Made by a program: the position numbers and the translations under genes. A stretch of DNA of 64,000 nt, taken from IMG/VR virus record IMGVR_UViG_3300046665_000434, positions 90,262-154,261 of that record, one strand, 5' to 3'. Shown piece after piece: positions 1-64,000 of this stretch. The notes beneath the pieces are model-generated. The model did not search any database, was not told the DNA's origin, and saw only the letters and a list, made by a program, of their open reading frames with translations. How positions within the stretch are numbered: position 1 is the first letter of the stretch; each line of letters opens with the position of its first letter. This DNA comes from a virus.

Positions 1-135
1 GTTGTTATTGCCGACGAGTTCGACAACATCATCGAACTCCTGTTCAGGATCACCAAGGTGTTCGCCGGTCAGGATCAGAGGCCGATCGATCTCACCTGCT
101 TCTACCGCATAGTCGAACAGCGGGTTATTTAACAT
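1..135 (-). CDS. Putative virion/inner-head-like protein, N-terminal fragment
   Basis: Only the first 45 codons lie in the window, reading leftwards from an ATG at 135; the rest is beyond the left edge. The visible N-terminus (LFDYAVEAGEIDRPLI) resembles the start of the protein encoded at 2921-4252 (LMGYAVESGAVPVLVP), so the two may be paralogues flanking the helicase gene. Proteins of this kind in phiKZ-like phages are often packaged in the head, but that link is inference. The gene starts 27 nt after the stop of the helicase gene on the same strand and is probably cotranscribed with it. Confidence 0.6.
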   Translation of the reverse strand, partial: MLNNPLFDYAVEAGEIDRPLILTGEHLGDPEQEFDDVVELVGNNN

Positions 136-162
136 GGATTGCTCACTTGTGCTGAGTGTTGG

Positions 163-2856
163 TTATTCCGTAGTACGTTTGATATCGACTCGCATCGATG
201 CCAGCGTCTTATAGATATCGATCGGCTCACACTTGAGGATATACTCCTCGATCGTGTGTTGTGTCTTGTACTCGTTCTGAATGCCGTTCTGCTGATTGAG
301 ATTAGGAAACCATCCGTCTTCCGCTTCAGCTTTGATGGTGTACAAGAACACCGGCAGGCGCAGAACATCGTTCAACGTGAAGCTGTCTGGTGTTTCGATC
401 GTGATACGTTTTGTCTTCTGATCGTAGTGATACCGATCCAGACGCCATTTCTTTTCGATCGCAGACGAGATACCCAGCATGATGGCTTCATGCCGATCCG
501 ATGAACTATACAGCCATTCATTGGATTCAGTACCGTCCCACTCAACCAACTTACCTGAACGCAAGAAGCCAGGCATCAGCTCCTCTTGTTTATACATCGA
601 CCCGTGGTACAGGTAGTGCGGCAGCTCAAACCCTGAGGATTCTTTACTGTAGCTACGTTCCTGTCCCCAACCTTGGCCGCTGTGGCCGCTCTGGTCAAGC
701 GTATTGCCGATACCTAAGATGTCAGCCAGCAACTGACCAAGACCTTGCAGGAACGAGAACGTGAAGCCTTCTGACGAGTATTCGGATATGTCCACCGACT
801 CCAGAGACAGATACGCGCCCAATGGATCAGTGACCATTCGTTTCTCAAGCGCCAGCGTGTCGAGGTCGACGTTCTTCACCGACATGATCGCAGCTACCTG
901 AGCCTGACTCCACTCCAGGATCTCGTTACTACGAGTACTGATGTTAGGCTGACTGCCGGTATCGAGCAAGAACGAGAACACATCCACGTCCTCATCCTGA
1001 CCAAGGCGCGCAGCACGAGCGATGGTCTGGATCTTGATCGCTTCACGGAATGCCTGATTGAGCAGCAGGATACGGTTGGCTGCCGTCAGCGGAACCCCGG
1101 TCGACAGGGACTGGTAGGTCGCAATCAACGGATTGAGGTCTTCGTCCTTATAGAACTTAGCCACAATCTGAGGCAGGTCTTTGTTAGTAGCGCCAAAGAT
1201 ACGAGCAGGGGAATACCCGTCCTTGAAGACCTTCTCAGCAACAGCCTCGACGACCTCTACCCAGCTGGTGAAGATCAGCGTCTTCTTCTTGGCACCATCG
1301 ATGTATTTCTCAAAGTCGATGTACTGCACCATTTCGACGTGACACTTGGAACGCATGCCGCCAACAATCGAGCCGAGCGCCTCACCCATCACTTTGAGTG
1401 GTAGGTACTTCACGACACTCTTAGCCGATCTGAACTCAGCCTTCATTGCAGAAGGTAGAGACGGGATGATCTGCTTACGCTCGTACTGGTTGGCGAGCAT
1501 CGCCTCTTCTTTCATGGTCCGTGGATCGAATCCAGAGGACACGATCTTCACTGCCTTGTTGTACTCGACGAATTCTCTCCGTTGAGCATCATTGGTTAGT
1601 GTCTTCTCGAACCAGTCAAGACCTGCCTGATACTGGCGTTCGTAAGCCTTACGGTTGAGTTCGTAATAGTGCGTACGCTCATCGATGAATTTTCGCAACA
1701 CCGTACTGATGTTCTCAAGCGTGTACTTGTCGCCGTCCGGCATCTTGACGAGAACTTGCTCTTCGGTAACGTTGGTCTTGACCACGTCTTGTTTAGGGAC
1801 ATGGTACTTGAGGTGCCCCATCCGGTTACGCAGGATATCGTTGGCGCGCTTTGCATCACGGCCGTAGATCTTCCTGAAGCGTTCTTCCGTATCGTTGTCA
1901 AACAACGGGTCGATACACTTGAGGAATGGGATACACTCAACGCCCAGCGCCAAGATAGGCGTACCGGACGACCAGATGGAATAACTGACAGCCTTCATCT
2001 GGCACAGTTCGATCAGCAGTTGCGCACGGTCGGACTGGATACGGTTGAAGTTGTGGGACTCATCAAGAATAACAAACGTGTTGTTAAACTCACGGCTGTT
2101 GGCCTTGACGTAATCCAACATTTCCTCAAGCGACTCGTAATGGCAGATGTAGTAGTGCTTGTCCAACGTCAATGGTTGTCCGCTGGTGCTGTACCAGTAA
2201 GGACGGCGCTTGGTCAGAATACCATCGATGGTATCTTTCCAGACGGTCTCAGTTACTGGTTTAGGGCAGATCACGATCACCTTGTTAGGGTGAGTAGATT
2301 CCGCACACACCAACGTACCAACGGTCTTACCGCTACCAGCGCCTGCATCGAGCATGTAGCCCTTCAGCTGGAAGGCTGGGACCAGACGTCCAAAGATCTC
2401 GATGAACTCGCTCTGGAACGGTTTGAGAGGGAATGGAGCCAACCCGACAATAGAGTCAGGGTCAGTCGCCATCTTGAAACTCTTACCGTTAGGATTGCTG
2501 AGCTTACCGCCCTTCTGCTGAGACTGGATTTCAAGAGCTTGTCGATCAGCATCACCCAGCCAAGTGTTTTCCTTACACTCGTCAATGATCTTTTGCAGTA
2601 CACGTTTTGGCGTACGTGTTTGTCTGTCGTCGTAGATACGTTGACAGATATACAGGAAGTCAGGGCCGAAGAAGTGACGCATGCGGATCTCAGACGACCG
2701 CACCACCGAGAACATGTATTTGAAGAGGGTGTTGTTACCCCAAAGCCGATACATGTCACGACGTAGCAATTCGGTACTGATCCCTTCAATAATCAGAAAG
2801 GTTGGGGTGGATTCAACTTCGATCAACCCTAGGCGACGTTTCAATCCTGCAAACAT
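163..2856 (-). CDS. SNF2/DEAD-like helicase with extra C-terminal domain
   Basis: This 897-residue protein is a superfamily 2 helicase/translocase. A Walker A motif (GAGSGKT) lies near residue 172, followed by a DESH box (motif II) near 264, SSGTP (motif III) near 300 and an SNF2-type motif VI (IARAARLGQ), with a helicase C domain from about 530 to 700. The last ~150 residues are not helicase: they contain YLYHGS...ELMPG...LYSSSDRHEA, which recalls the HGS/T-and-Tyr pattern of small ADP-ribosyltransferase-like folds (see findings). An ATG at 2856 is preferred to the GTG four codons upstream because a GAGAG sits at a usable distance from it. Members in jumbo phages act in replication or recombination; the exact substrate is unknown. 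It belongs to a minus-strand unit with its neighbours. Confidence 0.85.
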   Translation of the reverse strand: MFAGLKRRLGLIEVESTPTFLIIEGISTELLRRDMYRLWGNNTLFKYMFSVVRSSEIRMRHFFGPDFLYICQRIYDDRQTRTPKRVLQKIIDECKENTWLGDADRQALEIQSQQKGGKLSNPNGKSFKMATDPDSIVGLAPFPLKPFQSEFIEIFGRLVPAFQLKGYMLDAGAGSGKTVGTLVCAESTHPNKVIVICPKPVTETVWKDTIDGILTKRRPYWYSTSGQPLTLDKHYYICHYESLEEMLDYVKANSREFNNTFVILDESHNFNRIQSDRAQLLIELCQMKAVSYSIWSSGTPILALGVECIPFLKCIDPLFDNDTEERFRKIYGRDAKRANDILRNRMGHLKYHVPKQDVVKTNVTEEQVLVKMPDGDKYTLENISTVLRKFIDERTHYYELNRKAYERQYQAGLDWFEKTLTNDAQRREFVEYNKAVKIVSSGFDPRTMKEEAMLANQYERKQIIPSLPSAMKAEFRSAKSVVKYLPLKVMGEALGSIVGGMRSKCHVEMVQYIDFEKYIDGAKKKTLIFTSWVEVVEAVAEKVFKDGYSPARIFGATNKDLPQIVAKFYKDEDLNPLIATYQSLSTGVPLTAANRILLLNQAFREAIKIQTIARAARLGQDEDVDVFSFLLDTGSQPNISTRSNEILEWSQAQVAAIMSVKNVDLDTLALEKRMVTDPLGAYLSLESVDISEYSSEGFTFSFLQGLGQLLADILGIGNTLDQSGHSGQGWGQERSYSKESSGFELPHYLYHGSMYKQEELMPGFLRSGKLVEWDGTESNEWLYSSSDRHEAIMLGISSAIEKKWRLDRYHYDQKTKRITIETPDSFTLNDVLRLPVFLYTIKAEAEDGWFPNLNQQNGIQNEYKTQHTIEEYILKCEPIDIYKTLASMRVDIKRTTE

Positions 2857-2920
2857 GGTGACTCTCACTTAGAGCCTGGGGCCCCTGAATTCATGGAACC
2901 CCAGTCAGTGTGGGGATTGA

Positions 2921-4252
2921 CTACTTCTTCTCTTCTTTCTTTTCAGCTTTCTTGAAGATGGTGTAACACTCGACGTTGGTTCTGAGGATACGAACACCGC
3001 AACGTTGGAAGTTGTCGCACTCTTGGGCGATTTCATTGTAACCCATCGACATCTTCATGAACGCATTGATAACGTACTTATAGCCTGCGTATTTCGAGAT
3101 GCGTTTCTTGTAAGTGGCAAGCGCCACATTACGTGCGGCTTTCCAGTCGTCTTTCCGCTGCTGCTCGTTGGCGCTAAGGTGTTCGCCCCGAAGATTCGCC
3201 AGATCTGCACTGCCCAGACTCCAGCCGTATTCCCTGTCAGTTTCTCTCAAAATTTTATCGAGAGTATCACCTTCGGTCTTGGTGGCCTTGTCCAAGATCT
3301 GTTGGTAACGCTGACTCATGCCGGTGAATCTGCCAATGGTGGCCTGGATCGAATCGTTGATCGTCTTCTGCTCGAACGAGAAGGCTTCCAGCGCATTGAC
3401 TGCCTCGACCAGATCCTTGATTTCCATCGGAGCAGTTTCGGTGACTTGGTGCGTACGATTATGCCGCTTGACGGACAGGGCGAAATGCTGCTTGGGATCG
3501 AACACCGCTTTACTGTCTTCGATGAACGGCATCTCGGTGACCCGGTTAAAACCGATCTCGTGATAAATATCTTCAGAGCTAGTCACGCCCTCGAGAGTCG
3601 CAGGATCAAGGCGAATAACGTCTTCCTGGATCTTGGACAGTTTACGCGTGGTGTCTTGGATATGGCGAACGGCTTCATGGATGTCAGACATCTTGATGGC
3701 GAACTTACCACTGGCGGTGAATCCGTATCCAGGAGCCGCCATCGAGAACGCTCTGACCTTCTTGTCAGACAGTGTCGGAATGATCTCTTTGATCGCGCGC
3801 AGATCGTCAGCGACTTTAGCAGCGTGGTGGATACGCATGCCTAGCAGCTTTCTGAGGCCCTCCATGAACTTTGCAGCAGCTTGCTTGATCCATTCCCAGA
3901 TCTTGGCGAGGAAGCTTTTCTGCTTATCCTCAGCTTCGGTAGAGTAATCCGACGCCGACTCGAACGAAGGCGCAATCAGACTGATCGGCAGATGTGCGAT
4001 ACCGGCAGACTGGATCAGCGCACCTACCGCTACCTCGTACTGTTTAGCAGTCGCCGCAGTAGCTTCTATCGACAAGAAACGCAGAGACAGACTCTCCATG
4101 CTTTCGACGAAGGAGATTGCTCTTACCAAGTCATGACCATGCTGACGGATTGCATGGACAGCCTCTTGGGAATACTCGATTGGAACTAGTACTGGCACCG
4201 CACCGGATTCCACGGCATAGCCCATCAATAGGTTATCTTCACGCATGATCAT
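2921..4252 (-). CDS. Putative inner-head/virion protein
   Basis: 443 residues, unrecognised by signature motifs. The N-terminus (GYAVESG) resembles the truncated gene at the left edge. Residues ~15-130 are helical, with a tryptophan- and lysine-rich amphipathic stretch (FLAKIWEWIKQAAAKFMEGLRKLLG) around 115-140; the C-terminus is a lysine/glutamate tail (KKAEKKEEKK). The middle has long helices (ADDLRAIKEI, VRHIQDTTRKLSKIQEDV). Such proteins with helical, prohead-cleavage-prone bodies are common among phiKZ-like inner-head proteins, and this assignment is inference. The start could be the ATG at 4252 or 4246. It sits 64 nt upstream of the helicase gene on the same strand. Confidence 0.5.
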   Translation of the reverse strand: MIMREDNLLMGYAVESGAVPVLVPIEYSQEAVHAIRQHGHDLVRAISFVESMESLSLRFLSIEATAATAKQYEVAVGALIQSAGIAHLPISLIAPSFESASDYSTEAEDKQKSFLAKIWEWIKQAAAKFMEGLRKLLGMRIHHAAKVADDLRAIKEIIPTLSDKKVRAFSMAAPGYGFTASGKFAIKMSDIHEAVRHIQDTTRKLSKIQEDVIRLDPATLEGVTSSEDIYHEIGFNRVTEMPFIEDSKAVFDPKQHFALSVKRHNRTHQVTETAPMEIKDLVEAVNALEAFSFEQKTINDSIQATIGRFTGMSQRYQQILDKATKTEGDTLDKILRETDREYGWSLGSADLANLRGEHLSANEQQRKDDWKAARNVALATYKKRISKYAGYKYVINAFMKMSMGYNEIAQECDNFQRCGVRILRTNVECYTIFKKAEKKEEKK

Positions 4253-4281
4253 GTCCCAAATAAGGAAGTAGTTTCATAAAA

Positions 4282-4590
4282 TTACGCTGCCGGAAAGCAG
4301 GTCTCTGGAATGTCTGGAAGATCGACAGTAATCCCAGCTTTGTCGTGCGTACAATCGGCACAATAGATGATGGTGTTGTTCGTCACGAAGCTGTGACAGA
4401 TTGAATTCAGCCAGTCTTTGGAGACCTTGACTGACGGCGTAAACGTGATCATTGAGGCATCCTGATTCCAGCCCCAGTTATAATCAGGACGGACATGGTA
4501 GACCCGTATCCAATGCAGTTCATCGCATGCGGGGCAATAGAAAGCTACTCCGTCACCGCGCTTTACCAACTTAGATCCTAACCGTTCCAT
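4282..4590 (-). CDS. Small zinc-ribbon-like protein (DUF6527-like)
   Basis: 102 residues with two cysteine pairs: CPAC near residue 20 and CADC near residue 82, plus H near 24 and a conserved-looking ending THDKAGITVDLPD. The order CPxC-xEx-H ... W-W ... FTPS ... CHSF ... CTH..AG.TVDLPD matches my recollection of the DUF6527 family, small phage and prophage proteins of unknown role. It probably binds one zinc ion. The start at 4590 is chosen because AGAGG precedes it by 8 nt; the GTG at 4596 is too close. It is the first gene of the minus-strand unit and is divergent from the gene at 4646. Confidence 0.6.
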   Translation of the reverse strand: MERLGSKLVKRGDGVAFYCPACDELHWIRVYHVRPDYNWGWNQDASMITFTPSVKVSKDWLNSICHSFVTNNTIIYCADCTHDKAGITVDLPDIPETCFPAA

Positions 4591-4596
4591 AATCAC

Positions 4597-4645
4597 ACCT
4601 CTCGTTAAAAGTTATTATATAGCCTAATCTTCTTGGACAGTCATC
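4597..4645. promoter_or_regulatory. AT-rich divergent intergenic region, candidate promoter(s)
   Basis: The 55-nt gap between divergent genes holds AAAAGTTATTATATAGCC, the most AT-rich stretch nearby, readable as a -10-like TATATAAT on the minus strand. phiKZ early promoters are AT-rich with a TATATTAC-type core, so a phage promoter here is plausible but unproven. Confidence 0.3.
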
Positions 4646-5443
4646 ATGCTAGCGGTCATTATTAAAGGCAATCCGAAGTTCATCAACACTCCGCTAGCTA
4701 AGTCGTACTATAGTGATATCGAGACGTTTCTAAAATCTCTCGGTTACACAGTTGAGTTTAATGCCGGTAAAGACTACACTCGTCCTAGACAGGATGCGGA
4801 TCTCTATATCGGACATTCTCGTGGTGCCGACCGTTATGACTTCATGGACGCTAAGAACAAAAGCAAGTTCTTGAAGTTCGGTGTCCTTGAAGGCTATATC
4901 CATCCGGTAGATGCCGCGTGGCAGAAAGTAACGAAGCCTGGAACCGGCGTTCCCCCAAACGAACACTTCATCTTCACTGATGAGCAGAAAGAAGCTATCC
5001 GAAGTAAAACGGCCGAGCTCTCTACGGAATCGAACTCAACTGTCGATACGTTGATTGCTAACGCCATGAAAGAAAAGTTCCTTGGCCCAGCCTCTCTTAA
5101 TAAACACATGGAGAATCTGGTTGTCATCGAGTCTAATGGTAAACCTGTAGGCTTCTATATACCGTTCCAAGAAAAGGACGGTGTCTGGCGTACGGGATCG
5201 ATTTACCTGCTACCTGAATATCGTGGACGTGGGATCGCTAAAGACGTGATCGCCAAGTTCGCGAAAGAGCGGAGAGTAAGGGCATGGATAGAGCGTGGAA
5301 ATACAGCCAGCGTTCGGGCCTTTACTGCGGCAGGGTTGGCGGGGACTGGACGACGCTTGCTGGTGAACGGTAAGCACTTTGATGAGTACGTTACTCTTGA
5401 AGAATCGTTAGAGCGCAATACGCGTATCCTGAGCTGGGACTAA
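4646..5443 (+). CDS. Hydrolase-like domain fused to GNAT acetyltransferase
   Basis: 265 residues. Residues 1-100 form a small alpha/beta unit with a nucleophile-elbow-like GHSRG (Ser58) after a beta strand (DADLYI). Residues ~125-255 look like a GNAT N-acetyltransferase: a strand GSIYLLPEY is followed by the acetyl-CoA pyrophosphate-binding motif RGRGIA and helix KDVIAKFAKE, then NTASVRAFTAAGL, typical of the C-terminal GNAT helix. The substrate is unknown. There is no strong Shine-Dalgarno. The gene stands alone, bounded by divergent genes on the left and the hairpin-rich gap on the right. GNAT is well supported; the first domain is tentative. Confidence 0.65.
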   Translation: MLAVIIKGNPKFINTPLAKSYYSDIETFLKSLGYTVEFNAGKDYTRPRQDADLYIGHSRGADRYDFMDAKNKSKFLKFGVLEGYIHPVDAAWQKVTKPGTGVPPNEHFIFTDEQKEAIRSKTAELSTESNSTVDTLIANAMKEKFLGPASLNKHMENLVVIESNGKPVGFYIPFQEKDGVWRTGSIYLLPEYRGRGIAKDVIAKFAKERRVRAWIERGNTASVRAFTAAGLAGTGRRLLVNGKHFDEYVTLEESLERNTRILSWD

Positions 5444-5445
5444 TC

Positions 5446-5735
5446 ATTATATGCAAGCACCGGGTAGGGTGTAAGCAGACGGTGGCGGTTACGCCTGATC
5501 GAGTGACACACTCCTCGGTTAGGTAACCAGTGGTCAGGATGTCCTCTCTGACCTAAGACGTTATTGCTGTGGGTGCGATAACGTCTGCTGAAGCGAATGC
5601 TCAGCCTACAACGTTTGGTAGCGCGGGGACATGCCAAACGTTGTGGGGTGGACATACATACCCCAGTGTGACCACTACCGTACATCCCTCGATCCTTCCA
5701 CTCCTAGGGATCGAGGGATGTACCTTTCTTTATGC
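5446..5735 (+). other. Structured non-coding region (tandem hairpins)
   Basis: No credible gene lies here. Successive inverted repeats are visible: GGTCAG/CTGACC (5532-5553), AGACGTTAT/ATAACGTCT (5556-5586), ACAACGTTTGG/CCAAACGTTGT (5608-5644), GGGGT/ACCCC (about 5645-5665), and the 16-bp terminator stem at 5680-5723, with two smaller ones (GGCGGTTACGCC, GGTTAGGTAACC) before 5530. The series is densest just downstream of the GNAT gene. It may be an untranslated RNA or an elaborate 3' end; nothing shows expression. Confidence 0.55.
5680..5732 (+). terminator. Strong intrinsic terminator
   Basis: A perfect 16-bp stem, GTACATCCCTCGATCC (5680-5695) with GGATCGAGGGATGTAC (5708-5723), 12-nt loop, followed by a pyrimidine run CTTTCTTT. 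Confidence 0.8.
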
Positions 5736-5749
5736 CGCATCCATACTTT

Positions 5750-5778
5750 TTCAATGAAATTATCTACAGTCATACATA
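5750..5778 (+). promoter_or_regulatory. Promoter-like element shared with 22341-22369
   Basis: A 29-nt segment with the core TACAGTCATACATA (5765-5778) that matches the segment at 22341-22369 at 25 of 29 positions. Both precede the first gene of an operon with hairpin-type ribosome-binding sites, and the distance to the first such hairpin is 24 nt here and 23 nt there. This is the best candidate promoter in the window. Confidence 0.6.
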
Positions 5779-5802
5779 ACGGAGGTGACTAAACAAACCA
5801 AT

Positions 5803-5815
5803 GTCCGAGGAGGAC
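5803..5815 (+). promoter_or_regulatory. Hairpin ribosome-binding site (GTCC/GGAC type)
   Basis: GTCCGAGGAGGAC: the 4-nt arms GTCC and GGAC can pair and hold GAGGA in the loop; ATG follows at 5818. This is one of two copies with the compensatory stem change. Confidence 0.65.
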
Positions 5816-5817
5816 TC

Positions 5818-6159
5818 ATGTCGTATTCTAATGCATTGAAAATCGGTGGTGTGCTGGTATTGGCTGCAATCGGTGTCGTAGCTGCTGTCAAAGCGTACCA
5901 CGAGAAAGAAGCCGCTTCTGAAGAGAAGCTAAAACCTCTCCAGACACTGGCCATGAAAGTAATGCTCAATAAACTCCTGGTGGAGATCAGCGAGCTGATC
6001 GTATCCAAACAGGTGATGCCGGATGACGATCTGTTTATCAGAGTCAGGGTGTTCAGGGATCTCGCCAAGGCCGACTATGTAGATCTCAGCCATCTTGACC
6101 TGTGTATGCTGGTTCAGGAAGCGCAGGGCATACTGTCCACACTCAAATCCATGCCTTAA
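5818..6159 (+). CDS. Small membrane-anchored protein, unknown
   Basis: 113 residues. Residues 5-26 (NALKIGGVLVLAAIGVVAAVKAY) form one N-terminal transmembrane segment, followed by a lysine/glutamate-rich helical cytoplasmic or periplasmic part. The ATG at 5818 is chosen over the upstream GTG at 5785 because it directly follows the hairpin-type Shine-Dalgarno. The protein at 7203-7553 has the same plan and an alignable N-terminus (MSxxNxLKxGxVL), so the two are paralogues in one operon. The shared promoter-like element at 5750-5778 suggests early or coordinated expression. No function is recognised. Confidence 0.75.
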   Translation: MSYSNALKIGGVLVLAAIGVVAAVKAYHEKEAASEEKLKPLQTLAMKVMLNKLLVEISELIVSKQVMPDDDLFIRVRVFRDLAKADYVDLSHLDLCMLVQEAQGILSTLKSMP

Positions 6160-6170
6160 TAGGAGGTTAC

Positions 6171-6626
6171 GTGAAGAATCCATTCAAACGTTACGCAACT
6201 ATATTCGATCGGTTGGCAGATAGTTTTCGAATCCGTACCTTTTCTCCTAAGGACGAGGTGAAGGACGTTGTAGAAATAGGCTTCGTTGAGGCATTAGGTA
6301 TATATCTTCACCACATCACGCGTGACCTTATTCGTCAAGGACATTCTGTAATGAGTGTCGTCGGTAAGGTCAAAGCCGCCAGAAGTGACGGTTGGGAAGA
6401 TGATATCGCCGCAATGATCAACGAGTATACCAGTCGCTCTACGGTCACGTATCAGCGCTATCCGGCCGGTGTCATGTCGATAGGTATCCCTCAACAAACT
6501 TATCGCTTGAAGCTGGTGCGTACGGTGAAGAAACCGGCTTCGGATTTCGCGGGAGATATGACCCGCGGAAAAGTAGAACTGTCGGAACAAGTGCTGACCA
6601 CTATCAAAAATTATTCGTCGGACTGA
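6171..6626 (+). CDS. Hypothetical small protein
   Basis: 151 residues, no recognised domain. It starts with GTG at 6171, 6 nt after AGGAGG; the reading frame is open upstream but no better start exists and the previous gene ends 11 nt earlier. This is the one gene of the operon whose ribosome-binding site lacks the GACC/GGTC stem. The protein has a basic N-terminus (KNPFKRYATIFDRL) and alternating helix/strand pattern (VVGKVKAARSDGWEDDIAAMINEY), and appears soluble. Confidence 0.7.
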   Translation: MKNPFKRYATIFDRLADSFRIRTFSPKDEVKDVVEIGFVEALGIYLHHITRDLIRQGHSVMSVVGKVKAARSDGWEDDIAAMINEYTSRSTVTYQRYPAGVMSIGIPQQTYRLKLVRTVKKPASDFAGDMTRGKVELSEQVLTTIKNYSSD

Positions 6627-6636
6627 TCCGACTAAA

Positions 6637-6650
6637 GACCGTAGGAGGTC
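6637..6650 (+). promoter_or_regulatory. Hairpin ribosome-binding site (GACC/GGTC type)
   Basis: GACCGTAGGAGGTC, 3 nt before ATG 6654. The loop carries one extra T compared with most copies. Confidence 0.65.
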
Positions 6651-6653
6651 ATC

Positions 6654-7172
6654 ATGTTTCTTGTTTCTCGCAGTATCTTCAATCAACTCAAATCTGATTA
6701 TCTCGACCTCCCTCTCGGCGCCATCGATGAAGGTCTGCGTAACAGCATCCGTAAGATCAACATGATGAACGGTATAGTGACGTTCGCTTGCTGTGAAAGC
6801 CATTTGGAGACTGAGGAGTTTCCAGAATACGGTAGTCAATTCTACGTCGCCTTCCGGGCTAGCACTAACTACGGTATCCTTAAAATAAAGAGCATCTACA
6901 AAGGCTTTGCAGGACAGCTGGAGTTGATGGTCCCAAACCCTTATCTTGAGAATGAGTTATCGTGGACCAACCCGCGACTCGAGATCGATGAGACCTGTCA
7001 AGTTGATGGTACTGATCGACAATGGTCATTAGTGATCAGAGTAACCGTATTCAGCCATTCTTTCAAGGAAGTAGTCCTTAAAGCTTTCGAGAATGCTGTC
7101 AATAAAGAGCTGGTGCGGGACATCCCAAAAACAACTGCGGCTAAGCCGCGCCGATTCAGGCCGTCTTTCTAA
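6654..7172 (+). CDS. Hypothetical small protein
   Basis: 172 residues without a recognised domain. Seen: Cys-Cys near residue 45 (FACCESHLE), a beta-rich centre (SQFYVAFRASTNYGILKIKSIY) and a basic proline-containing tail (AAKPRRFRPSF). It follows the previous gene by 27 nt and uses a hairpin ribosome-binding site, so it is translated from the same polycistronic message. Soluble by composition. Function unknown. Confidence 0.7.
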   Translation: MFLVSRSIFNQLKSDYLDLPLGAIDEGLRNSIRKINMMNGIVTFACCESHLETEEFPEYGSQFYVAFRASTNYGILKIKSIYKGFAGQLELMVPNPYLENELSWTNPRLEIDETCQVDGTDRQWSLVIRVTVFSHSFKEVVLKAFENAVNKELVRDIPKTTAAKPRRFRPSF

Positions 7173-7186
7173 ATCTTACTGTCATC

Positions 7187-7199
7187 GACCGAGGAGGTC
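7187..7199 (+). promoter_or_regulatory. Hairpin ribosome-binding site (GACC/GGTC type)
   Basis: GACCGAGGAGGTC ending 3 nt before ATG 7203. Confidence 0.65.
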
Positions 7200-7202
7200 A
7201 TT

Positions 7203-7553
7203 ATGTCGCTTTATAACGTATTGAAAGTTGGTGCTGTACTGGCAGTTGCTGGCGCTGCCGGCTACATTGGTTACAAAGCCATAGTGGCCTATAAAGAAGA
7301 ACAGGAGTATCAGGCAAAGCAAGAAGAAATCAACGACATTAAAACACAGTTAGTGTTAAAAATGATGTCCATCCGCCTGATCGTTTCTTTCAACGGTTCT
7401 GAATGGCTGGAGATTAAAGATCCTCAGGCTTACAGTTATTACGTAGATCTTGTCAACGCCCGCAGCACCGGTTACCGTGGATTCAGCCATGCTGACTTCA
7501 AGCTCCTCTTGTACAAGCTGGAATACGTGTACGCAGTAGTTACTGCACGGTAA
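7203..7553 (+). CDS. Small membrane-anchored protein, paralogue of 5818-6159
   Basis: 116 residues with an N-terminal transmembrane segment (residues ~6-29, VLKVGAVLAVAGAAGYIGYKAIV) and a charged helix after it (YKEEQEYQAKQEEINDIK). The plan and N-terminus match the product of 5818-6159, while the C-terminal halves have diverged. Last gene of the operon; a strong terminator begins 3 nt after its stop. Function unknown. Confidence 0.75.
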   Translation: MSLYNVLKVGAVLAVAGAAGYIGYKAIVAYKEEQEYQAKQEEINDIKTQLVLKMMSIRLIVSFNGSEWLEIKDPQAYSYYVDLVNARSTGYRGFSHADFKLLLYKLEYVYAVVTAR

Positions 7554-7555
7554 TA

Positions 7556-7597
7556 TACAGGAGAGGCGTAAGCCTCTCCTGTACTCTTCTTTTTTTT
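7556..7597 (+). terminator. Intrinsic terminator of the first small-gene operon
   Basis: TACAGGAGAGGC / GCCTCTCCTGTA, 12-bp stem (7556-7583) with loop GTAA, followed by CTTCTTTTTTTT. Confidence 0.9.
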
Positions 7598-8018
7598 GTT
7601 GTAATAGCTTACATTTGGTTTCAATACTATGTAGAAGTACCCGTGGCTAATAGCCATTACAGTACAGCCATGCTCTTTAACAACTCGGTGTCAGTCACAG
7701 TAAGTGCTATCTCAGTACAGCTCCCTGATAATGACTCTCTAGCATAGCGGGTATCCAGCCCTGCATCTTAGCGCCTTTCTGGAACGATAAGCGCGCTCCA
7801 TTCGATCATGTACGAAATATCAAGTCGTTGAGCAGTAAGGGCGCTGCGCTCTGGCGATACACGACAAGGGTTGAGTCGGGTCTTTGGAAGAAACAAAGAA
7901 GTCATACGGCCCGGCCTTGCGCCGGGCTTTATGCTGTATGTAAGTATTTATAATGACGAAGTACTTATGAACATCAGTGTAGACTTCCGCCATGACAAAG
8001 ATCAACTACCCTATCCTT
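7598..8018. other. Non-coding stretch of ~420 nt
   Basis: No gene is supported. It contains a short hairpin TGGCTAATAGCCA (near 7647) and a terminator-like hairpin at 7904-7940. Nothing else is recognised; no tRNA cloverleaf was found. Confidence 0.5.
7904..7940 (+). terminator. Hairpin of the GCATA/TATGC terminator type
   Basis: Core stem GCCCGGC (7909-7915) / GCCGGGC (7921-7927), loop CTTGC, then TTTATGCTGTATG; outer CATAC and GTATG arms can also pair. It implies that a transcript enters from 7600-7900. Confidence 0.6.
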
Positions 8019-8030
8019 GGAGCAGAATCC

Positions 8031-8780
8031 ATGAACCCAGACATCGATCGTCCTACACGGCCAACTTTAGCTGAAGCTATCGCAGCGATCACAAAGCCAG
8101 CGCCGTATTGGCCACAAGACCTCATCGTCAAAGTGGTATCGCTACCGTCGAAGATGGCCGCAGACGAGCAGTTGCGTGATGCGTTTATCAACGTAATCGA
8201 AAACTTGGCAACCAATATCAGTTCGTTCAGTACTGAGCGTGTATTGCGGCCAGCTAGTGTCGGCGATGATGTCCTTGAATTCTCCAATAACTTTAATGGC
8301 ATCACTGTCCACGCGCCGGAATACGAGAACAAACCCGTCCTGCGCATGTTGCGCCAGATCCAGAATCAGTACATGGTAGGTCGTAGTCTGTCCCAACTGG
8401 CAAGGGACCCTTTCGCACTGATTGCGTTCGAGCCGAACAAGACTCGTACCGACGTGATCGATGCCTGGTTCATTCCGTCGTTTTTCATCAGCACCCTGCC
8501 TGCACATATTTGCAGTAAGAGTATCAGATCCGCGGCCGATACCGTCATCGGCGGTGAAATTTATTCGTTCGATCTGTCCGGTGAAACCCTCCAGAGTGAT
8601 CTGATCAGCGATGTCGCGTCGAAGATGTACAAGTCTATGATGCTCACTCCGGAAGGTGAACAGACCAACTCTGAGTTCTCATGGCCAGGTGCGTTGAAAC
8701 AGCTGCTGCCTAACGGTAGTACTGATGTACTGAGTAACCGTATGCAAGGTTATTCGGAAGTCATCAAACAGGCAGAATAA
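8031..8780 (+). CDS. Hypothetical protein
   Basis: 249 residues, unrecognised. ATG 8031 is preferred to ATG 7992 because GGAG lies 8 nt before it, whereas nothing precedes 7992. The N-terminus is proline-rich (NPDIDRPTRPTLAEA), followed by mixed alpha/beta sequence (QDLIVKVVSLPSKM, DPFALIAFEPNKTRTDVIDAW). No transmembrane segment or signal peptide. A terminator follows its stop by 11 nt, so it is a single-gene unit. Confidence 0.7.
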   Translation: MNPDIDRPTRPTLAEAIAAITKPAPYWPQDLIVKVVSLPSKMAADEQLRDAFINVIENLATNISSFSTERVLRPASVGDDVLEFSNNFNGITVHAPEYENKPVLRMLRQIQNQYMVGRSLSQLARDPFALIAFEPNKTRTDVIDAWFIPSFFISTLPAHICSKSIRSAADTVIGGEIYSFDLSGETLQSDLISDVASKMYKSMMLTPEGEQTNSEFSWPGALKQLLPNGSTDVLSNRMQGYSEVIKQAE

Positions 8781-8790
8781 CCTGATCCCT

Positions 8791-8821
8791 GCATAGGTCC
8801 GGCTACTGCCGGACTTTATGC
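8791..8821 (+). terminator. GCATA/TATGC-type terminator
   Basis: Outer arms GCATA (8791-8795) and TATGC (8817-8821) enclose GTCCGGC-TACT-GCCGGAC. Confidence 0.75.
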
Positions 8822-8877
8822 CGTGTCATTTCTCACCAAACCGACTTATCTAATAGACAACTAATCGAGCATCTGAA

Positions 8878-9867
8878 ATGACTACATTTATCGTAATGAC
8901 TTATGAACGTTCTTATCATGCCCATCACCGTCACGCCAGCAGTGGCTTTATCGCGTTTGCTGTAGCTAGCGCCGATATATTGGACTATAAACGAACCATA
9001 GTCGATAGCCCTAGCCCTCACCTTACGAAACCTGACCATTTTATCGAGATGGAGTTAGGGTTTCCGCATGCGGTAAGACCATTTTTGAGTGAGCTGGTCG
9101 ACTCGTTCTTTCATCACAAAGACAGTGAACTATGGAAAATGTCGCAGTTCTTGGTGGTTGCTCAGTACGACCCGCAGAAAGACAAGATCGTCAATAAGCA
9201 AATTATCCCGCTGCGCGATATCAAGAAAGCATTTCTGCCGGAGCAACCGATTGACGATAAGTTTTCCAAAGTGGGGTTGGAGTTCCGTAACAACTTGAAC
9301 GAGGAAGATATCTCTATCGTAAAAGAGGTGGCGTTGAACCTCGACCTGAACGAACGGCTGCTCACAAAAGCCAGACGCTGGAATGCTGGAGATAACAAAC
9401 GCCTCGGCCAATTTCAGCTGGTGAAGAACCACTGCAAAATGATCGGTATTCGTCAAGCTCCATTCTCGGTCCACTCTTTAGATACCGATATCCATATTGA
9501 TCGGTTCAATTCGAAGAACATCGAATTGATGGAGACGTTCTTCAATAAACACGTCACTTCGATCGAATACGGTATCGGTGATTTGAGAAGCGCGAAACTC
9601 TTTTACGCCGGCCCTCTTACGGCAGAGATGGTCACTGGCATGGTGGAGTTGTTTAAACGTTCTGAATTCGACATCCTCTATTATCAAACCAATACCCTCG
9701 GTAATGAGGTCGTCGAAGCTGAGGTTCTGAATCTTAGTTCCGGTAGTTTTGGGATCCATGAACAGGCTGGGATGCCAGAGCGTGGCTTTGTTGATTTCCA
9801 CGCCCTCAGACATCCAAAAGGCGAAGGTGCGCTGCGATTCGCCGAACAACTCCACAACCAGCTGTAA
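8878..9867 (+). CDS. Hypothetical protein
   Basis: 329 residues, unrecognised. The sequence starts with two strand-rich segments (TTFIVMTYERSYHAHHR, GFIAFAVASADI) and contains charged helices (NEEDISIVKEVALNLDLNERLLTKARRW). It has no transmembrane segment. The ribosome-binding site is weak. A hairpin (CCGTGATA/TATCACGG, 9885-9911) follows the stop, so it is probably a monocistronic unit. Function unknown. Confidence 0.7.
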   Translation: MTTFIVMTYERSYHAHHRHASSGFIAFAVASADILDYKRTIVDSPSPHLTKPDHFIEMELGFPHAVRPFLSELVDSFFHHKDSELWKMSQFLVVAQYDPQKDKIVNKQIIPLRDIKKAFLPEQPIDDKFSKVGLEFRNNLNEEDISIVKEVALNLDLNERLLTKARRWNAGDNKRLGQFQLVKNHCKMIGIRQAPFSVHSLDTDIHIDRFNSKNIELMETFFNKHVTSIEYGIGDLRSAKLFYAGPLTAEMVTGMVELFKRSEFDILYYQTNTLGNEVVEAEVLNLSSGSFGIHEQAGMPERGFVDFHALRHPKGEGALRFAEQLHNQL

Positions 9868-9884
9868 ATAATTACATGATGTCA

Positions 9885-9911
9885 CCGTGATATGTAAAAG
9901 GTCTATCACGG
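9885..9911 (+). terminator. Hairpin after the 8878-9867 gene
   Basis: CCGTGATA (9885-9892) / TATCACGG (9904-9911), 11-nt loop. No clear U-run follows, so termination is uncertain. Confidence 0.4.
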
Positions 9912-10290
9912 ATCAGTTACCTCCTTTGGGGAGCGGTGTTGTAATTCCCCGTCTGGCCGACAACCGCTCTCACTTTTTATTCCTTGGGATCGTATTACGG
10001 TTCCTCAAGAACCCCGCCGCGTAGCGTATTTGCCCGCGCGCGGCTAGGTACTGCACCGCCTCACCCTATAGGTTGCAGTTACAGCCAGCGAAGGCTGGTG
10101 GACCTCGTATAGCGCTGTCGAATGCTGTTAGTTAATGGGGTGGTCTCTCACACTGAGCCGCCAGTTGTCGGTAGGCCGGGTTAAGGCTTGGTCGCCCAGT
10201 TCACCTTGACCTGATCTTGGTGTTCTACCTGAATCTATCGACAAGTCCTGCCTCTCCTGCCTCCTTAGGGAGGTGGGGGAGTTTTATGCT
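9912..10290 (+). other. Second structured non-coding region, ncRNA candidate
   Basis: About 380 nt without a credible ORF, ending in its own terminator. Visible hairpins: CTCC/GGAG near 9925, GGTTC-CTCAA-GAACC near 10000, CCAGC-GAAG-GCTGG near 10092, and the terminal stem at 10255-10282. A stand-alone RNA or a long 5' leader for the gene at 10353 are both possible. Confidence 0.45.
10255..10288 (+). terminator. Terminator closing the second non-coding block
   Basis: CTCC-TG-CCTCC pairs with GGAGG-TGG-GGGAG across TTAGG, followed by TTTTATGCTG, the same downstream wording seen after other terminators in this window. Confidence 0.6.
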
Positions 10291-10352
10291 GTTAGGGATA
10301 TGGTATGCAGTGGTAGCCTCCATTGTACCGCAACACTTTAAAGGACTGTCAC

Positions 10353-10877
10353 ATGAAACTCAATATCGCTCTGTCTGCTGTAGCGAACGTGCTGGGTGCT
10401 ATCAACGCTGCCAACACCGCTGTTAGCCTGGCCCTCACCGAAGCCCAGGTTACTTTCGCTGCACCAGCGGTAACTGCCGGCACTGCTGGCCGTAACACCT
10501 CCATTACCTTGACCGGCGTCAATGGCCAGGGCGTCGAAGGTTCTCGTACATTCTCCTACACCCGCCAATCCCTGGCTGCTGGTGCCGTGGCTTCGACTGC
10601 TCCGGCAAGCGTTACCACAGCGCCTGGCGATACCGAAGCAGCTTCGCTGACCAAGGTCGCTACTGCTCTGGGTCTGCTGGCTGGTGAGTTCACTTCGAGT
10701 GCGTTTACCGCTCCTGCGGACATGACCACTCCGGGCACCATCACTCTGACCGCCAACGCGGCCAGTCTGGTGTACACCGGGGCTCGTACGGTGGCTTTGA
10801 ATTTTCCTGACTCCGACGTAGACTTCGCCACCCTGGCGCCGACTACTGACCTGGACGGTTTCGATGCTGAAGCCTAA
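10353..10877 (+). CDS. Virion-type repeated domain, stand-alone alanine-rich member
   Basis: 174 residues. It has the layout of the repeated domain family in this window: a starting helix (VANVLGAINAAN), 'VTFAAPAVTAGTAGRNTSITLTG', the Y-x-R position (YTRQSL), a variable middle, and 'ITLTANAASLVYTGARTVALNF' at the end. Its final residues (FATLAPTTDLDGFDAEA) match the end of the product of 21702-22298. It is the only family member on the plus strand, is rich in Ala/Thr, and uses very regular high-expression codons like the capsid gene, suggesting an abundant virion or decoration protein (inference). ATG 10353 follows AAGGA by 8 nt. Confidence 0.7.
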   Translation: MKLNIALSAVANVLGAINAANTAVSLALTEAQVTFAAPAVTAGTAGRNTSITLTGVNGQGVEGSRTFSYTRQSLAAGAVASTAPASVTTAPGDTEAASLTKVATALGLLAGEFTSSAFTAPADMTTPGTITLTANAASLVYTGARTVALNFPDSDVDFATLAPTTDLDGFDAEA

Positions 10878-10894
10878 GGCAGTTAGTTGATACA

Positions 10895-10928
10895 GCATAC
10901 AGCCCCGGCGAAAGCCGGGGCTGTATGC
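10895..10928. terminator. Bidirectional terminator between convergent genes
   Basis: 15-bp perfect stem GCATACAGCCCCGGC / GCCGGGGCTGTATGC with GAAA tetraloop, between the plus gene ending at 10877 and the minus gene ending at 10942. Confidence 0.9.
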
Positions 10929-10941
10929 CGTTCGTGTTACA

Positions 10942-12780
10942 TCACGGGTTGTAATGCAGAATCATTCGATTCTGGAACCACGACCCTACCGTCGGCTCGA
11001 TACAAACGCATCGAGTGTACTTGGTCGAGTTAGCCTCAGGAACTGACGTACTCGGCAAGACGAAACGGAACCAGTTACAACCTCCGATACCGCCATCGAC
11101 CTTACTGTCGTTCATCGACCAGTTGGTCCTGTCAGTGTTGGCGTTCAACCAGTTGATAACCGCCGCTGCGGTAGTCGACGGATCGTTAGGCTTCCACCAA
11201 CCTCCAGTACCGAGTGCTTCGAGGTTGGTCTTGATAGCACTGGCATCGTACGCGTACAGGATGTCTCGGCCGATACGGAATACCGAACCTGGAACAAACA
11301 ACGAACTGGTCGACAATACCGTCAGGTTAAAACCAACCAGACCTGTGATAGTTGCATCAGCAACATCGAGAGTAGTCAGCGACAACCCGAACTTACTGTT
11401 GATCGCAGCCAGCGAAGTCCAGATGGTAGATCCCATCCCGCTGCCCGGAAGTGTCAGATCAACTTTGTTTATGAACGCAAGGTTGATCGGGAACCGTTTG
11501 AATTTAAGAGTTACAGCATTCTTAAACCCAGATGGCCTCAATGCCCTCACACTCACGGACGAGTTATACGTAGCATCTCCGGTAATTGTCTGAACCGACT
11601 CGAAGACTACACCGTTTGACTTGAACCCAGTACCGTACTGTTTGTTCAGCTGGGCCAGGAACGATGCCAGAGGCGTCAAGGAGAACGTCGGTTGGATAGG
11701 CGGTTTTGTGATCGCATAAGCCTGGACGTTACGAAGACGCATGATCTTACCAGCAGTGACTGGAGTGAACGTCAATGTGGTGGCGTCGACACTAGCAGCA
11801 GTCCATGCCGCACCATCAGGAGATGTCGGGAAAGTACCCAACGGCAAGTTGTACGTATATGCCGTAGGCATCGCTGTGGCTTTAGCCGTAGACGTCGAAC
11901 CATTGGTGGTCAACGTTGTGTTAACCGTAATCCCCGTCGAATCACCGGCCTGACCGCCCATGCCGAGGACGAGTGCATCGATCGTGTGGTTGGGTGGCAG
12001 GAACGTTGCCAAACTGACTGCCAGTGCTCCGGTATTCGTAGACTGGACAGCGGCTCCTGACGAAGGGAGTACCCAATTCAACGTGTCCAGAAGGGTCGTT
12101 GTATAGATGCCCGTCAAGGGTGCCCAAGCGGAACCTACTGCCGAATCAAGACACAGCGGAACCAGACGACGTGGTCCAATGCGACCGTTGAAGGTATCGC
12201 CAGTCACGTTGTCGTACAGCATGATATCTCGGAAGGAGCACCCGCCTGCATAGTTCGATGGTGAGAGCCTGAAAAACACACCGAAGTTACCAGCAGCGAA
12301 AGCGGTCTTTAGAGTAGCCGACAGTGCTTTACTGCGGACAAACACGTTATTGACGTATACCGAAACCGTCCCCGCTACCGTATCAAACACGTCTTCAATG
12401 TACGCGGTATCACCGACCGCGATGTTAGGACTGAAGTCAGAAACGATCAGGCCGCCATCCGCACTCCCAGTACCGTTGAAGTTCTGGTCAACCGACACCA
12501 TCGTGTGCGCTGGCAACAATGGCACAGCTTCGATGGTAACCCGATACGCCAGAGTGAAACTCGTAGGGTTAGTCATCAACCCCGTGAAGAGGATCGTCGC
12601 GTACGTATCGGTGGTCGAAGTTCCGGGCGGGGCGGTAATCGCCCCTCGGTTGTTAACCTGGAATCCTTTCCCGTTGCTAGGCTCTTGGGCATAGCGAGTG
12701 AATGCATAGCCGCTGGTTGCAAGCCAGGTATCCGTAACGTTCTTGACGCAATGGTCAAATTGAATTGCTGCACGTAACAT
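10942..12780 (-). CDS. Multidomain virion/fibre protein: lectin-like + repeated domain + HYN domain
   Basis: 612 residues in three blocks. Residues 1-~350 resemble a concanavalin/LamG-like beta sandwich (DHCVKNVTDTWLATSG start, a middle 'DTAYIEDVFDTVAGTVSVYVNNV'). Residues ~355-505 are a divergent copy of the repeated domain with FKRFPI at the Y-x-R position. Residues ~505-612 are the HYN domain, which ends in ILHYNP and contains a segment (VINWLNANTDRTNWS...GGCNW...VPEANSTKYT) nearly matching one in the protein of 16386-17321. This is the largest member and the last gene of the minus-strand run. A surface-exposed tail-fibre or adsorption role is inferred from composition and context. Confidence 0.7.
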   Translation of the reverse strand: MLRAAIQFDHCVKNVTDTWLATSGYAFTRYAQEPSNGKGFQVNNRGAITAPPGTSTTDTYATILFTGLMTNPTSFTLAYRVTIEAVPLLPAHTMVSVDQNFNGTGSADGGLIVSDFSPNIAVGDTAYIEDVFDTVAGTVSVYVNNVFVRSKALSATLKTAFAAGNFGVFFRLSPSNYAGGCSFRDIMLYDNVTGDTFNGRIGPRRLVPLCLDSAVGSAWAPLTGIYTTTLLDTLNWVLPSSGAAVQSTNTGALAVSLATFLPPNHTIDALVLGMGGQAGDSTGITVNTTLTTNGSTSTAKATAMPTAYTYNLPLGTFPTSPDGAAWTAASVDATTLTFTPVTAGKIMRLRNVQAYAITKPPIQPTFSLTPLASFLAQLNKQYGTGFKSNGVVFESVQTITGDATYNSSVSVRALRPSGFKNAVTLKFKRFPINLAFINKVDLTLPGSGMGSTIWTSLAAINSKFGLSLTTLDVADATITGLVGFNLTVLSTSSLFVPGSVFRIGRDILYAYDASAIKTNLEALGTGGWWKPNDPSTTAAAVINWLNANTDRTNWSMNDSKVDGGIGGCNWFRFVLPSTSVPEANSTKYTRCVCIEPTVGSWFQNRMILHYNP

Positions 12781-12790
12781 AGTTCAGCTC

Positions 12791-13321
12791 CTAGGACCAG
12801 TCGAGGGTCGTACCGGTAATCACGGCGGTGATTGGTTTCAGCGCCATGCCTAGAACAATCGTCAGGCCGGGAATGAAGAAACGGCTGGTCGTCGCTGCGG
12901 TGAGCGTGATACTCTCGTCCGTACTGGCGATGGTAATGGGATTGATGTCATCAGATGTCAACGTCATCCCACTGGCCGTATTGAGCAACGGCAGCAATGA
13001 AGTCAGGTCTGTTGCAGAACTGAAATCGAAGTGAGATTTATCGTCGATGATCCGGCCGATGTCAACCCGATTGTACGGCAGCGTAATAGAGCCCTGGAGG
13101 TTCGATGTACCTGTAGCCGTCACCAACACCTGGCTGTTGTAGTTGGCATTCCCGGTGAGCACTGTAGGGGCTCCCAGCGTGAAGTCAGACGATGTCCGCG
13201 GAGACTTAGCCGCAGCAATGACCAAGTTCATCAAAGCGACCTGTCCAGTTACCCCTTTTGGCAGAACGGCTGGAGGAATACCGATGGCATAACCAACGAT
13301 GCTTCTGATGGCGATTGTCAT
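12791..13321 (-). CDS. Repeated virion domain (split from the 13334-14347 gene)
   Basis: 176 residues: the repeated domain with YNRVDI at ~83. Its first 60 residues (VGYAIGIPPAVLPKGVTGQVALMNL) align with the second half of the protein of 14360-15859 (QGYAVTYALPPLPKGVTGRQALLNL). It lies in the same reading frame as the gene upstream, separated by one TAA and four codons; the TAA itself is part of TAAGGAGG, which supplies the ribosome-binding site for this ATG. The pair therefore looks like one ancestral gene split into two. Confidence 0.7.
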   Translation of the reverse strand: MTIAIRSIVGYAIGIPPAVLPKGVTGQVALMNLVIAAAKSPRTSSDFTLGAPTVLTGNANYNSQVLVTATGTSNLQGSITLPYNRVDIGRIIDDKSHFDFSSATDLTSLLPLLNTASGMTLTSDDINPITIASTDESITLTAATTSRFFIPGLTIVLGMALKPITAVITGTTLDWS

Positions 13322-13333
13322 TTTTGTACCTCC

Positions 13334-14347
13334 TTACGCGTCTGGGGTCATGGTGAGGGTAGTGGCAAGGATCTTACGATCCGTCCATTTACCGCCGTCT
13401 GGAGCAAGTGGGATGTTCGGCAACTTCTGCCCGTAAGTCAACGTGGTAGGAACGACCAGCGTAGTAGAAGTACCCGCAGTAGCTCCCTGCTTCACATCAA
13501 CTTTGAGGTTGGCCGCAGTAGCTGAGGTCGTACGGCCAGATATTGCCAACGATACACCGTCGATCTTGAACCCTGTCGGAATCGAAGACCCAAGACCCAC
13601 TACTAATGGAGTCTTATCCGCAGGGCTGTTGAGCACCGCGGCGTTGTTGTAGTCATTGGTAAGAACTGTCAGCAGATCGGGACTAGCGCCTGACGTCGGA
13701 GTCCATCCCGCACCACTGGCGGTTGCAGCGTAGATAGGCAGAATCTTTCGATCACCGAGCCGAGTCGTGATACCGTCACCTGCCACATCGTCAGCACTGT
13801 GGAAGTCTCTGATCTCCATGACGCCAGCTGAGTTAGCGCTAGACAACATGGGGAAAATATAAAGTCTCCTTGTACTGGCCATCTCGGTCTTAAATGCGGC
13901 CGCCAATACGATTGGTGTTTTTGCCACGCCGTCGTAATACGGAGTGATGGTCCCAGCCGCGATGTCGTAAACGTAATCGACGAACATCGTAGTCCCGACA
14001 GTACTCGCTGGGAAGAAATCCGTAAACGACCCAAGAGAAACTGTATTCGAAGATAACACAGATGGGGCCATGGCAATTGCGAATCCGCTACTACCCGCTG
14101 CCGTTAGTGTCACTCTGAGTCCAAAGAACACTTTAGTCGCAGTAGCACCAAACGTACCCCCGTCGATCTGCATCAACGTGCGGTTAGCGTTAGTGCCAGT
14201 AGGGCACGTCATCGCACCAGCAGTAGTGACGAAAGCACCTTTCCCGACTTCACCGTTATAATGACTAACCGGAATGCCTGCCGTTGTAAACCACGTATCG
14301 ACTACGTTTTTAAGGCAGTGGTCGTAGTTGAAAAAACTGAGTAACAT
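13334..14347 (-). CDS. Lectin-like N-terminal domain protein (split gene, first part)
   Basis: 337 residues: the lectin-like N-terminal domain seen also at 10942-12780 (shared start: DHCLKNVVDTWFTTAG versus DHCVKNVTDTWLATSG). It stops at TLTMTPDA, exactly where the 612-residue homologue continues (TLTFTPVTAGKIMRL...). The next gene supplies the missing repeated domain in the same frame. The result is a protein that ends after its N-terminal domain; whether readthrough of the TAA joins both parts is unknown. Confidence 0.7.
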   Translation of the reverse strand: MLLSFFNYDHCLKNVVDTWFTTAGIPVSHYNGEVGKGAFVTTAGAMTCPTGTNANRTLMQIDGGTFGATATKVFFGLRVTLTAAGSSGFAIAMAPSVLSSNTVSLGSFTDFFPASTVGTTMFVDYVYDIAAGTITPYYDGVAKTPIVLAAAFKTEMASTRRLYIFPMLSSANSAGVMEIRDFHSADDVAGDGITTRLGDRKILPIYAATASGAGWTPTSGASPDLLTVLTNDYNNAAVLNSPADKTPLVVGLGSSIPTGFKIDGVSLAISGRTTSATAANLKVDVKQGATAGTSTTLVVPTTLTYGQKLPNIPLAPDGGKWTDRKILATTLTMTPDA

Positions 14348-14359
14348 ATCGACGCCCTC

Positions 14360-15859
14360 TTACAGGAACCCGTTGAGAACCGGGTTAGGGAATTCAGTGC
14401 TGATGTTCGGGATGTCACGACCGACCAGGAATGTAGAGCCTGGGATAAAGAAGCGACTAGTCGCAGCAGCAGTGAGTGTCACCGATGTGGAACCGGAGAC
14501 GATGTCCCCATCTACGATATCATCAGCGTTGATGGTCATTCCGCTCGCCGTTACCAACTTAGGCAACAGATCGAGGATCTTCACTTCAGAGCCGATGGTC
14601 AGTGAGAGTGGGTCGTCGAACATCCGGGTAAGATCTACCCGGTTGTAGAACATGGTCCACGAGCCACGAAGACCCGACCCTACAGTTGAACCTACCACTA
14701 CTTGAGTGTTAAAGTTCGCATTACCGGTCAACACGTCCGGCGCAGCAGCCGTGAAGTTTGCAGGTACTCGAACCGGCTTAGCGGTCGCAGCGATCAGGTT
14801 TAGCAACGCTTGACGGCCAGTCACGCCCTTAGGCAGTGGAGGCAGTGCGTAGGTAACCGCATAGCCCTGGATGTTAGCGACGTTCACTACCCCGGCCGGA
14901 GTCGTAACCAGATCGATGTTTCCGATCGATGTCTTGGTCAGCTTCTCGCCCAGAGGACCTTTGTGGAATACACCAAGAGATCCGCTGTAGGAGTACCCGG
15001 TTGCTGCGGCGTTGGCCGAAGTACCAGCGAGATCAGTACCGCCTTCGTTCAACTTACCGGCTACGGCGATCACCGCACCGGTGGTCGATCCGAGACCTGC
15101 GTTCAGCTCAATCGCATATGCTGCACGAGATGCAGGGATGGCGCTGAGAAGACGTGTAGTCAACGGCATCACTGGACTAGGAGCTACGGCGATCTTTGTA
15201 GTCGGAACAGCTCCAGGCTCACTCAGAGCGGCTACAAGAGATCCTCCAGCTGGGTTGGTCGTCCAGTTGGTCCCTGTTGCAGCATTCAGAGTAACCGGAT
15301 AGTTCTTCCAGCTGGTGTATGGCCCAGTAGGTTGACCGAGGCTTGCTTGATCATCACTGATGATGATGTCGGACCAGTCGATCTGGTTGGCCACACTACC
15401 TTTGGCTTCCAGGCCGAACGAGAAGCTGCGCAGACCTGCGCCGACGTTGAGGCCGCCGATACTAACCCCATCGCACAGACATTCGACGTTACCCGTTGCG
15501 AAGGTATACGAGAACTCGAGGCAGTATTCTTTGTTGAGGACAAGGTTCGTGATCGCAGCAGCGCGAATCAGGAACGTACCACCGAAGTAAATGATCCCGG
15601 CCTGGTTGTTGACCAGCGCCGTAACGCGAGCTTTTACACTCACCCACAGCTTGGCCGTAGGAGCAGCCAAGTAAGGGTCAAGCGGGATGGTGATTCGTTC
15701 CAGGCCTGCGGTGGTGCTGTTACTGACGATCCAGCCGTTGACGATAGTGTTCGACACAGATTGATCTGCGCCGCGAGTCAAGCCGTGAGTAGCGTAGTTG
15801 GCCCAACTCGTATCGTTCTGCGGTAAATGGTTGACTGCAATAATTGCTCTGACGGCCAT
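14360..15859 (-). CDS. Virion/fibre protein: lectin-like domain + repeated domain
   Basis: 499 residues. The N-terminal ~340 residues are a divergent beta-rich lectin-like domain (GIIYFGGTFLIRAAAITNLVLNKEYCLEFSYTF); the last ~160 are the repeated domain with YNRVDL and an ending NPVLNGFL. It has no HYN domain. It represents the intact arrangement from which the split pair 13334-14347/12791-13321 can be derived. A surface virion role is inferred from the family and location. Confidence 0.65.
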   Translation of the reverse strand: MAVRAIIAVNHLPQNDTSWANYATHGLTRGADQSVSNTIVNGWIVSNSTTAGLERITIPLDPYLAAPTAKLWVSVKARVTALVNNQAGIIYFGGTFLIRAAAITNLVLNKEYCLEFSYTFATGNVECLCDGVSIGGLNVGAGLRSFSFGLEAKGSVANQIDWSDIIISDDQASLGQPTGPYTSWKNYPVTLNAATGTNWTTNPAGGSLVAALSEPGAVPTTKIAVAPSPVMPLTTRLLSAIPASRAAYAIELNAGLGSTTGAVIAVAGKLNEGGTDLAGTSANAAATGYSYSGSLGVFHKGPLGEKLTKTSIGNIDLVTTPAGVVNVANIQGYAVTYALPPLPKGVTGRQALLNLIAATAKPVRVPANFTAAAPDVLTGNANFNTQVVVGSTVGSGLRGSWTMFYNRVDLTRMFDDPLSLTIGSEVKILDLLPKLVTASGMTINADDIVDGDIVSGSTSVTLTAAATSRFFIPGSTFLVGRDIPNISTEFPNPVLNGFL

Positions 15860-15879
15860 GTGTTTTCTCCACCGTTGGG

Positions 15880-16377
15880 CTAGAAGCCAGGCAACGTATT
15901 GTCGACGAAGGCATTGTTGATCAGGATCGAATCAGAGAAGTCGATCGTGACGTTTCCGATCCAGCCGTAACTGTCGGACTTAGCCTCCATCTGGAACGTG
16001 ATAGTGCCGTCCGAGTTTGCTGTGGCCGTATGGTCAACCAAGTCATCGGCGCCGAACGGGATGCCTGAGATCTTCTTCAAGAAAGGAAGCATACCGGCAG
16101 TGTTAGTGCCATCGACTGCTTTGTTGCCTTTCTTGTTGACGAACGTGAACTCGCTCAGATCGATCCGGTTATACCAGACCACGCGCTTGCCAGTACCCAC
16201 TGTCGACGACGGAGTGAACTCGACCGTGATGCGAGTGTTGGCGTTGTACGTAGTCTGTTCGCCGGAAGTGGTCGCTCTCGGGACACCGAGCGTAACATCA
16301 GCAGCAGCGACAGTAACACCGGCCGCGACTGACAGGTACGCTAAGACGTCTTGCTTACTTGTCAAGTAAATGCTCAT
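15880..16377 (-). CDS. Repeated virion domain, single-domain member
   Basis: 165 residues consisting only of the repeated domain: starting helix (SKQDVLAYLSVAAG), 'VTLGVPRATTSGEQTTYNANTRITVEF', YNRIDL near residue 75, a helix (GMLPFLKKISGIPFGADDLVD) and a final strand pair (DGTITFQMEAKSDSYGWIGNVTIDF) ending LPGF. Possibly a structural subunit that assembles with its paralogues. It starts 8 nt after the previous gene stops. Confidence 0.65.
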   Translation of the reverse strand: MSIYLTSKQDVLAYLSVAAGVTVAAADVTLGVPRATTSGEQTTYNANTRITVEFTPSSTVGTGKRVVWYNRIDLSEFTFVNKKGNKAVDGTNTAGMLPFLKKISGIPFGADDLVDHTATANSDGTITFQMEAKSDSYGWIGNVTIDFSDSILINNAFVDNTLPGF

Positions 16378-16385
16378 CGTGCACG

Positions 16386-17321
16386 TTACCTGTTGTAATG
16401 AAGATAGATTTTACCGGTGAACCAACTATCGGCCGCGGCGTTGAGAACGATCAGCTGGTTGTAGTCCGTGGAGTTGGCTTCTGGATAATTGGCGTTTGGC
16501 AATGCCACGTTGTTCCAATTGATGTTACACGTACCGCCGTCGGTAGACGCTGCACTATTGTTCCAGTTAGTTCGACCGGTGTTAGCATTCAACCAATCGA
16601 GTATCTGGATAAACGGTCCGGTTGCCTGCCCTGCCGGAGAATACCACGGATTCGGGATGGTTGCGAACACCGCTTTAAGTGCAGACGCATCAAGACCATA
16701 AGTCTGAAATTGTCCAAGCGGCTTCTTACCGACCAGAGTCAGGCTACCATCAGGGAATACACGCCCCGCCAGCACTTGCTTAGCATCAGGGATCAGATCC
16801 GTGATCTTAGGCTTGGCAGCAATCCAACGCACAGCGAACGTGCCGATGTATCCGACACTCGTCTCTTTCGCGGTAACTGTCAGTGTTTGAGAAGGACGGC
16901 CTTTGATCAACGGATCGCTAGTCGAAATGGTGAACTGGATGTTGTTGAAGTCATCCGTGGTAAACGCTGTGCCATTCTGACTGTTGATATCCGCCAGAAG
17001 CTGGTACAGCGTAAACGTGTTCTGCGCAGCGCCGTTAGGCACTACCGGACTTGGCTTCATCACGGTCAGCGGGTTACCGCGGAACAGGACAGCCAAGTCG
17101 ATACGACGATAGCGAATTGGCTTGCTGTTGATCCAGGTGGTGTGCGTACCAGGACCTACTGTCAGCGCACTGTTAAGAGTCGGCTTGGACGAGACGCTAA
17201 CTTTGGTCACAGGCCCCAACCGACAGTTGTCCTTAGACACTGGTGTCGGAAGAGAACCCGAGTTGTTAGCGTTGATCAAATCCAACACCAGACTGGTTGA
17301 ATCTTCGGTGATGATCGGCAT
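16386..17321 (-). CDS. Virion protein: repeated domain + HYN domain
   Basis: 311 residues. Residues ~1-190 are the repeated domain (YRRIDL at 71; QLLADINSQNGTAFTTDDFNN; SVGYIGTFAVRW). Residues ~200-311 form the HYN domain, which ends FTGKIYLHYNR and includes LDWLNANTGRTNWNN and NYPEANSTDYNQ, closely resembling the end of the 10942-12780 product. The arrangement matches the three genes upstream (17327, 18124, 18968). Confidence 0.65.
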   Translation of the reverse strand: MPIITEDSTSLVLDLINANNSGSLPTPVSKDNCRLGPVTKVSVSSKPTLNSALTVGPGTHTTWINSKPIRYRRIDLAVLFRGNPLTVMKPSPVVPNGAAQNTFTLYQLLADINSQNGTAFTTDDFNNIQFTISTSDPLIKGRPSQTLTVTAKETSVGYIGTFAVRWIAAKPKITDLIPDAKQVLAGRVFPDGSLTLVGKKPLGQFQTYGLDASALKAVFATIPNPWYSPAGQATGPFIQILDWLNANTGRTNWNNSAASTDGGTCNINWNNVALPNANYPEANSTDYNQLIVLNAAADSWFTGKIYLHYNR

Positions 17322-17326
17322 GGTGA

Positions 17327-18121
17327 CTAGACCTTATCGAAGGTGTTGTAGTGGAAATACAAATCCCCCGACATTCCTGAGGACTGGATCGCACTTTGGA
17401 TAACCACCCGATCGAACGCCTGATTGCTATCAGGGATTGCCGAGGTAGCGTTATCGCTGCACGGACCTTTAGTCCATGGTGGAATTTCCAATGCGCCGCA
17501 GGCAGTGGAGAACGCTGCGTAGTCCTTGTACGTCCCGGTTGCGATATCCGGCAGCATCGAATCACGCAGAGAAGTGAAGTCCTTACCCCACGTCAATACA
17601 CGCGCCGATTTCTTGCCGAGCTTCGGATCAGTCGGATGGGTCAGTACCGGCAGATACCGCAGACCAACGATGCTGTCGAGCAGAGTCCTGCCGTACATGA
17701 ACTCAACATCAAACGATCCCAACCAGCCGAGACTTTCAGGTTTTGCTGTCAGAGTCAGTGATGCTGTTTCGTTCAACTGAAGAGTCGGAGGAGTAAAGTC
17801 CTCCAGATCCTCAACCGACAGGAACATCTGAAACGTCGCATTGAGCAACGAGATGATCGATTCCTTGGTGAACGGTTCGGTACTACGCACCTGAGCATCG
17901 GGGGCGATGTCTGCAAGTACGATACGCTTATACAGCACATCGACTTGGTTGATGTACGTACGACCAGGAACCGCCAGCACTGTTACACGGGTGTTGTAAT
18001 CATCCCCAGTTTCAGCCGTCGGTACATCGAACGTCACGTTGAGCGTGTTCAAAGGGCGCAGTGGCGTGTTAGCCAGGTTGATCTCTTTGAGCAGTTCGGT
18101 TTGACTGAGAGTGGTCGCCAT
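17327..18121 (-). CDS. Virion protein: repeated domain + HYN domain
   Basis: 264 residues. Repeated domain with YKRIVL near residue 65, 'ESIISLLNATFQMFLSVEDLED' and 'SLGWLGSFDVEFMYG'. The C-terminal block contains 'RVLTWGKDFTSLRDSMLPDI' and ends GMSGDLYFHYNTFDKV. Related blocks with TWG/SYW/SWG before F occur in 18124-18957 and 18968-19765, showing these three are closest paralogues. Five nt separate it from the next gene downstream. Confidence 0.65.
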   Translation of the reverse strand: MATTLSQTELLKEINLANTPLRPLNTLNVTFDVPTAETGDDYNTRVTVLAVPGRTYINQVDVLYKRIVLADIAPDAQVRSTEPFTKESIISLLNATFQMFLSVEDLEDFTPPTLQLNETASLTLTAKPESLGWLGSFDVEFMYGRTLLDSIVGLRYLPVLTHPTDPKLGKKSARVLTWGKDFTSLRDSMLPDIATGTYKDYAAFSTACGALEIPPWTKGPCSDNATSAIPDSNQAFDRVVIQSAIQSSGMSGDLYFHYNTFDKV

Positions 18122-18123
18122 GA

Positions 18124-18957
18124 TCAGTCCTCAACAGGTGCGTTAAAGTGCAGGCACAAGTCCCCGGTGAGTCCCAGAGAGGCAGTGGCAGACAATGTAA
18201 CCACGATACCGAACTGGTAGGCCGGGTTCAGACGAGGGTGACCGGAAGCCGCTCCCACGTAAGCCACGGTAGCCCCGTCCAGAGAATAACGACCGTTACC
18301 CGTCACGATCCACGAATCACCTGTGTTAGCCGCAAGAGCAGCCTGCAACAAAGTGAACCGATCAGCACCGTCTACGGTCACTGCATGCAGACCGGTGTAT
18401 TGGTCAGACATGTCGCGCCAGTAAGAGTAGAACACCGCGAATGGTTTCGTGGTATCCGTCTCTGGGTAGTAAAGGCCTGGAAGATCAGTGTTAGTGATCG
18501 AGGTGGTCAGATCGTAACCGCCCGCAGTGACGGTAAAGGTGACTTGGCCTACCCAACCCAGGCTACCTTCGGCAGCTACGAGGGTGACATCGCCAGCACC
18601 GTTGGTCAGGTTGACTGGAGAGGTGACTACGTCGGATAGCAGAAAGCCAGTACCGTACAACTGGTTCAGACGCTGAGCGAATTTCCAAGTGTCGGTGATA
18701 CCGCTGGCCAGAAGACCGGGTTTGGTCAGAGTCACCAGATCTGCCAGATTGCGACGCTTGTAGCGAATGGTCACAGCGCCATCGTAGGTACTGTTGACGT
18801 CCTTACTGGTGATGGTAAGGCTGGTGTTCGTGCCGGAAGCATCTGGAGTTACAACCGTCGGAGCACTGTACGTGTATTGCTCACGGATCAGTTGTACCAG
18901 ACTGGTGGTATTGATAGAGCCCAGGATGTCCGTGATCGGATCTTTATACAACGACAT
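18124..18957 (-). CDS. Virion protein: repeated domain + HYN-like domain
   Basis: 277 residues. Repeated domain: 'LVQLIREQYTYSAPTVVTPDASGTNTSLTI', YKRRNL near 68, 'RLNQLYGTGFLLSDVV', 'SLGWVGQVTFTV'. The C-terminal block ends GLTGDLCLHFNAPVED, an HFN variant of HYN. It starts 2 nt after its downstream neighbour's start region and is tightly packed in the run, indicating a single polycistronic message. Confidence 0.65.
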   Translation of the reverse strand: MSLYKDPITDILGSINTTSLVQLIREQYTYSAPTVVTPDASGTNTSLTITSKDVNSTYDGAVTIRYKRRNLADLVTLTKPGLLASGITDTWKFAQRLNQLYGTGFLLSDVVTSPVNLTNGAGDVTLVAAEGSLGWVGQVTFTVTAGGYDLTTSITNTDLPGLYYPETDTTKPFAVFYSYWRDMSDQYTGLHAVTVDGADRFTLLQAALAANTGDSWIVTGNGRYSLDGATVAYVGAASGHPRLNPAYQFGIVVTLSATASLGLTGDLCLHFNAPVED

Positions 18958-18967
18958 AGTGACAACC

Positions 18968-19765
18968 TCAAGCCCGGTTATAGTGAATGTAAGCCGTTCC
19001 GTGGTACGTAGCCGATGACACAGCTTTCTGAACGACCACGTTAGTGAAGGCCTGGTTGGCTTCAGGGACGTCCTTGGTCAGGTAGTCGAAGGTCGTGCCA
19101 GGCAACGGTCCCGGATAGTTAGGGAAGCCGTTTTCAGCCATCATGCCTTGGATATATTCCCACTCAACCCAATAACCGTAACGGGTCAGGAAGTGAGCCT
19201 GATAGTCCGAGAAATCAATCCCCCAAGACAAAAGATCGATACATTTCAGAGTCGCATCCGGAGTTTGTGGATGGACCAGCACTGGAAGTTCGGTAGTCGT
19301 CACTGCCGTAGCCAGCATAGGCCGCAGCCGAGTGAAGCGTACTACAAAGCTGCCGGTATAGCCGAGGCTGTTCTGATCGGCTTTGAGTTCGATGTTGAGC
19401 TGCTCATTACCGCCCAGCCAACTGACACTGGTGTTCACCACGTCATTCGTCGTCAGATTGATGCCGACGGCTTTGTTGATGGCGGGCAAGAGACTCCAGA
19501 CATCCAACTGACCGAGCGCTTTGACGACAGGGCGTACACCGCCAAATGCTTTCGTCAAGTCGATCCGTTGGTATTGGAAGTTGGCAGAGCCTTCGTAGTT
19601 CTGGCTATTCCACATGGCCGTAGTTGGAAGGATGATTTTACCGGTATCCCCTGGTCTCATCTTTCCGAAATACAGATCGGATGCCACCAGCGCAGCAGGT
19701 AGTGTATTCTGAAGATTGATGAGCCGTAGGATCTCATCGATCGGTTTCCCATCGAAAAGCTGCAT
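18968..19765 (-). CDS. Virion protein: repeated domain + HYN domain
   Basis: 265 residues starting at the ATG at 19765, which follows AGGAG by 6 nt; the GTG seven codons upstream has no such signal. Repeated domain with YQRIDL near 65, 'WSLLPAINKAVGINLTTNDVVN', 'SLGYTGSFVVRF'; C-terminal block 'DLLSWGIDFSDYQAHFLTRYGY...VPEANQAFTNVVVQKA' ending TAYIHYNRA. The phrase (V)PEANQAF is shared in the HYN domains of several family members. Confidence 0.65.
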   Translation of the reverse strand: MQLFDGKPIDEILRLINLQNTLPAALVASDLYFGKMRPGDTGKIILPTTAMWNSQNYEGSANFQYQRIDLTKAFGGVRPVVKALGQLDVWSLLPAINKAVGINLTTNDVVNTSVSWLGGNEQLNIELKADQNSLGYTGSFVVRFTRLRPMLATAVTTTELPVLVHPQTPDATLKCIDLLSWGIDFSDYQAHFLTRYGYWVEWEYIQGMMAENGFPNYPGPLPGTTFDYLTKDVPEANQAFTNVVVQKAVSSATYHGTAYIHYNRA

Positions 19766-19804
19766 GGTTTTCTCCTGCGGTGACACGCGTTAACGCAATA
19801 AAGA

Positions 19805-19836
19805 ATGAAGAGACAGGCCGAAACCCGTCTCTTCAT
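19805..19836 (-). terminator. Terminator between family members
   Basis: ATGAAGAGAC (19805-19814) pairs with GTCTCTTCAT (19827-19836); the minus strand then reads into TCTTTATT. It divides the minus run into at least two transcription units. Confidence 0.7.
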
Positions 19837-19859
19837 CCGTTTGACCAGGATACCGGGTA

Positions 19860-20417
19860 TTACGGAGTAACAGGTTTGGCGCGAGGAACCACGGTCAGAC
19901 CATCCAGAGTTTGGTTGGTGATCACGGTTGCCAGGTCGATATCTTCGGCCTTCAGAATGAACGTCAGGCTGCCGCGATATGCCAGGGAATCAGCATCGGC
20001 CACCAGCTGTACAGCGTGTTCTTCGTTCAACTCACCGGTGAACGTCGGCAGAGGGCCGTCGACGATTTCGGAAGGGTCGATGTTGGTCAACAGCTGGGCG
20101 TTGATTTCCGGCAGCATGTCGGCGATGTTCACCGCGTTACCGACAGTGAAGACCAGTTCCATGTCGGTGCCATCAGCCCACTTGGTGTGCTCGGCCAGAT
20201 TTGGACGGTTGTACTGGACAGTCACCGCGCCAGTGTAGCCAGAACCTTCTTTGGCTGTGAAGGTAATGGTGGTGTTCTTCGGCGGATTAGTGCCGGTGGT
20301 TTCGATAGGTAGACCAATGTCGACCAGACCTTCGGTCAGGACTTTGCCATTGGTGATACCGGACGTGTTGACCAGATCGAGCAACAGCGCCTTCGAGGCT
20401 TTAGTGAAATCACTCAT
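19860..20417 (-). CDS. Repeated virion domain, single-domain member
   Basis: 185 residues: 'KALLLDLVNTSGITNGKVLTEGLVDIGLPIETTGTNPPKNTTITFTAKEGSGYTG' opening, YNRPNL near 83, 'IADMLPEINAQLLTNIDPSEIVDGPLP', 'SLAYRGSLTFIL', ending LDGLTVVPRAKPVTP. The ending is shared with the gene upstream (LDGLTYVPREAPSPT), so the two are recent duplicates. Clean single-domain form useful as a reference for the family. Confidence 0.7.
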   Translation of the reverse strand: MSDFTKASKALLLDLVNTSGITNGKVLTEGLVDIGLPIETTGTNPPKNTTITFTAKEGSGYTGAVTVQYNRPNLAEHTKWADGTDMELVFTVGNAVNIADMLPEINAQLLTNIDPSEIVDGPLPTFTGELNEEHAVQLVADADSLAYRGSLTFILKAEDIDLATVITNQTLDGLTVVPRAKPVTP

Positions 20418-20488
20418 GGTAGATAGACTCGCATGGTTACAGTGAGGTGCCGCCAGAAGTGACGGTGTCTATTAGGTAGGCATAGGAT

Positions 20489-21031
20489 TTACGTCGGAGA
20501 AGGGGCTTCTCGTGGAACGTAAGTCAGGCCGTCCAGATCCAGGTTGGTAATGACAGTGCTCAGTTCGATCAGATCAGGTTTGATCGTCACGGTCAACGAA
20601 CCGATGTAGCACAATGAACCCGGTTTCGCAGTGACGGTCACATCGATCGGGGTATCGACATACGGAGGTACGTCACCGTCGGTGTAATCGTCGGAAGTCA
20701 GATTGACGCCGAGACGCTCGTTCAGAGTGACGACCACGTCGGCAATCTTCTTGTAGCTGTTCGGGTTGAGGCTGAGGGTGTTATCCGGAATCGCCAGATA
20801 CACATCGGCAATATCAGTAGTCAGGTCGAGTCGGTCGTAATTGACGTCGACAGTACCCTTGTACTTGGTCGAATCAGGCTTTGCAGTGACGGTCACCTTG
20901 GAGTTCTTGGCTCCGGTAGTTGTCGCCACGTTACTGTAGACCAACTCGGTGTCTTCGATAGTTTTACCGTTGACGCGGTTGATCATGTCAGTAATGACGA
21001 CGTGGGGGACCTTCGTTAGATCATCAGCCAT
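20489..21031 (-). CDS. Repeated virion domain, single-domain member
   Basis: 180 residues: 'VVITDMINRVNGKTIEDTELVYSNVATTTGAKNSKVTVTAK', YDRLDL near 67, 'VVTLNERLGVNLTSDDYTDGDVPPY', 'SLCYIGSLTVTI', ending LDGLTYVPREAPSPT. Closest to the product of 19860-20417. The spacing of 71 nt from the neighbouring gene contains no terminator. Confidence 0.7.
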   Translation of the reverse strand: MADDLTKVPHVVITDMINRVNGKTIEDTELVYSNVATTTGAKNSKVTVTAKPDSTKYKGTVDVNYDRLDLTTDIADVYLAIPDNTLSLNPNSYKKIADVVVTLNERLGVNLTSDDYTDGDVPPYVDTPIDVTVTAKPGSLCYIGSLTVTIKPDLIELSTVITNLDLDGLTYVPREAPSPT

Positions 21032-21092
21032 GATGCAGCTCTCGTGTGGGTTTTAGTTAGGGGCGGTTATATCATCGTGAAGCGCATAGAGC

Positions 21093-21120
21093 CGTATGGA
21101 GAGGTACTCCTCTCCATACG
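21093..21120 (-). terminator. Terminator between family members
   Basis: CGTATGGAGAGG / CCTCTCCATACG, 12-bp stem with 4-nt loop; the minus strand then reads GCTCTATGCGC, again with the TATGC wording. Confidence 0.8.
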
Positions 21121-21127
21121 TTAGGGC

Positions 21128-21664
21128 TTATGCTGGCGGGGAGTACGTCAGGCCAGACAGATTCGGAATAGTGATCAGTGTTGCCAGATCCACCAGACTC
21201 CTGGTAACCTTGAGTGTCAGCTGACCCAAGTACACTACCGAGTTCGGCCGCATCACCAAATCAACGCTTACGAAGTCTTCATCATCGCCACTCAATGCAG
21301 GCAATGTTTGTTCGATGATCTTGTCAGCGGTGATGTTGGTGTTCAGACGTTCATTCAACTCAGGCAACAGATCAGACAGGACCGTGTACTCGCCTTTATC
21401 GAACGTCAGGATAGACGGCGCATTAGGCGGTATGAAGTCTATCAACCGTACGCGGTTATAATAGAACGAGGTGCTGTCCCGAAAGCCTAAGCCTGGGATA
21501 GCAGTCGCCATGATCACCGTGTTGCGATTCACAGTCGGAAGCGGATTGAACGTGGTCGGCGTACCGAAGGTTACCTGCGCAGAACTTAGGGGTTTGTTGC
21601 CATTGTCGTTACGGATGAGGTCGATGAGAACATCCACCTCACTTCGTGTGTAATCGATATCCAT
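21128..21664 (-). CDS. Repeated virion domain, single-domain member
   Basis: 178 residues from the ATG at 21664; the longer frame upstream would overlap the neighbouring gene and has no start signal. Repeated domain: 'VDVLIDLIRNDNGNKPLSSAQVTFGTPTTF', YNRVRL near 63, 'LSDLLPELNERLNTNITADKIIE', 'SVVYLGQLTLKV', ending LSGLTYSPPA. Closely related to 19860 and 20489 products. Confidence 0.65.
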   Translation of the reverse strand: MDIDYTRSEVDVLIDLIRNDNGNKPLSSAQVTFGTPTTFNPLPTVNRNTVIMATAIPGLGFRDSTSFYYNRVRLIDFIPPNAPSILTFDKGEYTVLSDLLPELNERLNTNITADKIIEQTLPALSGDDEDFVSVDLVMRPNSVVYLGQLTLKVTRSLVDLATLITIPNLSGLTYSPPA

Positions 21665-21701
21665 ACACGCATACTCAGCTGAAGGGCATATAGGAAGAGG
21701 T

Positions 21702-22298
21702 CTACGCCGGGTCGAATGCGGAGAGGTTGGTGACAGGCGCGAGGTTCGCAAAATCTCTGGCTACCAACTCATCATAATTGCCGCCATCAGTCGGCTCGGT
21801 CGCCCCAGGCGCTGTAAGGCCATTCAGGACGTTGTTAGGGAATTGGGCTGCCAACGATAGCGAACCTTCCACAACGTTGATCTGAAGCGTCCCTATCCAG
21901 ACGTAGGACTGATCGATAGGTGTGATCGTTGCAACACTTCCATCGAAGGTATAAGTCTTGACCTCTTCATAACCCAAGGGTAGGTTGTACTTAGTGCGCA
22001 GAGCGTACATGATGGAGGCGTAAGTAGGCTCGCCGTCGAGTTCGACAGTTACGTCATCGACACCGATTTCATGAAACGCTTCAGTGAGGTCATGGCGTTT
22101 GTAATAGTAGACTTGGGAGCCTTCTATCTGTGTGCCAAACGCGGTGCCCATCACGGCGGTGTTCATGCCATCATCAAACACTCCAGGATATAACTCCGTA
22201 AACCTGAGGTTGGAAGCATCTAGAAAGACGCCGTATTCCTCAAGTATTGCGCTATTCGTTGTACGAATCATGTCGTACAGTAGTTCAACACCTGCCAT
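21702..22298 (-). CDS. Repeated virion domain, first gene of the run
   Basis: 198 residues: starting helix (VELLYDMIRTTNSAILEEYG), YKRHDL near 68, 'SIMYALRTKYNLPLGYEEVK', 'SYVWIGTLQINV', then LNGLTAPGATEPTDGG and a tail FANLAPVTNLSAFDPA. The tail is shared with the plus-strand member at 10353-10877, at the other end of the array. It is divergent from the plus-strand operon starting at 22410, with 111 nt between. Confidence 0.65.
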   Translation of the reverse strand: MAGVELLYDMIRTTNSAILEEYGVFLDASNLRFTELYPGVFDDGMNTAVMGTAFGTQIEGSQVYYYKRHDLTEAFHEIGVDDVTVELDGEPTYASIMYALRTKYNLPLGYEEVKTYTFDGSVATITPIDQSYVWIGTLQINVVEGSLSLAAQFPNNVLNGLTAPGATEPTDGGNYDELVARDFANLAPVTNLSAFDPA

Positions 22299-22340
22299 AT
22301 CGACACCTGTTCTGTGGGCTGATCCCTACATTATTCGTTA

Positions 22341-22369
22341 TTCATTGAAAACATTTACAGTCATACATA
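22341..22369 (+). promoter_or_regulatory. Promoter-like element shared with 5750-5778
   Basis: Core TACAGTCATACATA (22356-22369); 25 of 29 positions equal the element at 5750-5778. It lies 23 nt before the first hairpin ribosome-binding site of the second small-gene operon. Confidence 0.6.
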
Positions 22370-22392
22370 GTGAAGGTGAATCCACAACCAGC

Positions 22393-22406
22393 GACCGTAG
22401 GAGGTC
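22393..22406 (+). promoter_or_regulatory. Hairpin ribosome-binding site (GACC/GGTC type)
   Basis: GACCGTAGGAGGTC, 3 nt before ATG 22410. Confidence 0.65.
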
Positions 22407-22409
22407 ATC

Positions 22410-23006
22410 ATGGATTATTCAGCAATCAACCACGTCATCTATCGGATCAAATTGCCGAAAGAGATGTTCGTTATCGGTGGCACATTCGCTGCCGGTCTGA
22501 CGGAACCTAGCCTGGCAAAGGCGATGGGTGGTGGTGGCGAGCAGATTAAACTGTTCGTCTCGTCGAGCAACTTCGAAGTGTTGAAAAACTACACTCCGGA
22601 TGTTCCTCGAGCTGTTCTGACCGTGGAGGACGATCAGATCAGTTTGCGCGATGGACACATGCACATTGTGTTCCATCGGGGACTTCCTCAATCCTGGGTT
22701 AACGAGAGTGGTTACCAGGTCCAACATCCAGTGCCTCTCAAGCACTGGCTCGACACCAACGGCTATGAAAGCTGGGCGGTGTTGATGCAAGACACTCCAT
22801 TCGAAAAACGGATGGAGGGTTGGGTGTTGACGGAGGAGGAGGCTGTATTCAAGGAAGAATGCTCCCGCCATGACTGGTATTCCGATTACTCCGACGACTT
22901 CAGTGTCGTCAAGAACGGAAAGGTAGGACTTAATGTTCTACTGGCCCGTCGGGATGTAATCGGCGGTAAGGCGCGCGAGATCTTCGCGCACTACTCCAAC
23001 CGGTAA
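22410..23006 (+). CDS. Hypothetical protein, first gene of second small-gene operon
   Basis: 198 residues, unrecognised. A glycine-rich stretch (GGTFAAGLTEPSLAKAMGGGGEQ) near residues 23-45 is followed by mixed sequence rich in aromatic and acidic residues (CSRHDWYSDYSDDFSVV). No transmembrane segment. It is preceded by the shared promoter-like element and a hairpin ribosome-binding site, as in the operon at 5818. Function unknown. Confidence 0.7.
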   Translation: MDYSAINHVIYRIKLPKEMFVIGGTFAAGLTEPSLAKAMGGGGEQIKLFVSSSNFEVLKNYTPDVPRAVLTVEDDQISLRDGHMHIVFHRGLPQSWVNESGYQVQHPVPLKHWLDTNGYESWAVLMQDTPFEKRMEGWVLTEEEAVFKEECSRHDWYSDYSDDFSVVKNGKVGLNVLLARRDVIGGKAREIFAHYSNR

Positions 23007-23070
23007 GGTGGGGAAGGAGGGAGTGAAAGCTCCCTCTTATTTTCTAACAGAATCCGAGGACGATAGATCA

Positions 23071-23565
23071 ATGAATATTGATAGTAAATCAAATATTAAG
23101 TTCAGCCGTAATTTACAATTTGTAGGCATCGATCATCCGTGCGTCTACTCTCGACTCCATACTCCGCCGGCGAACAACATTCCGGTGACTCTGGAAATTA
23201 CCGACGACAGGGATGATCAGATATCTGTGAAGGGTGAACTCTGGGTTTCTTTGGATTTCATCGGGGACGATGTGTTAGATTCGGTTGCAGTTAGGCAACG
23301 TATCTACATGTCAGTGCAAAATTTCTTCGGCGCGAGTAAATTTCTCGGCCGGGTAAAAATACGGTACGCTGATCAGCATCAATCTTCCAGTCAGCCTGAC
23401 GACGCAGATGATGAGTTCTGGGACCACCGCAGCACCTACGAGTCCATCGCTCTACTGGCGGCGCAGCTGGCTAAGGTCGATCCTAAAGACTTCCTTAAAA
23501 CGGAAGACTCGAAGATCTTAAATAAAGCGCTCGGCGAACTCTGTTTCCACGCCGCGTTGTCTTAA
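23071..23565 (+). CDS. Hypothetical protein
   Basis: 164 residues, unrecognised; starts at ATG 23071 after CCGAGGA, ten nt upstream, which is a weaker relative of the operon's hairpin sites. The sequence is beta-rich at first (NNIPVTLEITDDRDDQISVKGELWVSL), with an acidic linker (SQPDDADDEFWD) and a helical C-terminus. Soluble by composition. Confidence 0.65.
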   Translation: MNIDSKSNIKFSRNLQFVGIDHPCVYSRLHTPPANNIPVTLEITDDRDDQISVKGELWVSLDFIGDDVLDSVAVRQRIYMSVQNFFGASKFLGRVKIRYADQHQSSSQPDDADDEFWDHRSTYESIALLAAQLAKVDPKDFLKTEDSKILNKALGELCFHAALS

Positions 23566-23575
23566 CTCAATAAAC

Positions 23576-23588
23576 GACCGAGGAGGTC
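23576..23588 (+). promoter_or_regulatory. Hairpin ribosome-binding site (GACC/GGTC type)
   Basis: GACCGAGGAGGTC, 3 nt before ATG 23592. Confidence 0.65.
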
Positions 23589-23591
23589 ACC

Positions 23592-23966
23592 ATGCAACTC
23601 AATAATGACAGCGTCATTCAAATCGCTGATAAGCTTTGGTTCGTTATGGGACCAGACGATAAATGTCGAGAATTCACCAAATCGCTTAGCGGCGCTGAGT
23701 CGATCTACTGCGTGTCCGGTTACTTCGGCGGTTTGTCGTTAGATGTACCGCTTGGCCTGTATCGAGCTATTGGTAATTTCGTGATCGCGGATGTTGTCGA
23801 CGAAGTTGACGCATCGATCCACTTCGCCAACCTCAAGCTGATCAAAAGCATGTTGGGAAATAAGTTGATTGAAAATACAACTACCCGAATGACCGTTGAT
23901 TATCTTTTCGTCAGTCGTGACTGTCCTGTTTTAGAGCGGGGCGAGCCTGGTTTCTATTGTTCTTAA
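23592..23966 (+). CDS. Hypothetical protein
   Basis: 124 residues, unrecognised. Contains four cysteines (KCREF, YCVSG, DCPVL, YCS) without an obvious zinc-binding arrangement, and a beta-rich region IYCVSGYFGGLSLDVPLG. Between two members of the small-gene operon, spaced 26 nt from the first and 17 nt from the next. Function unknown. Confidence 0.65.
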   Translation: MQLNNDSVIQIADKLWFVMGPDDKCREFTKSLSGAESIYCVSGYFGGLSLDVPLGLYRAIGNFVIADVVDEVDASIHFANLKLIKSMLGNKLIENTTTRMTVDYLFVSRDCPVLERGEPGFYCS

Positions 23967-23967
23967 C

Positions 23968-23980
23968 GTCCGAGGAGGAC
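23968..23980 (+). promoter_or_regulatory. Hairpin ribosome-binding site (GTCC/GGAC type)
   Basis: GTCCGAGGAGGAC before ATG 23984. Together with 5803-5815 this is the compensatory variant of the stem. Confidence 0.65.
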
Positions 23981-23983
23981 ATG

Positions 23984-24811
23984 ATGAAAAAGTCACAACG
24001 CAACAAACCCAATGCTTCTCAAGGTACACCATGTCTCGTCATCTTTGACGAGTTTGCTAAACTACAGGCGAAGATTGCTGCCTTCCAACCGAAATACATT
24101 GTGGCGTATGAACTGCTGAGCTTCTTGCCGCACAGCTTGATCGAGCGTATCCACAACGAATGTAAGGGAAATGATCTCGCTCACCAGCCTGATCATGTCT
24201 TCGGTGTTGTCCGTCAGGTGGATCGGATTCTCACTACCTTTCCACAATACGAGCATTATCGCAAGGTGTTGCTCGGCGCGGCGCTGCTCCACGATGTCAA
24301 GTGTCACGTCAACCGTGATATCCATCACGTCCTGGCTGCGCAGTCTGTCGATGCGTACTACGGCAACATCGGCGTCTACGATATCCATGAGCTGGAGTTG
24401 ATCAAACTCTGCATCCTGGAACATCGTGCGTCGTTTAAAGGCGTACGTACTGGCCCGATTACTGAGATCATGGCTGCTGCTGATCGAGGTATTCCTGACG
24501 TGATGCGCTTCTTGCAGCGCGCTGTGTTGTTTCGCATCAGTAACGAGGGGATCACTCCCGATAACGTTACCGATGTAATCATTGAGCGACAGGTCAATAG
24601 TGCTGTCGAGCACTTGATCGATAAGTACGGTTCAAACGGGTACGCTTGGAAAAATGAATCCAAGTTCACGACCTGGGTAATGCGTGATCACATCGCCTCG
24701 TTTATCGAGACGCTTACGGACTTTACGCCTGAGGTTATCGCTAGCGGTATTCAGCGGTATCCCGGTTGGCTTAAAGAAGCCTATAAACCCACACACGAGA
24801 CTCCATCATGA
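23984..24811 (+). CDS. HD-domain phosphohydrolase
   Basis: 275 residues. The HD-superfamily metal ligands are visible in order: His71 (PDHVFGVV), His103-Asp104 (ALLHDVKCHV), further His at 114/115 (DIHHVLAA) and 147 (ILEHRAS), and Asp167 (MAAADRG). HD proteins remove phosphate from nucleotides, cyclic nucleotides or signalling molecules; the substrate here is unknown. ATG 23984 is chosen over the adjoining ATG 23981 because the other genes of the operon leave about 5 nt after GGAGG. Its stop overlaps the start of the next gene (ATGA), so the two are translationally coupled. Confidence 0.75.
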   Translation: MKKSQRNKPNASQGTPCLVIFDEFAKLQAKIAAFQPKYIVAYELLSFLPHSLIERIHNECKGNDLAHQPDHVFGVVRQVDRILTTFPQYEHYRKVLLGAALLHDVKCHVNRDIHHVLAAQSVDAYYGNIGVYDIHELELIKLCILEHRASFKGVRTGPITEIMAAADRGIPDVMRFLQRAVLFRISNEGITPDNVTDVIIERQVNSAVEHLIDKYGSNGYAWKNESKFTTWVMRDHIASFIETLTDFTPEVIASGIQRYPGWLKEAYKPTHETPS

Positions 24812-25161
24812 GTAGCGTCAAAATTGTAGTAATGGGTAATCCACTTATCCTGACTCTATCTACCGTGACTCCTGTTGGCCAGCACCGGATTGGTTCGGTG
24901 CGGGTGGAGTTTGATCATGGCGAACCAATCCATGTCCGTGTCTACGGACATGTGCGTATCTTTGAGAACGCCAAACTCCGTGCTCGCTTTGAGACGGACC
25001 TGCGCAAGTACTGCGAGAACCCGGCAGTGCTCGAACAGATCATCCCGTACAACGGTAGCCTCGCAAAGGCTCGTCGATTCAATCCATCCAAAACCCAAGT
25101 AAATGAACGTGACTGGTATAAAGGCACAAAGAAGGGCCTCGCAGCCGTCATCGTTAGCTGA
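24808..25161 (+). CDS. Hypothetical small protein coupled to the HD gene
   Basis: 117 residues, unrecognised. Starts within the stop region of the HD gene (ATGAGTAGC overlapping TGA), which implies translational coupling and perhaps a joint function. N-terminal half is beta-rich (IVVMGNPLILTLSTV, SVRVEFDHGEPIHVRVYGHVRI), C-terminal half is basic (KARRFNPSKTQ, WYKGTKKGL). No transmembrane segment. Confidence 0.65.
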   Translation: MSSVKIVVMGNPLILTLSTVTPVGQHRIGSVRVEFDHGEPIHVRVYGHVRIFENAKLRARFETDLRKYCENPAVLEQIIPYNGSLAKARRFNPSKTQVNERDWYKGTKKGLAAVIVS

Positions 25162-25176
25162 GCATAACACCCGAAA

Positions 25177-25189
25177 GACCGAGGAGGTC
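25177..25189 (+). promoter_or_regulatory. Hairpin ribosome-binding site (GACC/GGTC type)
   Basis: GACCGAGGAGGTC, 3 nt before GTG 25193. Confidence 0.65.
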
Positions 25190-25192
25190 ACT

Positions 25193-25651
25193 GTGTCGTA
25201 TCGAATCTCTCCAGCAACAGCAGAACTTTTGCTTTCAATTAGTCAGAAAGGTATTCGTCTGACTAACAGCGCTGACATTCAGTTAGCTGGGAACGCAGAG
25301 GTGATCCTTAAATCAGGTAAAGAGTTTATCGTCGGTGTCGATAGCGGCACTCTTTACCTGATCGATATTGTTGACGATCAGCCGTTCTTCATCTCTGACG
25401 CGACTCACTGGGGTGAATTGCAGGGCGTCTGGTCGCATTACTTTAATTTAGTCGCTATGACTAATTCGTCCGATCCGTTAGGACCTATCTGGTTCGAGTA
25501 CGATGATCCTGAGATCTGCCGATTTGACGGACTATCTCACGCCGAAGCCATACGTCAAGATCAATTGGTGATGTCGGCACACAAACAAATCGAACCGCTG
25601 CCTAAACAGGTTCACCGTCAAGCTGACAAACTGTCTATCCAGCATCACTAA
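25193..25651 (+). CDS. Hypothetical protein
   Basis: 152 residues from a GTG start fixed by the hairpin ribosome-binding site. Beta-rich N-terminal part (IQLAGNAEVILKSGKEFIVGVDSGTLYLIDIVDDQPFF) and an acidic, aromatic middle (GPIWFEYDDPEICRFDG). No recognised domain or membrane segment. Confidence 0.65.
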   Translation: MSYRISPATAELLLSISQKGIRLTNSADIQLAGNAEVILKSGKEFIVGVDSGTLYLIDIVDDQPFFISDATHWGELQGVWSHYFNLVAMTNSSDPLGPIWFEYDDPEICRFDGLSHAEAIRQDQLVMSAHKQIEPLPKQVHRQADKLSIQHH

Positions 25652-25667
25652 TCGGTATACCCACATC

Positions 25668-25680
25668 GACCGAGGAGGTC
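25668..25680 (+). promoter_or_regulatory. Hairpin ribosome-binding site (GACC/GGTC type)
   Basis: GACCGAGGAGGTC, 2 nt before ATG 25683, the tightest spacing of the set. Confidence 0.65.
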
Positions 25681-25682
25681 AC

Positions 25683-26186
25683 ATGAACATCATCAAACTC
25701 AATGCCCGTCGTGTAGTAGTCAGCGAAGCTGGCGTCACCAAAGTGATCAACCTGCCGTGTGGCGTCAGCTATTCCGAAGATCACCAGCGCTTTTACGCCT
25801 GGGTAATCGATCCTCAAACTGACAGCTGGAAGGGCAAGAGCTGGGGTGCCAAGAAGCATGGTGCTATCGAAGCCTTTGAGAACGCCGTAGAGGCTCGTGA
25901 AGAGTCGTTGTCGTATCTCTTGACCCGTCGTCTGCTTCCGCGCATTCGTCGTCCCTACGAGATCCGTGAGATCAGCGGGCTGTTTTACGTCAGAGATCCG
26001 TTGGCGAAGAAGTATCGGATGTTCTCAACGCTTGCACAAGCTGCGAAGTTCAACATCGATATCACTAAAGAGTGGATCGGTGAATACACGTTTGACAAGT
26101 TGACCATGATTCAGATCGAACGTAGCGGCTATGGCGTAAAAGCCGTCCTCGCTAAATACGACCATCGGCATGAGACTCGTCACTGA
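25683..26186 (+). CDS. Putative DNA-binding protein (AP2-like)
   Basis: 167 residues. Residues ~26-75 (GVSYSEDHQRFYAWVID...SWKGKSWGAKKHGAIEAFENAVEAREE) follow the pattern of AP2-like DNA-binding domains: GV-x-hydrophobic, charged, W/Y-x-A-x-hydrophobic, K-x-x-x-W/LG, then a helix with AIxAF. A second part (PYEIREISGLFYVRDPLAKKYRMFSTLAQAAKFNID) could be a second copy of the same fold. A role as a phage transcription factor or HNH-linked domain is inference. Last residue overlaps the next start (TGATGA). Confidence 0.45.
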   Translation: MNIIKLNARRVVVSEAGVTKVINLPCGVSYSEDHQRFYAWVIDPQTDSWKGKSWGAKKHGAIEAFENAVEAREESLSYLLTRRLLPRIRRPYEIREISGLFYVRDPLAKKYRMFSTLAQAAKFNIDITKEWIGEYTFDKLTMIQIERSGYGVKAVLAKYDHRHETRH

Positions 26187-26383
26187 TGACTCACTTCAGC
26201 ACGAACCAAGGTAATCACGGCTCAGCTGATGCACATCGTGAGCTCGACAATATCCAAGACCGTAAACGGAGAGAGCGCTTTGAACAGAAAGCAGTCATCG
26301 TCCTCAGTGTTGTCATCGGTGTCTTCAGTCTCCTCGGAGCTGTTCTCATCATCCAAGGCCTTCCTATCCTCTTCGAGGGGTAG
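26186..26383 (+). CDS. Small transmembrane protein
   Basis: 65 residues: a hydrophilic N-terminus (NQGNHGSADAHRELDNIQDRKRRERFEQ) and one transmembrane segment near the C-terminus (residues ~37-60, AVIVLSVVIGVFSLLGAVLIIQGLPIL). The start overlaps the stop of the AP2-like gene (ATGA), so it is translationally coupled to it. A further frame with a signal-like segment begins 10 nt after its stop. Function unknown; a membrane-targeted host-interaction protein is a guess. Confidence 0.6.
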   Translation: MTHFSTNQGNHGSADAHRELDNIQDRKRRERFEQKAVIVLSVVIGVFSLLGAVLIIQGLPILFEG

Positions 26384-26393
26384 ACGTCGGGAG

Positions 26394-26567
26394 GTGTTAC
26401 CCATCCTGGCTTTGGCTGCGGTGTTTGTGGTAGCGTTGGACTTCTGTCTGATGCGAGACATCTCTGCGGCTAATACGCCTCCCTGCTTCGATTACAAGGG
26501 CCAAGCTGAAGCAGGGGTGATTGTAAACACCGAGGCTCTTCGAAACGTAGACCTGTGCGGGAAATGA
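26394..26567 (+). CDS. Possible small exported protein
   Basis: 57 residues from a GTG at 26394: a hydrophobic N-terminus (LPILALAAVFVVALDF) like a signal peptide or membrane anchor, then CLMRDISAANTPPCFDYKGQ and a final Cys (DLCGK). The start is uncertain: GGAG touches the GTG directly and AGGGG lies 14 nt upstream. The same frame stays open back to 26229, overlapping the previous gene. Kept because it fills the 250-nt space before the next gene and has a plausible two-part design. Confidence 0.35.
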   Translation: MLPILALAAVFVVALDFCLMRDISAANTPPCFDYKGQAEAGVIVNTEALRNVDLCGK

Positions 26568-26617
26568 GTCATGCCAAAAGTAATTGAACCGGGTAAGCGC
26601 TAGTTAATTACATCACC

Positions 26618-26631
26618 GACCGTAGGAGGTC
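26618..26631 (+). promoter_or_regulatory. Hairpin ribosome-binding site (GACC/GGTC type)
   Basis: GACCGTAGGAGGTC, 3 nt before ATG 26635. Confidence 0.65.
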
Positions 26632-26634
26632 ACT

Positions 26635-27015
26635 ATGAGTAGTAATGAAATCGTTATAGGTCGAGGTGGCATCACCCGACGTCAAAATGCCGTAATGGCG
26701 TATGAACTGTTCCTTACTGCGAAGCATCTGGAAGTAATGGAAGCTTTGCGGCCTCACTACAACGATAACTACGTCGACACCTTGATCTGTTCTGAGATCC
26801 TGTTGGAGTGGTTCGAGATCGTATCGTCGAATACGGCTGGATCTTTCGACGAGCTGTGGTGGGCATTTTACTACACTCGCATTGCGATGACCGATCCGAA
26901 GCTCGGCAACCTTTTAAGTGTTAGGGCGAGCGACTACTGTAATTTTACGGCTAAGGCTAGTGAGATCATGCGTTTCATCGCAAACCTTGACAACCGTATC
27001 TCTCAATACTGCTAA
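26635..27015 (+). CDS. Hypothetical small protein
   Basis: 126 residues, helical by composition (RQNAVMAYELFLTAKHLEVMEALRPHYND, ILLEWFEIVSS, SEIMRFIANLDNRISQ), no recognised domain or membrane segment. Continues the small-gene operon and is separated from the next gene only by its hairpin ribosome-binding site. Confidence 0.65.
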   Translation: MSSNEIVIGRGGITRRQNAVMAYELFLTAKHLEVMEALRPHYNDNYVDTLICSEILLEWFEIVSSNTAGSFDELWWAFYYTRIAMTDPKLGNLLSVRASDYCNFTAKASEIMRFIANLDNRISQYC

Positions 27016-27020
27016 CCAAC

Positions 27021-27033
27021 GACCGAGGAGGTC
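27021..27033 (+). promoter_or_regulatory. Hairpin ribosome-binding site (GACC/GGTC type)
   Basis: GACCGAGGAGGTC, 3 nt before ATG 27037; last of the ten copies. Confidence 0.65.
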
Positions 27034-27036
27034 ACT

Positions 27037-28014
27037 ATGAACCGTCATGCCAGTAAGTTTGATCATGTACCGTATCCCGAAGTCAGTCCGTTTACTAAGG
27101 AACATGTCGTCGCAGGATTCCTTCCTGGAACTCGTCCAGTCGTTTTGGAAAGCCAACTCGCCGGCGGTGTTCTGAAGATCACCTACACTGGGCTGTTCGA
27201 TCTTTACCGTAAACACATCGCTTCGACCATCATGCGCCACCGCGGCACAAGTATCACGCCAAGTGATAAACTGGTAGATTCGATGCGACTTCTGAAACCA
27301 GCCATGGAGCCGGTGCTGATCTACATGTTGCAATGCTGGTCGCCAATTGTTAAAGGTAGTTTCGAACCATTGGGACGCTTCGCCTACGAAATCATTGATG
27401 AGCCTTACGACGTGAAGGCGAACATTGAAAAGGCAGTGGGGTATGCTGAGGAGCTGTATGCGCTGGCTCAGGCCATGGAAGATCCAACGATCATGGAACA
27501 AGCTGCGCTGAGCGGGGTGACGTTTGATGAGTTCCGTGCTTCGGTGACAGCGGCAGCCAAGAAAGCTCATGGCTACAAATGGAAAGAAGGGGTTCCGATT
27601 ACGCAGGGGCAGAGCGATAACGATACCCCAACGACTCCGTTCAAGTCTAAGCTCGCCGGACTGGGAGAACTGAATCCTGGCCTCGACGACTCCCTCACAC
27701 GCCTGATGTCAAAAGAACAGAAGATCGGCATTAGTCTTACTAACCTGCGCACGGTCTACGAGTGTCTTGATGACCTCTCGGGCGTTGACGATGCGTCCGG
27801 TATCAACATCACCTATCCGATTGCAGGCGGCGAGTCTGTTACCAAGTGGGTGCCGTTCGACACGCTGGCAGATGTGTTTGCCGAACCTCTGGGAATGCGG
27901 TCCATCAAGATGATCCTGAGTATCAATCCTGAACTTCGGAACATGGCCATCGTTTCCGTAGCGTCTCGGATCACCACCATGTTTGCCGAGGCTGTAAAGA
28001 GAGGCGAGATGTAA
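27037..28014 (+). CDS. Hypothetical protein
   Basis: 325 residues, the largest of the operon and unrecognised. Mostly helical (LFDLYRKHIASTIMRHRGTS, AMEPVLIYMLQCWSPIV, NIEKAVGYAEELYALAQAMED) with a linker rich in Asp/Thr/Pro (QGQSDNDTPTTPF) near residue 195 and a second helical half. It has no transmembrane segment or nucleotide-binding motif. Confidence 0.65.
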   Translation: MNRHASKFDHVPYPEVSPFTKEHVVAGFLPGTRPVVLESQLAGGVLKITYTGLFDLYRKHIASTIMRHRGTSITPSDKLVDSMRLLKPAMEPVLIYMLQCWSPIVKGSFEPLGRFAYEIIDEPYDVKANIEKAVGYAEELYALAQAMEDPTIMEQAALSGVTFDEFRASVTAAAKKAHGYKWKEGVPITQGQSDNDTPTTPFKSKLAGLGELNPGLDDSLTRLMSKEQKIGISLTNLRTVYECLDDLSGVDDASGINITYPIAGGESVTKWVPFDTLADVFAEPLGMRSIKMILSINPELRNMAIVSVASRITTMFAEAVKRGEM

Positions 28015-28047
28015 TCTCGCTAACCCCACACCCACTAGGAAACTGAA

Positions 28048-28374
28048 ATGAAGAGTTACGATCTGAACGAAATCGAAGAAGCCATCAAGCTCAACTCTGC
28101 CCGGACTGTTCCACCAGTAACGCGTATTGTTGATGATGCGCCCCGCCCGGTGCGCTGGTACACTCGTGAAGAACCTCGCGGTACTGTCAGCCGTCCTTCT
28201 AAGGAACGGGTGAACGAGATCGTCATCGAGCGTCATCTGATCGAACTGGTCGATTACAGCAATGCCGGTGGTGACCATGTCTGCTTCGGCATCAAGGAGG
28301 GTACTGCATATCGCAAGATCCACCTCGATACTGAAACTGGTGACCTGCACGTTGGTCTTGATCTGATCTTCTGA
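28048..28374 (+). CDS. Hypothetical small protein
   Basis: 108 residues, unrecognised: helical start (YDLNEIEEAIKLN), basic-proline region (PRPVRWYTREEPRGTVSRPSKER), beta-rich end (HLDTETGDLHVGLDLIF). Uses an ordinary AGGAA ribosome-binding site, unlike the genes before it, although only 33 nt separate it from them. A strong terminator follows. Confidence 0.65.
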   Translation: MKSYDLNEIEEAIKLNSARTVPPVTRIVDDAPRPVRWYTREEPRGTVSRPSKERVNEIVIERHLIELVDYSNAGGDHVCFGIKEGTAYRKIHLDTETGDLHVGLDLIF

Positions 28375-28378
28375 TCAG

Positions 28379-28433
28379 TGCGGCATACAGCTGGGGCGTG
28401 AGCCCCAGCTGTAGCTTCTTCTTTTTTTTGTCT
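28379..28433. terminator. Terminator, 55-nt copy identical to 51895-51949
   Basis: Stem TACAGCTGGGGC / GCCCCAGCTGTA (28386-28413) with loop GTGA and a run of eight T. The 55 nt from TGCGGCATAC to TGTCT are identical to those at 51895-51949. Confidence 0.9.
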
Positions 28434-28777
28434 TAGCCACGAACAATTTGAAGTGTCGTCGAGAAGTTCTCATGCGATAAGTGGGTGAAGATGCCGTTCT
28501 CCAGCCCTGCTGCGAAATCTTCGCCTGACCGGTAGTGGAGTCTTCCACACTGGAATCGCATCAACCACCCGCCTACTTCAACATCGTAGATATCATGCCA
28601 GACTCCGGCTACATACACACACCGCCCATCACTTAACACAAGGATCAGCGGCACTTTACCCTGCTTGTCAAATATGCGGTAGTGGTTAGTCGACCACGAA
28701 CACTCGAAGATCGTAGTTACCGTAGGGGCGTACTGTTTGATCTCTACGATCTCAAAAGCCTTTATCACTTCACGCAT
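28433..28777 (-). CDS. Hypothetical small protein
   Basis: 114 residues, unrecognised. Beta-rich with conserved-looking aromatic residues (IFECSWSTNHYRIFDKQGKVPLILVLSDGRCVYVAGVWHDIYDVEVGGWLMRF). It starts 11 nt after the stop of the DnaB-like gene on the same strand, so it is likely its operon partner. Convergent with the plus-strand operon, sharing the terminator at 28379. Confidence 0.6.
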   Translation of the reverse strand: MREVIKAFEIVEIKQYAPTVTTIFECSWSTNHYRIFDKQGKVPLILVLSDGRCVYVAGVWHDIYDVEVGGWLMRFQCGRLHYRSGEDFAAGLENGIFTHLSHENFSTTLQIVRG

Positions 28778-28787
28778 GAGTTACCTC

Positions 28788-30332
28788 TTAGTCGAAGTCA
28801 GTCCAATCCTGACCAGGTTCACCGGCTGTGAGTCGGCCACCTACCTTCTTAAAGGAAGTGTCTTCTTCAAGATCGATATCCCACTTCACGCCCATCATCG
28901 GGTGAGGTAGGAACTTGACAGCGAAGTATTTATCCTCTTCTGCTGTACTGCCCATCTTCCGGTGTTTCTCCCACTGGTACTCGAGATATGCAAATCCGTT
29001 ATGCATGGTCTTGGCAATCAGCTTGGCAAAGTCAAACTCTGTCTCAAGCTTCTTACAGCTCTCGTAGTACCCGCCGCCAGGGAGGCGTTTAATGTAGTCG
29101 GGATAGTTACGTGCCAGCTCTTTTGCCTGAGTAGAGAGTTGGTGTACGCCATAGACCGCAATGTTGTTAGGCGAGGTGTAGCGACGAATGATCCGTACGA
29201 CGAGCTGTGCTTCTTCACCAGCCACAGACGCGACGATATCAGACTTATCCATCAGGTGAGGGTAGTCGATGCCCAGAGAGAAGATCTCGAAACCTTCTTT
29301 CTTGATCTCTTCCAGATCAGCAATCAGATCAAATGGAGATGCGCCAGTGGTGTAGTCGAGGATGCGAACGTTCCAACCGTTCTCGGTCAGACGCTTACTG
29401 ACATACGACGCCATCTCATCAGCAGGGACACCCTTCGTTTTGATGGGCATCTCGTACTTGGTTTCGTGCTGCTTCAAGCCGACATACAGCTTCTGGAGGA
29501 TCAGCTCAGGCTTATCTTCCAGTGTGGCCAGGACGTGCATCGGCTTCTTGGTCTTATCAATCAGTGTAGGACTGTTGAAGATACACATGGCCATGAAGTC
29601 ATCGAGCAGATCACCAGATTTGTTATTGCCTGGCAACGCACTGGTATTGCCCCACTCGCCTCGGCGTACACCGTACTGTTCCCCGTACATCCTGTTCTTG
29701 GCTTTCAGGCCCAGTTTCAGAATGCTGTTAGGATCGATGGCAGCCTGGGCCATCTCGTACGCTTGGGTGATGTTTTCAATGTCATTGAAGTCAAGGCTAC
29801 GTACCGCAGTAACTGCACGACGTTTACCTGCCAGAGGGAGTTCCTGGAGTTTCAGGATGAGCTCATCCCGCCACTTGCTCAGGTTCTCGATCTTGTCCCT
29901 GTTGAAGCCTACCCGATGGCTGGCTTTCTTCAACGTGTCAAACAGTTCCTCAACGCCAATAAAGTCGTAGAGTTCGTGAGAGACTTCTTTCACTTTCTCG
30001 GCAGCCGCATCAGGATCATCGACTACCAGCAACGTTCTGCAAAAGAGATCATATAGGCGATCATTGTCCCCGCAGGCGAGACGTACTCGCACCATCATGT
30101 CGTTCAGATCGTACGGATGAGCAATACCTTTCTGCTTCATCCAGACCAAATGTCCACGCAGTCGCTGGATTGCGTTCTGCTCTCGGCCTGATCCATTGGG
30201 ATCATCGTTGACGACGATGTGCACTAACGCACGATCCAGCATGAACGTCAAAGCGTCCGCGTCGTGGTTAGGGATGTAGCTTGCGTAATAAACGGCACTA
30301 ATGGCCTTGGCTAACAGTAGCTTGATTTCCAT
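28788..30332 (-). CDS. DnaB-like (SF4) replicative ATPase, degenerate Walker A
   Basis: 514 residues. A RecA-type core occupies ~190-480: 'WGNTSALPGNNKSGDLLDDF' is the phosphate-loop position but reads NKS where GKS/T is usual; 'IFSLGIDYPHLMD' matches the DnaB Walker B region (xxIDYLxLM); 'VYGVHQLSTQAKEL' matches the H3 motif (QLxR/S). The N-terminal 180 residues are helical, as in DnaB N-domains. The C-terminus is acidic (DLEEDTSFKK...QDWTDFD). In phiKZ-like phages such a protein would be the replicative helicase. The loss of the glycine is unusual and should be checked. Confidence 0.6.
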   Translation of the reverse strand: MEIKLLLAKAISAVYYASYIPNHDADALTFMLDRALVHIVVNDDPNGSGREQNAIQRLRGHLVWMKQKGIAHPYDLNDMMVRVRLACGDNDRLYDLFCRTLLVVDDPDAAAEKVKEVSHELYDFIGVEELFDTLKKASHRVGFNRDKIENLSKWRDELILKLQELPLAGKRRAVTAVRSLDFNDIENITQAYEMAQAAIDPNSILKLGLKAKNRMYGEQYGVRRGEWGNTSALPGNNKSGDLLDDFMAMCIFNSPTLIDKTKKPMHVLATLEDKPELILQKLYVGLKQHETKYEMPIKTKGVPADEMASYVSKRLTENGWNVRILDYTTGASPFDLIADLEEIKKEGFEIFSLGIDYPHLMDKSDIVASVAGEEAQLVVRIIRRYTSPNNIAVYGVHQLSTQAKELARNYPDYIKRLPGGGYYESCKKLETEFDFAKLIAKTMHNGFAYLEYQWEKHRKMGSTAEEDKYFAVKFLPHPMMGVKWDIDLEEDTSFKKVGGRLTAGEPGQDWTDFD

Positions 30333-30373
30333 ACCGCCTCACCGCAGGCATTGCTAGTTGATGGGTGCATCTA

Positions 30374-30898
30374 ATGAACAGACCTATTGAACTCAGGTTC
30401 ATTCCGAAATGGTTGGGTGGTGCAATCACTCATTATAAAACGGACTACAAAGACTTCGAAAGCATAGTATCGAGTCATGATGTGGATCTTTACCGCCTCG
30501 CTAACACGATGCTGAAAGCGGCTCTGTTTCGGCTGGGGATTCGTGACTTCGTGATGCCTGATGCACTGGTCTCGTTCAAATATTCTGAGGAGGATGCACT
30601 CTTCGCTTTGTTTGGCCCAAACGCCGGTGACAAGAAGATCGCTGAGTTTGCTTTGAGTAGTTTCTCCATTGTTCCTGATAAATATGACGGTATCATCATC
30701 GTCGAAAAGGACAACACTACTGGTAAGCAAGACTTCTTGCGTGAGTTGCTTAATGCCGTCGCCTTGTACCGCGGCAAGGAAGCAGCTTACTCGTCTGACT
30801 CTTTCAGACAGTTTCTTATCCGTATCGATACCAGTGCTGGTGAAAGTCACGCAGTTCATGAGAAGCTTGAACTCGAGAACGACACCGAAAAGAACTGA
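30374..30898 (+). CDS. Hypothetical protein upstream of the capsid gene
   Basis: 174 residues from ATG 30374, with GGGTG upstream; a GTG three codons earlier is possible. Helical (DVDLYRLANTMLKAALFRLG) with strand segments (KYDGIIIVEKDN) and an acidic C-terminus (LELENDTEKN). It has no recognised domain. Divergent from the DnaB-like gene. It could be an RNA-polymerase or head accessory protein by location only. Confidence 0.6.
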   Translation: MNRPIELRFIPKWLGGAITHYKTDYKDFESIVSSHDVDLYRLANTMLKAALFRLGIRDFVMPDALVSFKYSEEDALFALFGPNAGDKKIAEFALSSFSIVPDKYDGIIIVEKDNTTGKQDFLRELLNAVALYRGKEAAYSSDSFRQFLIRIDTSAGESHAVHEKLELENDTEKN

Positions 30899-30959
30899 TT
30901 GATGATATGGAAATCTGTTATGCGCGTGCGCAGATAGATTTGATAGTTTTGTGAAGTAA

Positions 30960-31070
30960 TACGCCTTGCTGGACAAGGGTTGCTAATTGTAGTCGACTAT
31001 AGTTAGACAGGCGTCAATCCTAAAATCGAAGCTTCGTATATTTAAGTTACCAAATTGCAATTTGGAGCAA
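30960..31070 (+). promoter_or_regulatory. Capsid gene leader with palindromes
   Basis: Three perfect palindromes precede the capsid start: TAGTCGACTA (30990-30999), CGAAGCTTCG (31027-31036) and CCAAATTGCAATTTGG (31050-31065). The last overlaps the GGAG ribosome-binding site at 31064-31067. A control of translation or a late promoter is possible. Confidence 0.5.
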
Positions 31071-31073
31071 CAC

Positions 31074-33329
31074 ATGAGTCTCATTAAACTCAACAATGCC
31101 GGATCGAATTTCGAAGACAAGAAACTGTCTGCGCCGGCACTGCGTCAAGCTCTGGCCGATCCGGCTCAGAACTATACCACCGAATCCAACGACATGCTGA
31201 AGTGGCTGGAAGACGGTAGCTTCGAAGGCCGTGCTGACCTGAACGGCGCCGCCAAGACCCTGCAACAAATCCTGGAACCGGACCACGTCGGCAAGGCTGC
31301 CTATGGCAACCCGAACGGCATGAAGATGGCTTCGTTCGTTGCCTCCTTCGCCAACAACCTGCCTGCTCTTCTGCGCATGCAAACCTCGGTTGAAGCCAAA
31401 GGCCTGGCTGACGGCGTGCGTTACGCACCTGCCGACGGTTCGGACTTCGAATCCGAGTACTCGAAAGAGTCCTTCGACAACCAGGAACTGAACGACTTCT
31501 TCGCCGTCTCCATCGGCCTGAACTACAAAATCGCTCGCCAGGGTCCGGCGATGGAAATGGTGTACCGCACCATTCCTCTGACTCCTGAGCAAGGCGGTTT
31601 CGACATCGTCGTTCCGAACCTGTTCGTTGAAAACACCCTGCGCCACGAACTGGACGGTTCCGAGTCCGACTTCGGCTTCCGCCGCGTCATCGACTCCTCG
31701 ATCGACTACACCGTTCTGAACGACAACAGCACTCAGATCGTTCCGACCTACAACGACACCACCAAGGACAACTTCGTTTCGACGACTGTCCTGGCTCCGT
31801 TCGAATACGAAAACGGTCGTCGTAAGGTTCTGACCAGCGGTCTGAAACTGGGTCAAACCATCCAGATCTTCGGCCTGGGCCAAGCTGACAGCGTGCAACG
31901 CGTTGGCCAACCTGACTACACCGAAGCCCTGGACCGTAACATCGGTATCGCTACCGTCTTCGTTGCCCTGGGCGGCGAAACTGTCGGCTTCGACACCAAA
32001 GGTCTGCCATTCAGCCGCTACATCAAGATGCCAGAACAAGGCGGCCGTCAAATGTCGCTGAACTTCAACGTATCTTCGTTGGAGATCTCGCCGACCACCA
32101 AAGCGTGGGATGGCGATGCACTGACTGGCGCTACCTTCAAGCTGATCCAGGATGGCAAGTACACCGTCCGTCTGAAAACCCGTCTGAACGGTCAAGTTGA
32201 CGTTGAGCGCGGTACTATCGACGTGACTGCTACCAGCCTGACCGTGATGTACATCACCAACGAAGCCAAAGAGCGCATCCCACTGGACAGCGGCGTTGGT
32301 CAACAAATCGTTACCGGCCTGGCCGGTCTGGCGACAGTAGCCTGGTGGCCGGACGCTCGTCTGACCAACAGTAACCACCGTCACCTGGGTCTGATGCTGA
32401 ACGTCCGTACCGTTGCCGAGCGTCTGCTGACCCGTCAACGTTCGCCGTTCTTCGTTCCGTACCCGCTGAACGAAAACCGTGACCAGTCCGTAATGGATTG
32501 GCTGACTTTCGCGGTGAGCCAGTACATCAACAACGAAGGTGTTGGTACGCTGATCAACTACCACGAGCGCCTGATGCGTCTCACTGGTGGTCTGCGTGGC
32601 GACCTGACCGTCGGCGACTTCGAGATCAACGCCCTGCCTATCGAAGGTATCGGCCGTTACCTCGTCAACCCGTACGTCCAGGAAGTCGAGATCGACCTGC
32701 TGAACAACACCCAGTCGCAGAACACTGCCGACAACGTTGAAAACGGTATCGCGGTTCTGACCAACGCCCTGCGTTCGGTTGGCTTCGACATCCTGCAACG
32801 TACCAACTACGAAAACGCCGCCCGCTACATGGACGGTGGTGAAGTAGCCAACAAGTTCAAGTTCGGCCTGGTAACCAGCCCGATCATCGAACGCTTCCTG
32901 ACCATCACCGGTGACAGCCGTACCCTCGGCGCGAACCTGACTTACCAGCTGGAATCTGACGTCGACGCCCGTCTGACCGAAAGTCTCTACATGGTAATGA
33001 TCCGTGATGGCGACGGTGTTGACCCGCTGAACGCTGGCGCAATGCTGCTGACCCCAACGCTGGTATCGACCATCTCCGCGACCCGTGACAACCGTCCGGT
33101 CAACGAAGCAATCGTACAGCCGCGCTTCCAGCACTACAACTTCTGCCCGATCGTGGTGAAGTTCGTCGTGAAGGGCGTGCGTGAGCTCCTGGAGCAAACC
33201 ATTCCCTTTCGTGTCAAGGTCGAACCGGCTGATGTTGAAGACGGTGACACCGATCCAGGTACTGGGACTGGCACCGGTGGTACTGGGGCCGGCGCAGGTA
33301 ACATCGACTCCGGCGCCGGTGGCGCTTAA
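31074..33329 (+). CDS. Major capsid protein
   Basis: 751 residues. Size, position and composition fit the phiKZ-type major head protein (phiKZ gp120, ~750 residues). The N-terminal ~160 residues resemble a removable delta-like region rich in charged residues (LEDGSFEGRADLNGAAKTLQQI), and the rest is the HK97-fold body. The tail is Gly/Thr-rich (DPGTGTGTGGTGAGAGN), unlike the core. Codon use is strongly biased (CTG, CGT, AAC), as expected for the most abundant virion protein. ATG 31074 follows GGAG by 6 nt. A strong terminator after the gene isolates it from the next genes. Confidence 0.85.
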   Translation: MSLIKLNNAGSNFEDKKLSAPALRQALADPAQNYTTESNDMLKWLEDGSFEGRADLNGAAKTLQQILEPDHVGKAAYGNPNGMKMASFVASFANNLPALLRMQTSVEAKGLADGVRYAPADGSDFESEYSKESFDNQELNDFFAVSIGLNYKIARQGPAMEMVYRTIPLTPEQGGFDIVVPNLFVENTLRHELDGSESDFGFRRVIDSSIDYTVLNDNSTQIVPTYNDTTKDNFVSTTVLAPFEYENGRRKVLTSGLKLGQTIQIFGLGQADSVQRVGQPDYTEALDRNIGIATVFVALGGETVGFDTKGLPFSRYIKMPEQGGRQMSLNFNVSSLEISPTTKAWDGDALTGATFKLIQDGKYTVRLKTRLNGQVDVERGTIDVTATSLTVMYITNEAKERIPLDSGVGQQIVTGLAGLATVAWWPDARLTNSNHRHLGLMLNVRTVAERLLTRQRSPFFVPYPLNENRDQSVMDWLTFAVSQYINNEGVGTLINYHERLMRLTGGLRGDLTVGDFEINALPIEGIGRYLVNPYVQEVEIDLLNNTQSQNTADNVENGIAVLTNALRSVGFDILQRTNYENAARYMDGGEVANKFKFGLVTSPIIERFLTITGDSRTLGANLTYQLESDVDARLTESLYMVMIRDGDGVDPLNAGAMLLTPTLVSTISATRDNRPVNEAIVQPRFQHYNFCPIVVKFVVKGVRELLEQTIPFRVKVEPADVEDGDTDPGTGTGTGGTGAGAGNIDSGAGGA

Positions 33330-33352
33330 CAGCTGATGTTGCTAGCTGAATA

Positions 33353-33384
33353 ACATACAGCGGGGCGTGAGCCCCGCTGTATGT
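33353..33384 (+). terminator. Terminator after the capsid gene
   Basis: 14-bp stem ACATACAGCGGGGC / GCCCCGCTGTATGT with loop GTGA. Confidence 0.85.
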
Positions 33385-33486
33385 CGTTAATGTAAGTAAA
33401 GAGATTACAACAATACATTATTAATTCTGACGAGGCGAAATACAAAGAGATGCTTGGAGCGTTGTACTTTTTAACTACGGGGATAT

Positions 33487-34608
33487 ATGAGTATGAATAG
33501 TGGAGATCGTACGCCCACTTTCACGAAGTACTCTGTGCTGACTAACATGCACGTCATGGAACTGGTAGATGGTCATGCGTGTTCATCGATGACTCAGTCT
33601 GTCAGGAACGTTAGTTCTCGCGAGGTGAGAATAAAGGATAGGTTTGGTGTGAACCAAATCCTCCACGCCTCGAAGAATGCTCGACCGCCGGAATATATCG
33701 ATATCTTCTTGCGTTGGGAAATGACGGAGCAGGCTTACAAAGACACATGCAGGGATTTCAGGAGACGTTACGGTTCTGGAGCACCAGTTACCGCAGCGCT
33801 ACTGGCTGCGTGGTACGATGGGGAAGCATTGAACCATCGACGCGATATGATGCGCACTTACGAGATCCAAGTGGAGATCGTGGTTGCGGATGTAATTGCC
33901 GCAGGCGGTACTGTTTATATCGAGGAACTCGATTTGACAGTCTGTGTCAACGGTGCAGATCGTCGCGAGGAGGAGCATCCTTTTAGTCCGAGCAATCGGG
34001 TAAGAAGGGGCTTAGCTAGCGAGATCCCGCACATGGGGGAGGAAACTTTCGTTATGTCTATTCGTGCAATTGACAACAGTTCGTTGAAGTCAAGGCACGA
34101 CAGGTTTCTGAAGATCGGTGATTTGGTTTACCATGTTCCGATTGAAAGAGACCACATGTGTGATAATGGCGTATACATCACAACGAGATATGACGCAGAT
34201 ACAAAGAACGCCACAGGGAGAACTCAAAGGGTGGTTACTCGCCGGATGGGTTTCGATGAAGCTGACAAACTGTTTCAGATGTACGATACAATCGAACAGG
34301 CCCGTGAAGGCCTGACCACGGAAGAGCTTCGTAAAGAAGAAATTCTAAGGCGACAGTATGAGCAGAAGATTGCTGATCTGGAGCGGCAAAATGAGAAACT
34401 CGAACGGGACCATGCGCATTGGCGTGAGCGGTCTACTCATGAACAGCAATCTAGCCGAGAGAAGGAGGAGAGGAATCAAAAACGTAACTCAGAGGAAAAT
34501 GTGCGGGAACAAACTCGCAGTTTCACGGAATGGATGAAACTTGTGGGTGGCTTTATGACTGCATTAGTGGGTATAGCCGCGACAGTCGCGAAATTGAAAC
34601 CTACTTAA
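33487..34608 (+). CDS. Coiled-coil membrane protein, likely acquired gene
   Basis: 373 residues, unrecognised. Residues ~275-345 are a charged coiled coil (LRRQYEQKIADLERQNEKLERDH..., then Arg/Glu/Asn-rich), followed by a C-terminal transmembrane segment (~353-368, GGFMTALVGIAATVAKL). The N-terminal ~270 residues are globular. About 15 of roughly 40 arginines use AGA/AGG, against almost none in the capsid gene next door, so the gene looks foreign. It sits between the capsid gene and the candidate RNA polymerase subunit, separated from the capsid gene by a terminator. A membrane-anchored defence or exclusion factor is speculation. Confidence 0.65.
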   Translation: MSMNSGDRTPTFTKYSVLTNMHVMELVDGHACSSMTQSVRNVSSREVRIKDRFGVNQILHASKNARPPEYIDIFLRWEMTEQAYKDTCRDFRRRYGSGAPVTAALLAAWYDGEALNHRRDMMRTYEIQVEIVVADVIAAGGTVYIEELDLTVCVNGADRREEEHPFSPSNRVRRGLASEIPHMGEETFVMSIRAIDNSSLKSRHDRFLKIGDLVYHVPIERDHMCDNGVYITTRYDADTKNATGRTQRVVTRRMGFDEADKLFQMYDTIEQAREGLTTEELRKEEILRRQYEQKIADLERQNEKLERDHAHWRERSTHEQQSSREKEERNQKRNSEENVREQTRSFTEWMKLVGGFMTALVGIAATVAKLKPT

Positions 34609-34631
34609 CAACTAACTAGCAGGGCTGACAA

Positions 34632-36356
34632 ATGCCGGATATCGAACTGTTTTTAGAAGCTCAGGAGGATATGCCTGTTTTCTCTCAGGACATCCTGGAT
34701 GGCTTAGCCGTCAAGGGTCTCCTCTGGGCAAAAGAAGAGGTTGACACTCTCATCGAATGCGCTGAGAAGGCTTATCCCGAAGGCTTTGAGTTCGCAAGGT
34801 CTCGTATCTGTAGTCCAAAAGAAGCCATCATTGCGATGTCTTCGTTACTCTCCAAGTCCTCGGACCGTGATCCATCCATCGATCTGGCCCCAACGGATGT
34901 CTACTTGGTTGAGTATCAGTTCACGTTCAATGGCCAGGACCTGATCAAACGGTATCTTTTCTTGCCGTATGCTCGTACTGCCGGTTTGATGATGATTGCT
35001 GCAAAGTTCTTTTCCATCAGTCCGGTAGCTTCTGACCCTGGCTTGTCGATTGGACCTGATTATGTCTTCGTCAGGTTCAGCCGGGCACCCGTCACGTTTC
35101 GTCAAACATTGGCAACCCTCAACGTCAACGGTGAGGAAGTCTCTGAGTATCTCGCGTACTCGTGGTTGCACAACCGTGGCGGTGCCAACAACAAGACCAA
35201 TCAGAGCGACACTCTGGTAATTGGCGGCGCTTTGGCTACATTGCCGCACTATCTGTTTGCAAAATACGGTCTCGAAGAATCCTTCCGCAAGTTTGCGGGT
35301 ACGGAGTTTGAACTGACCAAGATTGATATTCCCTACGGCGGTGAAGAAAAAGACCGTTGGGAACTCACTCGCGAATGCCTGATGGCTCAGGGGTACGATC
35401 TGAGCTCGTGGACGGTGTATTCCTCCGCACACTACAAACCCACCGCGTTGAAGATGAAGACGCCTTACAAGGCTATCGCTACAAACGTGGTGATGTTGGT
35501 GCCAACGCGTAACGTGAGCAAACTGACATCTGCATTCGTCAGGGCGTTCTTTTACATGTTGGATCATTTCCCTGAACCTACATCAGGTATTAGCTTCGAA
35601 GAATACTTGGTGGAATTGCGGGGAGAAGAGCGGTGGAAGATCTGGATGGGATATATCCAATTCGGTGATCAGTATGGCGTTGGTAAGCTGACTGAAAACA
35701 TCAACCACCATTTAGCGAGTCTCGATCAGTACGTCGACATCGAGGCTCGTCGGATGTTCATGGAAGAAGAACGTCTGGATATCGACGATATCTATCAGTT
35801 GTTCTGCTACATCCTCAACAACATTGAGGAATTGATCAACAACAAGGAAGAAGATATCGGGACCATGTACGGTAAGCGGTTGCAGACTTCGCAGTATGTT
35901 CTTCGGGATATCACTGCATCGATCTTTCGTTGCTTGTTCGAGATTACCAACAACAAGAAGCGCAAGTTCGAGAAAGAGGACTACAACAAGACGCTCGGCA
36001 AGTACTTCATGCCGACTATCATTTTCAATCTGAGGAAAACCAGCCAGAAGCCTTTCATGTCGTCCGTCTCTACCCCAGGCGACAACATGTATCCAAAGAT
36101 CACTTCTCGGCTCGTTATGCAGGCGCAAACCAGTAGTGGCAGAAAGCCTTCTAACCTCAATGTGAATGATCCGACATCCTGGCTTCATGCCTCCATTGCT
36201 GAACTGGGTAACCATCTGGTACTGCCCAAGAACACGCCGCTGGGCCGCATGACGTTAAACCCTACGGCGAGGCTCGATGATAAGGGCACTACTCAGCGAA
36301 AAGAATCGATGGCACCCACAGTCGAGTATATCGGCGACGCCATTAGCCGCAATTAA
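34632..36356 (+). CDS. Candidate phage RNA polymerase subunit (gp123-like)
   Basis: 574 residues. No simple motif identifies it, but its size, its place just after the capsid gene and its C-terminal part (SRLVMQAQTSSGRKPSNLN...ASIAELGNHLVLPKNTPLGRM) fit the phiKZ gp123 subunit of the non-virion RNA polymerase, a beta/beta'-type fragment. The assignment rests on synteny recalled from phiKZ and needs structural comparison. The protein is soluble with long helices (MFMEEERLDIDDIYQLFCYILNNIEELINNKEED). Confidence 0.45.
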   Translation: MPDIELFLEAQEDMPVFSQDILDGLAVKGLLWAKEEVDTLIECAEKAYPEGFEFARSRICSPKEAIIAMSSLLSKSSDRDPSIDLAPTDVYLVEYQFTFNGQDLIKRYLFLPYARTAGLMMIAAKFFSISPVASDPGLSIGPDYVFVRFSRAPVTFRQTLATLNVNGEEVSEYLAYSWLHNRGGANNKTNQSDTLVIGGALATLPHYLFAKYGLEESFRKFAGTEFELTKIDIPYGGEEKDRWELTRECLMAQGYDLSSWTVYSSAHYKPTALKMKTPYKAIATNVVMLVPTRNVSKLTSAFVRAFFYMLDHFPEPTSGISFEEYLVELRGEERWKIWMGYIQFGDQYGVGKLTENINHHLASLDQYVDIEARRMFMEEERLDIDDIYQLFCYILNNIEELINNKEEDIGTMYGKRLQTSQYVLRDITASIFRCLFEITNNKKRKFEKEDYNKTLGKYFMPTIIFNLRKTSQKPFMSSVSTPGDNMYPKITSRLVMQAQTSSGRKPSNLNVNDPTSWLHASIAELGNHLVLPKNTPLGRMTLNPTARLDDKGTTQRKESMAPTVEYIGDAISRN

Positions 36357-36382
36357 AAACCCGCGCAACTTAGGAGTGTGTA

Positions 36383-38311
36383 ATGAGTCGACGCGATGAA
36401 CAACTTTGGGAAGATGTGTCTCAAGAGGTTATTGACTACATCAAACGCAAAGATAACGATCGTGATCTGAAAGGCACCTTGGTCGGCGAGCTGCGCTCTA
36501 AGTACTACGATGCAATGAGCGAAGATCGTTGGCGTTCTCGTGAGTTTGGTGATCTGGTTGATACCGTGGTCGCTTCCTTGCGAGAAGTCGAGGACAACTA
36601 TGCCCGTGAGGGTGACCGTAAGCGGGATATCATTGCGCAAGCTGCGCAGCTGATCGTTGATGGTCACTTTGCGGTACAGGTTCTCGATTCCAATGTGGCT
36701 CGTGAGCTGAAGAACGAGGTCTACGATGCGCTGCTCGATGCCAAGGATGAAGCTATCCGCATCGCTCGGCGCAGTTCTCGTGGAGATCGTGATGATGATC
36801 GTGACCGGGATCGCGATGGCCGTAACCCCTACGACGATCGACGCGATCGGGACAGGGATCGAGACCGTAATCGGGATCGCAGCAGTCGTCGCGATACTGG
36901 TACAAGCGGCCGCCGGCGTGAAACTACTGATGATGGCTGGGATATCCTGTCTGACATCGGTGATGACGATGATGACGATCGTCAGCGCGAGAAAGATCGC
37001 AAGTACCAGGATGAGATTCGGGAAGTGGATCTGCGGGATGATCGCAGCTATGCTCCAGAGCCTCTGCGGGAAGAACCGGTACGTCAGCCTCGGGTTACTA
37101 TCTCGACTGACGTGGACGGTCCAGATTACAGCCAGGCGAGTCCTTTCGAGGACTTCATTGAAGGTGGCGAGCGGTTTCGTGCAGCTCACCTGAGTGACTG
37201 GCAACTGACGCCTGATTTCGATCTGGATACTCCAGAACAGATCCGGCTCAGCGCTATTCCAACGCTGTACAACATCAACACCCACATCAAGTACTACGTG
37301 ATGGACGCCGAAGGTTGCGTCCGAGAGGAGTTTGAAAAAGTGACTGACGAAAACCGCCGTCTTGCTCATCAACTGCGCGAAGATCCTCGCGTAGAAGAAG
37401 TCTCTCGTCCACGTTCGGCCCGCGTTACTCTGACGCGTGACGACAGCGACCTCAGCCAACATCGTGAACAACGCCAAGCCGGTCAGTCGCTGGCTAAGCA
37501 GTTGGACGAAGTAGATATCAGCGAACTGAAGTTCTCGGCCACCAACATGGCTGACAGTTTGCCAGGTATCGTCTTCTCCGGTCAGATGGACATGATCGAC
37601 GGCGGCAACAAGCCGCGGGCTGGTCTGTACTTCCGTCGTTCGCCATTGGTCATCCGCGGTGAAGGCCAGCTGGACCTGATCGATCAGGTAAATGATACCA
37701 CCACCCTGACGGCTGCTGCTGACCGTATGGTCGAGCTGCGCGACAAGTTCGACAAGCCGATCTGGGAAACGCTCAACAAACGCTTCGCTGAAAACGTCCT
37801 GCGCGTCAGCCGGTATCAGTTCCAGTTCAACGGTGTTGCAAAGTTCAACTTCTCCAGCTCCTTCGGCCGATTCCTCCAGGCGTTCCGTGAAGCTCGTGGC
37901 AACGAAGAAACCAGTCTGTTCTCCCGTCGCATCATGCACGTCATCCAGGCGTCCTGTGCGCACATGCTGGTCGAAGACATCAACTTCAATGCCGACGACC
38001 TGATGAAAGGTCGTAAGGCTGACGCTCTGATGTTCACGGACTTCTTCGCGGTCATCAGCATCAACTCCACCCTGGACGATCTGGGCATCGGTAACGTGGT
38101 CAGCAACGAGCCGACTGGCGTGTCGATCGAATCGACTTCCAATGCCGATCTGTACAAGCAATTCCGCCGGATCTTCGACAAACTCGAAGACGAGGTCCCT
38201 GCACAAACCCGTGGTCGTCTGCTGATATCTACCGCCGACAATCGTCTGCTGGAAGTACACCCTTATTTCGGGGAGCACAAGGCGTACATCCTGTCCGCCG
38301 TCGAGCAGTAA
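36383..38311 (+). CDS. Virion-type protein with RD-repeat disordered region
   Basis: 642 residues. N-terminal ~120 residues are helical; residues ~130-180 are a low-complexity arginine/aspartate stretch with alternating R-D pairs (DRDRDRDG, RDRDRDRDRNRDR), followed by SSRRD and a poly-Asp run (DDDDDD). The remaining ~400 residues form a globular part (KFNFSSSFGRFLQAFREARGNEE, FTDFFAVISINSTLDDLGI) ending YFGEHKAYILSAVEQ. Mixed-charge tracts of this kind bind nucleic acid or drive condensation in other proteins; a role in DNA or prohead assembly is inference. Confidence 0.6.
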   Translation: MSRRDEQLWEDVSQEVIDYIKRKDNDRDLKGTLVGELRSKYYDAMSEDRWRSREFGDLVDTVVASLREVEDNYAREGDRKRDIIAQAAQLIVDGHFAVQVLDSNVARELKNEVYDALLDAKDEAIRIARRSSRGDRDDDRDRDRDGRNPYDDRRDRDRDRDRNRDRSSRRDTGTSGRRRETTDDGWDILSDIGDDDDDDRQREKDRKYQDEIREVDLRDDRSYAPEPLREEPVRQPRVTISTDVDGPDYSQASPFEDFIEGGERFRAAHLSDWQLTPDFDLDTPEQIRLSAIPTLYNINTHIKYYVMDAEGCVREEFEKVTDENRRLAHQLREDPRVEEVSRPRSARVTLTRDDSDLSQHREQRQAGQSLAKQLDEVDISELKFSATNMADSLPGIVFSGQMDMIDGGNKPRAGLYFRRSPLVIRGEGQLDLIDQVNDTTTLTAAADRMVELRDKFDKPIWETLNKRFAENVLRVSRYQFQFNGVAKFNFSSSFGRFLQAFREARGNEETSLFSRRIMHVIQASCAHMLVEDINFNADDLMKGRKADALMFTDFFAVISINSTLDDLGIGNVVSNEPTGVSIESTSNADLYKQFRRIFDKLEDEVPAQTRGRLLISTADNRLLEVHPYFGEHKAYILSAVEQ

Positions 38312-38409
38312 TTCCGCAGGCGCTCGCCTCGTCAGCACGGCGCTAGCATCCGCAGACACCACTCCACATCCATCACTCTAATCGCACTGATATAGTGCCA
38401 GGACGAATC

Positions 38410-38464
38410 CGTAGGCCCTTAACCGGGTCTACGGTGCACTATCCGTCGGGTAGTGTTTTTTTTG
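38410..38464 (+). terminator. Two-hairpin intrinsic terminator
   Basis: CCGTAGGCCC / GGGTCTACGG (38410-38435), then CACTATCC-GTC-GGGTAGTG (38438... to 38456) followed by eight or more T. Confidence 0.85.
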
Positions 38465-38483
38465 TTGTCGTGAGGGTTTATTG

Positions 38484-39128
38484 ATGTCGAGTCTTATCGA
38501 GCGGATGGCCTTTGGTGATCTGACCTCTCCTTCGTTTGAAGGAAGCGGGATTGAATACGAAGTAGAGATCTATCTGGAAAACTTCGATCTATCCCAGATA
38601 CAAGCTATGGCTTCTTCTAAGGAGCATCAAGAGCAATGGGGTATCTACGTTCCAAAGACTGATCAGAACGCCTCTGGCGGCTCTCTGAGGGTCAGGAAGA
38701 CTATCTTCCAAGACGGTACTACACTGCTGGAAGATTGCTGCAAGACAGAACTGGGCGAAAACGGTAAATTCGAGGACGAGAGTACTGTCTCCGAAGCCCG
38801 CTTCAAACAGTTCGAACTACTGGCTGACCAAGGGTTGATCAAGGTGCGATACGTCGTCCCTTCTGAAACTCGTGTCGGTGTGGCGTTCAAATACGAAGTT
38901 GATGTCTTCTACAACAAGGCCGGTGAATTGGTCCCTTGGGCAAAGGTCGATGTTGAGTTCGAGAAAGGTACGGTCTTGTCTCCGGATGAGATCCCATTCA
39001 CTCGCGATACTTTGCTCTTCGTCACGCCTGAAGATAAGGCTGCTGACAAGGACGGTATCCGGGCTAAGGTGGGAGCGATGTACAAGAAGTACTTCTGCGC
39101 TACCAACAAGTTTGTATCGGCTGAATAA
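38484..39128 (+). CDS. CYTH-like (triphosphate tunnel) protein, tentative
   Basis: 214 residues. The start of the mature part (EYEVEIYL) recalls the ExExK strand that opens CYTH/triphosphate-tunnel enzymes; further alternating charged strands follow (SLRVRKT, LEDCCKTEL, KYEVDVFYN, WAKVDVEFE), as expected for an eight-strand tunnel lined with Arg, Lys and Glu. CYTH proteins act on triphosphates such as thiamine triphosphate, inorganic polyphosphate or RNA 5' ends. ATG 38484 follows GAGGG by 7 nt. It ends at a bidirectional terminator. Confidence 0.4.
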   Translation: MSSLIERMAFGDLTSPSFEGSGIEYEVEIYLENFDLSQIQAMASSKEHQEQWGIYVPKTDQNASGGSLRVRKTIFQDGTTLLEDCCKTELGENGKFEDESTVSEARFKQFELLADQGLIKVRYVVPSETRVGVAFKYEVDVFYNKAGELVPWAKVDVEFEKGTVLSPDEIPFTRDTLLFVTPEDKAADKDGIRAKVGAMYKKYFCATNKFVSAE

Positions 39129-39135
39129 AGATAAG

Positions 39136-39167
39136 GCATACAGCGGGGCGTAAGCCCCGCTGTATGC
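39136..39167. terminator. Bidirectional terminator between convergent genes
   Basis: 14-bp stem GCATACAGCGGGGC / GCCCCGCTGTATGC, loop GTAA, between the CYTH-like gene and the minus gene ending at 39176. Confidence 0.9.
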
Positions 39168-39175
39168 TCGATGGA

Positions 39176-39604
39176 TCAAGTTCCAGGTACGTTTGGCAAG
39201 AACGCAGAGATCACCAACTTGAGGATCTCAACAATTTGGCTGGTATCACCAACTCTTGCGACGATATAGAGCACAATCACTGCAAACATGAACACGGCCA
39301 CTTTCGTAATAGCCGCAGACATGTGTTCCAATGCTTGTGGATCGATGGCAACCACTGGAGCTGCTGGAGCAGGCGGAATCCTGGAACCACCCCCTGCTGC
39401 GATTTCCGATGAGAATACCATCTCCTTAGTTGCGGCGTCCAGCGTGTCAATAGCTTGCTGGATCTGCAATGGCTCGGCAGTCTGTGGGTCAAGCTGACTC
39501 TCAGGAGGCAGAAAACCGTTTATCAGTCTAACCAAGGTCCCTTCCCAGGGAAACCCCACATCCGGGTTGTTGACCATCAGCACAATAGCTTCTCGAACGT
39601 TCAT
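39176..39604 (-). CDS. Small membrane protein, holin-like candidate
   Basis: 142 residues: a hydrophilic N-terminal half with a Gly/Pro/Ala linker (AAGGGSRIPPAPAAPVVA), then a transmembrane segment (~residues 98-117, ITKVAVFMFAVIVLYIVARV) and a second amphipathic, largely hydrophobic segment (VEILKLVISAFLP) to the end. Two C-terminal hydrophobic segments in a small phage protein suggest a holin or a pore-forming role, but the long hydrophilic N-terminus is atypical. Function unproven. Confidence 0.5.
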   Translation of the reverse strand: MNVREAIVLMVNNPDVGFPWEGTLVRLINGFLPPESQLDPQTAEPLQIQQAIDTLDAATKEMVFSSEIAAGGGSRIPPAPAAPVVAIDPQALEHMSAAITKVAVFMFAVIVLYIVARVGDTSQIVEILKLVISAFLPNVPGT

Positions 39605-39669
39605 GTGAACTCCCGGATGTCAAGTGTTGATGAGTGTGAAGATTTGTCTTCATCTTATATTGTAGCAGT

Positions 39670-40272
39670 TTAGCTGAACGCGCGACTAGCCTCGTAAACG
39701 AGGTATTGCTCTACACTGATCCCATCGATACAGTGCTCATCAAGTCTACTAAGATCGATACCGACAGTCGATAAGATCTTAGGATTGTCCAAGATGAAAC
39801 GCCTGATGTCTTCCTTGGTTGTTTTGTCAGGGCCTTTTGTCACGTACATCCCCGGTGGACAAGCGGCCTTCTTTGCCTTGCCTGGCGGAACCTTGATGAA
39901 ATCAAGAGTCTTGCTGTACCGATATACTGCATCGTCAATGACATCCATCGATTTACACAGCTTACGGAATACATCAATGCCCAAGTGAGAGAATGGAGAT
40001 TCGATGCCAAATACATCAGGATCAAACTCTTCACAAACATCCGTGATGAAAGGCCCAATCGTTGCAAGCCTTGCCTCGAGGCGTCCACGGTTATCAGCGA
40101 GGCCAGCGAAACGTGTATACGCCCCGCGGCTAGCCGACAGGGTTTTTGCGAAGATGATGTCTGACACACCCGTCATCAGGTTGTGATCTGACACAATCAC
40201 TCCAACAGTGTCTGTCCCGTTATCAACACCGCACATTCGGTAGTTCCAACCATCTCTGCCGATATTGATCAT
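39670..40272 (-). CDS. RuvC-like Holliday junction resolvase
   Basis: 200 residues of RNase H-fold nuclease type. The acidic residues that hold two metal ions are visible: Asp17 (GVDNGTD), Glu91 (FGIESPF) and Asp178/Asp183 (LDEHCIDGISV), with the basic 'PPGKAKKA' loop typical of RuvC near 130-137. The enzyme resolves branched DNA before packaging. Placed between virion genes on the minus strand. Confidence 0.75.
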   Translation of the reverse strand: MINIGRDGWNYRMCGVDNGTDTVGVIVSDHNLMTGVSDIIFAKTLSASRGAYTRFAGLADNRGRLEARLATIGPFITDVCEEFDPDVFGIESPFSHLGIDVFRKLCKSMDVIDDAVYRYSKTLDFIKVPPGKAKKAACPPGMYVTKGPDKTTKEDIRRFILDNPKILSTVGIDLSRLDEHCIDGISVEQYLVYEASRAFS

Positions 40273-40323
40273 GACATCTAGGGTGCTTTTATTGTTTATA
40301 GCACCCTCTCCATTCTCACATAC

Positions 40324-41226
40324 TTAAACGTTCTGGGTAGCGAAGTCAGTACCGATTGTTTCAAGAGTCGGGATAGACATCGTGCCCAGCAGTGGGATCT
40401 GACAACCGACGTCAAACGTCAGGTTCAGTTCTTGCGTGTTGTAGAACACAGCCTTGTAGTCAGCAGCGAAAGCGTAAGCCTGAACACCGATGGCTTCCAT
40501 GAAGTTGACCGAGCCGGCAGTGGACGGGACGCTGATCTGACGGTTCACCGCAGTGTTCAGGCAGAACTCGCTCCAGATCGCATAACGCTCATCACCGTTG
40601 TACAGGATCTTGATGGCGTTGATATATTCGGTGATCACGTTCTCAGTCATGCTGACTGGGAGCAGAGCACGTACGCCGACGCTGACGTCTGTCGTGGTGA
40701 CAGCGCCAGTAGGTGGTAGCTCGACGCCCTCAGGATAGAGGTTGGAGGTGCTAGGCACGAACGGTACTTCGATGTCAGGCTGATCAGGCTCTTTGGTGAT
40801 GATCAGCGTTTCCACGTTGACATCTTCCAAGTTGGTATCGATCCGCAGGCCGTAGTAGGCGTAGTAGTTGATACCATTGAACAGCAGCTCTTTACGCAGC
40901 GCATAGCGAGCGCGGGCGTTAATGTCGAAGTCGTTATCGACCTCACGCAGAGCGAACGGTACAGGGCCGTACAGAGAGGCGTCGGTGGCCATGTGGTCTT
41001 TGATGGAGGTCAGGGGAATACCTTCAACCCCAACAGCCATCAAGTGGCCCTTGTTACCGGCAGTCAAGATGCCGAGCATCAGCTTTTCGCCAGCAACTGG
41101 CTTCGCTGTAGCTTGAATATCGAGACGTTCGTTCATGGTGCTGTGCGGCTGGGGATCGCTCACCTGACCCAACAACATCTTGACCATGTTCCGAAGTCCA
41201 TAAATGGCGTTTTGCGTCGTGTTCAT
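40324..41226 (-). CDS. Virion structural protein
   Basis: 300 residues, without a clear copy of the repeated domain, though it opens the run of related minus-strand genes. The start is well placed: AAGGA 7 nt before ATG. Beta-rich with many 'N-Y-Y-A-Y-Y' and 'YNxxxE' segments (FNGINYYAYYGLRIDTNLED; LTFDVGCQIPLLGTM). The stretch 'AYAFAADYKAVFYNTQELNLTF' loosely resembles the C-terminal block of its neighbour at 41236-42270. A tail or baseplate protein by context. Confidence 0.55.
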   Translation of the reverse strand: MNTTQNAIYGLRNMVKMLLGQVSDPQPHSTMNERLDIQATAKPVAGEKLMLGILTAGNKGHLMAVGVEGIPLTSIKDHMATDASLYGPVPFALREVDNDFDINARARYALRKELLFNGINYYAYYGLRIDTNLEDVNVETLIITKEPDQPDIEVPFVPSTSNLYPEGVELPPTGAVTTTDVSVGVRALLPVSMTENVITEYINAIKILYNGDERYAIWSEFCLNTAVNRQISVPSTAGSVNFMEAIGVQAYAFAADYKAVFYNTQELNLTFDVGCQIPLLGTMSIPTLETIGTDFATQNV

Positions 41227-41235
41227 GAGGGGTCC

Positions 41236-42270
41236 TTAATGCTGGAATACGGTCATTACGTGGGAGCGATCGTACAGCAGATCACTAGGAGTGTTCGTGT
41301 CGGCGTACCGGTAAGCGATCTTCAGCAAACCAGTCAGGTTGCCGCACAACTCACCCAGATTGATGGCAATGACGTAGTTATACGCTTGCACATGACTAGG
41401 GAAGTCCTTGCTGACGAACCCGTTGTAAACAACTTCACTACCACGTAGATTGAAATCAACCTGTTGTCCATCGACTGCAACCCAAGGATCACCCGTCAAT
41501 TGCGACAAAATAGCAGCCAGTGTGGTATCGGTGCCGAGGATCGTGCCTTTAGCAATACCGTAGAGCACTGACTCGTAAGCCCGACGTTCCTTGTGACTGA
41601 TACCTTGCTCACAGAGCAGATACACGCCATTCGGTGTCAGGAGATCCACGCGAGGAAGATCGTAGCTACCAGTCTTGTAGAACTCTCGGAGATCCATCCG
41701 AGAATCAATACTGGTGCCAAGCCCTTCTATCGCCCGGCGGGTATGTACTTTGATGTTACCGTACCAGAGTAGGTGGCCGGGTAGCATGGCCAGTACGTAG
41801 TTACGGTTGTCTAGAGCAGGCGGGAATGGCTCGACAACTTCGCTGTCTTCTTCATCGACTGCATCAAAGGACGGGATCTCATGCACTGGCGTGATGTCTA
41901 CCAATGAACGAGAGATCAGGTTTAACTCAGAGACATCCTTTTCGATCAGGATACCGTACTGTTCGAGGATCGCCTGATAGACAGCCTCTTCAGTATGTTC
42001 CTTCACCCAGATCACGAAAGGACCGCCAATCAACATGGCGATATCTACCCGGTTATAACGAAAGGGTGCTTTGTCAGAAGTCCAGCCAGTTGGATCAACG
42101 AACATGAGATCAACAGTACTCAGTCCAGTCGGTTCCAACAGTGCAGGCAAGCCAAAGCTGATTTGCTCTGGTGCAAACAGGCGGTCGTTCTTATAGTTGA
42201 TGAAATCAACCAATTGCTCTTTCGAGGGCTTGCTAAACGGAAATAGGACAGGCTCTCTTTTACGGTGCAT
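41236..42270 (-). CDS. Virion protein: repeated domain + HYN-like domain
   Basis: 344 residues from ATG 42270, 6 nt after GGAGG. Contains the repeated domain (LVDFINYKNDRLFAPEQISFGLPALLE; YNRVDI near 73; AILEQYGILIEKDVSELN; LWYGNIKV) and a C-terminal block (LREFYKTGSYDLPRVDLLTPNGVYLLC...VDGQQVDF...SHVQAYNYVIAI) ending LTGLLKIAYRYADT, a variant of the HYN ending. It extends the family beyond the main array, in a second locus. Confidence 0.65.
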   Translation of the reverse strand: MHRKREPVLFPFSKPSKEQLVDFINYKNDRLFAPEQISFGLPALLEPTGLSTVDLMFVDPTGWTSDKAPFRYNRVDIAMLIGGPFVIWVKEHTEEAVYQAILEQYGILIEKDVSELNLISRSLVDITPVHEIPSFDAVDEEDSEVVEPFPPALDNRNYVLAMLPGHLLWYGNIKVHTRRAIEGLGTSIDSRMDLREFYKTGSYDLPRVDLLTPNGVYLLCEQGISHKERRAYESVLYGIAKGTILGTDTTLAAILSQLTGDPWVAVDGQQVDFNLRGSEVVYNGFVSKDFPSHVQAYNYVIAINLGELCGNLTGLLKIAYRYADTNTPSDLLYDRSHVMTVFQH

Positions 42271-42301
42271 CACAAGCCTCCGGGCTATTGGCGCGTCACC
42301 A

Positions 42302-42883
42302 CTAACTAGGCACTGCGTAAGTCAAACCGTCCATCACCACAGAAGGGATGGCGACAGTAAGATCTACTATCTGGTCAAAGTCAGGTGGAGTCAGACCGTT
42401 AAGAATGTTGACAGGGAACGCGTCTGCAAGGCTAGGTTCCTCTACAGGCTCGTTGAGCGCTATTGTGGCTTCACCAACCCATCTCAATGACTGAGGTTTG
42501 GCTTTGAGCACGAACGAATTCGTACTGATAACACCATTCTCAAAATCATCAGTCGTCCAAGCCATGCCAGAGGCAACAGCGAGGTTCGTCATGATTCCGT
42601 AGATCGTCAGAGGAGGATCGAGGTCAAGGACTGCATTACCAAAGATCGTCGCTACATTGATCCTATCGTAGGTATACTCGAGTGTCCCGGTGTGGCGTCG
42701 ATAGATAATCTCATCCGTCGAGTCATGGGTCGAGATAAGAACTTTGGTCCGAGTCCCCTCAATAGCCTCAGGCGCACCGACACTGGCGTGCTGAGGCATG
42801 AGGTTCAAGTTGAGTTGGTTGTTCGCCATGATCAATAGTGCCACGGCAGGATCGTATTTCAATAACCGTAGCGTGTCAGTCAT
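42302..42883 (-). CDS. Repeated virion domain, single-domain member
   Basis: 193 residues: starting helix (AVALLIMANNQLNLNLMPQH), YDRINV near 70, 'IYGIMTNLAVASGMAWTTDDFENG', 'SLRWVGEATIAL', and the ending MDGLTYAVPS close to the endings of the products of 20489 and 21128. Part of the second locus of the family. Confidence 0.65.
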   Translation of the reverse strand: MTDTLRLLKYDPAVALLIMANNQLNLNLMPQHASVGAPEAIEGTRTKVLISTHDSTDEIIYRRHTGTLEYTYDRINVATIFGNAVLDLDPPLTIYGIMTNLAVASGMAWTTDDFENGVISTNSFVLKAKPQSLRWVGEATIALNEPVEEPSLADAFPVNILNGLTPPDFDQIVDLTVAIPSVVMDGLTYAVPS

Positions 42884-42902
42884 GGTGGCATCCGTAGGTT
42901 AC

Positions 42903-43856
42903 TCAAGTCGTCACAGTGTATTCGACGAGCACCGGACCTACGTAGGCCAAGGAGTTATCATCGAAGAACACTACGAGCTTGTTTTTCCCCACTGCATTGC
43001 TGGGGAAGGGTTCCGGGCGAATATCGGAAGGTTCGATGTCACAGCCCAACTCATCCCCTAGCATTTTAGCCAGATCAGTGTGGTTGGTCTTGCGAGGACC
43101 TTTGAGTTTGACAGAGTACCTGAACGTCCTTGGGAACGAACGACGTCCATAGAAGACCGTGATCGTGCCGACATACGGAGCACCCGTGAAGGTCATCGTG
43201 ATCGAGGTGTTATCCCCGTTCTCGTCAGGACCATTCATTGTCGGGTTACCGAGTACCATCATTGCTGAGGTCACTGGGGTCGGTAGCCGATCAGCGTTAC
43301 CCATGTTCAGATAAGTCACCAATCGGCCTTTCACATCGGCAGAACGATATTCCGTATTGAAGCTGAAGGTATACCGATCCACAGCGATCAGGTGACCGAT
43401 CTCAATCCCGGCCATCGCAAGCGTTGCACGCATCTCACCTACCCAGCGCCACGACAACTCACCTGCAAGGATATCGATCGGTCCAAACGACAGGAACATC
43501 GAAGGGACCAAGTCATTGCTGGCAATAGGGATGGCGTAGGGGAAGAAGATATTGCGCAGTACAGAATCGCCAGTGATGGGCGTAATCGCTTTGACTGTCT
43601 TGTTGAGGCCGGAAGTGAAAGCATTTAGATCGATACGATCGTAAGTGAAGTCATGGGTTCCGACTCGGTCCCACAGGTTGAGTGGGGTCCTGCTCTTATC
43701 GACAGACACAGTGACCAGCGTCTTCAGACCTCCCAACGATTTCGGTGGTTCGATCTTTAGATAGCTGGATTTTAGGGGTGCTTTCAACCTCTCCCCTATT
43801 TGCGCCTTCAGCGCATCTAAGGGATGCATCGTAAGGAGCAACTCTGGAGCCGTCAT
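42903..43856 (-). CDS. Tandem duplicate of the repeated virion domain
   Basis: 317 residues that contain the domain twice: first copy with YDRIDL near 73 (then SVLRNIFFPYAIPIASNDLVP, SWRWVGEMRATL), second copy with YGRRSF (HTDLAKMLGDELGCDIEPSDIRP, SLAYVGPVLVEY). The second copy ends the protein. It shows the domain can be duplicated within a polypeptide. Confidence 0.65.
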   Translation of the reverse strand: MTAPELLLTMHPLDALKAQIGERLKAPLKSSYLKIEPPKSLGGLKTLVTVSVDKSRTPLNLWDRVGTHDFTYDRIDLNAFTSGLNKTVKAITPITGDSVLRNIFFPYAIPIASNDLVPSMFLSFGPIDILAGELSWRWVGEMRATLAMAGIEIGHLIAVDRYTFSFNTEYRSADVKGRLVTYLNMGNADRLPTPVTSAMMVLGNPTMNGPDENGDNTSITMTFTGAPYVGTITVFYGRRSFPRTFRYSVKLKGPRKTNHTDLAKMLGDELGCDIEPSDIRPEPFPSNAVGKNKLVVFFDDNSLAYVGPVLVEYTVTT

Positions 43857-43865
43857 GGCGCATCC

Positions 43866-46094
43866 TCAAATTTTCAGCAGTAGTTTCCGCCTAGCTTCAG
43901 TCAGTAGATCGTAACCTGACAACTCTGACGAGATGACAAGATCTGATAGGTCTTGCTCAGGTATAGGGAGATACCCGGCGACCCCTGTCTGTGCATATGC
44001 CGATAGATCCGTTACCGGCGGACGAAGTAGCCCAACCCCAGGTGCTGACAGCGGGATAGAGTTCGGGTGACTACCAGAACCCACCAGCTTGACCGGAACA
44101 CATACCGGAACATGGATTGTTTGTTCTTCTGTCCGCGTCTCAAATTTAATGCAGGGCGGCTTTGTCGGCATTTTGATCTGTTCAGACTCGATCGCATGCA
44201 CATCCATGATTTCTGGAAATGTGATCTCGATAGGGATATCTTCCGTCAGCAACTCAATGGTCTTAGAGAGCTTAGGGAATTTACCATCGATGATCTTGAT
44301 CGGACTATCATTGATCTGGCCAATGTACTGCACAGAGTACGACGAGAGAGTGCGCATGATCCGAAGCATGGCTGCATGGATCTCACGTACGGCACTGACG
44401 TTACTGACGTCAACCCCTGTCGCAGTCTGCAAGATATCGGTAGCCATCTGAGCGTACTCAAGATGTCCCATCGACGAGGTGTCGATACCGTTATCTTTCA
44501 ACCACAGATCGTAGTCCTGCTCGCCAGCGAGGTCGATCCTGATGTCCATGTAGCATCGGTCAATCACCCGGTGCAGTTCGCCTTCCACTTTATAGTCACC
44601 GTTATAGTGACGCATATTGCGGTGCTTGATCATGACATCATGCACGTCCTGACACATCTCATTGAACGATTCAGTCGAGACATATCGACTGATCGGCACC
44701 TGAGTCTCGAGGATGTACCTCAAGTAGTAGTTAGGGACGCGACTCTTGTTAACCGCGCCCTGCAATTCAGCGAGGGTCGGTAACGGGATACGACGAACGC
44801 GGCGAGCACCGATGACTGGCACCTTGATCAACTCAATCCCGTTTGCCATGTTAAAAGCATAGAGATAAAAGATGAACGCGTTCTTCACGCTCAGGCTATA
44901 CAGATCCCCGTTACCGGGGTTGATGAACCTGACGACCGACGTGTATCGATCATAGTGCGACAGATAGATCCAATGGTTGAGCAGTACTTCAGTGATGGTA
45001 AATGGTTCTGCATCACTGCGGTCGACTACGTTCGATTCCAACACCTTGGTAGGTAATTGGTTGAAGAGCGACACCTGCATCTTCTGGATAGCTTCTTTCT
45101 CGATGTCGTCCCGAACGATCGGGTTATCTCGAGCCAGCGGCAGTTCCAGGTCAAGCAATTCACCAACAGTCTTCTCGTTAGATCCCGCCGCAGGATCAAT
45201 CCCGTTGATAGTGAAGCGATCCAATTGAATGGTAGGCTTCAGCGTATCTTCAAGTTTGTCATACGTCTGGCTGATGTTATACCCAGCCAACGAGAACCCA
45301 CGATCAGTCAGGATCTTTTGTGTCAACCACTCGAACGTCTCACGACGACCCAGATTACGGTTGAGGTAGAGGATGTTCCGATAAAGGAACAGTCTCTGCT
45401 TCATGGTCATGTAGTCAAACTCAAGACCAACCGCATTGTTGTGGGACAACAGATACTGACGAATGTGGTACGTGTGAGCTTGCTGTGTCTTACAGCAGCG
45501 CAGACGACTGTTGAGTACTTCAAGAACCAGCTTCGAGTACAGTCCACTGATCAACAGCGGGTAGTAGTACGGTTCAAACAATCCGTAGTCCGGGTTATCG
45601 TACCGGTTAAAGTACAACGACACGTACCGTTGCAAGTCAGGCAACAGCCGCTGTTCTTGCGCTTCTACGAGGGAGGTATCGTAGGAGAGGATTGTATGGT
45701 CATCCGCCCCGATCGCTGTGTCTATGTTTATCGGGTTGATGATACCGTTTATTAGCATTTCTTGATCGGGGTACGCATCACGCAGGTCGTTGTAATAGCG
45801 ACTTCCGTACGTGTACTCTTTGCGAGTAGCGCGGTGGATCAAGAGGTTGGCTTTAGTGAAATCAATCGTCTCCTGAGTATCAAGCGAAGTCACCTGCATG
45901 ACCGTGTTCGTGGCGTGATAAACGCCAGACAGGTTGAGGTAGTACTTCCAGCTGTAAGGATCATCAGGATCGACAACGTTCCCCAGTTGTATCAGCCGGG
46001 TATTGATTGCTGTAGCCGTGTATTTACTTTTGATCACCAGCGTCGCTACAAGCTTGATGACGCTCAAGATGTAAAGCCTGTAGTAGGCGTTCAT
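43866..46094 (-). CDS. Large virion structural protein
   Basis: 742 residues from ATG 46094; the frame stays open for 53 codons upstream, but this would run into the start region of the portal gene on the other strand. Many 'RHxxRxYxYGSRYYNDLRDAYPD' and 'YLSLYFNRYDNPDYGLFEPYYYPLL' segments and a proline-rich acidic end. No enzymatic motif. Divergent from the portal gene, 33 nt away, an arrangement also known for the portal neighbour in phiKZ-like phages (inference). Likely head-tail connector or tail protein. Confidence 0.55.
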   Translation of the reverse strand: MNAYYRLYILSVIKLVATLVIKSKYTATAINTRLIQLGNVVDPDDPYSWKYYLNLSGVYHATNTVMQVTSLDTQETIDFTKANLLIHRATRKEYTYGSRYYNDLRDAYPDQEMLINGIINPINIDTAIGADDHTILSYDTSLVEAQEQRLLPDLQRYVSLYFNRYDNPDYGLFEPYYYPLLISGLYSKLVLEVLNSRLRCCKTQQAHTYHIRQYLLSHNNAVGLEFDYMTMKQRLFLYRNILYLNRNLGRRETFEWLTQKILTDRGFSLAGYNISQTYDKLEDTLKPTIQLDRFTINGIDPAAGSNEKTVGELLDLELPLARDNPIVRDDIEKEAIQKMQVSLFNQLPTKVLESNVVDRSDAEPFTITEVLLNHWIYLSHYDRYTSVVRFINPGNGDLYSLSVKNAFIFYLYAFNMANGIELIKVPVIGARRVRRIPLPTLAELQGAVNKSRVPNYYLRYILETQVPISRYVSTESFNEMCQDVHDVMIKHRNMRHYNGDYKVEGELHRVIDRCYMDIRIDLAGEQDYDLWLKDNGIDTSSMGHLEYAQMATDILQTATGVDVSNVSAVREIHAAMLRIMRTLSSYSVQYIGQINDSPIKIIDGKFPKLSKTIELLTEDIPIEITFPEIMDVHAIESEQIKMPTKPPCIKFETRTEEQTIHVPVCVPVKLVGSGSHPNSIPLSAPGVGLLRPPVTDLSAYAQTGVAGYLPIPEQDLSDLVISSELSGYDLLTEARRKLLLKI

Positions 46095-46127
46095 GACATG
46101 GCCCCGATCTGGAAAGGAGAGGAGTAG

Positions 46128-49001
46128 ATGGAAACAACAAGTCCACGTGCGCAGCGTATCCAACAATTCAGGAATTTGAAGCCGGGAGATGAGCGTGTTC
46201 TCGGTCGTTTGGTAGCTGACCGCCAAGACCCTAACAAGGGTAAACTGAAACACCCTGATCTATCGGCCATCTCCAGTGTCGTTAAACGCACCCTGCGTGA
46301 AGCTACTGACCTGAGAAACATCTTCCAGGTCATGCCGGATCTAAATCTGGCACGAGATATTTTGGTCAGTGCTGTAGTAGCCCCTGGTGATCTGGCTACC
46401 ACGTCTCTGGTAATGTCTAACGGACTTCCAGGACAGGACACGCCTCTTACTGCACAGCTCACTGACTTGCTATACAACTTCCATGTCACAGAGCAGCAAA
46501 TCGAGAAGAAAGTATCAGGCTGGGTAGACGACGCATTGATTGCATCGGGCGCCCACCCTATCCTCATTCTTCCTGAAGCGTCTCTTGATCGGATGATCAC
46601 TGGCGTTGACTCTGCCAGTATGGAATCTGTCGCCAGCTTCGGCGGCGAGTGGGAAGGCAGCTGGTTCAAGTCAAAAGGCATCTTCGGAGTCAGTTTGCCG
46701 ACTGTCGATAAAATCCAGTATGCAAGCTTCGAGTCGACCAGGAATCGCCTCCGTAGCGCGGACATGGCGGAGTATCATACCATCAAGTTCGAGTGTAAAA
46801 CTGCAAAGAAGGTGGAGGATAAACGAGTCAGTCTTCCCTTCCGAGTGACCGACAACTTGGCTGCTCTGCGGATGCCTGCGGTACAAGGGATGAAGCGTGA
46901 ACGCTCCTTGTCTTCTGCTTACGGCTCGCCGTCGTTCGAGATGTTGAGTAAACGTCGCCGTACGGTAAATGAGCCACTGAACGACACGTTGGCTGATGGT
47001 GATGGGAAACGTAAGCCAGGTGCTAAGAAAGCCAAGTTGGCTGAAGCGTCAGGTAATATCTATTCCAAGTTCTTCAGATCGCCACAAGCTGTTAAACGTA
47101 GCCGTCTGGAAGTCGTTCCGTCGCTGCGTCAAGCCGGCGAAGATACTGTCGGCCACCCGTTGGTCTATCACCTCCCTGTCGAATCGGTCATGCCTATTTG
47201 CGTACCGGGTGATGAAACCAACCACGTCGGCTATATCGTACTGTTGGATGCTAACGGCTATCCGCTGTCGTATTCCAAACGCCTGGACTTCTACGACGAT
47301 CTGCGTCGCGGGTCTACCGGCGGTACTGATCAGGTGGGATCGTCAAGCCAAGTGGCTGGTGAGCTGCTGAACATGGCAAACGAGACGTTGGGTGGCGGTA
47401 TCACTAACGCCTCTAACAATGTCATCGATCGTCTGGCTCAGTTGCATGGTGAGTTCATCGACCATGATATCGTGTCTCGCATCAAGAGCGGTATCATGGG
47501 TGGTGAAGTCGAGATCAGTCACAGTCAGAACGTTGACCGTCTGCTCTTTGCTCGCACCATGAAGAACCAACAGACCACCATGCTGTACGTGCCTGCTGAG
47601 TTGATGGTCTACATGGCGTATGACTACAACGAATACGGCGTGGGTAAATCCATTCTGGAAGATGCCAAAGCTCTGGCGGCTATGCGTGCCAACCTGCTGG
47701 TAGCTTCTGTAATGGGCGCTACTCGTAACGCTATTCCTGGTAAAGACATCAACATCGAGCTGGATGATGAAGATGAAGATCCAGTGGCCGCGGTGACGTA
47801 TCTGGCGAACGAGGCGATCTCGCTTGCGTATCACCAGTTCCCTACGTCGGTGGTCAGTATTCAAGGTCTGGCTGAACAGCTCCAGATGTCGGGCTTCTCT
47901 GTTAACGTTACCGGTAACAGCAAGTATCCTGATGTCAAGACCACGATCACGCCAAAAGAAAGCTCTTACGTCCCGGTCGACAACGAACTGATGCAGAACC
48001 TGTACACTGCATTGATTCGGGTGTTCTCCCTGACGCCTGAGATGCTCGATGGGGCCAATTCTCCTGAGTTCGCCACTACCATCGTCCGTAACAGTTTGCT
48101 GCTCCTCAAACGCGTCATGGTGCTTCAGGGCATGACTAACCCGATGATCACGTCGTACGTGCGTACCTTTACGTATAACTCTGGTCCTCTGGTTGAGCAG
48201 ATGCTTGACATCATCGAGGAAAACGAGAAGTTCGTCCCTGAGGAATTCAAGGAAGAGCCGATCGAATACCTCAAGGCATTCATCAACGCGTTCATGGTTA
48301 AGCTTCCAGCTCCAGAGACTGATAGTCTCGAGAAGCAGATCGAGATGTACAAGGCGTATTCGGATGTTCTGGATACCGTACTGCCAGCTTTCATTAGCGA
48401 AGAGTACTTCCACGGTTACACCAACGACCTGGTTCGTGAAGCAGTGCCTACGATGGTTGCTTCGATCAAGGGTATCGAGTTGCGTCGTTGGATGCGTGAG
48501 AAGGGTCTGTTCCGTGAATTGGATATCTTCGTTAATACTGAAGAAGGTAGTCCAATGATGAACCTCACCAAAGAGATGCAGGCACACGTCAGCGCCGTGT
48601 TTGCAGCAAGCGGTGACTACATCAAGCTGGTAGCTGAGGATGCTTACAAGAAGCGTAAGGCTGATGAGCGTCTGAAGAAACTGGATCAGAAAGTGAAAGA
48701 TGCCATGGCTGGCACCGGTGCTGAAGATGACGCTGAACAAACTCCTGACTTCTCTGGCGATGTTCCTACAGTCCCTGGTGATGAAGCGGCTGGTAATGGC
48801 GATGACGAATTCATGGACGACTTCGACAACGATCCTGATAACACCAATGCTGGTAAAGATGACAAGCCCGAAGACGAACCAACTGAGGGTGAAAACAAAC
48901 CTGCTGAAACAGAATCTGAACCTAATGAAGGAAAAGGCGAAGGTGAAGAAGATGCGGGCGATAACACCGGATCGGATATAGGCGACCTGCCTAAGATCTA
49001 A
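46128..49001 (+). CDS. Portal protein
   Basis: 957 residues. The size and character fit the phiKZ-type portal (phiKZ gp129). N-terminal 'RAQRIQQFRNLKPGDERVLGRLV', middle 'VGKSILEDAKALAAMRANLLVASVMGATRNAIPGKDINIELDDEDED' with the long helices of a portal stem, and a C-terminal ~120 residues that are strongly acidic and disordered (DDAEQTPDFSGD...DDFDNDPDNTNAGKDDKPEDEPTEGEN). The tail may be removed in the prohead or be disordered in the head lumen. AGGAGAGGAG precedes the ATG. A terminator follows. Confidence 0.75.
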   Translation: METTSPRAQRIQQFRNLKPGDERVLGRLVADRQDPNKGKLKHPDLSAISSVVKRTLREATDLRNIFQVMPDLNLARDILVSAVVAPGDLATTSLVMSNGLPGQDTPLTAQLTDLLYNFHVTEQQIEKKVSGWVDDALIASGAHPILILPEASLDRMITGVDSASMESVASFGGEWEGSWFKSKGIFGVSLPTVDKIQYASFESTRNRLRSADMAEYHTIKFECKTAKKVEDKRVSLPFRVTDNLAALRMPAVQGMKRERSLSSAYGSPSFEMLSKRRRTVNEPLNDTLADGDGKRKPGAKKAKLAEASGNIYSKFFRSPQAVKRSRLEVVPSLRQAGEDTVGHPLVYHLPVESVMPICVPGDETNHVGYIVLLDANGYPLSYSKRLDFYDDLRRGSTGGTDQVGSSSQVAGELLNMANETLGGGITNASNNVIDRLAQLHGEFIDHDIVSRIKSGIMGGEVEISHSQNVDRLLFARTMKNQQTTMLYVPAELMVYMAYDYNEYGVGKSILEDAKALAAMRANLLVASVMGATRNAIPGKDINIELDDEDEDPVAAVTYLANEAISLAYHQFPTSVVSIQGLAEQLQMSGFSVNVTGNSKYPDVKTTITPKESSYVPVDNELMQNLYTALIRVFSLTPEMLDGANSPEFATTIVRNSLLLLKRVMVLQGMTNPMITSYVRTFTYNSGPLVEQMLDIIEENEKFVPEEFKEEPIEYLKAFINAFMVKLPAPETDSLEKQIEMYKAYSDVLDTVLPAFISEEYFHGYTNDLVREAVPTMVASIKGIELRRWMREKGLFRELDIFVNTEEGSPMMNLTKEMQAHVSAVFAASGDYIKLVAEDAYKKRKADERLKKLDQKVKDAMAGTGAEDDAEQTPDFSGDVPTVPGDEAAGNGDDEFMDDFDNDPDNTNAGKDDKPEDEPTEGENKPAETESEPNEGKGEGEEDAGDNTGSDIGDLPKI

Positions 49002-49011
49002 CTGAGTCTAG

Positions 49012-49039
49012 CAGACTGGTGGGTTTCCCCACCAGTCTG
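49012..49039 (+). terminator. Terminator after the portal gene
   Basis: CAGACTGGTGGG / CCCACCAGTCTG, 12-bp stem with loop TTTC, followed by TCTATGCTG. Confidence 0.85.
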
Positions 49040-49164
49040 TCTATGCTGTAAATGTTTACAAACGCTATCTATGTTTTGATAAAAAGCCTTCCTCCTCTTC
49101 CCCTACCCTTCGGTAGTGTGGGTAAGGGCTTTATTTTGCATTAATTACTAAGTGAGTATATCTG

Positions 49165-49875
49165 ATGTCTGAGAGACCACCTATCACAGTAACCTTCAAA
49201 GGTATCACTGCGTCTATCTCACTACCTACGTTGCGTGAGGTCATGAATGGATACGGTGCCCGTATGAAGGATACCCACTTCACTAACATCGTCAAACTGG
49301 TAGAAGAGGAAGTGGGCCCTCTGGAAAAAGTCTACGATGCAGCTAGTTCATGGACGCCGGAGGATGAGATTAAGCCTGTCTGGCTGATGTTGGATAAACT
49401 GGTGGAACCTGTCACCTTAGAAACACCAATCAAACGCGTTCGTCCAATTGATCGAACCGTTAATGACGTACCCGGTGTTGAGTTTGTGCCTACCTACGCA
49501 TTGGCACTTGACGAACCTATCGAACTCAAGGAGGGTGGGCAGCAGTACTCTATTCGCGTCCATCTGGCTAGCCTTCCTTGGGACCAGACTCTGAATGAAA
49601 CTGTTACATTTCCCGAAGTCAATATTCAAGGATTTGTCCTGGCTGCGCCTGAGGGCGATACGATTGTTTGGGTCCCAGGTAAGATCAATTGGACCGACAA
49701 CGTTACGCGGCACTGCACCCTGGTCTGTCATGAACGTAACCTCATTCCTGGTCTTGAGGCCCTTAATGGCCAATTGGAAATCGATCGCGGATGGCTCGAG
49801 CTTAATATCTGGACAGTTGCTGATACAGTCCGTATCAAAGGCATCCTTCTGTCGGTGTGCTCTAAACAAGCGTAA
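49165..49875 (+). CDS. Hypothetical protein
   Basis: 236 residues, unrecognised. Beta-rich second half (RVHLASLPWDQTLNETVTFPEVNIQGFVLAAPEGDTIVWVPGKINW; LNIWTVADTVRIKGILLSVCS), helical first half (FTNIVKLVEEEVGPLEKVYDAASSW). Could be a virion protein by location. It is followed by a terminator at 49922. Confidence 0.6.
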   Translation: MSERPPITVTFKGITASISLPTLREVMNGYGARMKDTHFTNIVKLVEEEVGPLEKVYDAASSWTPEDEIKPVWLMLDKLVEPVTLETPIKRVRPIDRTVNDVPGVEFVPTYALALDEPIELKEGGQQYSIRVHLASLPWDQTLNETVTFPEVNIQGFVLAAPEGDTIVWVPGKINWTDNVTRHCTLVCHERNLIPGLEALNGQLEIDRGWLELNIWTVADTVRIKGILLSVCSKQA

Positions 49876-49883
49876 GCTAAGTA

Positions 49884-49942
49884 TTTACAGTCCCACATTA
49901 CCGACATGATTCCCCAAGCTAACGGCGGGATAATCCCGCCGT
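49884..49942 (+). terminator. Terminator, with a weak copy of the TTTACAG element
   Basis: ACGGCGGGA-TAA-TCCCGCCGT (49922-49942) then CTATGCTG. Just upstream, TTTACAGTCCCACATTA (49884-49900) resembles the promoter-like core at 5765 and 22356 but has three changes. Confidence 0.6.
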
Positions 49943-49984
49943 CTATGCTGCACCCTAAATAACCACCAAGAAGGAAGCCGTTGT

Positions 49985-51301
49985 ATGCCGTTGACATTCT
50001 TCGATTATACTAATCACGTAGAAATCCGCCAAGTCTACGAAGCCAACCGCCACGAAAAACTCGCGGCGTACGTCTACCGTGTTCGTCCGACCAAAGAAGG
50101 CCTGGACCTCATGAAGGACCGTAAACGTTTCTCCATGCCGAAGAAGATCTTCGGTAAGCACCACTTCTACCGTGATGAAATCATGGACGCCTACAATGGC
50201 AAAACAGGATCGACTGGCGTCATCCTGAACGGCCTGAAAGGCTCTGGCAAGTCCATGCTGGGAGAAGATCTCTGCAACGTCGCACTGAAGCAAGAGCTGC
50301 CAGTGCTGGTCATCGACCATGTCATCCCTGCCGAAGCGCTGCGTCAGATCCTGAAGATCATCGGTCCGTGTGTTGTATACATGGACGAGTTCGGCAAGAT
50401 CTACAGCGGCTCCGATCGCGAAGGCATGCTCACTCTGTTTAGCGATACCGACGTCAAGAAGGTATTGTTCATCGTCACTTCTAACAAGAAGGAAGAGCTG
50501 AACAAGTACATGCTGAACCGTCCAGGGCGTTTCCAGTTCTGCATCACTTATCGCGGTATTGACCGTGCTACCGTCCAGGAAATCTTGACTTATAACAAGA
50601 TCACTGGTGAGATGTACGAAGCCATGCTGGGTTATGTTTGCACTCACTCGCTCAGCTTCGACATGATCAACTACATCTGTCCACTCGCCAAGAAGTACAA
50701 ATCGGCGGCAGAGTTGATGAAGCGGATCGAGATTCTCAACGTACCGAAGCCGGTCTACCGTTATTACACCTTCAATGGTGTAATCCACAACGGCAAACCT
50801 TTCTACGGTACGGCTCGTCTGTTGCCAAACGAAAATGGCTTTGAGATGGAACTCACCGCCGAAGGTAACGACATGGAACTGGTCGGCAGCTACACCGTCG
50901 ACATGGCGAAAGCCAAGAAGGTAGGGATGTCAAACCCTAACGAAAAAGAGATTTCCTATCGCGTCAACCTCGATGAGAACTCGATAGTTCAGGTTACTAT
51001 CGATTGGCGGGCAACCATCGATACTGTCGTGATGGAGCATGTCTTCAAATCCCCGGAACGGCAAGCGGCTGAGAAAGCTGCGCATGAAGAAGCGAAACGT
51101 ATCGAGGCTGCGAAGAGAGCTGAACAATCGGCTGGTGCAGACTTGGCTACTCTCAATCCCGCCGCAGCAAAACTGCTGCGGAATGGTAGCATGGGTCTCG
51201 GCCTTGACTTCATGCCCGGTTATATCCACCATATCGAAGCCCTCGGTGACCGTGAACCGTCCAAGGGTTCGACCAATGCACTGGCCTCTGAAGGAGAGTA
51301 G
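49985..51301 (+). CDS. AAA+ ATPase
   Basis: 438 residues. Walker A GLKGSGKS (83-90), Walker B VVYMDEFGKI (Asp134, Glu135), sensor 1 Asn167 (IVTSNKKE), and arginine candidates Arg179/Arg182 (NRPGRF). The C-terminal ~130 residues form a different domain with beta strands (YTFNGVIHNGKPF; ISYRVNLDENSIVQVTIDW) and an Ala/Lys/Glu-rich tail. AAA+ proteins of this kind remodel or move protein or DNA complexes; the partner is unknown. It is followed by a membrane protein gene 6 nt downstream, presumably in the same unit. Confidence 0.75.
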   Translation: MPLTFFDYTNHVEIRQVYEANRHEKLAAYVYRVRPTKEGLDLMKDRKRFSMPKKIFGKHHFYRDEIMDAYNGKTGSTGVILNGLKGSGKSMLGEDLCNVALKQELPVLVIDHVIPAEALRQILKIIGPCVVYMDEFGKIYSGSDREGMLTLFSDTDVKKVLFIVTSNKKEELNKYMLNRPGRFQFCITYRGIDRATVQEILTYNKITGEMYEAMLGYVCTHSLSFDMINYICPLAKKYKSAAELMKRIEILNVPKPVYRYYTFNGVIHNGKPFYGTARLLPNENGFEMELTAEGNDMELVGSYTVDMAKAKKVGMSNPNEKEISYRVNLDENSIVQVTIDWRATIDTVVMEHVFKSPERQAAEKAAHEEAKRIEAAKRAEQSAGADLATLNPAAAKLLRNGSMGLGLDFMPGYIHHIEALGDREPSKGSTNALASEGE

Positions 51302-51306
51302 TCTTA

Positions 51307-51894
51307 ATGAATAGTGGCATTGCTAAACTCGTAACACTCGGCGTCACCTTCATTGGCGGCACCGCACTCGGGATCGGCCTGAAGTATGCTCACGAAGTAT
51401 CATCCACTCCGCCTGCAACTTCTGATCGTCACCACCCCATCAACCTGCACAACGGCCTGTACTGTCTCGAGTATGGTATCGTACCCAGCCAGTATCACAA
51501 CCGTTTCATGCCTGCGTTCAAGTATCTCTCACAGTACCGCTTGAACAACGGCGTTCTGACCACCGATAACGCGCTTCTGAGCCCGTTGTGGTGCCTGAGT
51601 AATAGCGACGTAGCGATTCTGCTAGCGGCCGCTCTGGCAAGCCAGCACGCCTTCCTGGACTACGGTGAGTTGTTCAGCGAAATGGTGCTCAAGTGGAACT
51701 CGGCGCAGATGCGTTTCGTTTCGATGAGCGACCTGATGGATAACGTCATTGACTCCGGCGAAGTCCGTTACACCAAAGAAAGCTACGAGATGGCAGCGAC
51801 GGATGTTCTGAAAGCCGTAACCGGTAATCAAGAATTCCGTATCTCTCGTTTCATTCGTGATCAAGCGGCTATCCTCGAGAAGCTGCTGGGTTGA
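51307..51894 (+). CDS. Membrane-anchored hypothetical protein
   Basis: 195 residues with an N-terminal transmembrane segment (~residues 8-26, LVTLGVTFIGGTALGIGLKYA), then a globular part (YCLEYGIVPSQYHNRFMPAFKYLSQYR..., LAAALASQHAFLDYGELFSEMVLKW). It starts 6 nt after the stop of the AAA+ gene, so it is translated with it and might be its membrane partner (inference). Confidence 0.65.
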   Translation: MNSGIAKLVTLGVTFIGGTALGIGLKYAHEVSSTPPATSDRHHPINLHNGLYCLEYGIVPSQYHNRFMPAFKYLSQYRLNNGVLTTDNALLSPLWCLSNSDVAILLAAALASQHAFLDYGELFSEMVLKWNSAQMRFVSMSDLMDNVIDSGEVRYTKESYEMAATDVLKAVTGNQEFRISRFIRDQAAILEKLLG

Positions 51895-51949
51895 TGCGGC
51901 ATACAGCTGGGGCGTGAGCCCCAGCTGTAGCTTCTTCTTTTTTTTGTCT
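51895..51949. terminator. Terminator, 55-nt copy identical to 28379-28433
   Basis: Same stem TACAGCTGGGGC / GCCCCAGCTGTA, loop GTGA and eight T. It lies between the plus gene ending at 51894 and the endolysin gene. Confidence 0.9.
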
Positions 51950-52625
51950 AGGCGGCCTTGGTGTTGCCGTTCAGGAAGCCTTTGACATATTTGTTGTTGA
52001 CTTTGTGCAGACACTCGATGCGCAGGATCTGACCATCTTTGTTGAGGTCAAGGCCGCTGTTTGGCTCGAATGGTGCATCACCGGTTTTCCACATGACGTA
52101 GGAATCTGGCTTGCCGATACCGGCGGGCCAGATGATGGCCATGTAGATGTCACCCAGGTTGTTCAACTTACCCTTGTAGGGTTTGAAGTACTTCTCGACA
52201 TAATCGAGTTGTTGAACAACTGTCATCGCAGCCAGTGCTTCAACGGTAGTACCGAGACCGGTAGCCGTAGCCTTCATGAACTGGATCAAACCAGTTGCTG
52301 TCGACACCGGCGACTTCGTAGCTGGACTGAACTGCTCACCAGTCTCCCACGCCATGCAGGCCATGAAGTCATGGATAGTGATCGGCGCCATGCCGAGGTT
52401 CTTGATCATCTGCACCAGACGATCGATTTCAGAAGTACCGAACTTCACGCCCCAGCAGATCTTGGTCACGCCATACTTGTGGCTTTGATCAACAGTGCTG
52501 TTTTTCAGGGCATCGAGTGCATCCTGAGAGTTCTTGCCCCATTTACCATCGATGGTGCCTGGATTGAAACCCAGAGTCATCAGATAGGTTTGGGTTTGGA
52601 TAATGGTTGGATCACCAGTACTCAT
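51948..52625 (-). CDS. Endolysin: peptidoglycan-binding domain + lytic transglycosylase
   Basis: 225 residues. Residues ~8-40 (QTYLMTLGFNPGTIDGKWGKNSQDAL) are a PG_binding_1 repeat; residues ~85-210 are an SLT-type lytic transglycosylase with catalytic Glu94 (ACMAWETGEQFSP) followed by TATGLIQFM. The modular plan (binding domain first) matches phiKZ gp144 and OBP gp279. It degrades cell-wall peptidoglycan at lysis. The ATG directly follows the TAA of the preceding structural gene (52626-53276), so the two are coupled. Confidence 0.85.
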   Translation of the reverse strand: MSTGDPTIIQTQTYLMTLGFNPGTIDGKWGKNSQDALDALKNSTVDQSHKYGVTKICWGVKFGTSEIDRLVQMIKNLGMAPITIHDFMACMAWETGEQFSPATKSPVSTATGLIQFMKATATGLGTTVEALAAMTVVQQLDYVEKYFKPYKGKLNNLGDIYMAIIWPAGIGKPDSYVMWKTGDAPFEPNSGLDLNKDGQILRIECLHKVNNKYVKGFLNGNTKAA

Positions 52626-53276
52626 TTAGCTCACCGTAGGTTGTTGCGGCGGTTGACGTTTAGCACGGATGTCAGACAAGGCCGCCAATACAGGATCGAA
52701 TGGTTCGTCGACCAAGAACAGCGTGTTCTCGTAATCTTGGCCATTCTGATTGGCAGTGTACTCGACCTTTACGTACCCCCGTACCACGGGCATACCATCC
52801 GGGGTAGGCTCGTAGCTAACAGTCATCTTGACGGTCTGAAGACCTTGCTTCTCAGCAAAGGGACCGATGAATGCTGTAGAGAACACATCCAGTGCCGCTT
52901 TCTCTTCATCGGTCAGCAGAGCGCCGCCTTTGGAGTAGTGGGTACTCCAGATATCCCGAGCGTAGAACTCAGCCAGGATAGGAGCCAGGATAGGGCCACG
53001 GGTAACGCAGTCCATCGTTTCCAACTCGGTAGTTGGTGACTTGATGATCACGCCAGCGAGATATTCTTGCGCAGTCTTGGGCAATGCTGTGTAGCCCATC
53101 AGCTGGAACTGCATGATACCTGGAGACGGTGCTGGGCCCTTTACAGTCCATACGGCGTTATACAGTCGAGCGTAGGGATATGCATCCAGGTCAGTGCGGA
53201 AGAGTCCACGGTCAATACCAGGATAGTCGTTGAACGGATTAGCGTTAGTAGGGACCGGTGGTTGGGGATGTGGCAT
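52626..53276 (-). CDS. Putative virion protein upstream of endolysin
   Basis: 216 residues from ATG 53276, preceded by AGAGAG. Proline-rich start (MPHPQPPVPTNANPFNDYPG) and mixed alpha/beta body (GIMQFQLMGYTALPKTAQEYLAGVII, EEKAALDVFSTAFIGPF), ending in a Gln/Pro tail (RQPPQQPTVS). The stop codon TAA is immediately followed by the ATG of the endolysin gene. A baseplate or tail protein by context. Confidence 0.5.
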   Translation of the reverse strand: MPHPQPPVPTNANPFNDYPGIDRGLFRTDLDAYPYARLYNAVWTVKGPAPSPGIMQFQLMGYTALPKTAQEYLAGVIIKSPTTELETMDCVTRGPILAPILAEFYARDIWSTHYSKGGALLTDEEKAALDVFSTAFIGPFAEKQGLQTVKMTVSYEPTPDGMPVVRGYVKVEYTANQNGQDYENTLFLVDEPFDPVLAALSDIRAKRQPPQQPTVS

Positions 53277-53345
53277 AAAAAGTCTCTCTAAATTGATATG
53301 ACTGAAAGCCGATATGGCGCGACCATAATAGTTGGGGTTCTTTAC

Positions 53346-54452
53346 ATGATTACGCAAGAAAAACTCGACGGTATCACATCGGCGATCGGACGATACACTA
53401 CTGCGATACAAGCACTTGCTGCTCTTTCCGCAAGTACCGACGTCACTTACTCTATTGCGTTGTCGGCAGAAGACCTAAAAGTAAGTATGGGTCTTGGCGA
53501 GAACATGCAACAGGTCATGGGCACTTATGACCGATTCGTCATGGGGAGTGATCGCAAGCTCAATACCGTCACCCCTAAGATCTACGAACGGTGGGCAGCT
53601 CAACTCCCTCCATTCAACCTCCTCAGAAGTTTGGGCGTAGGGTATGTGAACGGCGATAACATCGGTCAGGCGCCAGAAAACATTGGCCCAACGGCTGGTA
53701 AATTCGGCCGGGGGCTTGTCTCTAAAGAAAACTCTCTGGTGGGTAACGATACCGATTTCCAAATCGAAGTTACCATGACAGGTCCGTCGATTCGTAATGT
53801 CACTGGCCCCGATCAGAACTACTCTCTTGGTGCGATGGGCGTCGTCATCGGATACGTCACGAACAGTGATGGGACTATCGATTATCTGTCGGTTGTTCGT
53901 AACACGGGAGACTGGGGTAGTCATCCTCGATTCGGGCTTTATCTGAACCTGATCGATTTTGATACTCCAAACATCCCGTTGGTAGGCACCAGCGCCGGCC
54001 TTACTGAACTGGATTGGAATACCGACCCGGTTAAGTTGCGCGTTACTCTTAGCGGAAGTACGCTGACTCTGGAGACTACATTGCCAGGCTCCACTACCTA
54101 CGTGGCCGCAGCTAAACTCACGTACGCCTACACCGCCGATACCACTCTTCAGAAGATCAAGAACAGCCGCCGGTTCGGTTATACGGTAATTGGCGACTAC
54201 CGCGGCAACGGCAACGACCAGTCTGTGGTAGACCAGCTGTACACTTGGAACACATCGATCCTCAGGACCACGACCAAGCCCATCATGGATCTTGTGAACA
54301 ACGTGGTCTACAAGTTCGTGAACAATGCATGGGCTGTAGAGTCCGGAACAACTCCTGCGACTTACCTGAAACCGGGTAAGCAGTACATGTCGGTAGGTAC
54401 GCGGAAATTGGTATATATCGACAAGAACCTTGCCGGTACATGGTTGCGCTAA
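53346..54452 (+). CDS. Virion structural protein
   Basis: 368 residues. ATG 53346 is preferred to 53298 because GGGG lies upstream, while the longer form lacks any signal; this is uncertain. Beta-rich with Gly-rich stretches (NIGQAPENIGPTAGKFGRGLV, DYRGNGNDQSVVDQLYTWN) and a Tyr/Gly-containing end (TRKLVYIDKNLAGTWLR). Terminator 54456-54485 abuts its stop and the stop of the convergent tail-fibre gene. Tail or receptor-binding role by context. Confidence 0.55.
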   Translation: MITQEKLDGITSAIGRYTTAIQALAALSASTDVTYSIALSAEDLKVSMGLGENMQQVMGTYDRFVMGSDRKLNTVTPKIYERWAAQLPPFNLLRSLGVGYVNGDNIGQAPENIGPTAGKFGRGLVSKENSLVGNDTDFQIEVTMTGPSIRNVTGPDQNYSLGAMGVVIGYVTNSDGTIDYLSVVRNTGDWGSHPRFGLYLNLIDFDTPNIPLVGTSAGLTELDWNTDPVKLRVTLSGSTLTLETTLPGSTTYVAAAKLTYAYTADTTLQKIKNSRRFGYTVIGDYRGNGNDQSVVDQLYTWNTSILRTTTKPIMDLVNNVVYKFVNNAWAVESGTTPATYLKPGKQYMSVGTRKLVYIDKNLAGTWLR

Positions 54453-54455
54453 CAG

Positions 54456-54485
54456 CATACAGCGGGGCGCAAGCCCCGCTGTATG
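54456..54485. terminator. Bidirectional terminator between convergent genes
   Basis: 13-bp stem CATACAGCGGGGC / GCCCCGCTGTATG with GCAA loop, fully occupying the gap before the minus stop at 54486. Confidence 0.85.
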
Positions 54486-55682
54486 TCATGTGTCGCTGTC
54501 GTCGTGCGACAAGAACGCAAAGATATCAGCAAACAAACCCGCAGTAATCGGATTACCATCCCATGCCAAACTAGGTACACTGACCACTTGATCGGTGAAC
54601 CATTGTGCTTGGCTGATTGGGGTTACGGTGTTATTCGCACCATGCCACAACTTTGTTGGATAGTAAGGCAAGATCGGCGTTGCTTGATCCTTGAGGTCCT
54701 GAGTAGTACCGCCCAGATAGTTAGTCAAGGACTGCGTCAACGAAGCAGCGTAGAGACCGGATGGATTATAGAACCCGTTAATCCCTACAAATTTAGTAGC
54801 GACCCAGAGCTTCTCTTCAACGGTCATAGCCATGGCAGCCAAATGTGCACCAACGCCAATACCGATGATCCAAACGTCAGCGTACATAGACCGAAGCTTC
54901 TTCAACTGTTTACATAGCTCTACGTGAGCAGTGGTCAGTTTAGGTGCTCCGACCGTAGACTCGGGATATCGAAGTCTGTACGTATGCACATTTTCACGAG
55001 CAAACGCCATCTCAATCCCAGTTTTGGCTGGGACCACTTCGTTAAAGCCAGGCTGAACACCCCAATCAGATCCGTAAATGATCGCGACACAGCGGTTACT
55101 TAATTCGCCGGTGATGATAAATCCAGGGAGCCTTGCACTGTACGGTCGCGTCTCCACACCGTCACTACTATTCAGAGTAAACGAGTGAGAGTGGTCTCCC
55201 CCGTATCCAGAATAAAACGTAGCAGTACCGTAAGTTCCTCGAAGATCCATTGCATCAGGATCGTCATCAGGTCCAGGACTGTGGTACGAGTGGTCGAAGT
55301 GGAACTGACTGCCGTAGTTAGGTACGTTTGTCAGAGGGTGATCCGGCTGACCAGCAGGGTCCCCAGATACAGAGTGGGTATGGTCAGACGTTCTGTCCTC
55401 AGTCAAGGCGCCCGGCAGTGATCCGTCATCCCGTGGTTTCAAGAACCTACCGGCCGGGCTTGGGAGCCTGAAACTATCACCTTCTGTGCCATTCCCTGCT
55501 TTCGAGCCAGAAGTGTAAAGATGGCCGAGTTTGTCGAACAGTGTTGGGAATGTAGCAATTTTCACTAACGACCCATCGACCGGTAACCGTCCAGGAGGGA
55601 CTGTGTCAGTCAATGCTTCAACGTAAACGCCAGCATAATCTTTAATTTGACGGTCTGGCGTGAATTTAATCACAGGAATCAT
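54486..55682 (-). CDS. Tail-collar domain fused to degenerate hydrolase-like domain
   Basis: 398 residues. Residues 1-~190 are a tail-collar-like region with HxH motifs (HTH at 101-103, HSH at 164-166) of the type that binds metal in fibre tips. Residues ~195-398 resemble a serine-hydrolase alpha/beta fold (beta strand WII then GIGVG at 274-278 where GxSxG is expected, and HGANNTVTPISQ, which resembles the acid/His region HGxxDxxVP). The nucleophile serine is replaced by glycine and the acidic residue by Asn/Thr, so the domain is probably inactive and may bind host sugar. First of three collar genes in tandem. Confidence 0.6.
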   Translation of the reverse strand: MIPVIKFTPDRQIKDYAGVYVEALTDTVPPGRLPVDGSLVKIATFPTLFDKLGHLYTSGSKAGNGTEGDSFRLPSPAGRFLKPRDDGSLPGALTEDRTSDHTHSVSGDPAGQPDHPLTNVPNYGSQFHFDHSYHSPGPDDDPDAMDLRGTYGTATFYSGYGGDHSHSFTLNSSDGVETRPYSARLPGFIITGELSNRCVAIIYGSDWGVQPGFNEVVPAKTGIEMAFARENVHTYRLRYPESTVGAPKLTTAHVELCKQLKKLRSMYADVWIIGIGVGAHLAAMAMTVEEKLWVATKFVGINGFYNPSGLYAASLTQSLTNYLGGTTQDLKDQATPILPYYPTKLWHGANNTVTPISQAQWFTDQVVSVPSLAWDGNPITAGLFADIFAFLSHDDSDT

Positions 55683-55685
55683 AAT

Positions 55686-56285
55686 TCACCCCAAATGGAT
55701 ACAAAGAATAGCGCCGTAGCCTTTAGGCTCTACGTTGGGTGAGGAATGTGCGCCATCAAGAATCATTCCACCACTCACGCCGCCCGAGTGGTCATGTGCG
55801 CCGTGTCCTGCACTACCCGGAAATTGCCCCCAATCGGCTGGATACATACCCCCACCGCCCGCGTGGGCGTTCTTGATACCGCCAGCGAACCGTCCACCTG
55901 AGGAAGGCGCATGCGTGTGCGCACCATCAGACGACGATGATCCCGTATGTGTGTGTGCCTGCAACGCACTACTCACTTCTTGCAATACCGATTTACCGAT
56001 ATTGCGCCCATTGGAGTTATTTGGGTTCCAAGGCCTAGGGTATAACGACAACGCACTTGCGTTGATCTGGTTCCACGCCGGCAGTTTGAAATGCAGGACG
56101 TCATCAATAGTCGTCTGACCGTATTTGAACCCCAAAATATTGAGCAGCTCAGGGTTATCCAAAGCCGGGACATAGCCGCCGCTCAATGGCATCCAGGGCT
56201 TGGTCACCTGAGGATACGACAGATATCGAATCGTACCTACCATACTGATCGTCGGCTTAACGACCGGGACGATGAGAGAGATCAT
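55686..56285 (-). CDS. Tail-collar fibre protein with HxH clusters
   Basis: 199 residues: collar domain (WMPLSGGYVPALDNPELLNILGFKYG) followed by repeated HxH motifs (AHTHTG, AHTHAP, GAHDHSGG) and Gly/Ser-rich linkers, as in phage fibre tips that bind iron. Ends with GYGAILCIHLG, typical of collar proteins. Second of three collar genes; a receptor-binding role is likely from family knowledge. AAGGTGAAG precedes the ATG. Confidence 0.7.
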   Translation of the reverse strand: MISLIVPVVKPTISMVGTIRYLSYPQVTKPWMPLSGGYVPALDNPELLNILGFKYGQTTIDDVLHFKLPAWNQINASALSLYPRPWNPNNSNGRNIGKSVLQEVSSALQAHTHTGSSSSDGAHTHAPSSGGRFAGGIKNAHAGGGGMYPADWGQFPGSAGHGAHDHSGGVSGGMILDGAHSSPNVEPKGYGAILCIHLG

Positions 56286-56296
56286 TCTTCTTCACC

Positions 56297-56878
56297 TTAT
56301 GCAATGGTTTCTAACACGTCGCCGAATGCACAGACGCAGAGCACCAGTATGACGTGGTTAGGCACCGTCTCAACCCCACCTCCGCCGCTAGCAGTTACGC
56401 TGTGGCTGTGGTTTGTGTTTGGGTAATACTGGATACCGTTATCCGCACCAGCATCGCCGATACCGGGGTCGACGTCGTAAATGATGTTATACGGTAAGTC
56501 GTACCACTGGATGACGGTAACCCCGTGAGTATGACCACCCCCCGATGCCAACTGGCCGCCCGGATGACCGTGACTCCTCACCGCGCTACCCCCGATGTTG
56601 AACACCGGGTCGCCGTTGTGTGGATTCACTTGTTCGATAATGTCAGTTACTTCCAGGATTCGGAAACGTCCGCTCCCATCTCGACCATGTCGATAACCAA
56701 TTGCCCGGAAGAGTGCAGGTTGATCAGTAGGCGAATAGTAACTACCATCCGCTTTTAACCATCCTGCCGGGATCGCAGACGTTGGAAAGTAAGCAAGTTC
56801 ACCTGGCTGAATCAGTGGGTTGGTTGGGCCTGTAGGAGGCCTTACGTGGTAGCGAAAACGAATGAATTCATCAGCCAT
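56297..56878 (-). CDS. Tail-collar fibre protein with HxH clusters
   Basis: 193 residues: collar domain (YFPTSAIPAGWLKADGSYYSPTDQPALFRAIGY) and HxH motifs (SHGHPG, GHTHGV, NHSHSV) with a C-terminal beta-strand (VPNHVILVLCVCAFGD). AAGGAGG precedes the ATG by 5 nt. Closest to the collar part of the two neighbouring genes; third paralogue in the tandem. Confidence 0.7.
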   Translation of the reverse strand: MADEFIRFRYHVRPPTGPTNPLIQPGELAYFPTSAIPAGWLKADGSYYSPTDQPALFRAIGYRHGRDGSGRFRILEVTDIIEQVNPHNGDPVFNIGGSAVRSHGHPGGQLASGGGHTHGVTVIQWYDLPYNIIYDVDPGIGDAGADNGIQYYPNTNHSHSVTASGGGGVETVPNHVILVLCVCAFGDVLETIA

Positions 56879-56887
56879 GTGACCTCC

Positions 56888-57802
56888 TTAAATGACCCAG
56901 TTCTGGTCAGTTCCGATCCATACCGGTAGGCGCTGATAAACGTCGTTGACCAAAACAGGCTCGCCGACGGCCGCTGTACCGTTCACGCATTTGATCTTCT
57001 TGTCGTTACTGACGATGTAAGGCTCGACGCCCAGAAGTGCCTGGATCATTACCCAGTTGCCAGTAACCACCGAACCGGTAATAGAAGGCATGGTCAACTT
57101 GACGTTATTCTTGATGACCAAATAACGACGGTTGATCTCAAGTACGGTGTCATGGTCGACAATCACGTAGTTGAGTTCACGACGAATCGCTTCCAACGCG
57201 CTGGTCAACCGATCATCGAACTCCAGCAGCTTGTCAGTGACTTGCTGCACCAGCAGTTGACGAGAAGCCGTGTCGCCGTCACGGATCGCATTACCCAGGT
57301 CATTAATGGCCCAGATCATGTTTTCCCAACGATACGTCTCGTAGATCGAGTGTTTGTGCGGCGTAGGGTTGAAGTACGCAGGTACACCAATGATCTCGCC
57401 CCAGTACACAGGCCGGTCATCGCCAGTCAACAGATCGATCATGGCTTTCAATGCAGCAGTAGAGTACGAGAACTCACCGCCGACGTATTGGCCAGTAAAA
57501 TAGATCTGAGTACCAATGTCAGGGTTGATGATCTGAACACCGGCATAAACCGGTTGACCTGTAGCCTGAGTCGCTTCGTCGTACAAATGAATCAACTTGT
57601 AGTCGACGTTAGGCAACAGGTTCTGACCGGTAACGGCATCTTGCAACACCAAGTTAGTGTTGTTGAAGAAAGGGCCATAATCCGGAGCAAACAATCGCCC
57701 GCGGCGAGAGCCGATCACATGGGACTCGTTAACGACCTTGTTATCAGGACTCGTGCCCGACAAGTCAAGCGGGTACTTGAAAATGATAGGAACTGATGGC
57801 AT
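56888..57802 (-). CDS. Tail/baseplate virion protein
   Basis: 304 residues. Its first ~110 residues (NLLPNVDYKLIHLYDEAT...GTQIYFTGQYVGGEFSYS) align with the corresponding part of the neighbour at 57818-58855 (YLTRGTDYACGHEFQAAS...GQIELEYQTLGGNWTLD), indicating paralogy. The middle is helical (RQLLVQQVTDKLLEFDDRLTSALEAIRREL) and the end is beta-rich. It may form an adapter between baseplate and fibres, by context only. Confidence 0.55.
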   Translation of the reverse strand: MPSVPIIFKYPLDLSGTSPDNKVVNESHVIGSRRGRLFAPDYGPFFNNTNLVLQDAVTGQNLLPNVDYKLIHLYDEATQATGQPVYAGVQIINPDIGTQIYFTGQYVGGEFSYSTAALKAMIDLLTGDDRPVYWGEIIGVPAYFNPTPHKHSIYETYRWENMIWAINDLGNAIRDGDTASRQLLVQQVTDKLLEFDDRLTSALEAIRRELNYVIVDHDTVLEINRRYLVIKNNVKLTMPSITGSVVTGNWVMIQALLGVEPYIVSNDKKIKCVNGTAAVGEPVLVNDVYQRLPVWIGTDQNWVI

Positions 57803-57817
57803 GGGGTATTAACCTTA

Positions 57818-58855
57818 TTAACGAGCGTTGAGTGTGATGATGCCTGCCTCGAAGGCCGAGGTTACCGTATCCACCACTGCGTTGAGGGAAGATTCCGTCT
57901 GAGCAAGAACTGCGGTGGCCACGTCGGATTTGATTCCGTCTAGGTCATCGGTCGTCAGGGTGGTATCCAACTTCTGATTTATCACATCCAGCAAATCGTT
58001 GATCTGCTGTTGCGTGTAATAGCTGTTGAACTGATTACGGATACCCGTCAGGAGGAGGTTCATCTCTCCTTTGGTGTAGTAATCGCCTTCGCCAGGACCC
58101 GTGCCGCCACCGCCGCCATTCTCGATCAGCTCTTGAAGTTTCTGATCGATCTCAGAAGCAGTGTAATACGTATTGAACTTCGCCATGATGTCGGCGATCA
58201 TGGTGTTGATTTCAGACTTCTTGTAGTACAGGCCAAAAAGAATCGGCGGGTTCTGCAAGTAAGTATCTGTTTGGTTTTGTACGGCGGCCACCAATGCTGC
58301 GACAGCTACCAGCATTTCTTTCATGCCGGTGAAGTCATCGGCAGGGTGGTTGTGCTCTACCGGAGGGAACACTTCCGGTTTGCCGCTGACTTCATCGTAG
58401 GTTACTGAACGAGGATCAACCAGACGGTTGGCGAGGATCTCGAAGATCTTGTTCTCGTCGAGTGTCCAGTTACCGCCGAGCGTCTGATACTCGAGTTCGA
58501 TCTGGCCAGAGAGCGTCGGATCGAAGAACAGAATACTGCCGTAGATCCCGCCGAGCACGTTCTGCAACTCGTAGGAAGCCGCCTGGAATTCGTGACCACA
58601 GGCATAATCGGTTCCGCGGGTGAGGTACTGGCCCGTCGGGATGTATTTGATCTTCAGCGAGTCACGGAAGTACGGCGTTGCAAACGGGATCGCGAAGTGG
58701 AAACGGATGGCAAAGTCGCCACTCTCCAATTCCTGATCGGTCGGAGCATCCGGCGGATTCAGTGTCTGACGTTCGCCTTTGACGAGGTTGGTGGTCGCAG
58801 TGCCGGTCTGGTCTTCCGGATAGAGGTATTGCAGTACTGGATCTGTAGAAGCCAT
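57818..58855 (-). CDS. Tail-fibre-like protein with YYT repeats
   Basis: 345 residues. N-terminal ~150 residues are paralogous to the previous gene. The C-terminal half contains four tandem segments of the fibre repeat type beginning YYKKSEINTMI, YYTASEIDQKLQEL, YYTKGEMNLLL and YYTQQQINDLL, separated by ~25-35 residues, with a Gly-rich linker (ENGGGGGTGPGEGD). Such repeats form triple coiled or beta fibres in phages. A tail fibre is the best call. Confidence 0.6.
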   Translation of the reverse strand: MASTDPVLQYLYPEDQTGTATTNLVKGERQTLNPPDAPTDQELESGDFAIRFHFAIPFATPYFRDSLKIKYIPTGQYLTRGTDYACGHEFQAASYELQNVLGGIYGSILFFDPTLSGQIELEYQTLGGNWTLDENKIFEILANRLVDPRSVTYDEVSGKPEVFPPVEHNHPADDFTGMKEMLVAVAALVAAVQNQTDTYLQNPPILFGLYYKKSEINTMIADIMAKFNTYYTASEIDQKLQELIENGGGGGTGPGEGDYYTKGEMNLLLTGIRNQFNSYYTQQQINDLLDVINQKLDTTLTTDDLDGIKSDVATAVLAQTESSLNAVVDTVTSAFEAGIITLNAR

Positions 58856-58938
58856 GAACGGTCTCCGTTAATGTATGAAGCGCCACCACCTGCTATCTGG
58901 CTAGGCATATCATTTTTGAGGCATCTGGAGGATTAGGT

Positions 58939-60219
58939 ATGTATACGTGCGATAAAGCACTGTTGAAACAACGCGGCGATAATAGTCGGGTGTTGGAAGC
59001 GGTGGTGAACACCGTCAAAGTCCGGAGTATCCTTGACGAAAACTCCATCGCCATCCTCGTACTGTCTCACGTCGATGTTGACCACCAGATGAGTCTTGAC
59101 CTGACTACCGTGACAGATCTGATCTACGGTCTGCGTGACGACATCACGGTCGACGAGTGGCTGCAAGTGCTGGGTGATACTGCCCTACCTACAGTAGACA
59201 CCGTACCTACAAGGACCGCAGCCGTCGCTAAGTGCAACGATCTGTTCATTGCGGGCTACCATGCTACTAAGGTGCACCCAGGCGCCAGCGTCGATTCTGA
59301 CTTCCCCGATGAAGAATTGACCGACATCCTCGTCACCAAGACAGACGTCGACTATCAGCTGTTCTACGATCACTGCCTCGTCACCGTAAACGGTCTGTTG
59401 CACTTGACTGACGCGTCGACTGCTGGTGTGACGATTATCGACGGCGGCCGTACGGTCAACTACTCGAACAAACACGAGATCAGCATCATCAGCTTCCGTG
59501 ACATCGGCAAGGTGGCGTGCTACCCGATCAAGTCTGAGAACGTTTATAAGCGTGGCGGTACAGCGCTCAAGAACGGCTTCAACATCAACTTACCGGGTGT
59601 TGATCTGAACAACAAGGTCATCATGGTGTCACTGGGCGGCTATCTGCACTTTGCTAACCATTGCTATAAGATGATCGGAGACAACACGATCAACATCGAA
59701 TGGTACAAACTACTGTTCGAAGAACGCTACTTCAATTCGGATAGCCTCATCGATTTGGACGCGTTTAACAAGACCTTGGTCAGGAACCCTAACCACGGTG
59801 ATACACTCGACATGTTCCAGGCAATGAGTGACGAATCGATCATGGCGTATCTGACCTTGAGTCAGACATTCATCATCACACTCGATGCCAGCAACTTCTA
59901 CTTCGAGCGTCATCCGTTGGAACGCACCGGTTTGTTTGGCCGGTACTACACTTACGAGCGTCCCGACTTCCCACTACAACTGGAGAGTGGACTCCTGCCT
60001 GCGTATGTGGCTGTGCCTGAGACCGAGGCGTATGTGATTGCCATTCCTGACAACTACGTCCGTCGGTACGTGAGCGAAACCAAGAAGCCATCGGATGATG
60101 GTTACTTCAGTGGTGCATTATATTCCAGCCATCCTACTCGCGAAGGCGATGGGTATCTGCTGGAACTGGGCACTGAGTTCTTGACGACGCCTACGACAAC
60201 TACGGCTACTGCTCCTTGA
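58939..60219 (+). CDS. Virion structural protein
   Basis: 426 residues; GGAGG 7 nt before ATG. Begins with helices (KALLKQRGDNSRVLEAVVNTVKVRS), followed by a long beta-rich body (VDYQLFYDHCLVTVNGLLHLTDASTAGVTIIDGGRTVNYSNKHEISIISF) and a Thr-rich tail (LTTPTTTTATAP). Convergent with the spike genes; it may be a baseplate or fibre-associated protein. A terminator follows at 60240. Confidence 0.55.
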   Translation: MYTCDKALLKQRGDNSRVLEAVVNTVKVRSILDENSIAILVLSHVDVDHQMSLDLTTVTDLIYGLRDDITVDEWLQVLGDTALPTVDTVPTRTAAVAKCNDLFIAGYHATKVHPGASVDSDFPDEELTDILVTKTDVDYQLFYDHCLVTVNGLLHLTDASTAGVTIIDGGRTVNYSNKHEISIISFRDIGKVACYPIKSENVYKRGGTALKNGFNINLPGVDLNNKVIMVSLGGYLHFANHCYKMIGDNTINIEWYKLLFEERYFNSDSLIDLDAFNKTLVRNPNHGDTLDMFQAMSDESIMAYLTLSQTFIITLDASNFYFERHPLERTGLFGRYYTYERPDFPLQLESGLLPAYVAVPETEAYVIAIPDNYVRRYVSETKKPSDDGYFSGALYSSHPTREGDGYLLELGTEFLTTPTTTTATAP

Positions 60220-60239
60220 ACCAATCCTGACGACATAAG

Positions 60240-60258
60240 GCCGGGGCTAGACCCCGGC
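60240..60258. terminator. GC-rich terminator between convergent genes
   Basis: GCCGGGG-CTAGA-CCCCGGC followed by CTCTATGCTG; ATAA sits just before it and TATG just after, as in the other terminators. Confidence 0.75.
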
Positions 60259-60267
60259 TCTATGCTG

Positions 60268-60531
60268 TTAAGGAATATTCATCCACGGGTTGCCGTTAGC
60301 GTCGTGAGTACATGATGCCAGACTACCTTGCCGAACGATAGGTATTCCACGGATGCGTGCCCAAGGAGAACCCGTCACCATGATAGGTCCTGCGTGAGCG
60401 CCTGTGCCGTGCCCTGCTACCCCGTCACCAACAAGCGAGATAGACAACCCCTCTACTCGATAAGTGACTGCTCCTGGGCCTGTGATGACCCCGCCTGCGA
60501 TTGACTCGCCTACCAACGATACCATTGCCAT
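60268..60531 (-). CDS. PAAR-repeat spike-tip protein
   Basis: 87 residues. The sequence has the PAAR pattern: Gly-rich turns (GESIAGGVITGPGAVTY, LVGDGVAGHGTGAHAGPIMVTGSP, RGIPIVRQGSLASCTH) with conserved GTGAHAG and final Cys-His (CTH). Such proteins form a sharp cone on the tip of the central spike. The ATG at 60531 overlaps the stop TAA of the spike gene (TAATG), so the two are translated together. Confidence 0.75.
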   Translation of the reverse strand: MAMVSLVGESIAGGVITGPGAVTYRVEGLSISLVGDGVAGHGTGAHAGPIMVTGSPWARIRGIPIVRQGSLASCTHDANGNPWMNIP

Positions 60532-61382
60532 TATGGACCACCGTCCCACATTGGGGCTTTGACGACAATACCTGCCGACGTATGAGTTTGTGTGCTACCA
60601 CCGCCATCAAGGAGGAGTTGTAACCCTGCCTTAACAGTAGCATTCTTGCCGACAGTGACTGTCATGTTTCTGGCCACATCGACTAGCATGTCTTGGGGAG
60701 CGTACATCTTGATATCTTTCTCATCAAGTTTGATGAACGTACCCTCAGCATTCTGAAGATGAATCAACTTCAAAGCACTGACCAGATTGATAAAGTTACC
60801 AATATCGTCCTTGATATTGAACTCGCCTTTATCGAAGTCGAAGTACATCTCGTACAGAAACGGCTCACCGTTAGCTTTACAGCTACTGAAAGCAAGCTTC
60901 TTGCTGTGAGACGAGAACTCAATCCAGTACATGTTGGCTGGGCTGAGTACGGTATCTACACCCGGCTCCTGTTCCTGGGTAGACGCACTGATGCCCCAGA
61001 CAATCGTTTCCAGTTTCTTGAGATGGTCATCAAGACCCATGTCGCGCCACCAGAACTTATCCTGGTTAGCGGCCTGCCAGATCTCTACGCGATTACCGCG
61101 ACGAACATCGGGAGGCGATAGGCGGTTAGTACCAGCTGGCATCCACGTACACTTGATAGTGTTGTTACCGGCGACCTTGCCAGTAATGGCATTGCCTTGA
61201 GAATCCGTTGTCGCAAAGGCCAATTGTTGAGGGTTATCGGTAAGTTCACCATCTCGCATGGTCAACCATTCGGTAGGAGTAATCTCCACCTCTTTGACAA
61301 ACCCACCGCCCTCAGGGTGAGTAAGACCCTTGTTCTCAGCAACGACGCCGACGGCCACCTTACGGTAAGCAGACACGTTCAT
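60531..61382 (-). CDS. Baseplate central spike protein (gp5/VgrG-like)
   Basis: 283 residues. The N-terminal ~120 residues contain an OB-fold-like strand series (VEIWQAANQDKFWWRDMGLDD) and the C-terminal ~100 residues are repeat-like (EGTFIKLDEKDIKMYAPQDMLVDVARNMTVTVGKNATVKAGLQLLL), as in the beta-helix of spike proteins. It is the shaft that carries the PAAR tip encoded immediately downstream. Call rests on the pattern and the PAAR linkage. Confidence 0.65.
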   Translation of the reverse strand: MNVSAYRKVAVGVVAENKGLTHPEGGGFVKEVEITPTEWLTMRDGELTDNPQQLAFATTDSQGNAITGKVAGNNTIKCTWMPAGTNRLSPPDVRRGNRVEIWQAANQDKFWWRDMGLDDHLKKLETIVWGISASTQEQEPGVDTVLSPANMYWIEFSSHSKKLAFSSCKANGEPFLYEMYFDFDKGEFNIKDDIGNFINLVSALKLIHLQNAEGTFIKLDEKDIKMYAPQDMLVDVARNMTVTVGKNATVKAGLQLLLDGGGSTQTHTSAGIVVKAPMWDGGP

Positions 61383-61449
61383 TCACGACCTCCTAAAATT
61401 TAACTAAGTCGCCCAATACTACAGTTGCTTATCACAAGGTAGCATTACG

Positions 61450-63879
61450 ATGTTCTTCGAATACGTCAGATTGGAAGGATGCGACCGAACATCTCTGAAT
61501 GGCTCTAACGTCATCACTATCCGTCCTACCACCAAAGCTCAGATGGTATTGGGCACAAACGGTAGCGGTAAGTCGAGCCTACTTGAGATCGGATTCAGTC
61601 CCCTTCCCCCGGATGCAGAATACTTCCCTAATGGCGGATCACTCGACCAGACGATCCTGCATAAAGGCCATGTCTATAAACTCAATTCAACGTTTGGAGC
61701 AAAGAACTCTTACTCGTTCATAGTAGACGATGGCGAGAACCTGAATAAAGGCAGAACGGTTACTGCTCAGTTAGAACTCGTCAAGATCCATCTTGGCTAT
61801 GACCGGATGATCCATAAGTTCGTCACCGGCGGTGTCAAGTTCACCAAACTCAGTGTGATGGAACGTCGTGATTGGTTTGCACGATTCTCTCCGACCAACT
61901 TTGACTTTGCGTTTTCTAAATACAACGCTTGGAAGAAGGAGCTCAGCTCTCGTGTCAGCCTGATCAAGTATCTCAAAGAACGTATCCTTGAGACTCAAGA
62001 TCTACTCCATCCCGAAGAAGAGCGCATCTCGATGCGTAAACATTCGGCTGAGCTGCACGATACTCTCGAGATGCTGCTCAGAGAACCTCGTCAGACGACA
62101 GAACCTGTTACTGAGGCTCGTCTCGAGGAACTGACCAACAAGTTGGATTCCGTCACTACGGACTTCTTGTTCCAAGAGTATCCAGACACCTTGGGCGCTG
62201 AAAGCTTTGATGATCTTGATAAGATGCTTCGAGACGTCAGAGACGAGATTCTGCTGGTTCAAGGTGAGCTGAGGTTTGCGTCGGATCGGTACGCAGAATG
62301 TGATCGGCTGAGGGAATTGACTGAAAAGTCGATGAAGGTTGACCCGCAGTATCTGAGAACCTCTCTGTCGCAGCTCCAGAGCGACTATGACGCCATTCCG
62401 GAGTTTGTGACTGGCGTACATGCTTCATTGCTCATCAACGCCGCTAAGCCCATCTCTGAGCTGCGTATGGTCATTGCTGATTTACCAAGGGAACGTAAGT
62501 CAGAGTCAGATGTTCGTATGTTGCAAGAAGCCGTCTTTGAGAAACGGATGCGCTATAACCGCGCTGGCAACCTGATGGAATTGATCAAACAGGAAATTGA
62601 TCAGATCCACAGCTGCGAAGAAGTGACTTGTCCGTCGTGCCGTACTGAATTCAAGCCCGGTGTCGAGCCCGGTAAGCTCGAAGAGTTGAAAGCTAGACTC
62701 GGTAATGGTGAGAAGATCTTCACTGAGATGAGTAACGATGTTGAACTCGCTGAAGAAATCTTCGAAGTTGCTTCGTTGTCTGCTGAAGCCTATGCTCGTC
62801 TTGAAGAGATTCGGGCTACGTATCAAGGCCAGTTCCCTGGATTGTTCGTTTATCTCGACAGTGTTGGATGGCAGGAGCTTGGACGTAGTCTAATTGGTCG
62901 TCTGGCGATCTATGAGCGTGATGCGATCTATGCTGAGAAGAAGCTACAGATCGAGCGAGCCATCGCTACAGTGAGCGCACAGTTGGTCCAGTACGAATCT
63001 GAATCAGGTAACTCTGAAAAGATCATGGCCGATTACAGGCAGGCACAAGAGCGGTACGACGATGTCCATTTCAGGATTCGCCTGCTCAAGGATCGTGAAC
63101 AGATCGTAATCAACGCGATGTATGTGTGGACTAAGTACGGTGAGCAGTACAAACTGGGTATCTCGCTCTACGAGGAATTGAAGTCCGATATCCTCTCTTA
63201 CTGCAACTACCAAGGCGATCTTCAGATTGAGGATCTGATCAGGAAGACCAAGTTGGGTCTGGCCAGCATCGAGCTTACATTGAGTGAGCAAGAGACGCTG
63301 GAGAATCTCCTCAAGGATTCTACTAACCAACTGGCCATGGTAGAGATCGAGCGGATGACGTATGCTCGACTGGTCGATGAGATCTGTCCTAAGAAAGGAT
63401 TGCTCTCTGAAATGATCCACATGCAGATGAGTACAGTCATCAATACGGCCAACAAGATCATCAGACGGCTGTGGGGCTACCCCTTGTTCATGTCGACATG
63501 TGCCGCCGATGAGAACGGTATCGATTACAAGATCCCGATGATGGTTGCTGACAGGCCTCGTAGTGATATTGCCAAAGGTAGTACGTCGATCAAAGATGTT
63601 ATCGACGAGGCGTTCGTCATTACTGGTTACTACTGCATGCAGTTGACTGACTTTCCTCTGCACCTCGATGAGATCGGTTCGTCGTTTGACGAAGCCCACC
63701 GTCACAACCTGTTGCCGATGATCAAAGACTTGGTAGACGATAACCACTTCTCGCAAGTGTTCATCATCAGTCACCAGCTCGATGGTCAGACAGCGTTCCC
63801 CAGTTCTCAAACGATCATCATGGATACAAGGAACATTACGTTCCCTCATCCGTACAATCAACATGTGGAGTTCGACTGA
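61450..63879 (+). CDS. SbcC/Rad50-like recombination ATPase
   Basis: 809 residues of the SMC/Rad50/SbcC type: Walker A TNGSGKSS near residue 40, two coiled-coil arms, a zinc hook CPSC near residue 394, signature region and Walker B (LHLDEIGSSFDEAHR) near 740, and an H-loop (FIISHQLDG) near 780. With a partner nuclease it would process DNA ends (T4 gp46 analogue). No SbcD-like gene is seen in the window; the next gene starts in the stop codon (TGATG). Confidence 0.8.
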   Translation: MFFEYVRLEGCDRTSLNGSNVITIRPTTKAQMVLGTNGSGKSSLLEIGFSPLPPDAEYFPNGGSLDQTILHKGHVYKLNSTFGAKNSYSFIVDDGENLNKGRTVTAQLELVKIHLGYDRMIHKFVTGGVKFTKLSVMERRDWFARFSPTNFDFAFSKYNAWKKELSSRVSLIKYLKERILETQDLLHPEEERISMRKHSAELHDTLEMLLREPRQTTEPVTEARLEELTNKLDSVTTDFLFQEYPDTLGAESFDDLDKMLRDVRDEILLVQGELRFASDRYAECDRLRELTEKSMKVDPQYLRTSLSQLQSDYDAIPEFVTGVHASLLINAAKPISELRMVIADLPRERKSESDVRMLQEAVFEKRMRYNRAGNLMELIKQEIDQIHSCEEVTCPSCRTEFKPGVEPGKLEELKARLGNGEKIFTEMSNDVELAEEIFEVASLSAEAYARLEEIRATYQGQFPGLFVYLDSVGWQELGRSLIGRLAIYERDAIYAEKKLQIERAIATVSAQLVQYESESGNSEKIMADYRQAQERYDDVHFRIRLLKDREQIVINAMYVWTKYGEQYKLGISLYEELKSDILSYCNYQGDLQIEDLIRKTKLGLASIELTLSEQETLENLLKDSTNQLAMVEIERMTYARLVDEICPKKGLLSEMIHMQMSTVINTANKIIRRLWGYPLFMSTCAADENGIDYKIPMMVADRPRSDIAKGSTSIKDVIDEAFVITGYYCMQLTDFPLHLDEIGSSFDEAHRHNLLPMIKDLVDDNHFSQVFIISHQLDGQTAFPSSQTIIMDTRNITFPHPYNQHVEFD

Positions 63880-64000
63880 TGTCATTTAGCGATGAAGACT
63901 TCGGAAGATACCTACTTGAGGCCAGGGAGAACGCTAAGCTTTTACCTAGTCGGCAGTTAGCTGGAACTCTCCCGAGACGGTATCCGGAGTCCGAACCCTT
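63879..64000 (+). CDS. Hypothetical protein, N-terminal fragment
   Basis: 40 codons visible before the right edge (start MSFSDEDFGRYLLEAREN). The ATG overlaps the TGA of the SbcC-like gene, so it is coupled to it. It does not start like an SbcD nuclease; function unknown. Confidence 0.55.
   Translation, partial: MSFSDEDFGRYLLEARENAKLLPSRQLAGTLPRRYPESEP

Follow-up and report, generated by a model that had tools for sequence, protein, structure and literature searches.

Why should ten small genes in two operons of a jumbo phage each be preceded by the same short, self-complementary unit with a Shine-Dalgarno (SD) sequence inside it, and does the virus select the fold or only the ribosome-binding site? 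The question was raised by a stretch of 64,000 nucleotides (hereafter, the window), whose source is a 154 kb record classed as a phiKZ-like jumbo phage.

SD hairpins in the two operons

All ten units of the original prediction were found in place on the + strand, and each is followed, 0-3 bases downstream, by the ATG or GTG start codon of an ORF of 113-325 codons. Operon 1 is opened by GTCC-GAGGA-GGAC at 5803-5815 (ATG at 5818), which is followed by GACC-GTAGGA-GGTC at 6637-6650 (ATG at 6654) and GACC-GAGGA-GGTC at 7187-7199 (ATG at 7203), and an intrinsic-terminator-like hairpin with a T-rich tail (7556-7583, + strand) stands at its end. Operon 2 is opened by GACC-GTAGGA-GGTC at 22393-22406 (ATG at 22410; the homologues in G006 and G018 carry GACC-GAGGA-GGTC), and the same GTAGGA form recurs at 26618-26631 (ATG at 26635). 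The GACC-GAGGA-GGTC form is found here at 23576-23588 (ATG at 23592), 25177-25189 (GTG at 25193), 25668-25680 (ATG at 25683) and 27021-27033 (ATG at 27037; homologues in G006, G018 and G019), and GTCC-GAGGA-GGAC at 23968-23980, before ATGATG (23981/23984) of a gene that matches phrog_3921 and jumbo-phage proteins annotated as phosphohydrolases. Some genes of both operons have no unit.

The complementary arms proposed to flank a GAGGA loop can pair over four nucleotides, but the SD reaches two bases into the 3' arm, and the loop therefore carries no more than its 5' part. Similarly, the joint change of both arms at 5803 and 23968 is real, but it amounts to one pair, with A-U replaced by U-A at the second position of the stem. 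A third case of this swap is located at record position 83959, in one of two further copies (the other at 53031) that a scan of the full record revealed outside the window. The pattern GWCCGWGGAGGWC has eight matches in the window, compared with 0.02 expected from dinucleotide shuffles, and the sole match with mixed arms (GACC-GTGGA-GGAC at 22619) lies within a coding region, away from any start.

A promoter-like element with the consensus TTWCAGTCAYACATW is present on the + strand 39 bases 5' of the first hairpin of operon 1 (5764-5778) and 38 bases 5' of that of operon 2 (22355-22369). Such an element lies at most 3 kb upstream of 53 of the 59 hairpin genes, compared with 175 of the 655 other + strand genes. 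Across the clade, hairpin genes are short, lie on a single strand and are clustered 3' of the common promoter-like element, and the larger records hold 9-17 copies each, all on one strand and 0-8 bases before the start. Strand, size and the shared upstream element thus back the earlier suggestion that these genes form a set. Translational coupling to the upstream gene was considered as a role of the hairpin and rejected: among the 101 copies with a same-strand upstream neighbour, 42 stems lie within 20 bases of its stop codon (5 overlapping it) and 41 lie more than 60 bases away, and therefore coupling cannot be the general role.

Covariation of the stem among relatives

No relatives emerged from an initial single-protein query or from a capsid search of genome_contigs; capsid alignment yielded 15 loci. 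The comparison drew on one cultured phage, pPa_SNUABM_DT01 of Pseudomonas (DT01), together with fourteen related records from IMG/VR. Counting perfect stems indiscriminately across all SD starts was by itself too noisy to reveal a signal, and neither LucasX nor the examined parts of three further phiKZ-like phages had a clear excess of hairpins.

Covariation was assessed in 123 CC-NNGGA-GG sites preceding ORFs in the window record and its relatives. In 111 of them Watson-Crick pairs occupy both outer positions, while 5000 shuffles of the arms gave a mean of 43.1 paired sites and a maximum of 59; on the opposite strand none of five such sites is paired. The concern attached to the original prediction, that most copies in related phages might be unable to pair, is not borne out by this count. 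Ten combinations of the outer pairs occur, with GA/TC or GT/AC as outer bases in 98 of the 111 paired clade copies. When the set was reduced to 78 distinct rows, 94.9% of the cells were paired, with 48 two-sided changes, and the covariation score was 0.358 (0.091 for shuffled arms and no more than 0.052 when the partners were slid). The unit is therefore a covarying hairpin, its two-sided changes exceeding those of both controls. The two variable outer pairs contain no G-U pair in this set, and at stem position 1 there is a strong preference for G-C.

The loop-closing pair also varies, from C-G to U-A, by which the SD GGAGG becomes GGAAG; the U-A-closed copies on the main strand comprise ten of GACT-GAGGA-AGTC as well as TACT, AGCT and GTCT forms. 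A G004 gene preceded by one of these copies shares 93% identity with a G016 gene that has GACC-GAGGA-GGTC. Within homologous gene families the hairpin is kept while the stems differ, as in the family of the gene at 25683 (11 members), whose stems are GACC, GTCC and ACCC, all of them paired. Of 45 further loci with homology to hairpin genes, about 33 had no hairpin in the upstream sequence examined, and therefore many homologues manage without one. That the two sides of the hairpin mutate in step argues that the virus selects the folded shape: an RNA stem at these translation starts is very probably under selection beyond the ribosome-binding site alone, as originally proposed, given the paired sites and cells and the homologues paired through different stems.

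DT01 has a hairpin series of its own, with stems of 5-6 bp that are unrelated to those of the clade and share little sequence among themselves; its gene 121393 (TGTTCT-TAGG-AGAACA) has homologues among the clade genes that carry GTCC-GTGGA-GGAC. In the clade sites GGA is invariant and the first loop base is a near-invariant G; the loop is UAGGA in G021 and NNGG in DT01. We also considered that the loop might be a GNR(N)A pentaloop of the boxB kind, recognised by an N-like peptide, and rejected this: GNGGA fits that form, but the loops of G021 and DT01 do not.

A possible gate on initiation and its rivals

The fold likely controls translation of the hairpin genes. It is best explained, although we consider this an evenly balanced case, by a hairpin that would serve as a metastable gate on 30S binding, each unit being a cis-acting RNA element at the translation start. 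The mRNA just 5' of the start codon would fold, forming 4 pairs in the clade of the window and 5-6 pairs in DT01, with the 5' part of the SD presented in the loop and its last two bases occupied by the first stem pairs. The weak stem would act as an insulator, keeping the G-rich SD from pairing elsewhere; pairing with the 3' end of the 16S rRNA would start at the loop, and the stem would open upon binding of the 30S subunit. The gate would thereby set the initiation rate for co-transcribed small phage genes, which are presumably early. Under this model the fold should form and act on translation in vivo, and a dedicated trans factor would be unnecessary.

Calculated energies of 19 units range from -0.8 to -6.6 kcal/mol (most between -3.8 and -5.1, with about -4.5 typical). 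The pairing probability of the stem is 0.65 in native context versus 0.51 with shuffled flanks, and the 12 nt 5' of the stem are G-poor (8% versus 15% for other genes). Outside GA/TC and GT/AC the mix of strong and weak pairs is close to chance, and a tuned stem stability is therefore only weakly suggested. The lack of G-U pairs counts against a gate, since a constraint on RNA only would usually tolerate them, though one G-U would make a 4-bp stem very weak. Why G is favoured at stem position 1 is not explained by the gate model.

The main rival, which we find somewhat unlikely, is that the hairpin is an operator, whose SD loop and stem would be recognised by a phage-made component or a phage-modified ribosome that activates or represses the set jointly. 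One gene set per genome, on one strand and with a common promoter-like element, would suit such a reader, as would the preference for G-C at stem position 1 and the near-invariant first G of the loop, which is dispensable for SD pairing when T follows; early proteins of the jumbo phage phiKZ that bind ribosomes offer a precedent (PMC10914614). The DT01 stems, however, are unlike those of the clade and share so little sequence with one another that they argue against a factor that reads the stem sequence; the UAGGA loop of G021 also tells against the operator, and a scan of 64 proteins of the promoter-linked operons of G016 revealed no recognisable RNA-binding translation regulator. The broader proposal, that this jumbo-phage clade tags small promoter-linked genes with a structural ribosome-binding code through which a phage-made or phage-modified translation component chooses or times their mRNAs as a group, is in our view doubtful.

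Host CsrA/RsmA might bind the loop GGA and repress the hairpin genes. This protein favours ANGGA in hairpin loops, often overlapping the SD (PMC6028588), and the units share with its sites an invariant GGA in a short loop over the SD. However, the loop is mostly GNGGA rather than ANGGA: the base two before GGA, A in the consensus, is G in 103 of the 123 sites and A in 4. A search for CsrA (PF02599) gave no match in 6 phage records, with a positive control in 3 genomes, and therefore only a host protein could act. We consider this reading improbable. We consider it likewise very improbable that the stem shields the SD GGAG from a RegB-kind endonuclease of phage or host. T4 RegB cleaves GGAG in the SDs of many early genes and is blocked by RNA structure (PMC3014915), and the SD in our units is structured. 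The stem covers GGAGG only partly, however, and the A-rich sequence that lies 3' in strong RegB sites (GGAGRAYARAA) is missing from the units; the Pfam search of the phages (PF10715) gave no match, but its control was silent too.

It is highly improbable that the inverted repeat works in DNA as a protein-binding site with an incidental SD position. The absence of G-U intermediates in the variable pairs and the Arc-like DNA-binding proteins encoded in promoter-linked operons of G016 would accord with this, but complementarity is retained through many arm sequences, the SD itself alters along with the closing pair, and the unit is confined to one strand at a fixed 0-8 bases before starts. Finally, the spread by copying of one good ribosome-binding cassette with an unselected fold is barely credible: two stem forms do account for most copies, but the idea is already disfavoured by the covariation, with its two-sided changes between homologous genes and its ten outer-pair combinations, and for most copies the flanks examined differ beyond the unit.

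Known elements and the biology of the clade

No Rfam family matched near its gathering score in positions 5000-29000 of the window. Among described elements, the start-associated sequence (SAS) of cluster K mycobacteriophages comes closest. It is presented by Pope et al. (2011, PMC3203893) as a 13-base unit with an SD core that lies a few bases before mostly ATG starts of non-structural genes, in 11-19 copies per genome and nearly all in one orientation; roughly half of the copies are accompanied upstream by an extended inverted repeat of 17 bp. The SAS was reported in 2011 and its role still awaits experimental proof (PMC12699233). Our units likewise are SD-bearing repeats near starts, in 9-17 copies of one orientation in the larger records, and the outer bases of the SAS (GGGN7CCC) can pair, one Pixie copy having a two-sided change (CGGATAGGAGCCG). 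The units differ from the SAS consensus GGGATAGGAGCCC by more than the two deviations allowed, consisting of GWCC-GNGGA-GGWC and its variants, and they belong to phages of another host group. Moreover, the SAS arms, as presented, are mostly invariant, several copies break a pair on one side, and the sections on this element treat it as a conserved sequence rather than a covarying stem (PMC3203893). A ribosome-binding site held in a local hairpin is also found in the SD-sequestering hairpin of mobE of phage Aeh1 (cited in PMC3014915). Hairpins of that kind concern individual genes, whereas here a series extends over a gene set and covaries across genomes.

To our knowledge, covariation showing that a phage selects the fold of the SD region over an entire gene set is uncommon. 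DT01 is a cultured phage of Pseudomonas aeruginosa with its own version of the hairpin, and the function of the hairpin is thus open to a bench test. Transcription and translation take place apart in those phiKZ-like phages that enclose their DNA (PMC12908238), and the fold that free mRNA adopts around the start codon would therefore be a sensible control point in the clade described here, if it encloses its DNA likewise.

Shine-Dalgarno hairpins in the window and in related records

All ten Shine-Dalgarno (SD) hairpins of the original prediction (e.g. GACC-GAGGA-GGTC) were found at the coordinates assigned to them, i.e. 5803, 6637 and 7187 in the first operon and 22393, 23576, 23968, 25177, 25668, 26618 and 27021 in the second. 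The complete viral record comprises 154,261 bases, of which the window spans 90262-154261, and two extra strict units lie outside the window on the + strand (record positions 53031 and 83959). The pattern GWCCGWGGAGGWC gave 8 matches in the window versus 0.02 expected, and the sole match with mixed arms (22619) is located within a gene. The products of two hairpin genes of the first operon (5818-6156 and 7203-7550) have look-alike N-terminal hydrophobic segments, seen again among hairpin genes of other records, and are perhaps small membrane proteins.

The record was placed among phiKZ-like phages by its RNA polymerase and capsid proteins, in which the best cultured match is Pseudomonas phage pPa_SNUABM_DT01 (DT01; ~35% identity). 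A pattern scan of viral contigs yielded mostly single matches, the exceptions being three large uncultivated records (G001, G004 and G006) with 13-15 exact or near-exact copies each, all on one strand. Capsid alignment recovered 15 loci, and the sample of relatives consisted of 15 records, including the window's own, each read complete or almost so. In a 12-record search, the arms of exact GWCCGWGGAGGWC matches were matched in 40/40 cases and mixed in 0/40. Two G006 hairpin genes at opposite contig ends (reverse-complement 76 and 262987) are 87% identical, both carry a TACC-GTGGA-GGTA unit and would be adjacent duplicates if the genome is circular.

Covariation of the stem

To keep the choice of sites independent of the outer arms, they were picked by their core alone: every CC-NNGGA-GG on the main (hairpin-bearing) strand that precedes an ORF with an ATG or GTG start and a length of 40 codons or more (n = 123). 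Both outer pairs were Watson-Crick at 111 of these sites (shuffle mean 43.1, maximum 59; 5000 shuffles) and at 0/5 sites on the other strand; most copies in relatives can therefore pair, as expected of a selected stem. Ten outer-pair combinations occur. After reduction to 78 distinct rows, in which the two inner pairs are fixed by construction and so incapable of varying, pair 1 was GC (60), AU (7), UA (4), CG (1) or other (6), and pair 2 was AU (32), UA (28), CG (5), GC (3) or other (10); with slid partners the covariation score fell to ≤0.052. A wider scan with CC/GG left free gave 152 hairpins on the main strand versus 9 on the other, including GACT-GAGGA-AGTC (ten times) and TACT, AGCT and GTCT forms with the GAGGA loop (1-2 each), in which the loop-closing pair is U-A and the SD is GGAAG. 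Certain rare forms, such as GGCG-GTGGA-CGCC upstream of GTG, look like chance occurrences.

Compensatory changes are seen within protein families of hairpin genes, where stems differ and pairing is kept: GACC, GTCC and ACCC in the family of window gene 25683 (11 records), ACCC, GACC and GTCC in another family (nine copies), and GACT/AGTC in a G004 gene 93% identical to a GACC/GGTC gene of G016 (another related record). By-eye reading of the printed upstream sequence of 45 further homologous loci revealed a variant hairpin in about one quarter and none in the remaining three quarters; the hairpin is not universal among homologues. It is highly probable that selection acts on the RNA stem at a set of translation starts.

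In DT01 the series is another one, NNNCT-NNGG-AGNNN, whose stems are mostly 5-6 bp long and unlike each other in sequence. Under this definition, made after the listed stems had been viewed, all three outer pairs were paired at 7/32 sites (shuffle mean 0.7, maximum 5; 2000 shuffles). Strong SD stems are only mildly in excess genome-wide (24 vs 16.6), and thus the DT01 case depends on the specific series. Three related records (G006, G018 and G019) have hairpin genes homologous to DT01 gene 121393. The clade-type excess of strong SD stems was absent from phage LucasX (14 vs 13.5). For SNUABM_54, Noxifer and HPP-Temi, no clear excess was observed in the portions that were read.

Gene context and a promoter-like element

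According to a simple home-made gene caller, the median length of hairpin genes is 129 codons and ATG is the start codon in 112/118; the end of the stem usually lies 3 or 6 bases ahead of the start codon. Bases upstream of the hairpins are poor in G. The sequence TTWCAGTCAYACATW, a promoter-like element shared across the clade, is present on the hairpin strand at 5764 and 22355 (and at record positions 52981 and 83456), with 9-17 same-strand occurrences per genome. Within 3 kb downstream of it lie 53/59 hairpin genes of four records versus 175/655 other genes, a comparison whose Fisher p-value overstates independence because the genes are clustered. The element is possibly an early promoter of this phage group, and the hairpin genes may be early. 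In G016, promoter-linked operons also encode PhuZ tubulin, dihydrofolate reductase, Arc-like DNA-binding proteins and an alginate-lyase-like protein.

Comparable elements and mode of action

The search of open-licence PMC literature yielded no description of SD hairpins from jumbo phages, and the jumbo phage reviews examined there do not mention SD sequences. The closest described element is the start-associated sequence (SAS) that cluster K mycobacteriophages carry (PMC3203893, PMC12699233). Most SAS copies of Anaya and Pixie have arms that pair; one variant is compensated, and several copies are broken on one side only. Both outer bases are changed together in the compensated copy, CGGATAGGAGCCG (L387 5520, i.e. 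Pixie record position 30519), a hint that SAS, too, may form a stem. Several SD hairpins also occur on smaller viral contigs of another size and base composition (L165, L145, and L139 and L206, which are one 38,497-base contig). At pattern-hit loci outside the clade, further paired sites upstream of starts numbered 19 vs 9.8 and 17 vs 8.4 shuffled.

According to ViennaRNA, the common units fold at -4.5 kcal/mol, clade variants at -2.9 to -6.6 and DT01 units at -0.8 to -5.7, and mean stem probability was 0.65 in native context versus 0.51 with shuffled flanks. Hairpins of such weakness scarcely inhibit translation in E. coli. At structured starts, opening is aided by ribosomal protein S1 (PMC3858243). 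Both points would favour a gate that opens over a lock. A reader acting on the hairpin in trans appears rather unlikely; the favoured mode of action, to which we give about an even chance, is that the stem would serve as a gate in cis.
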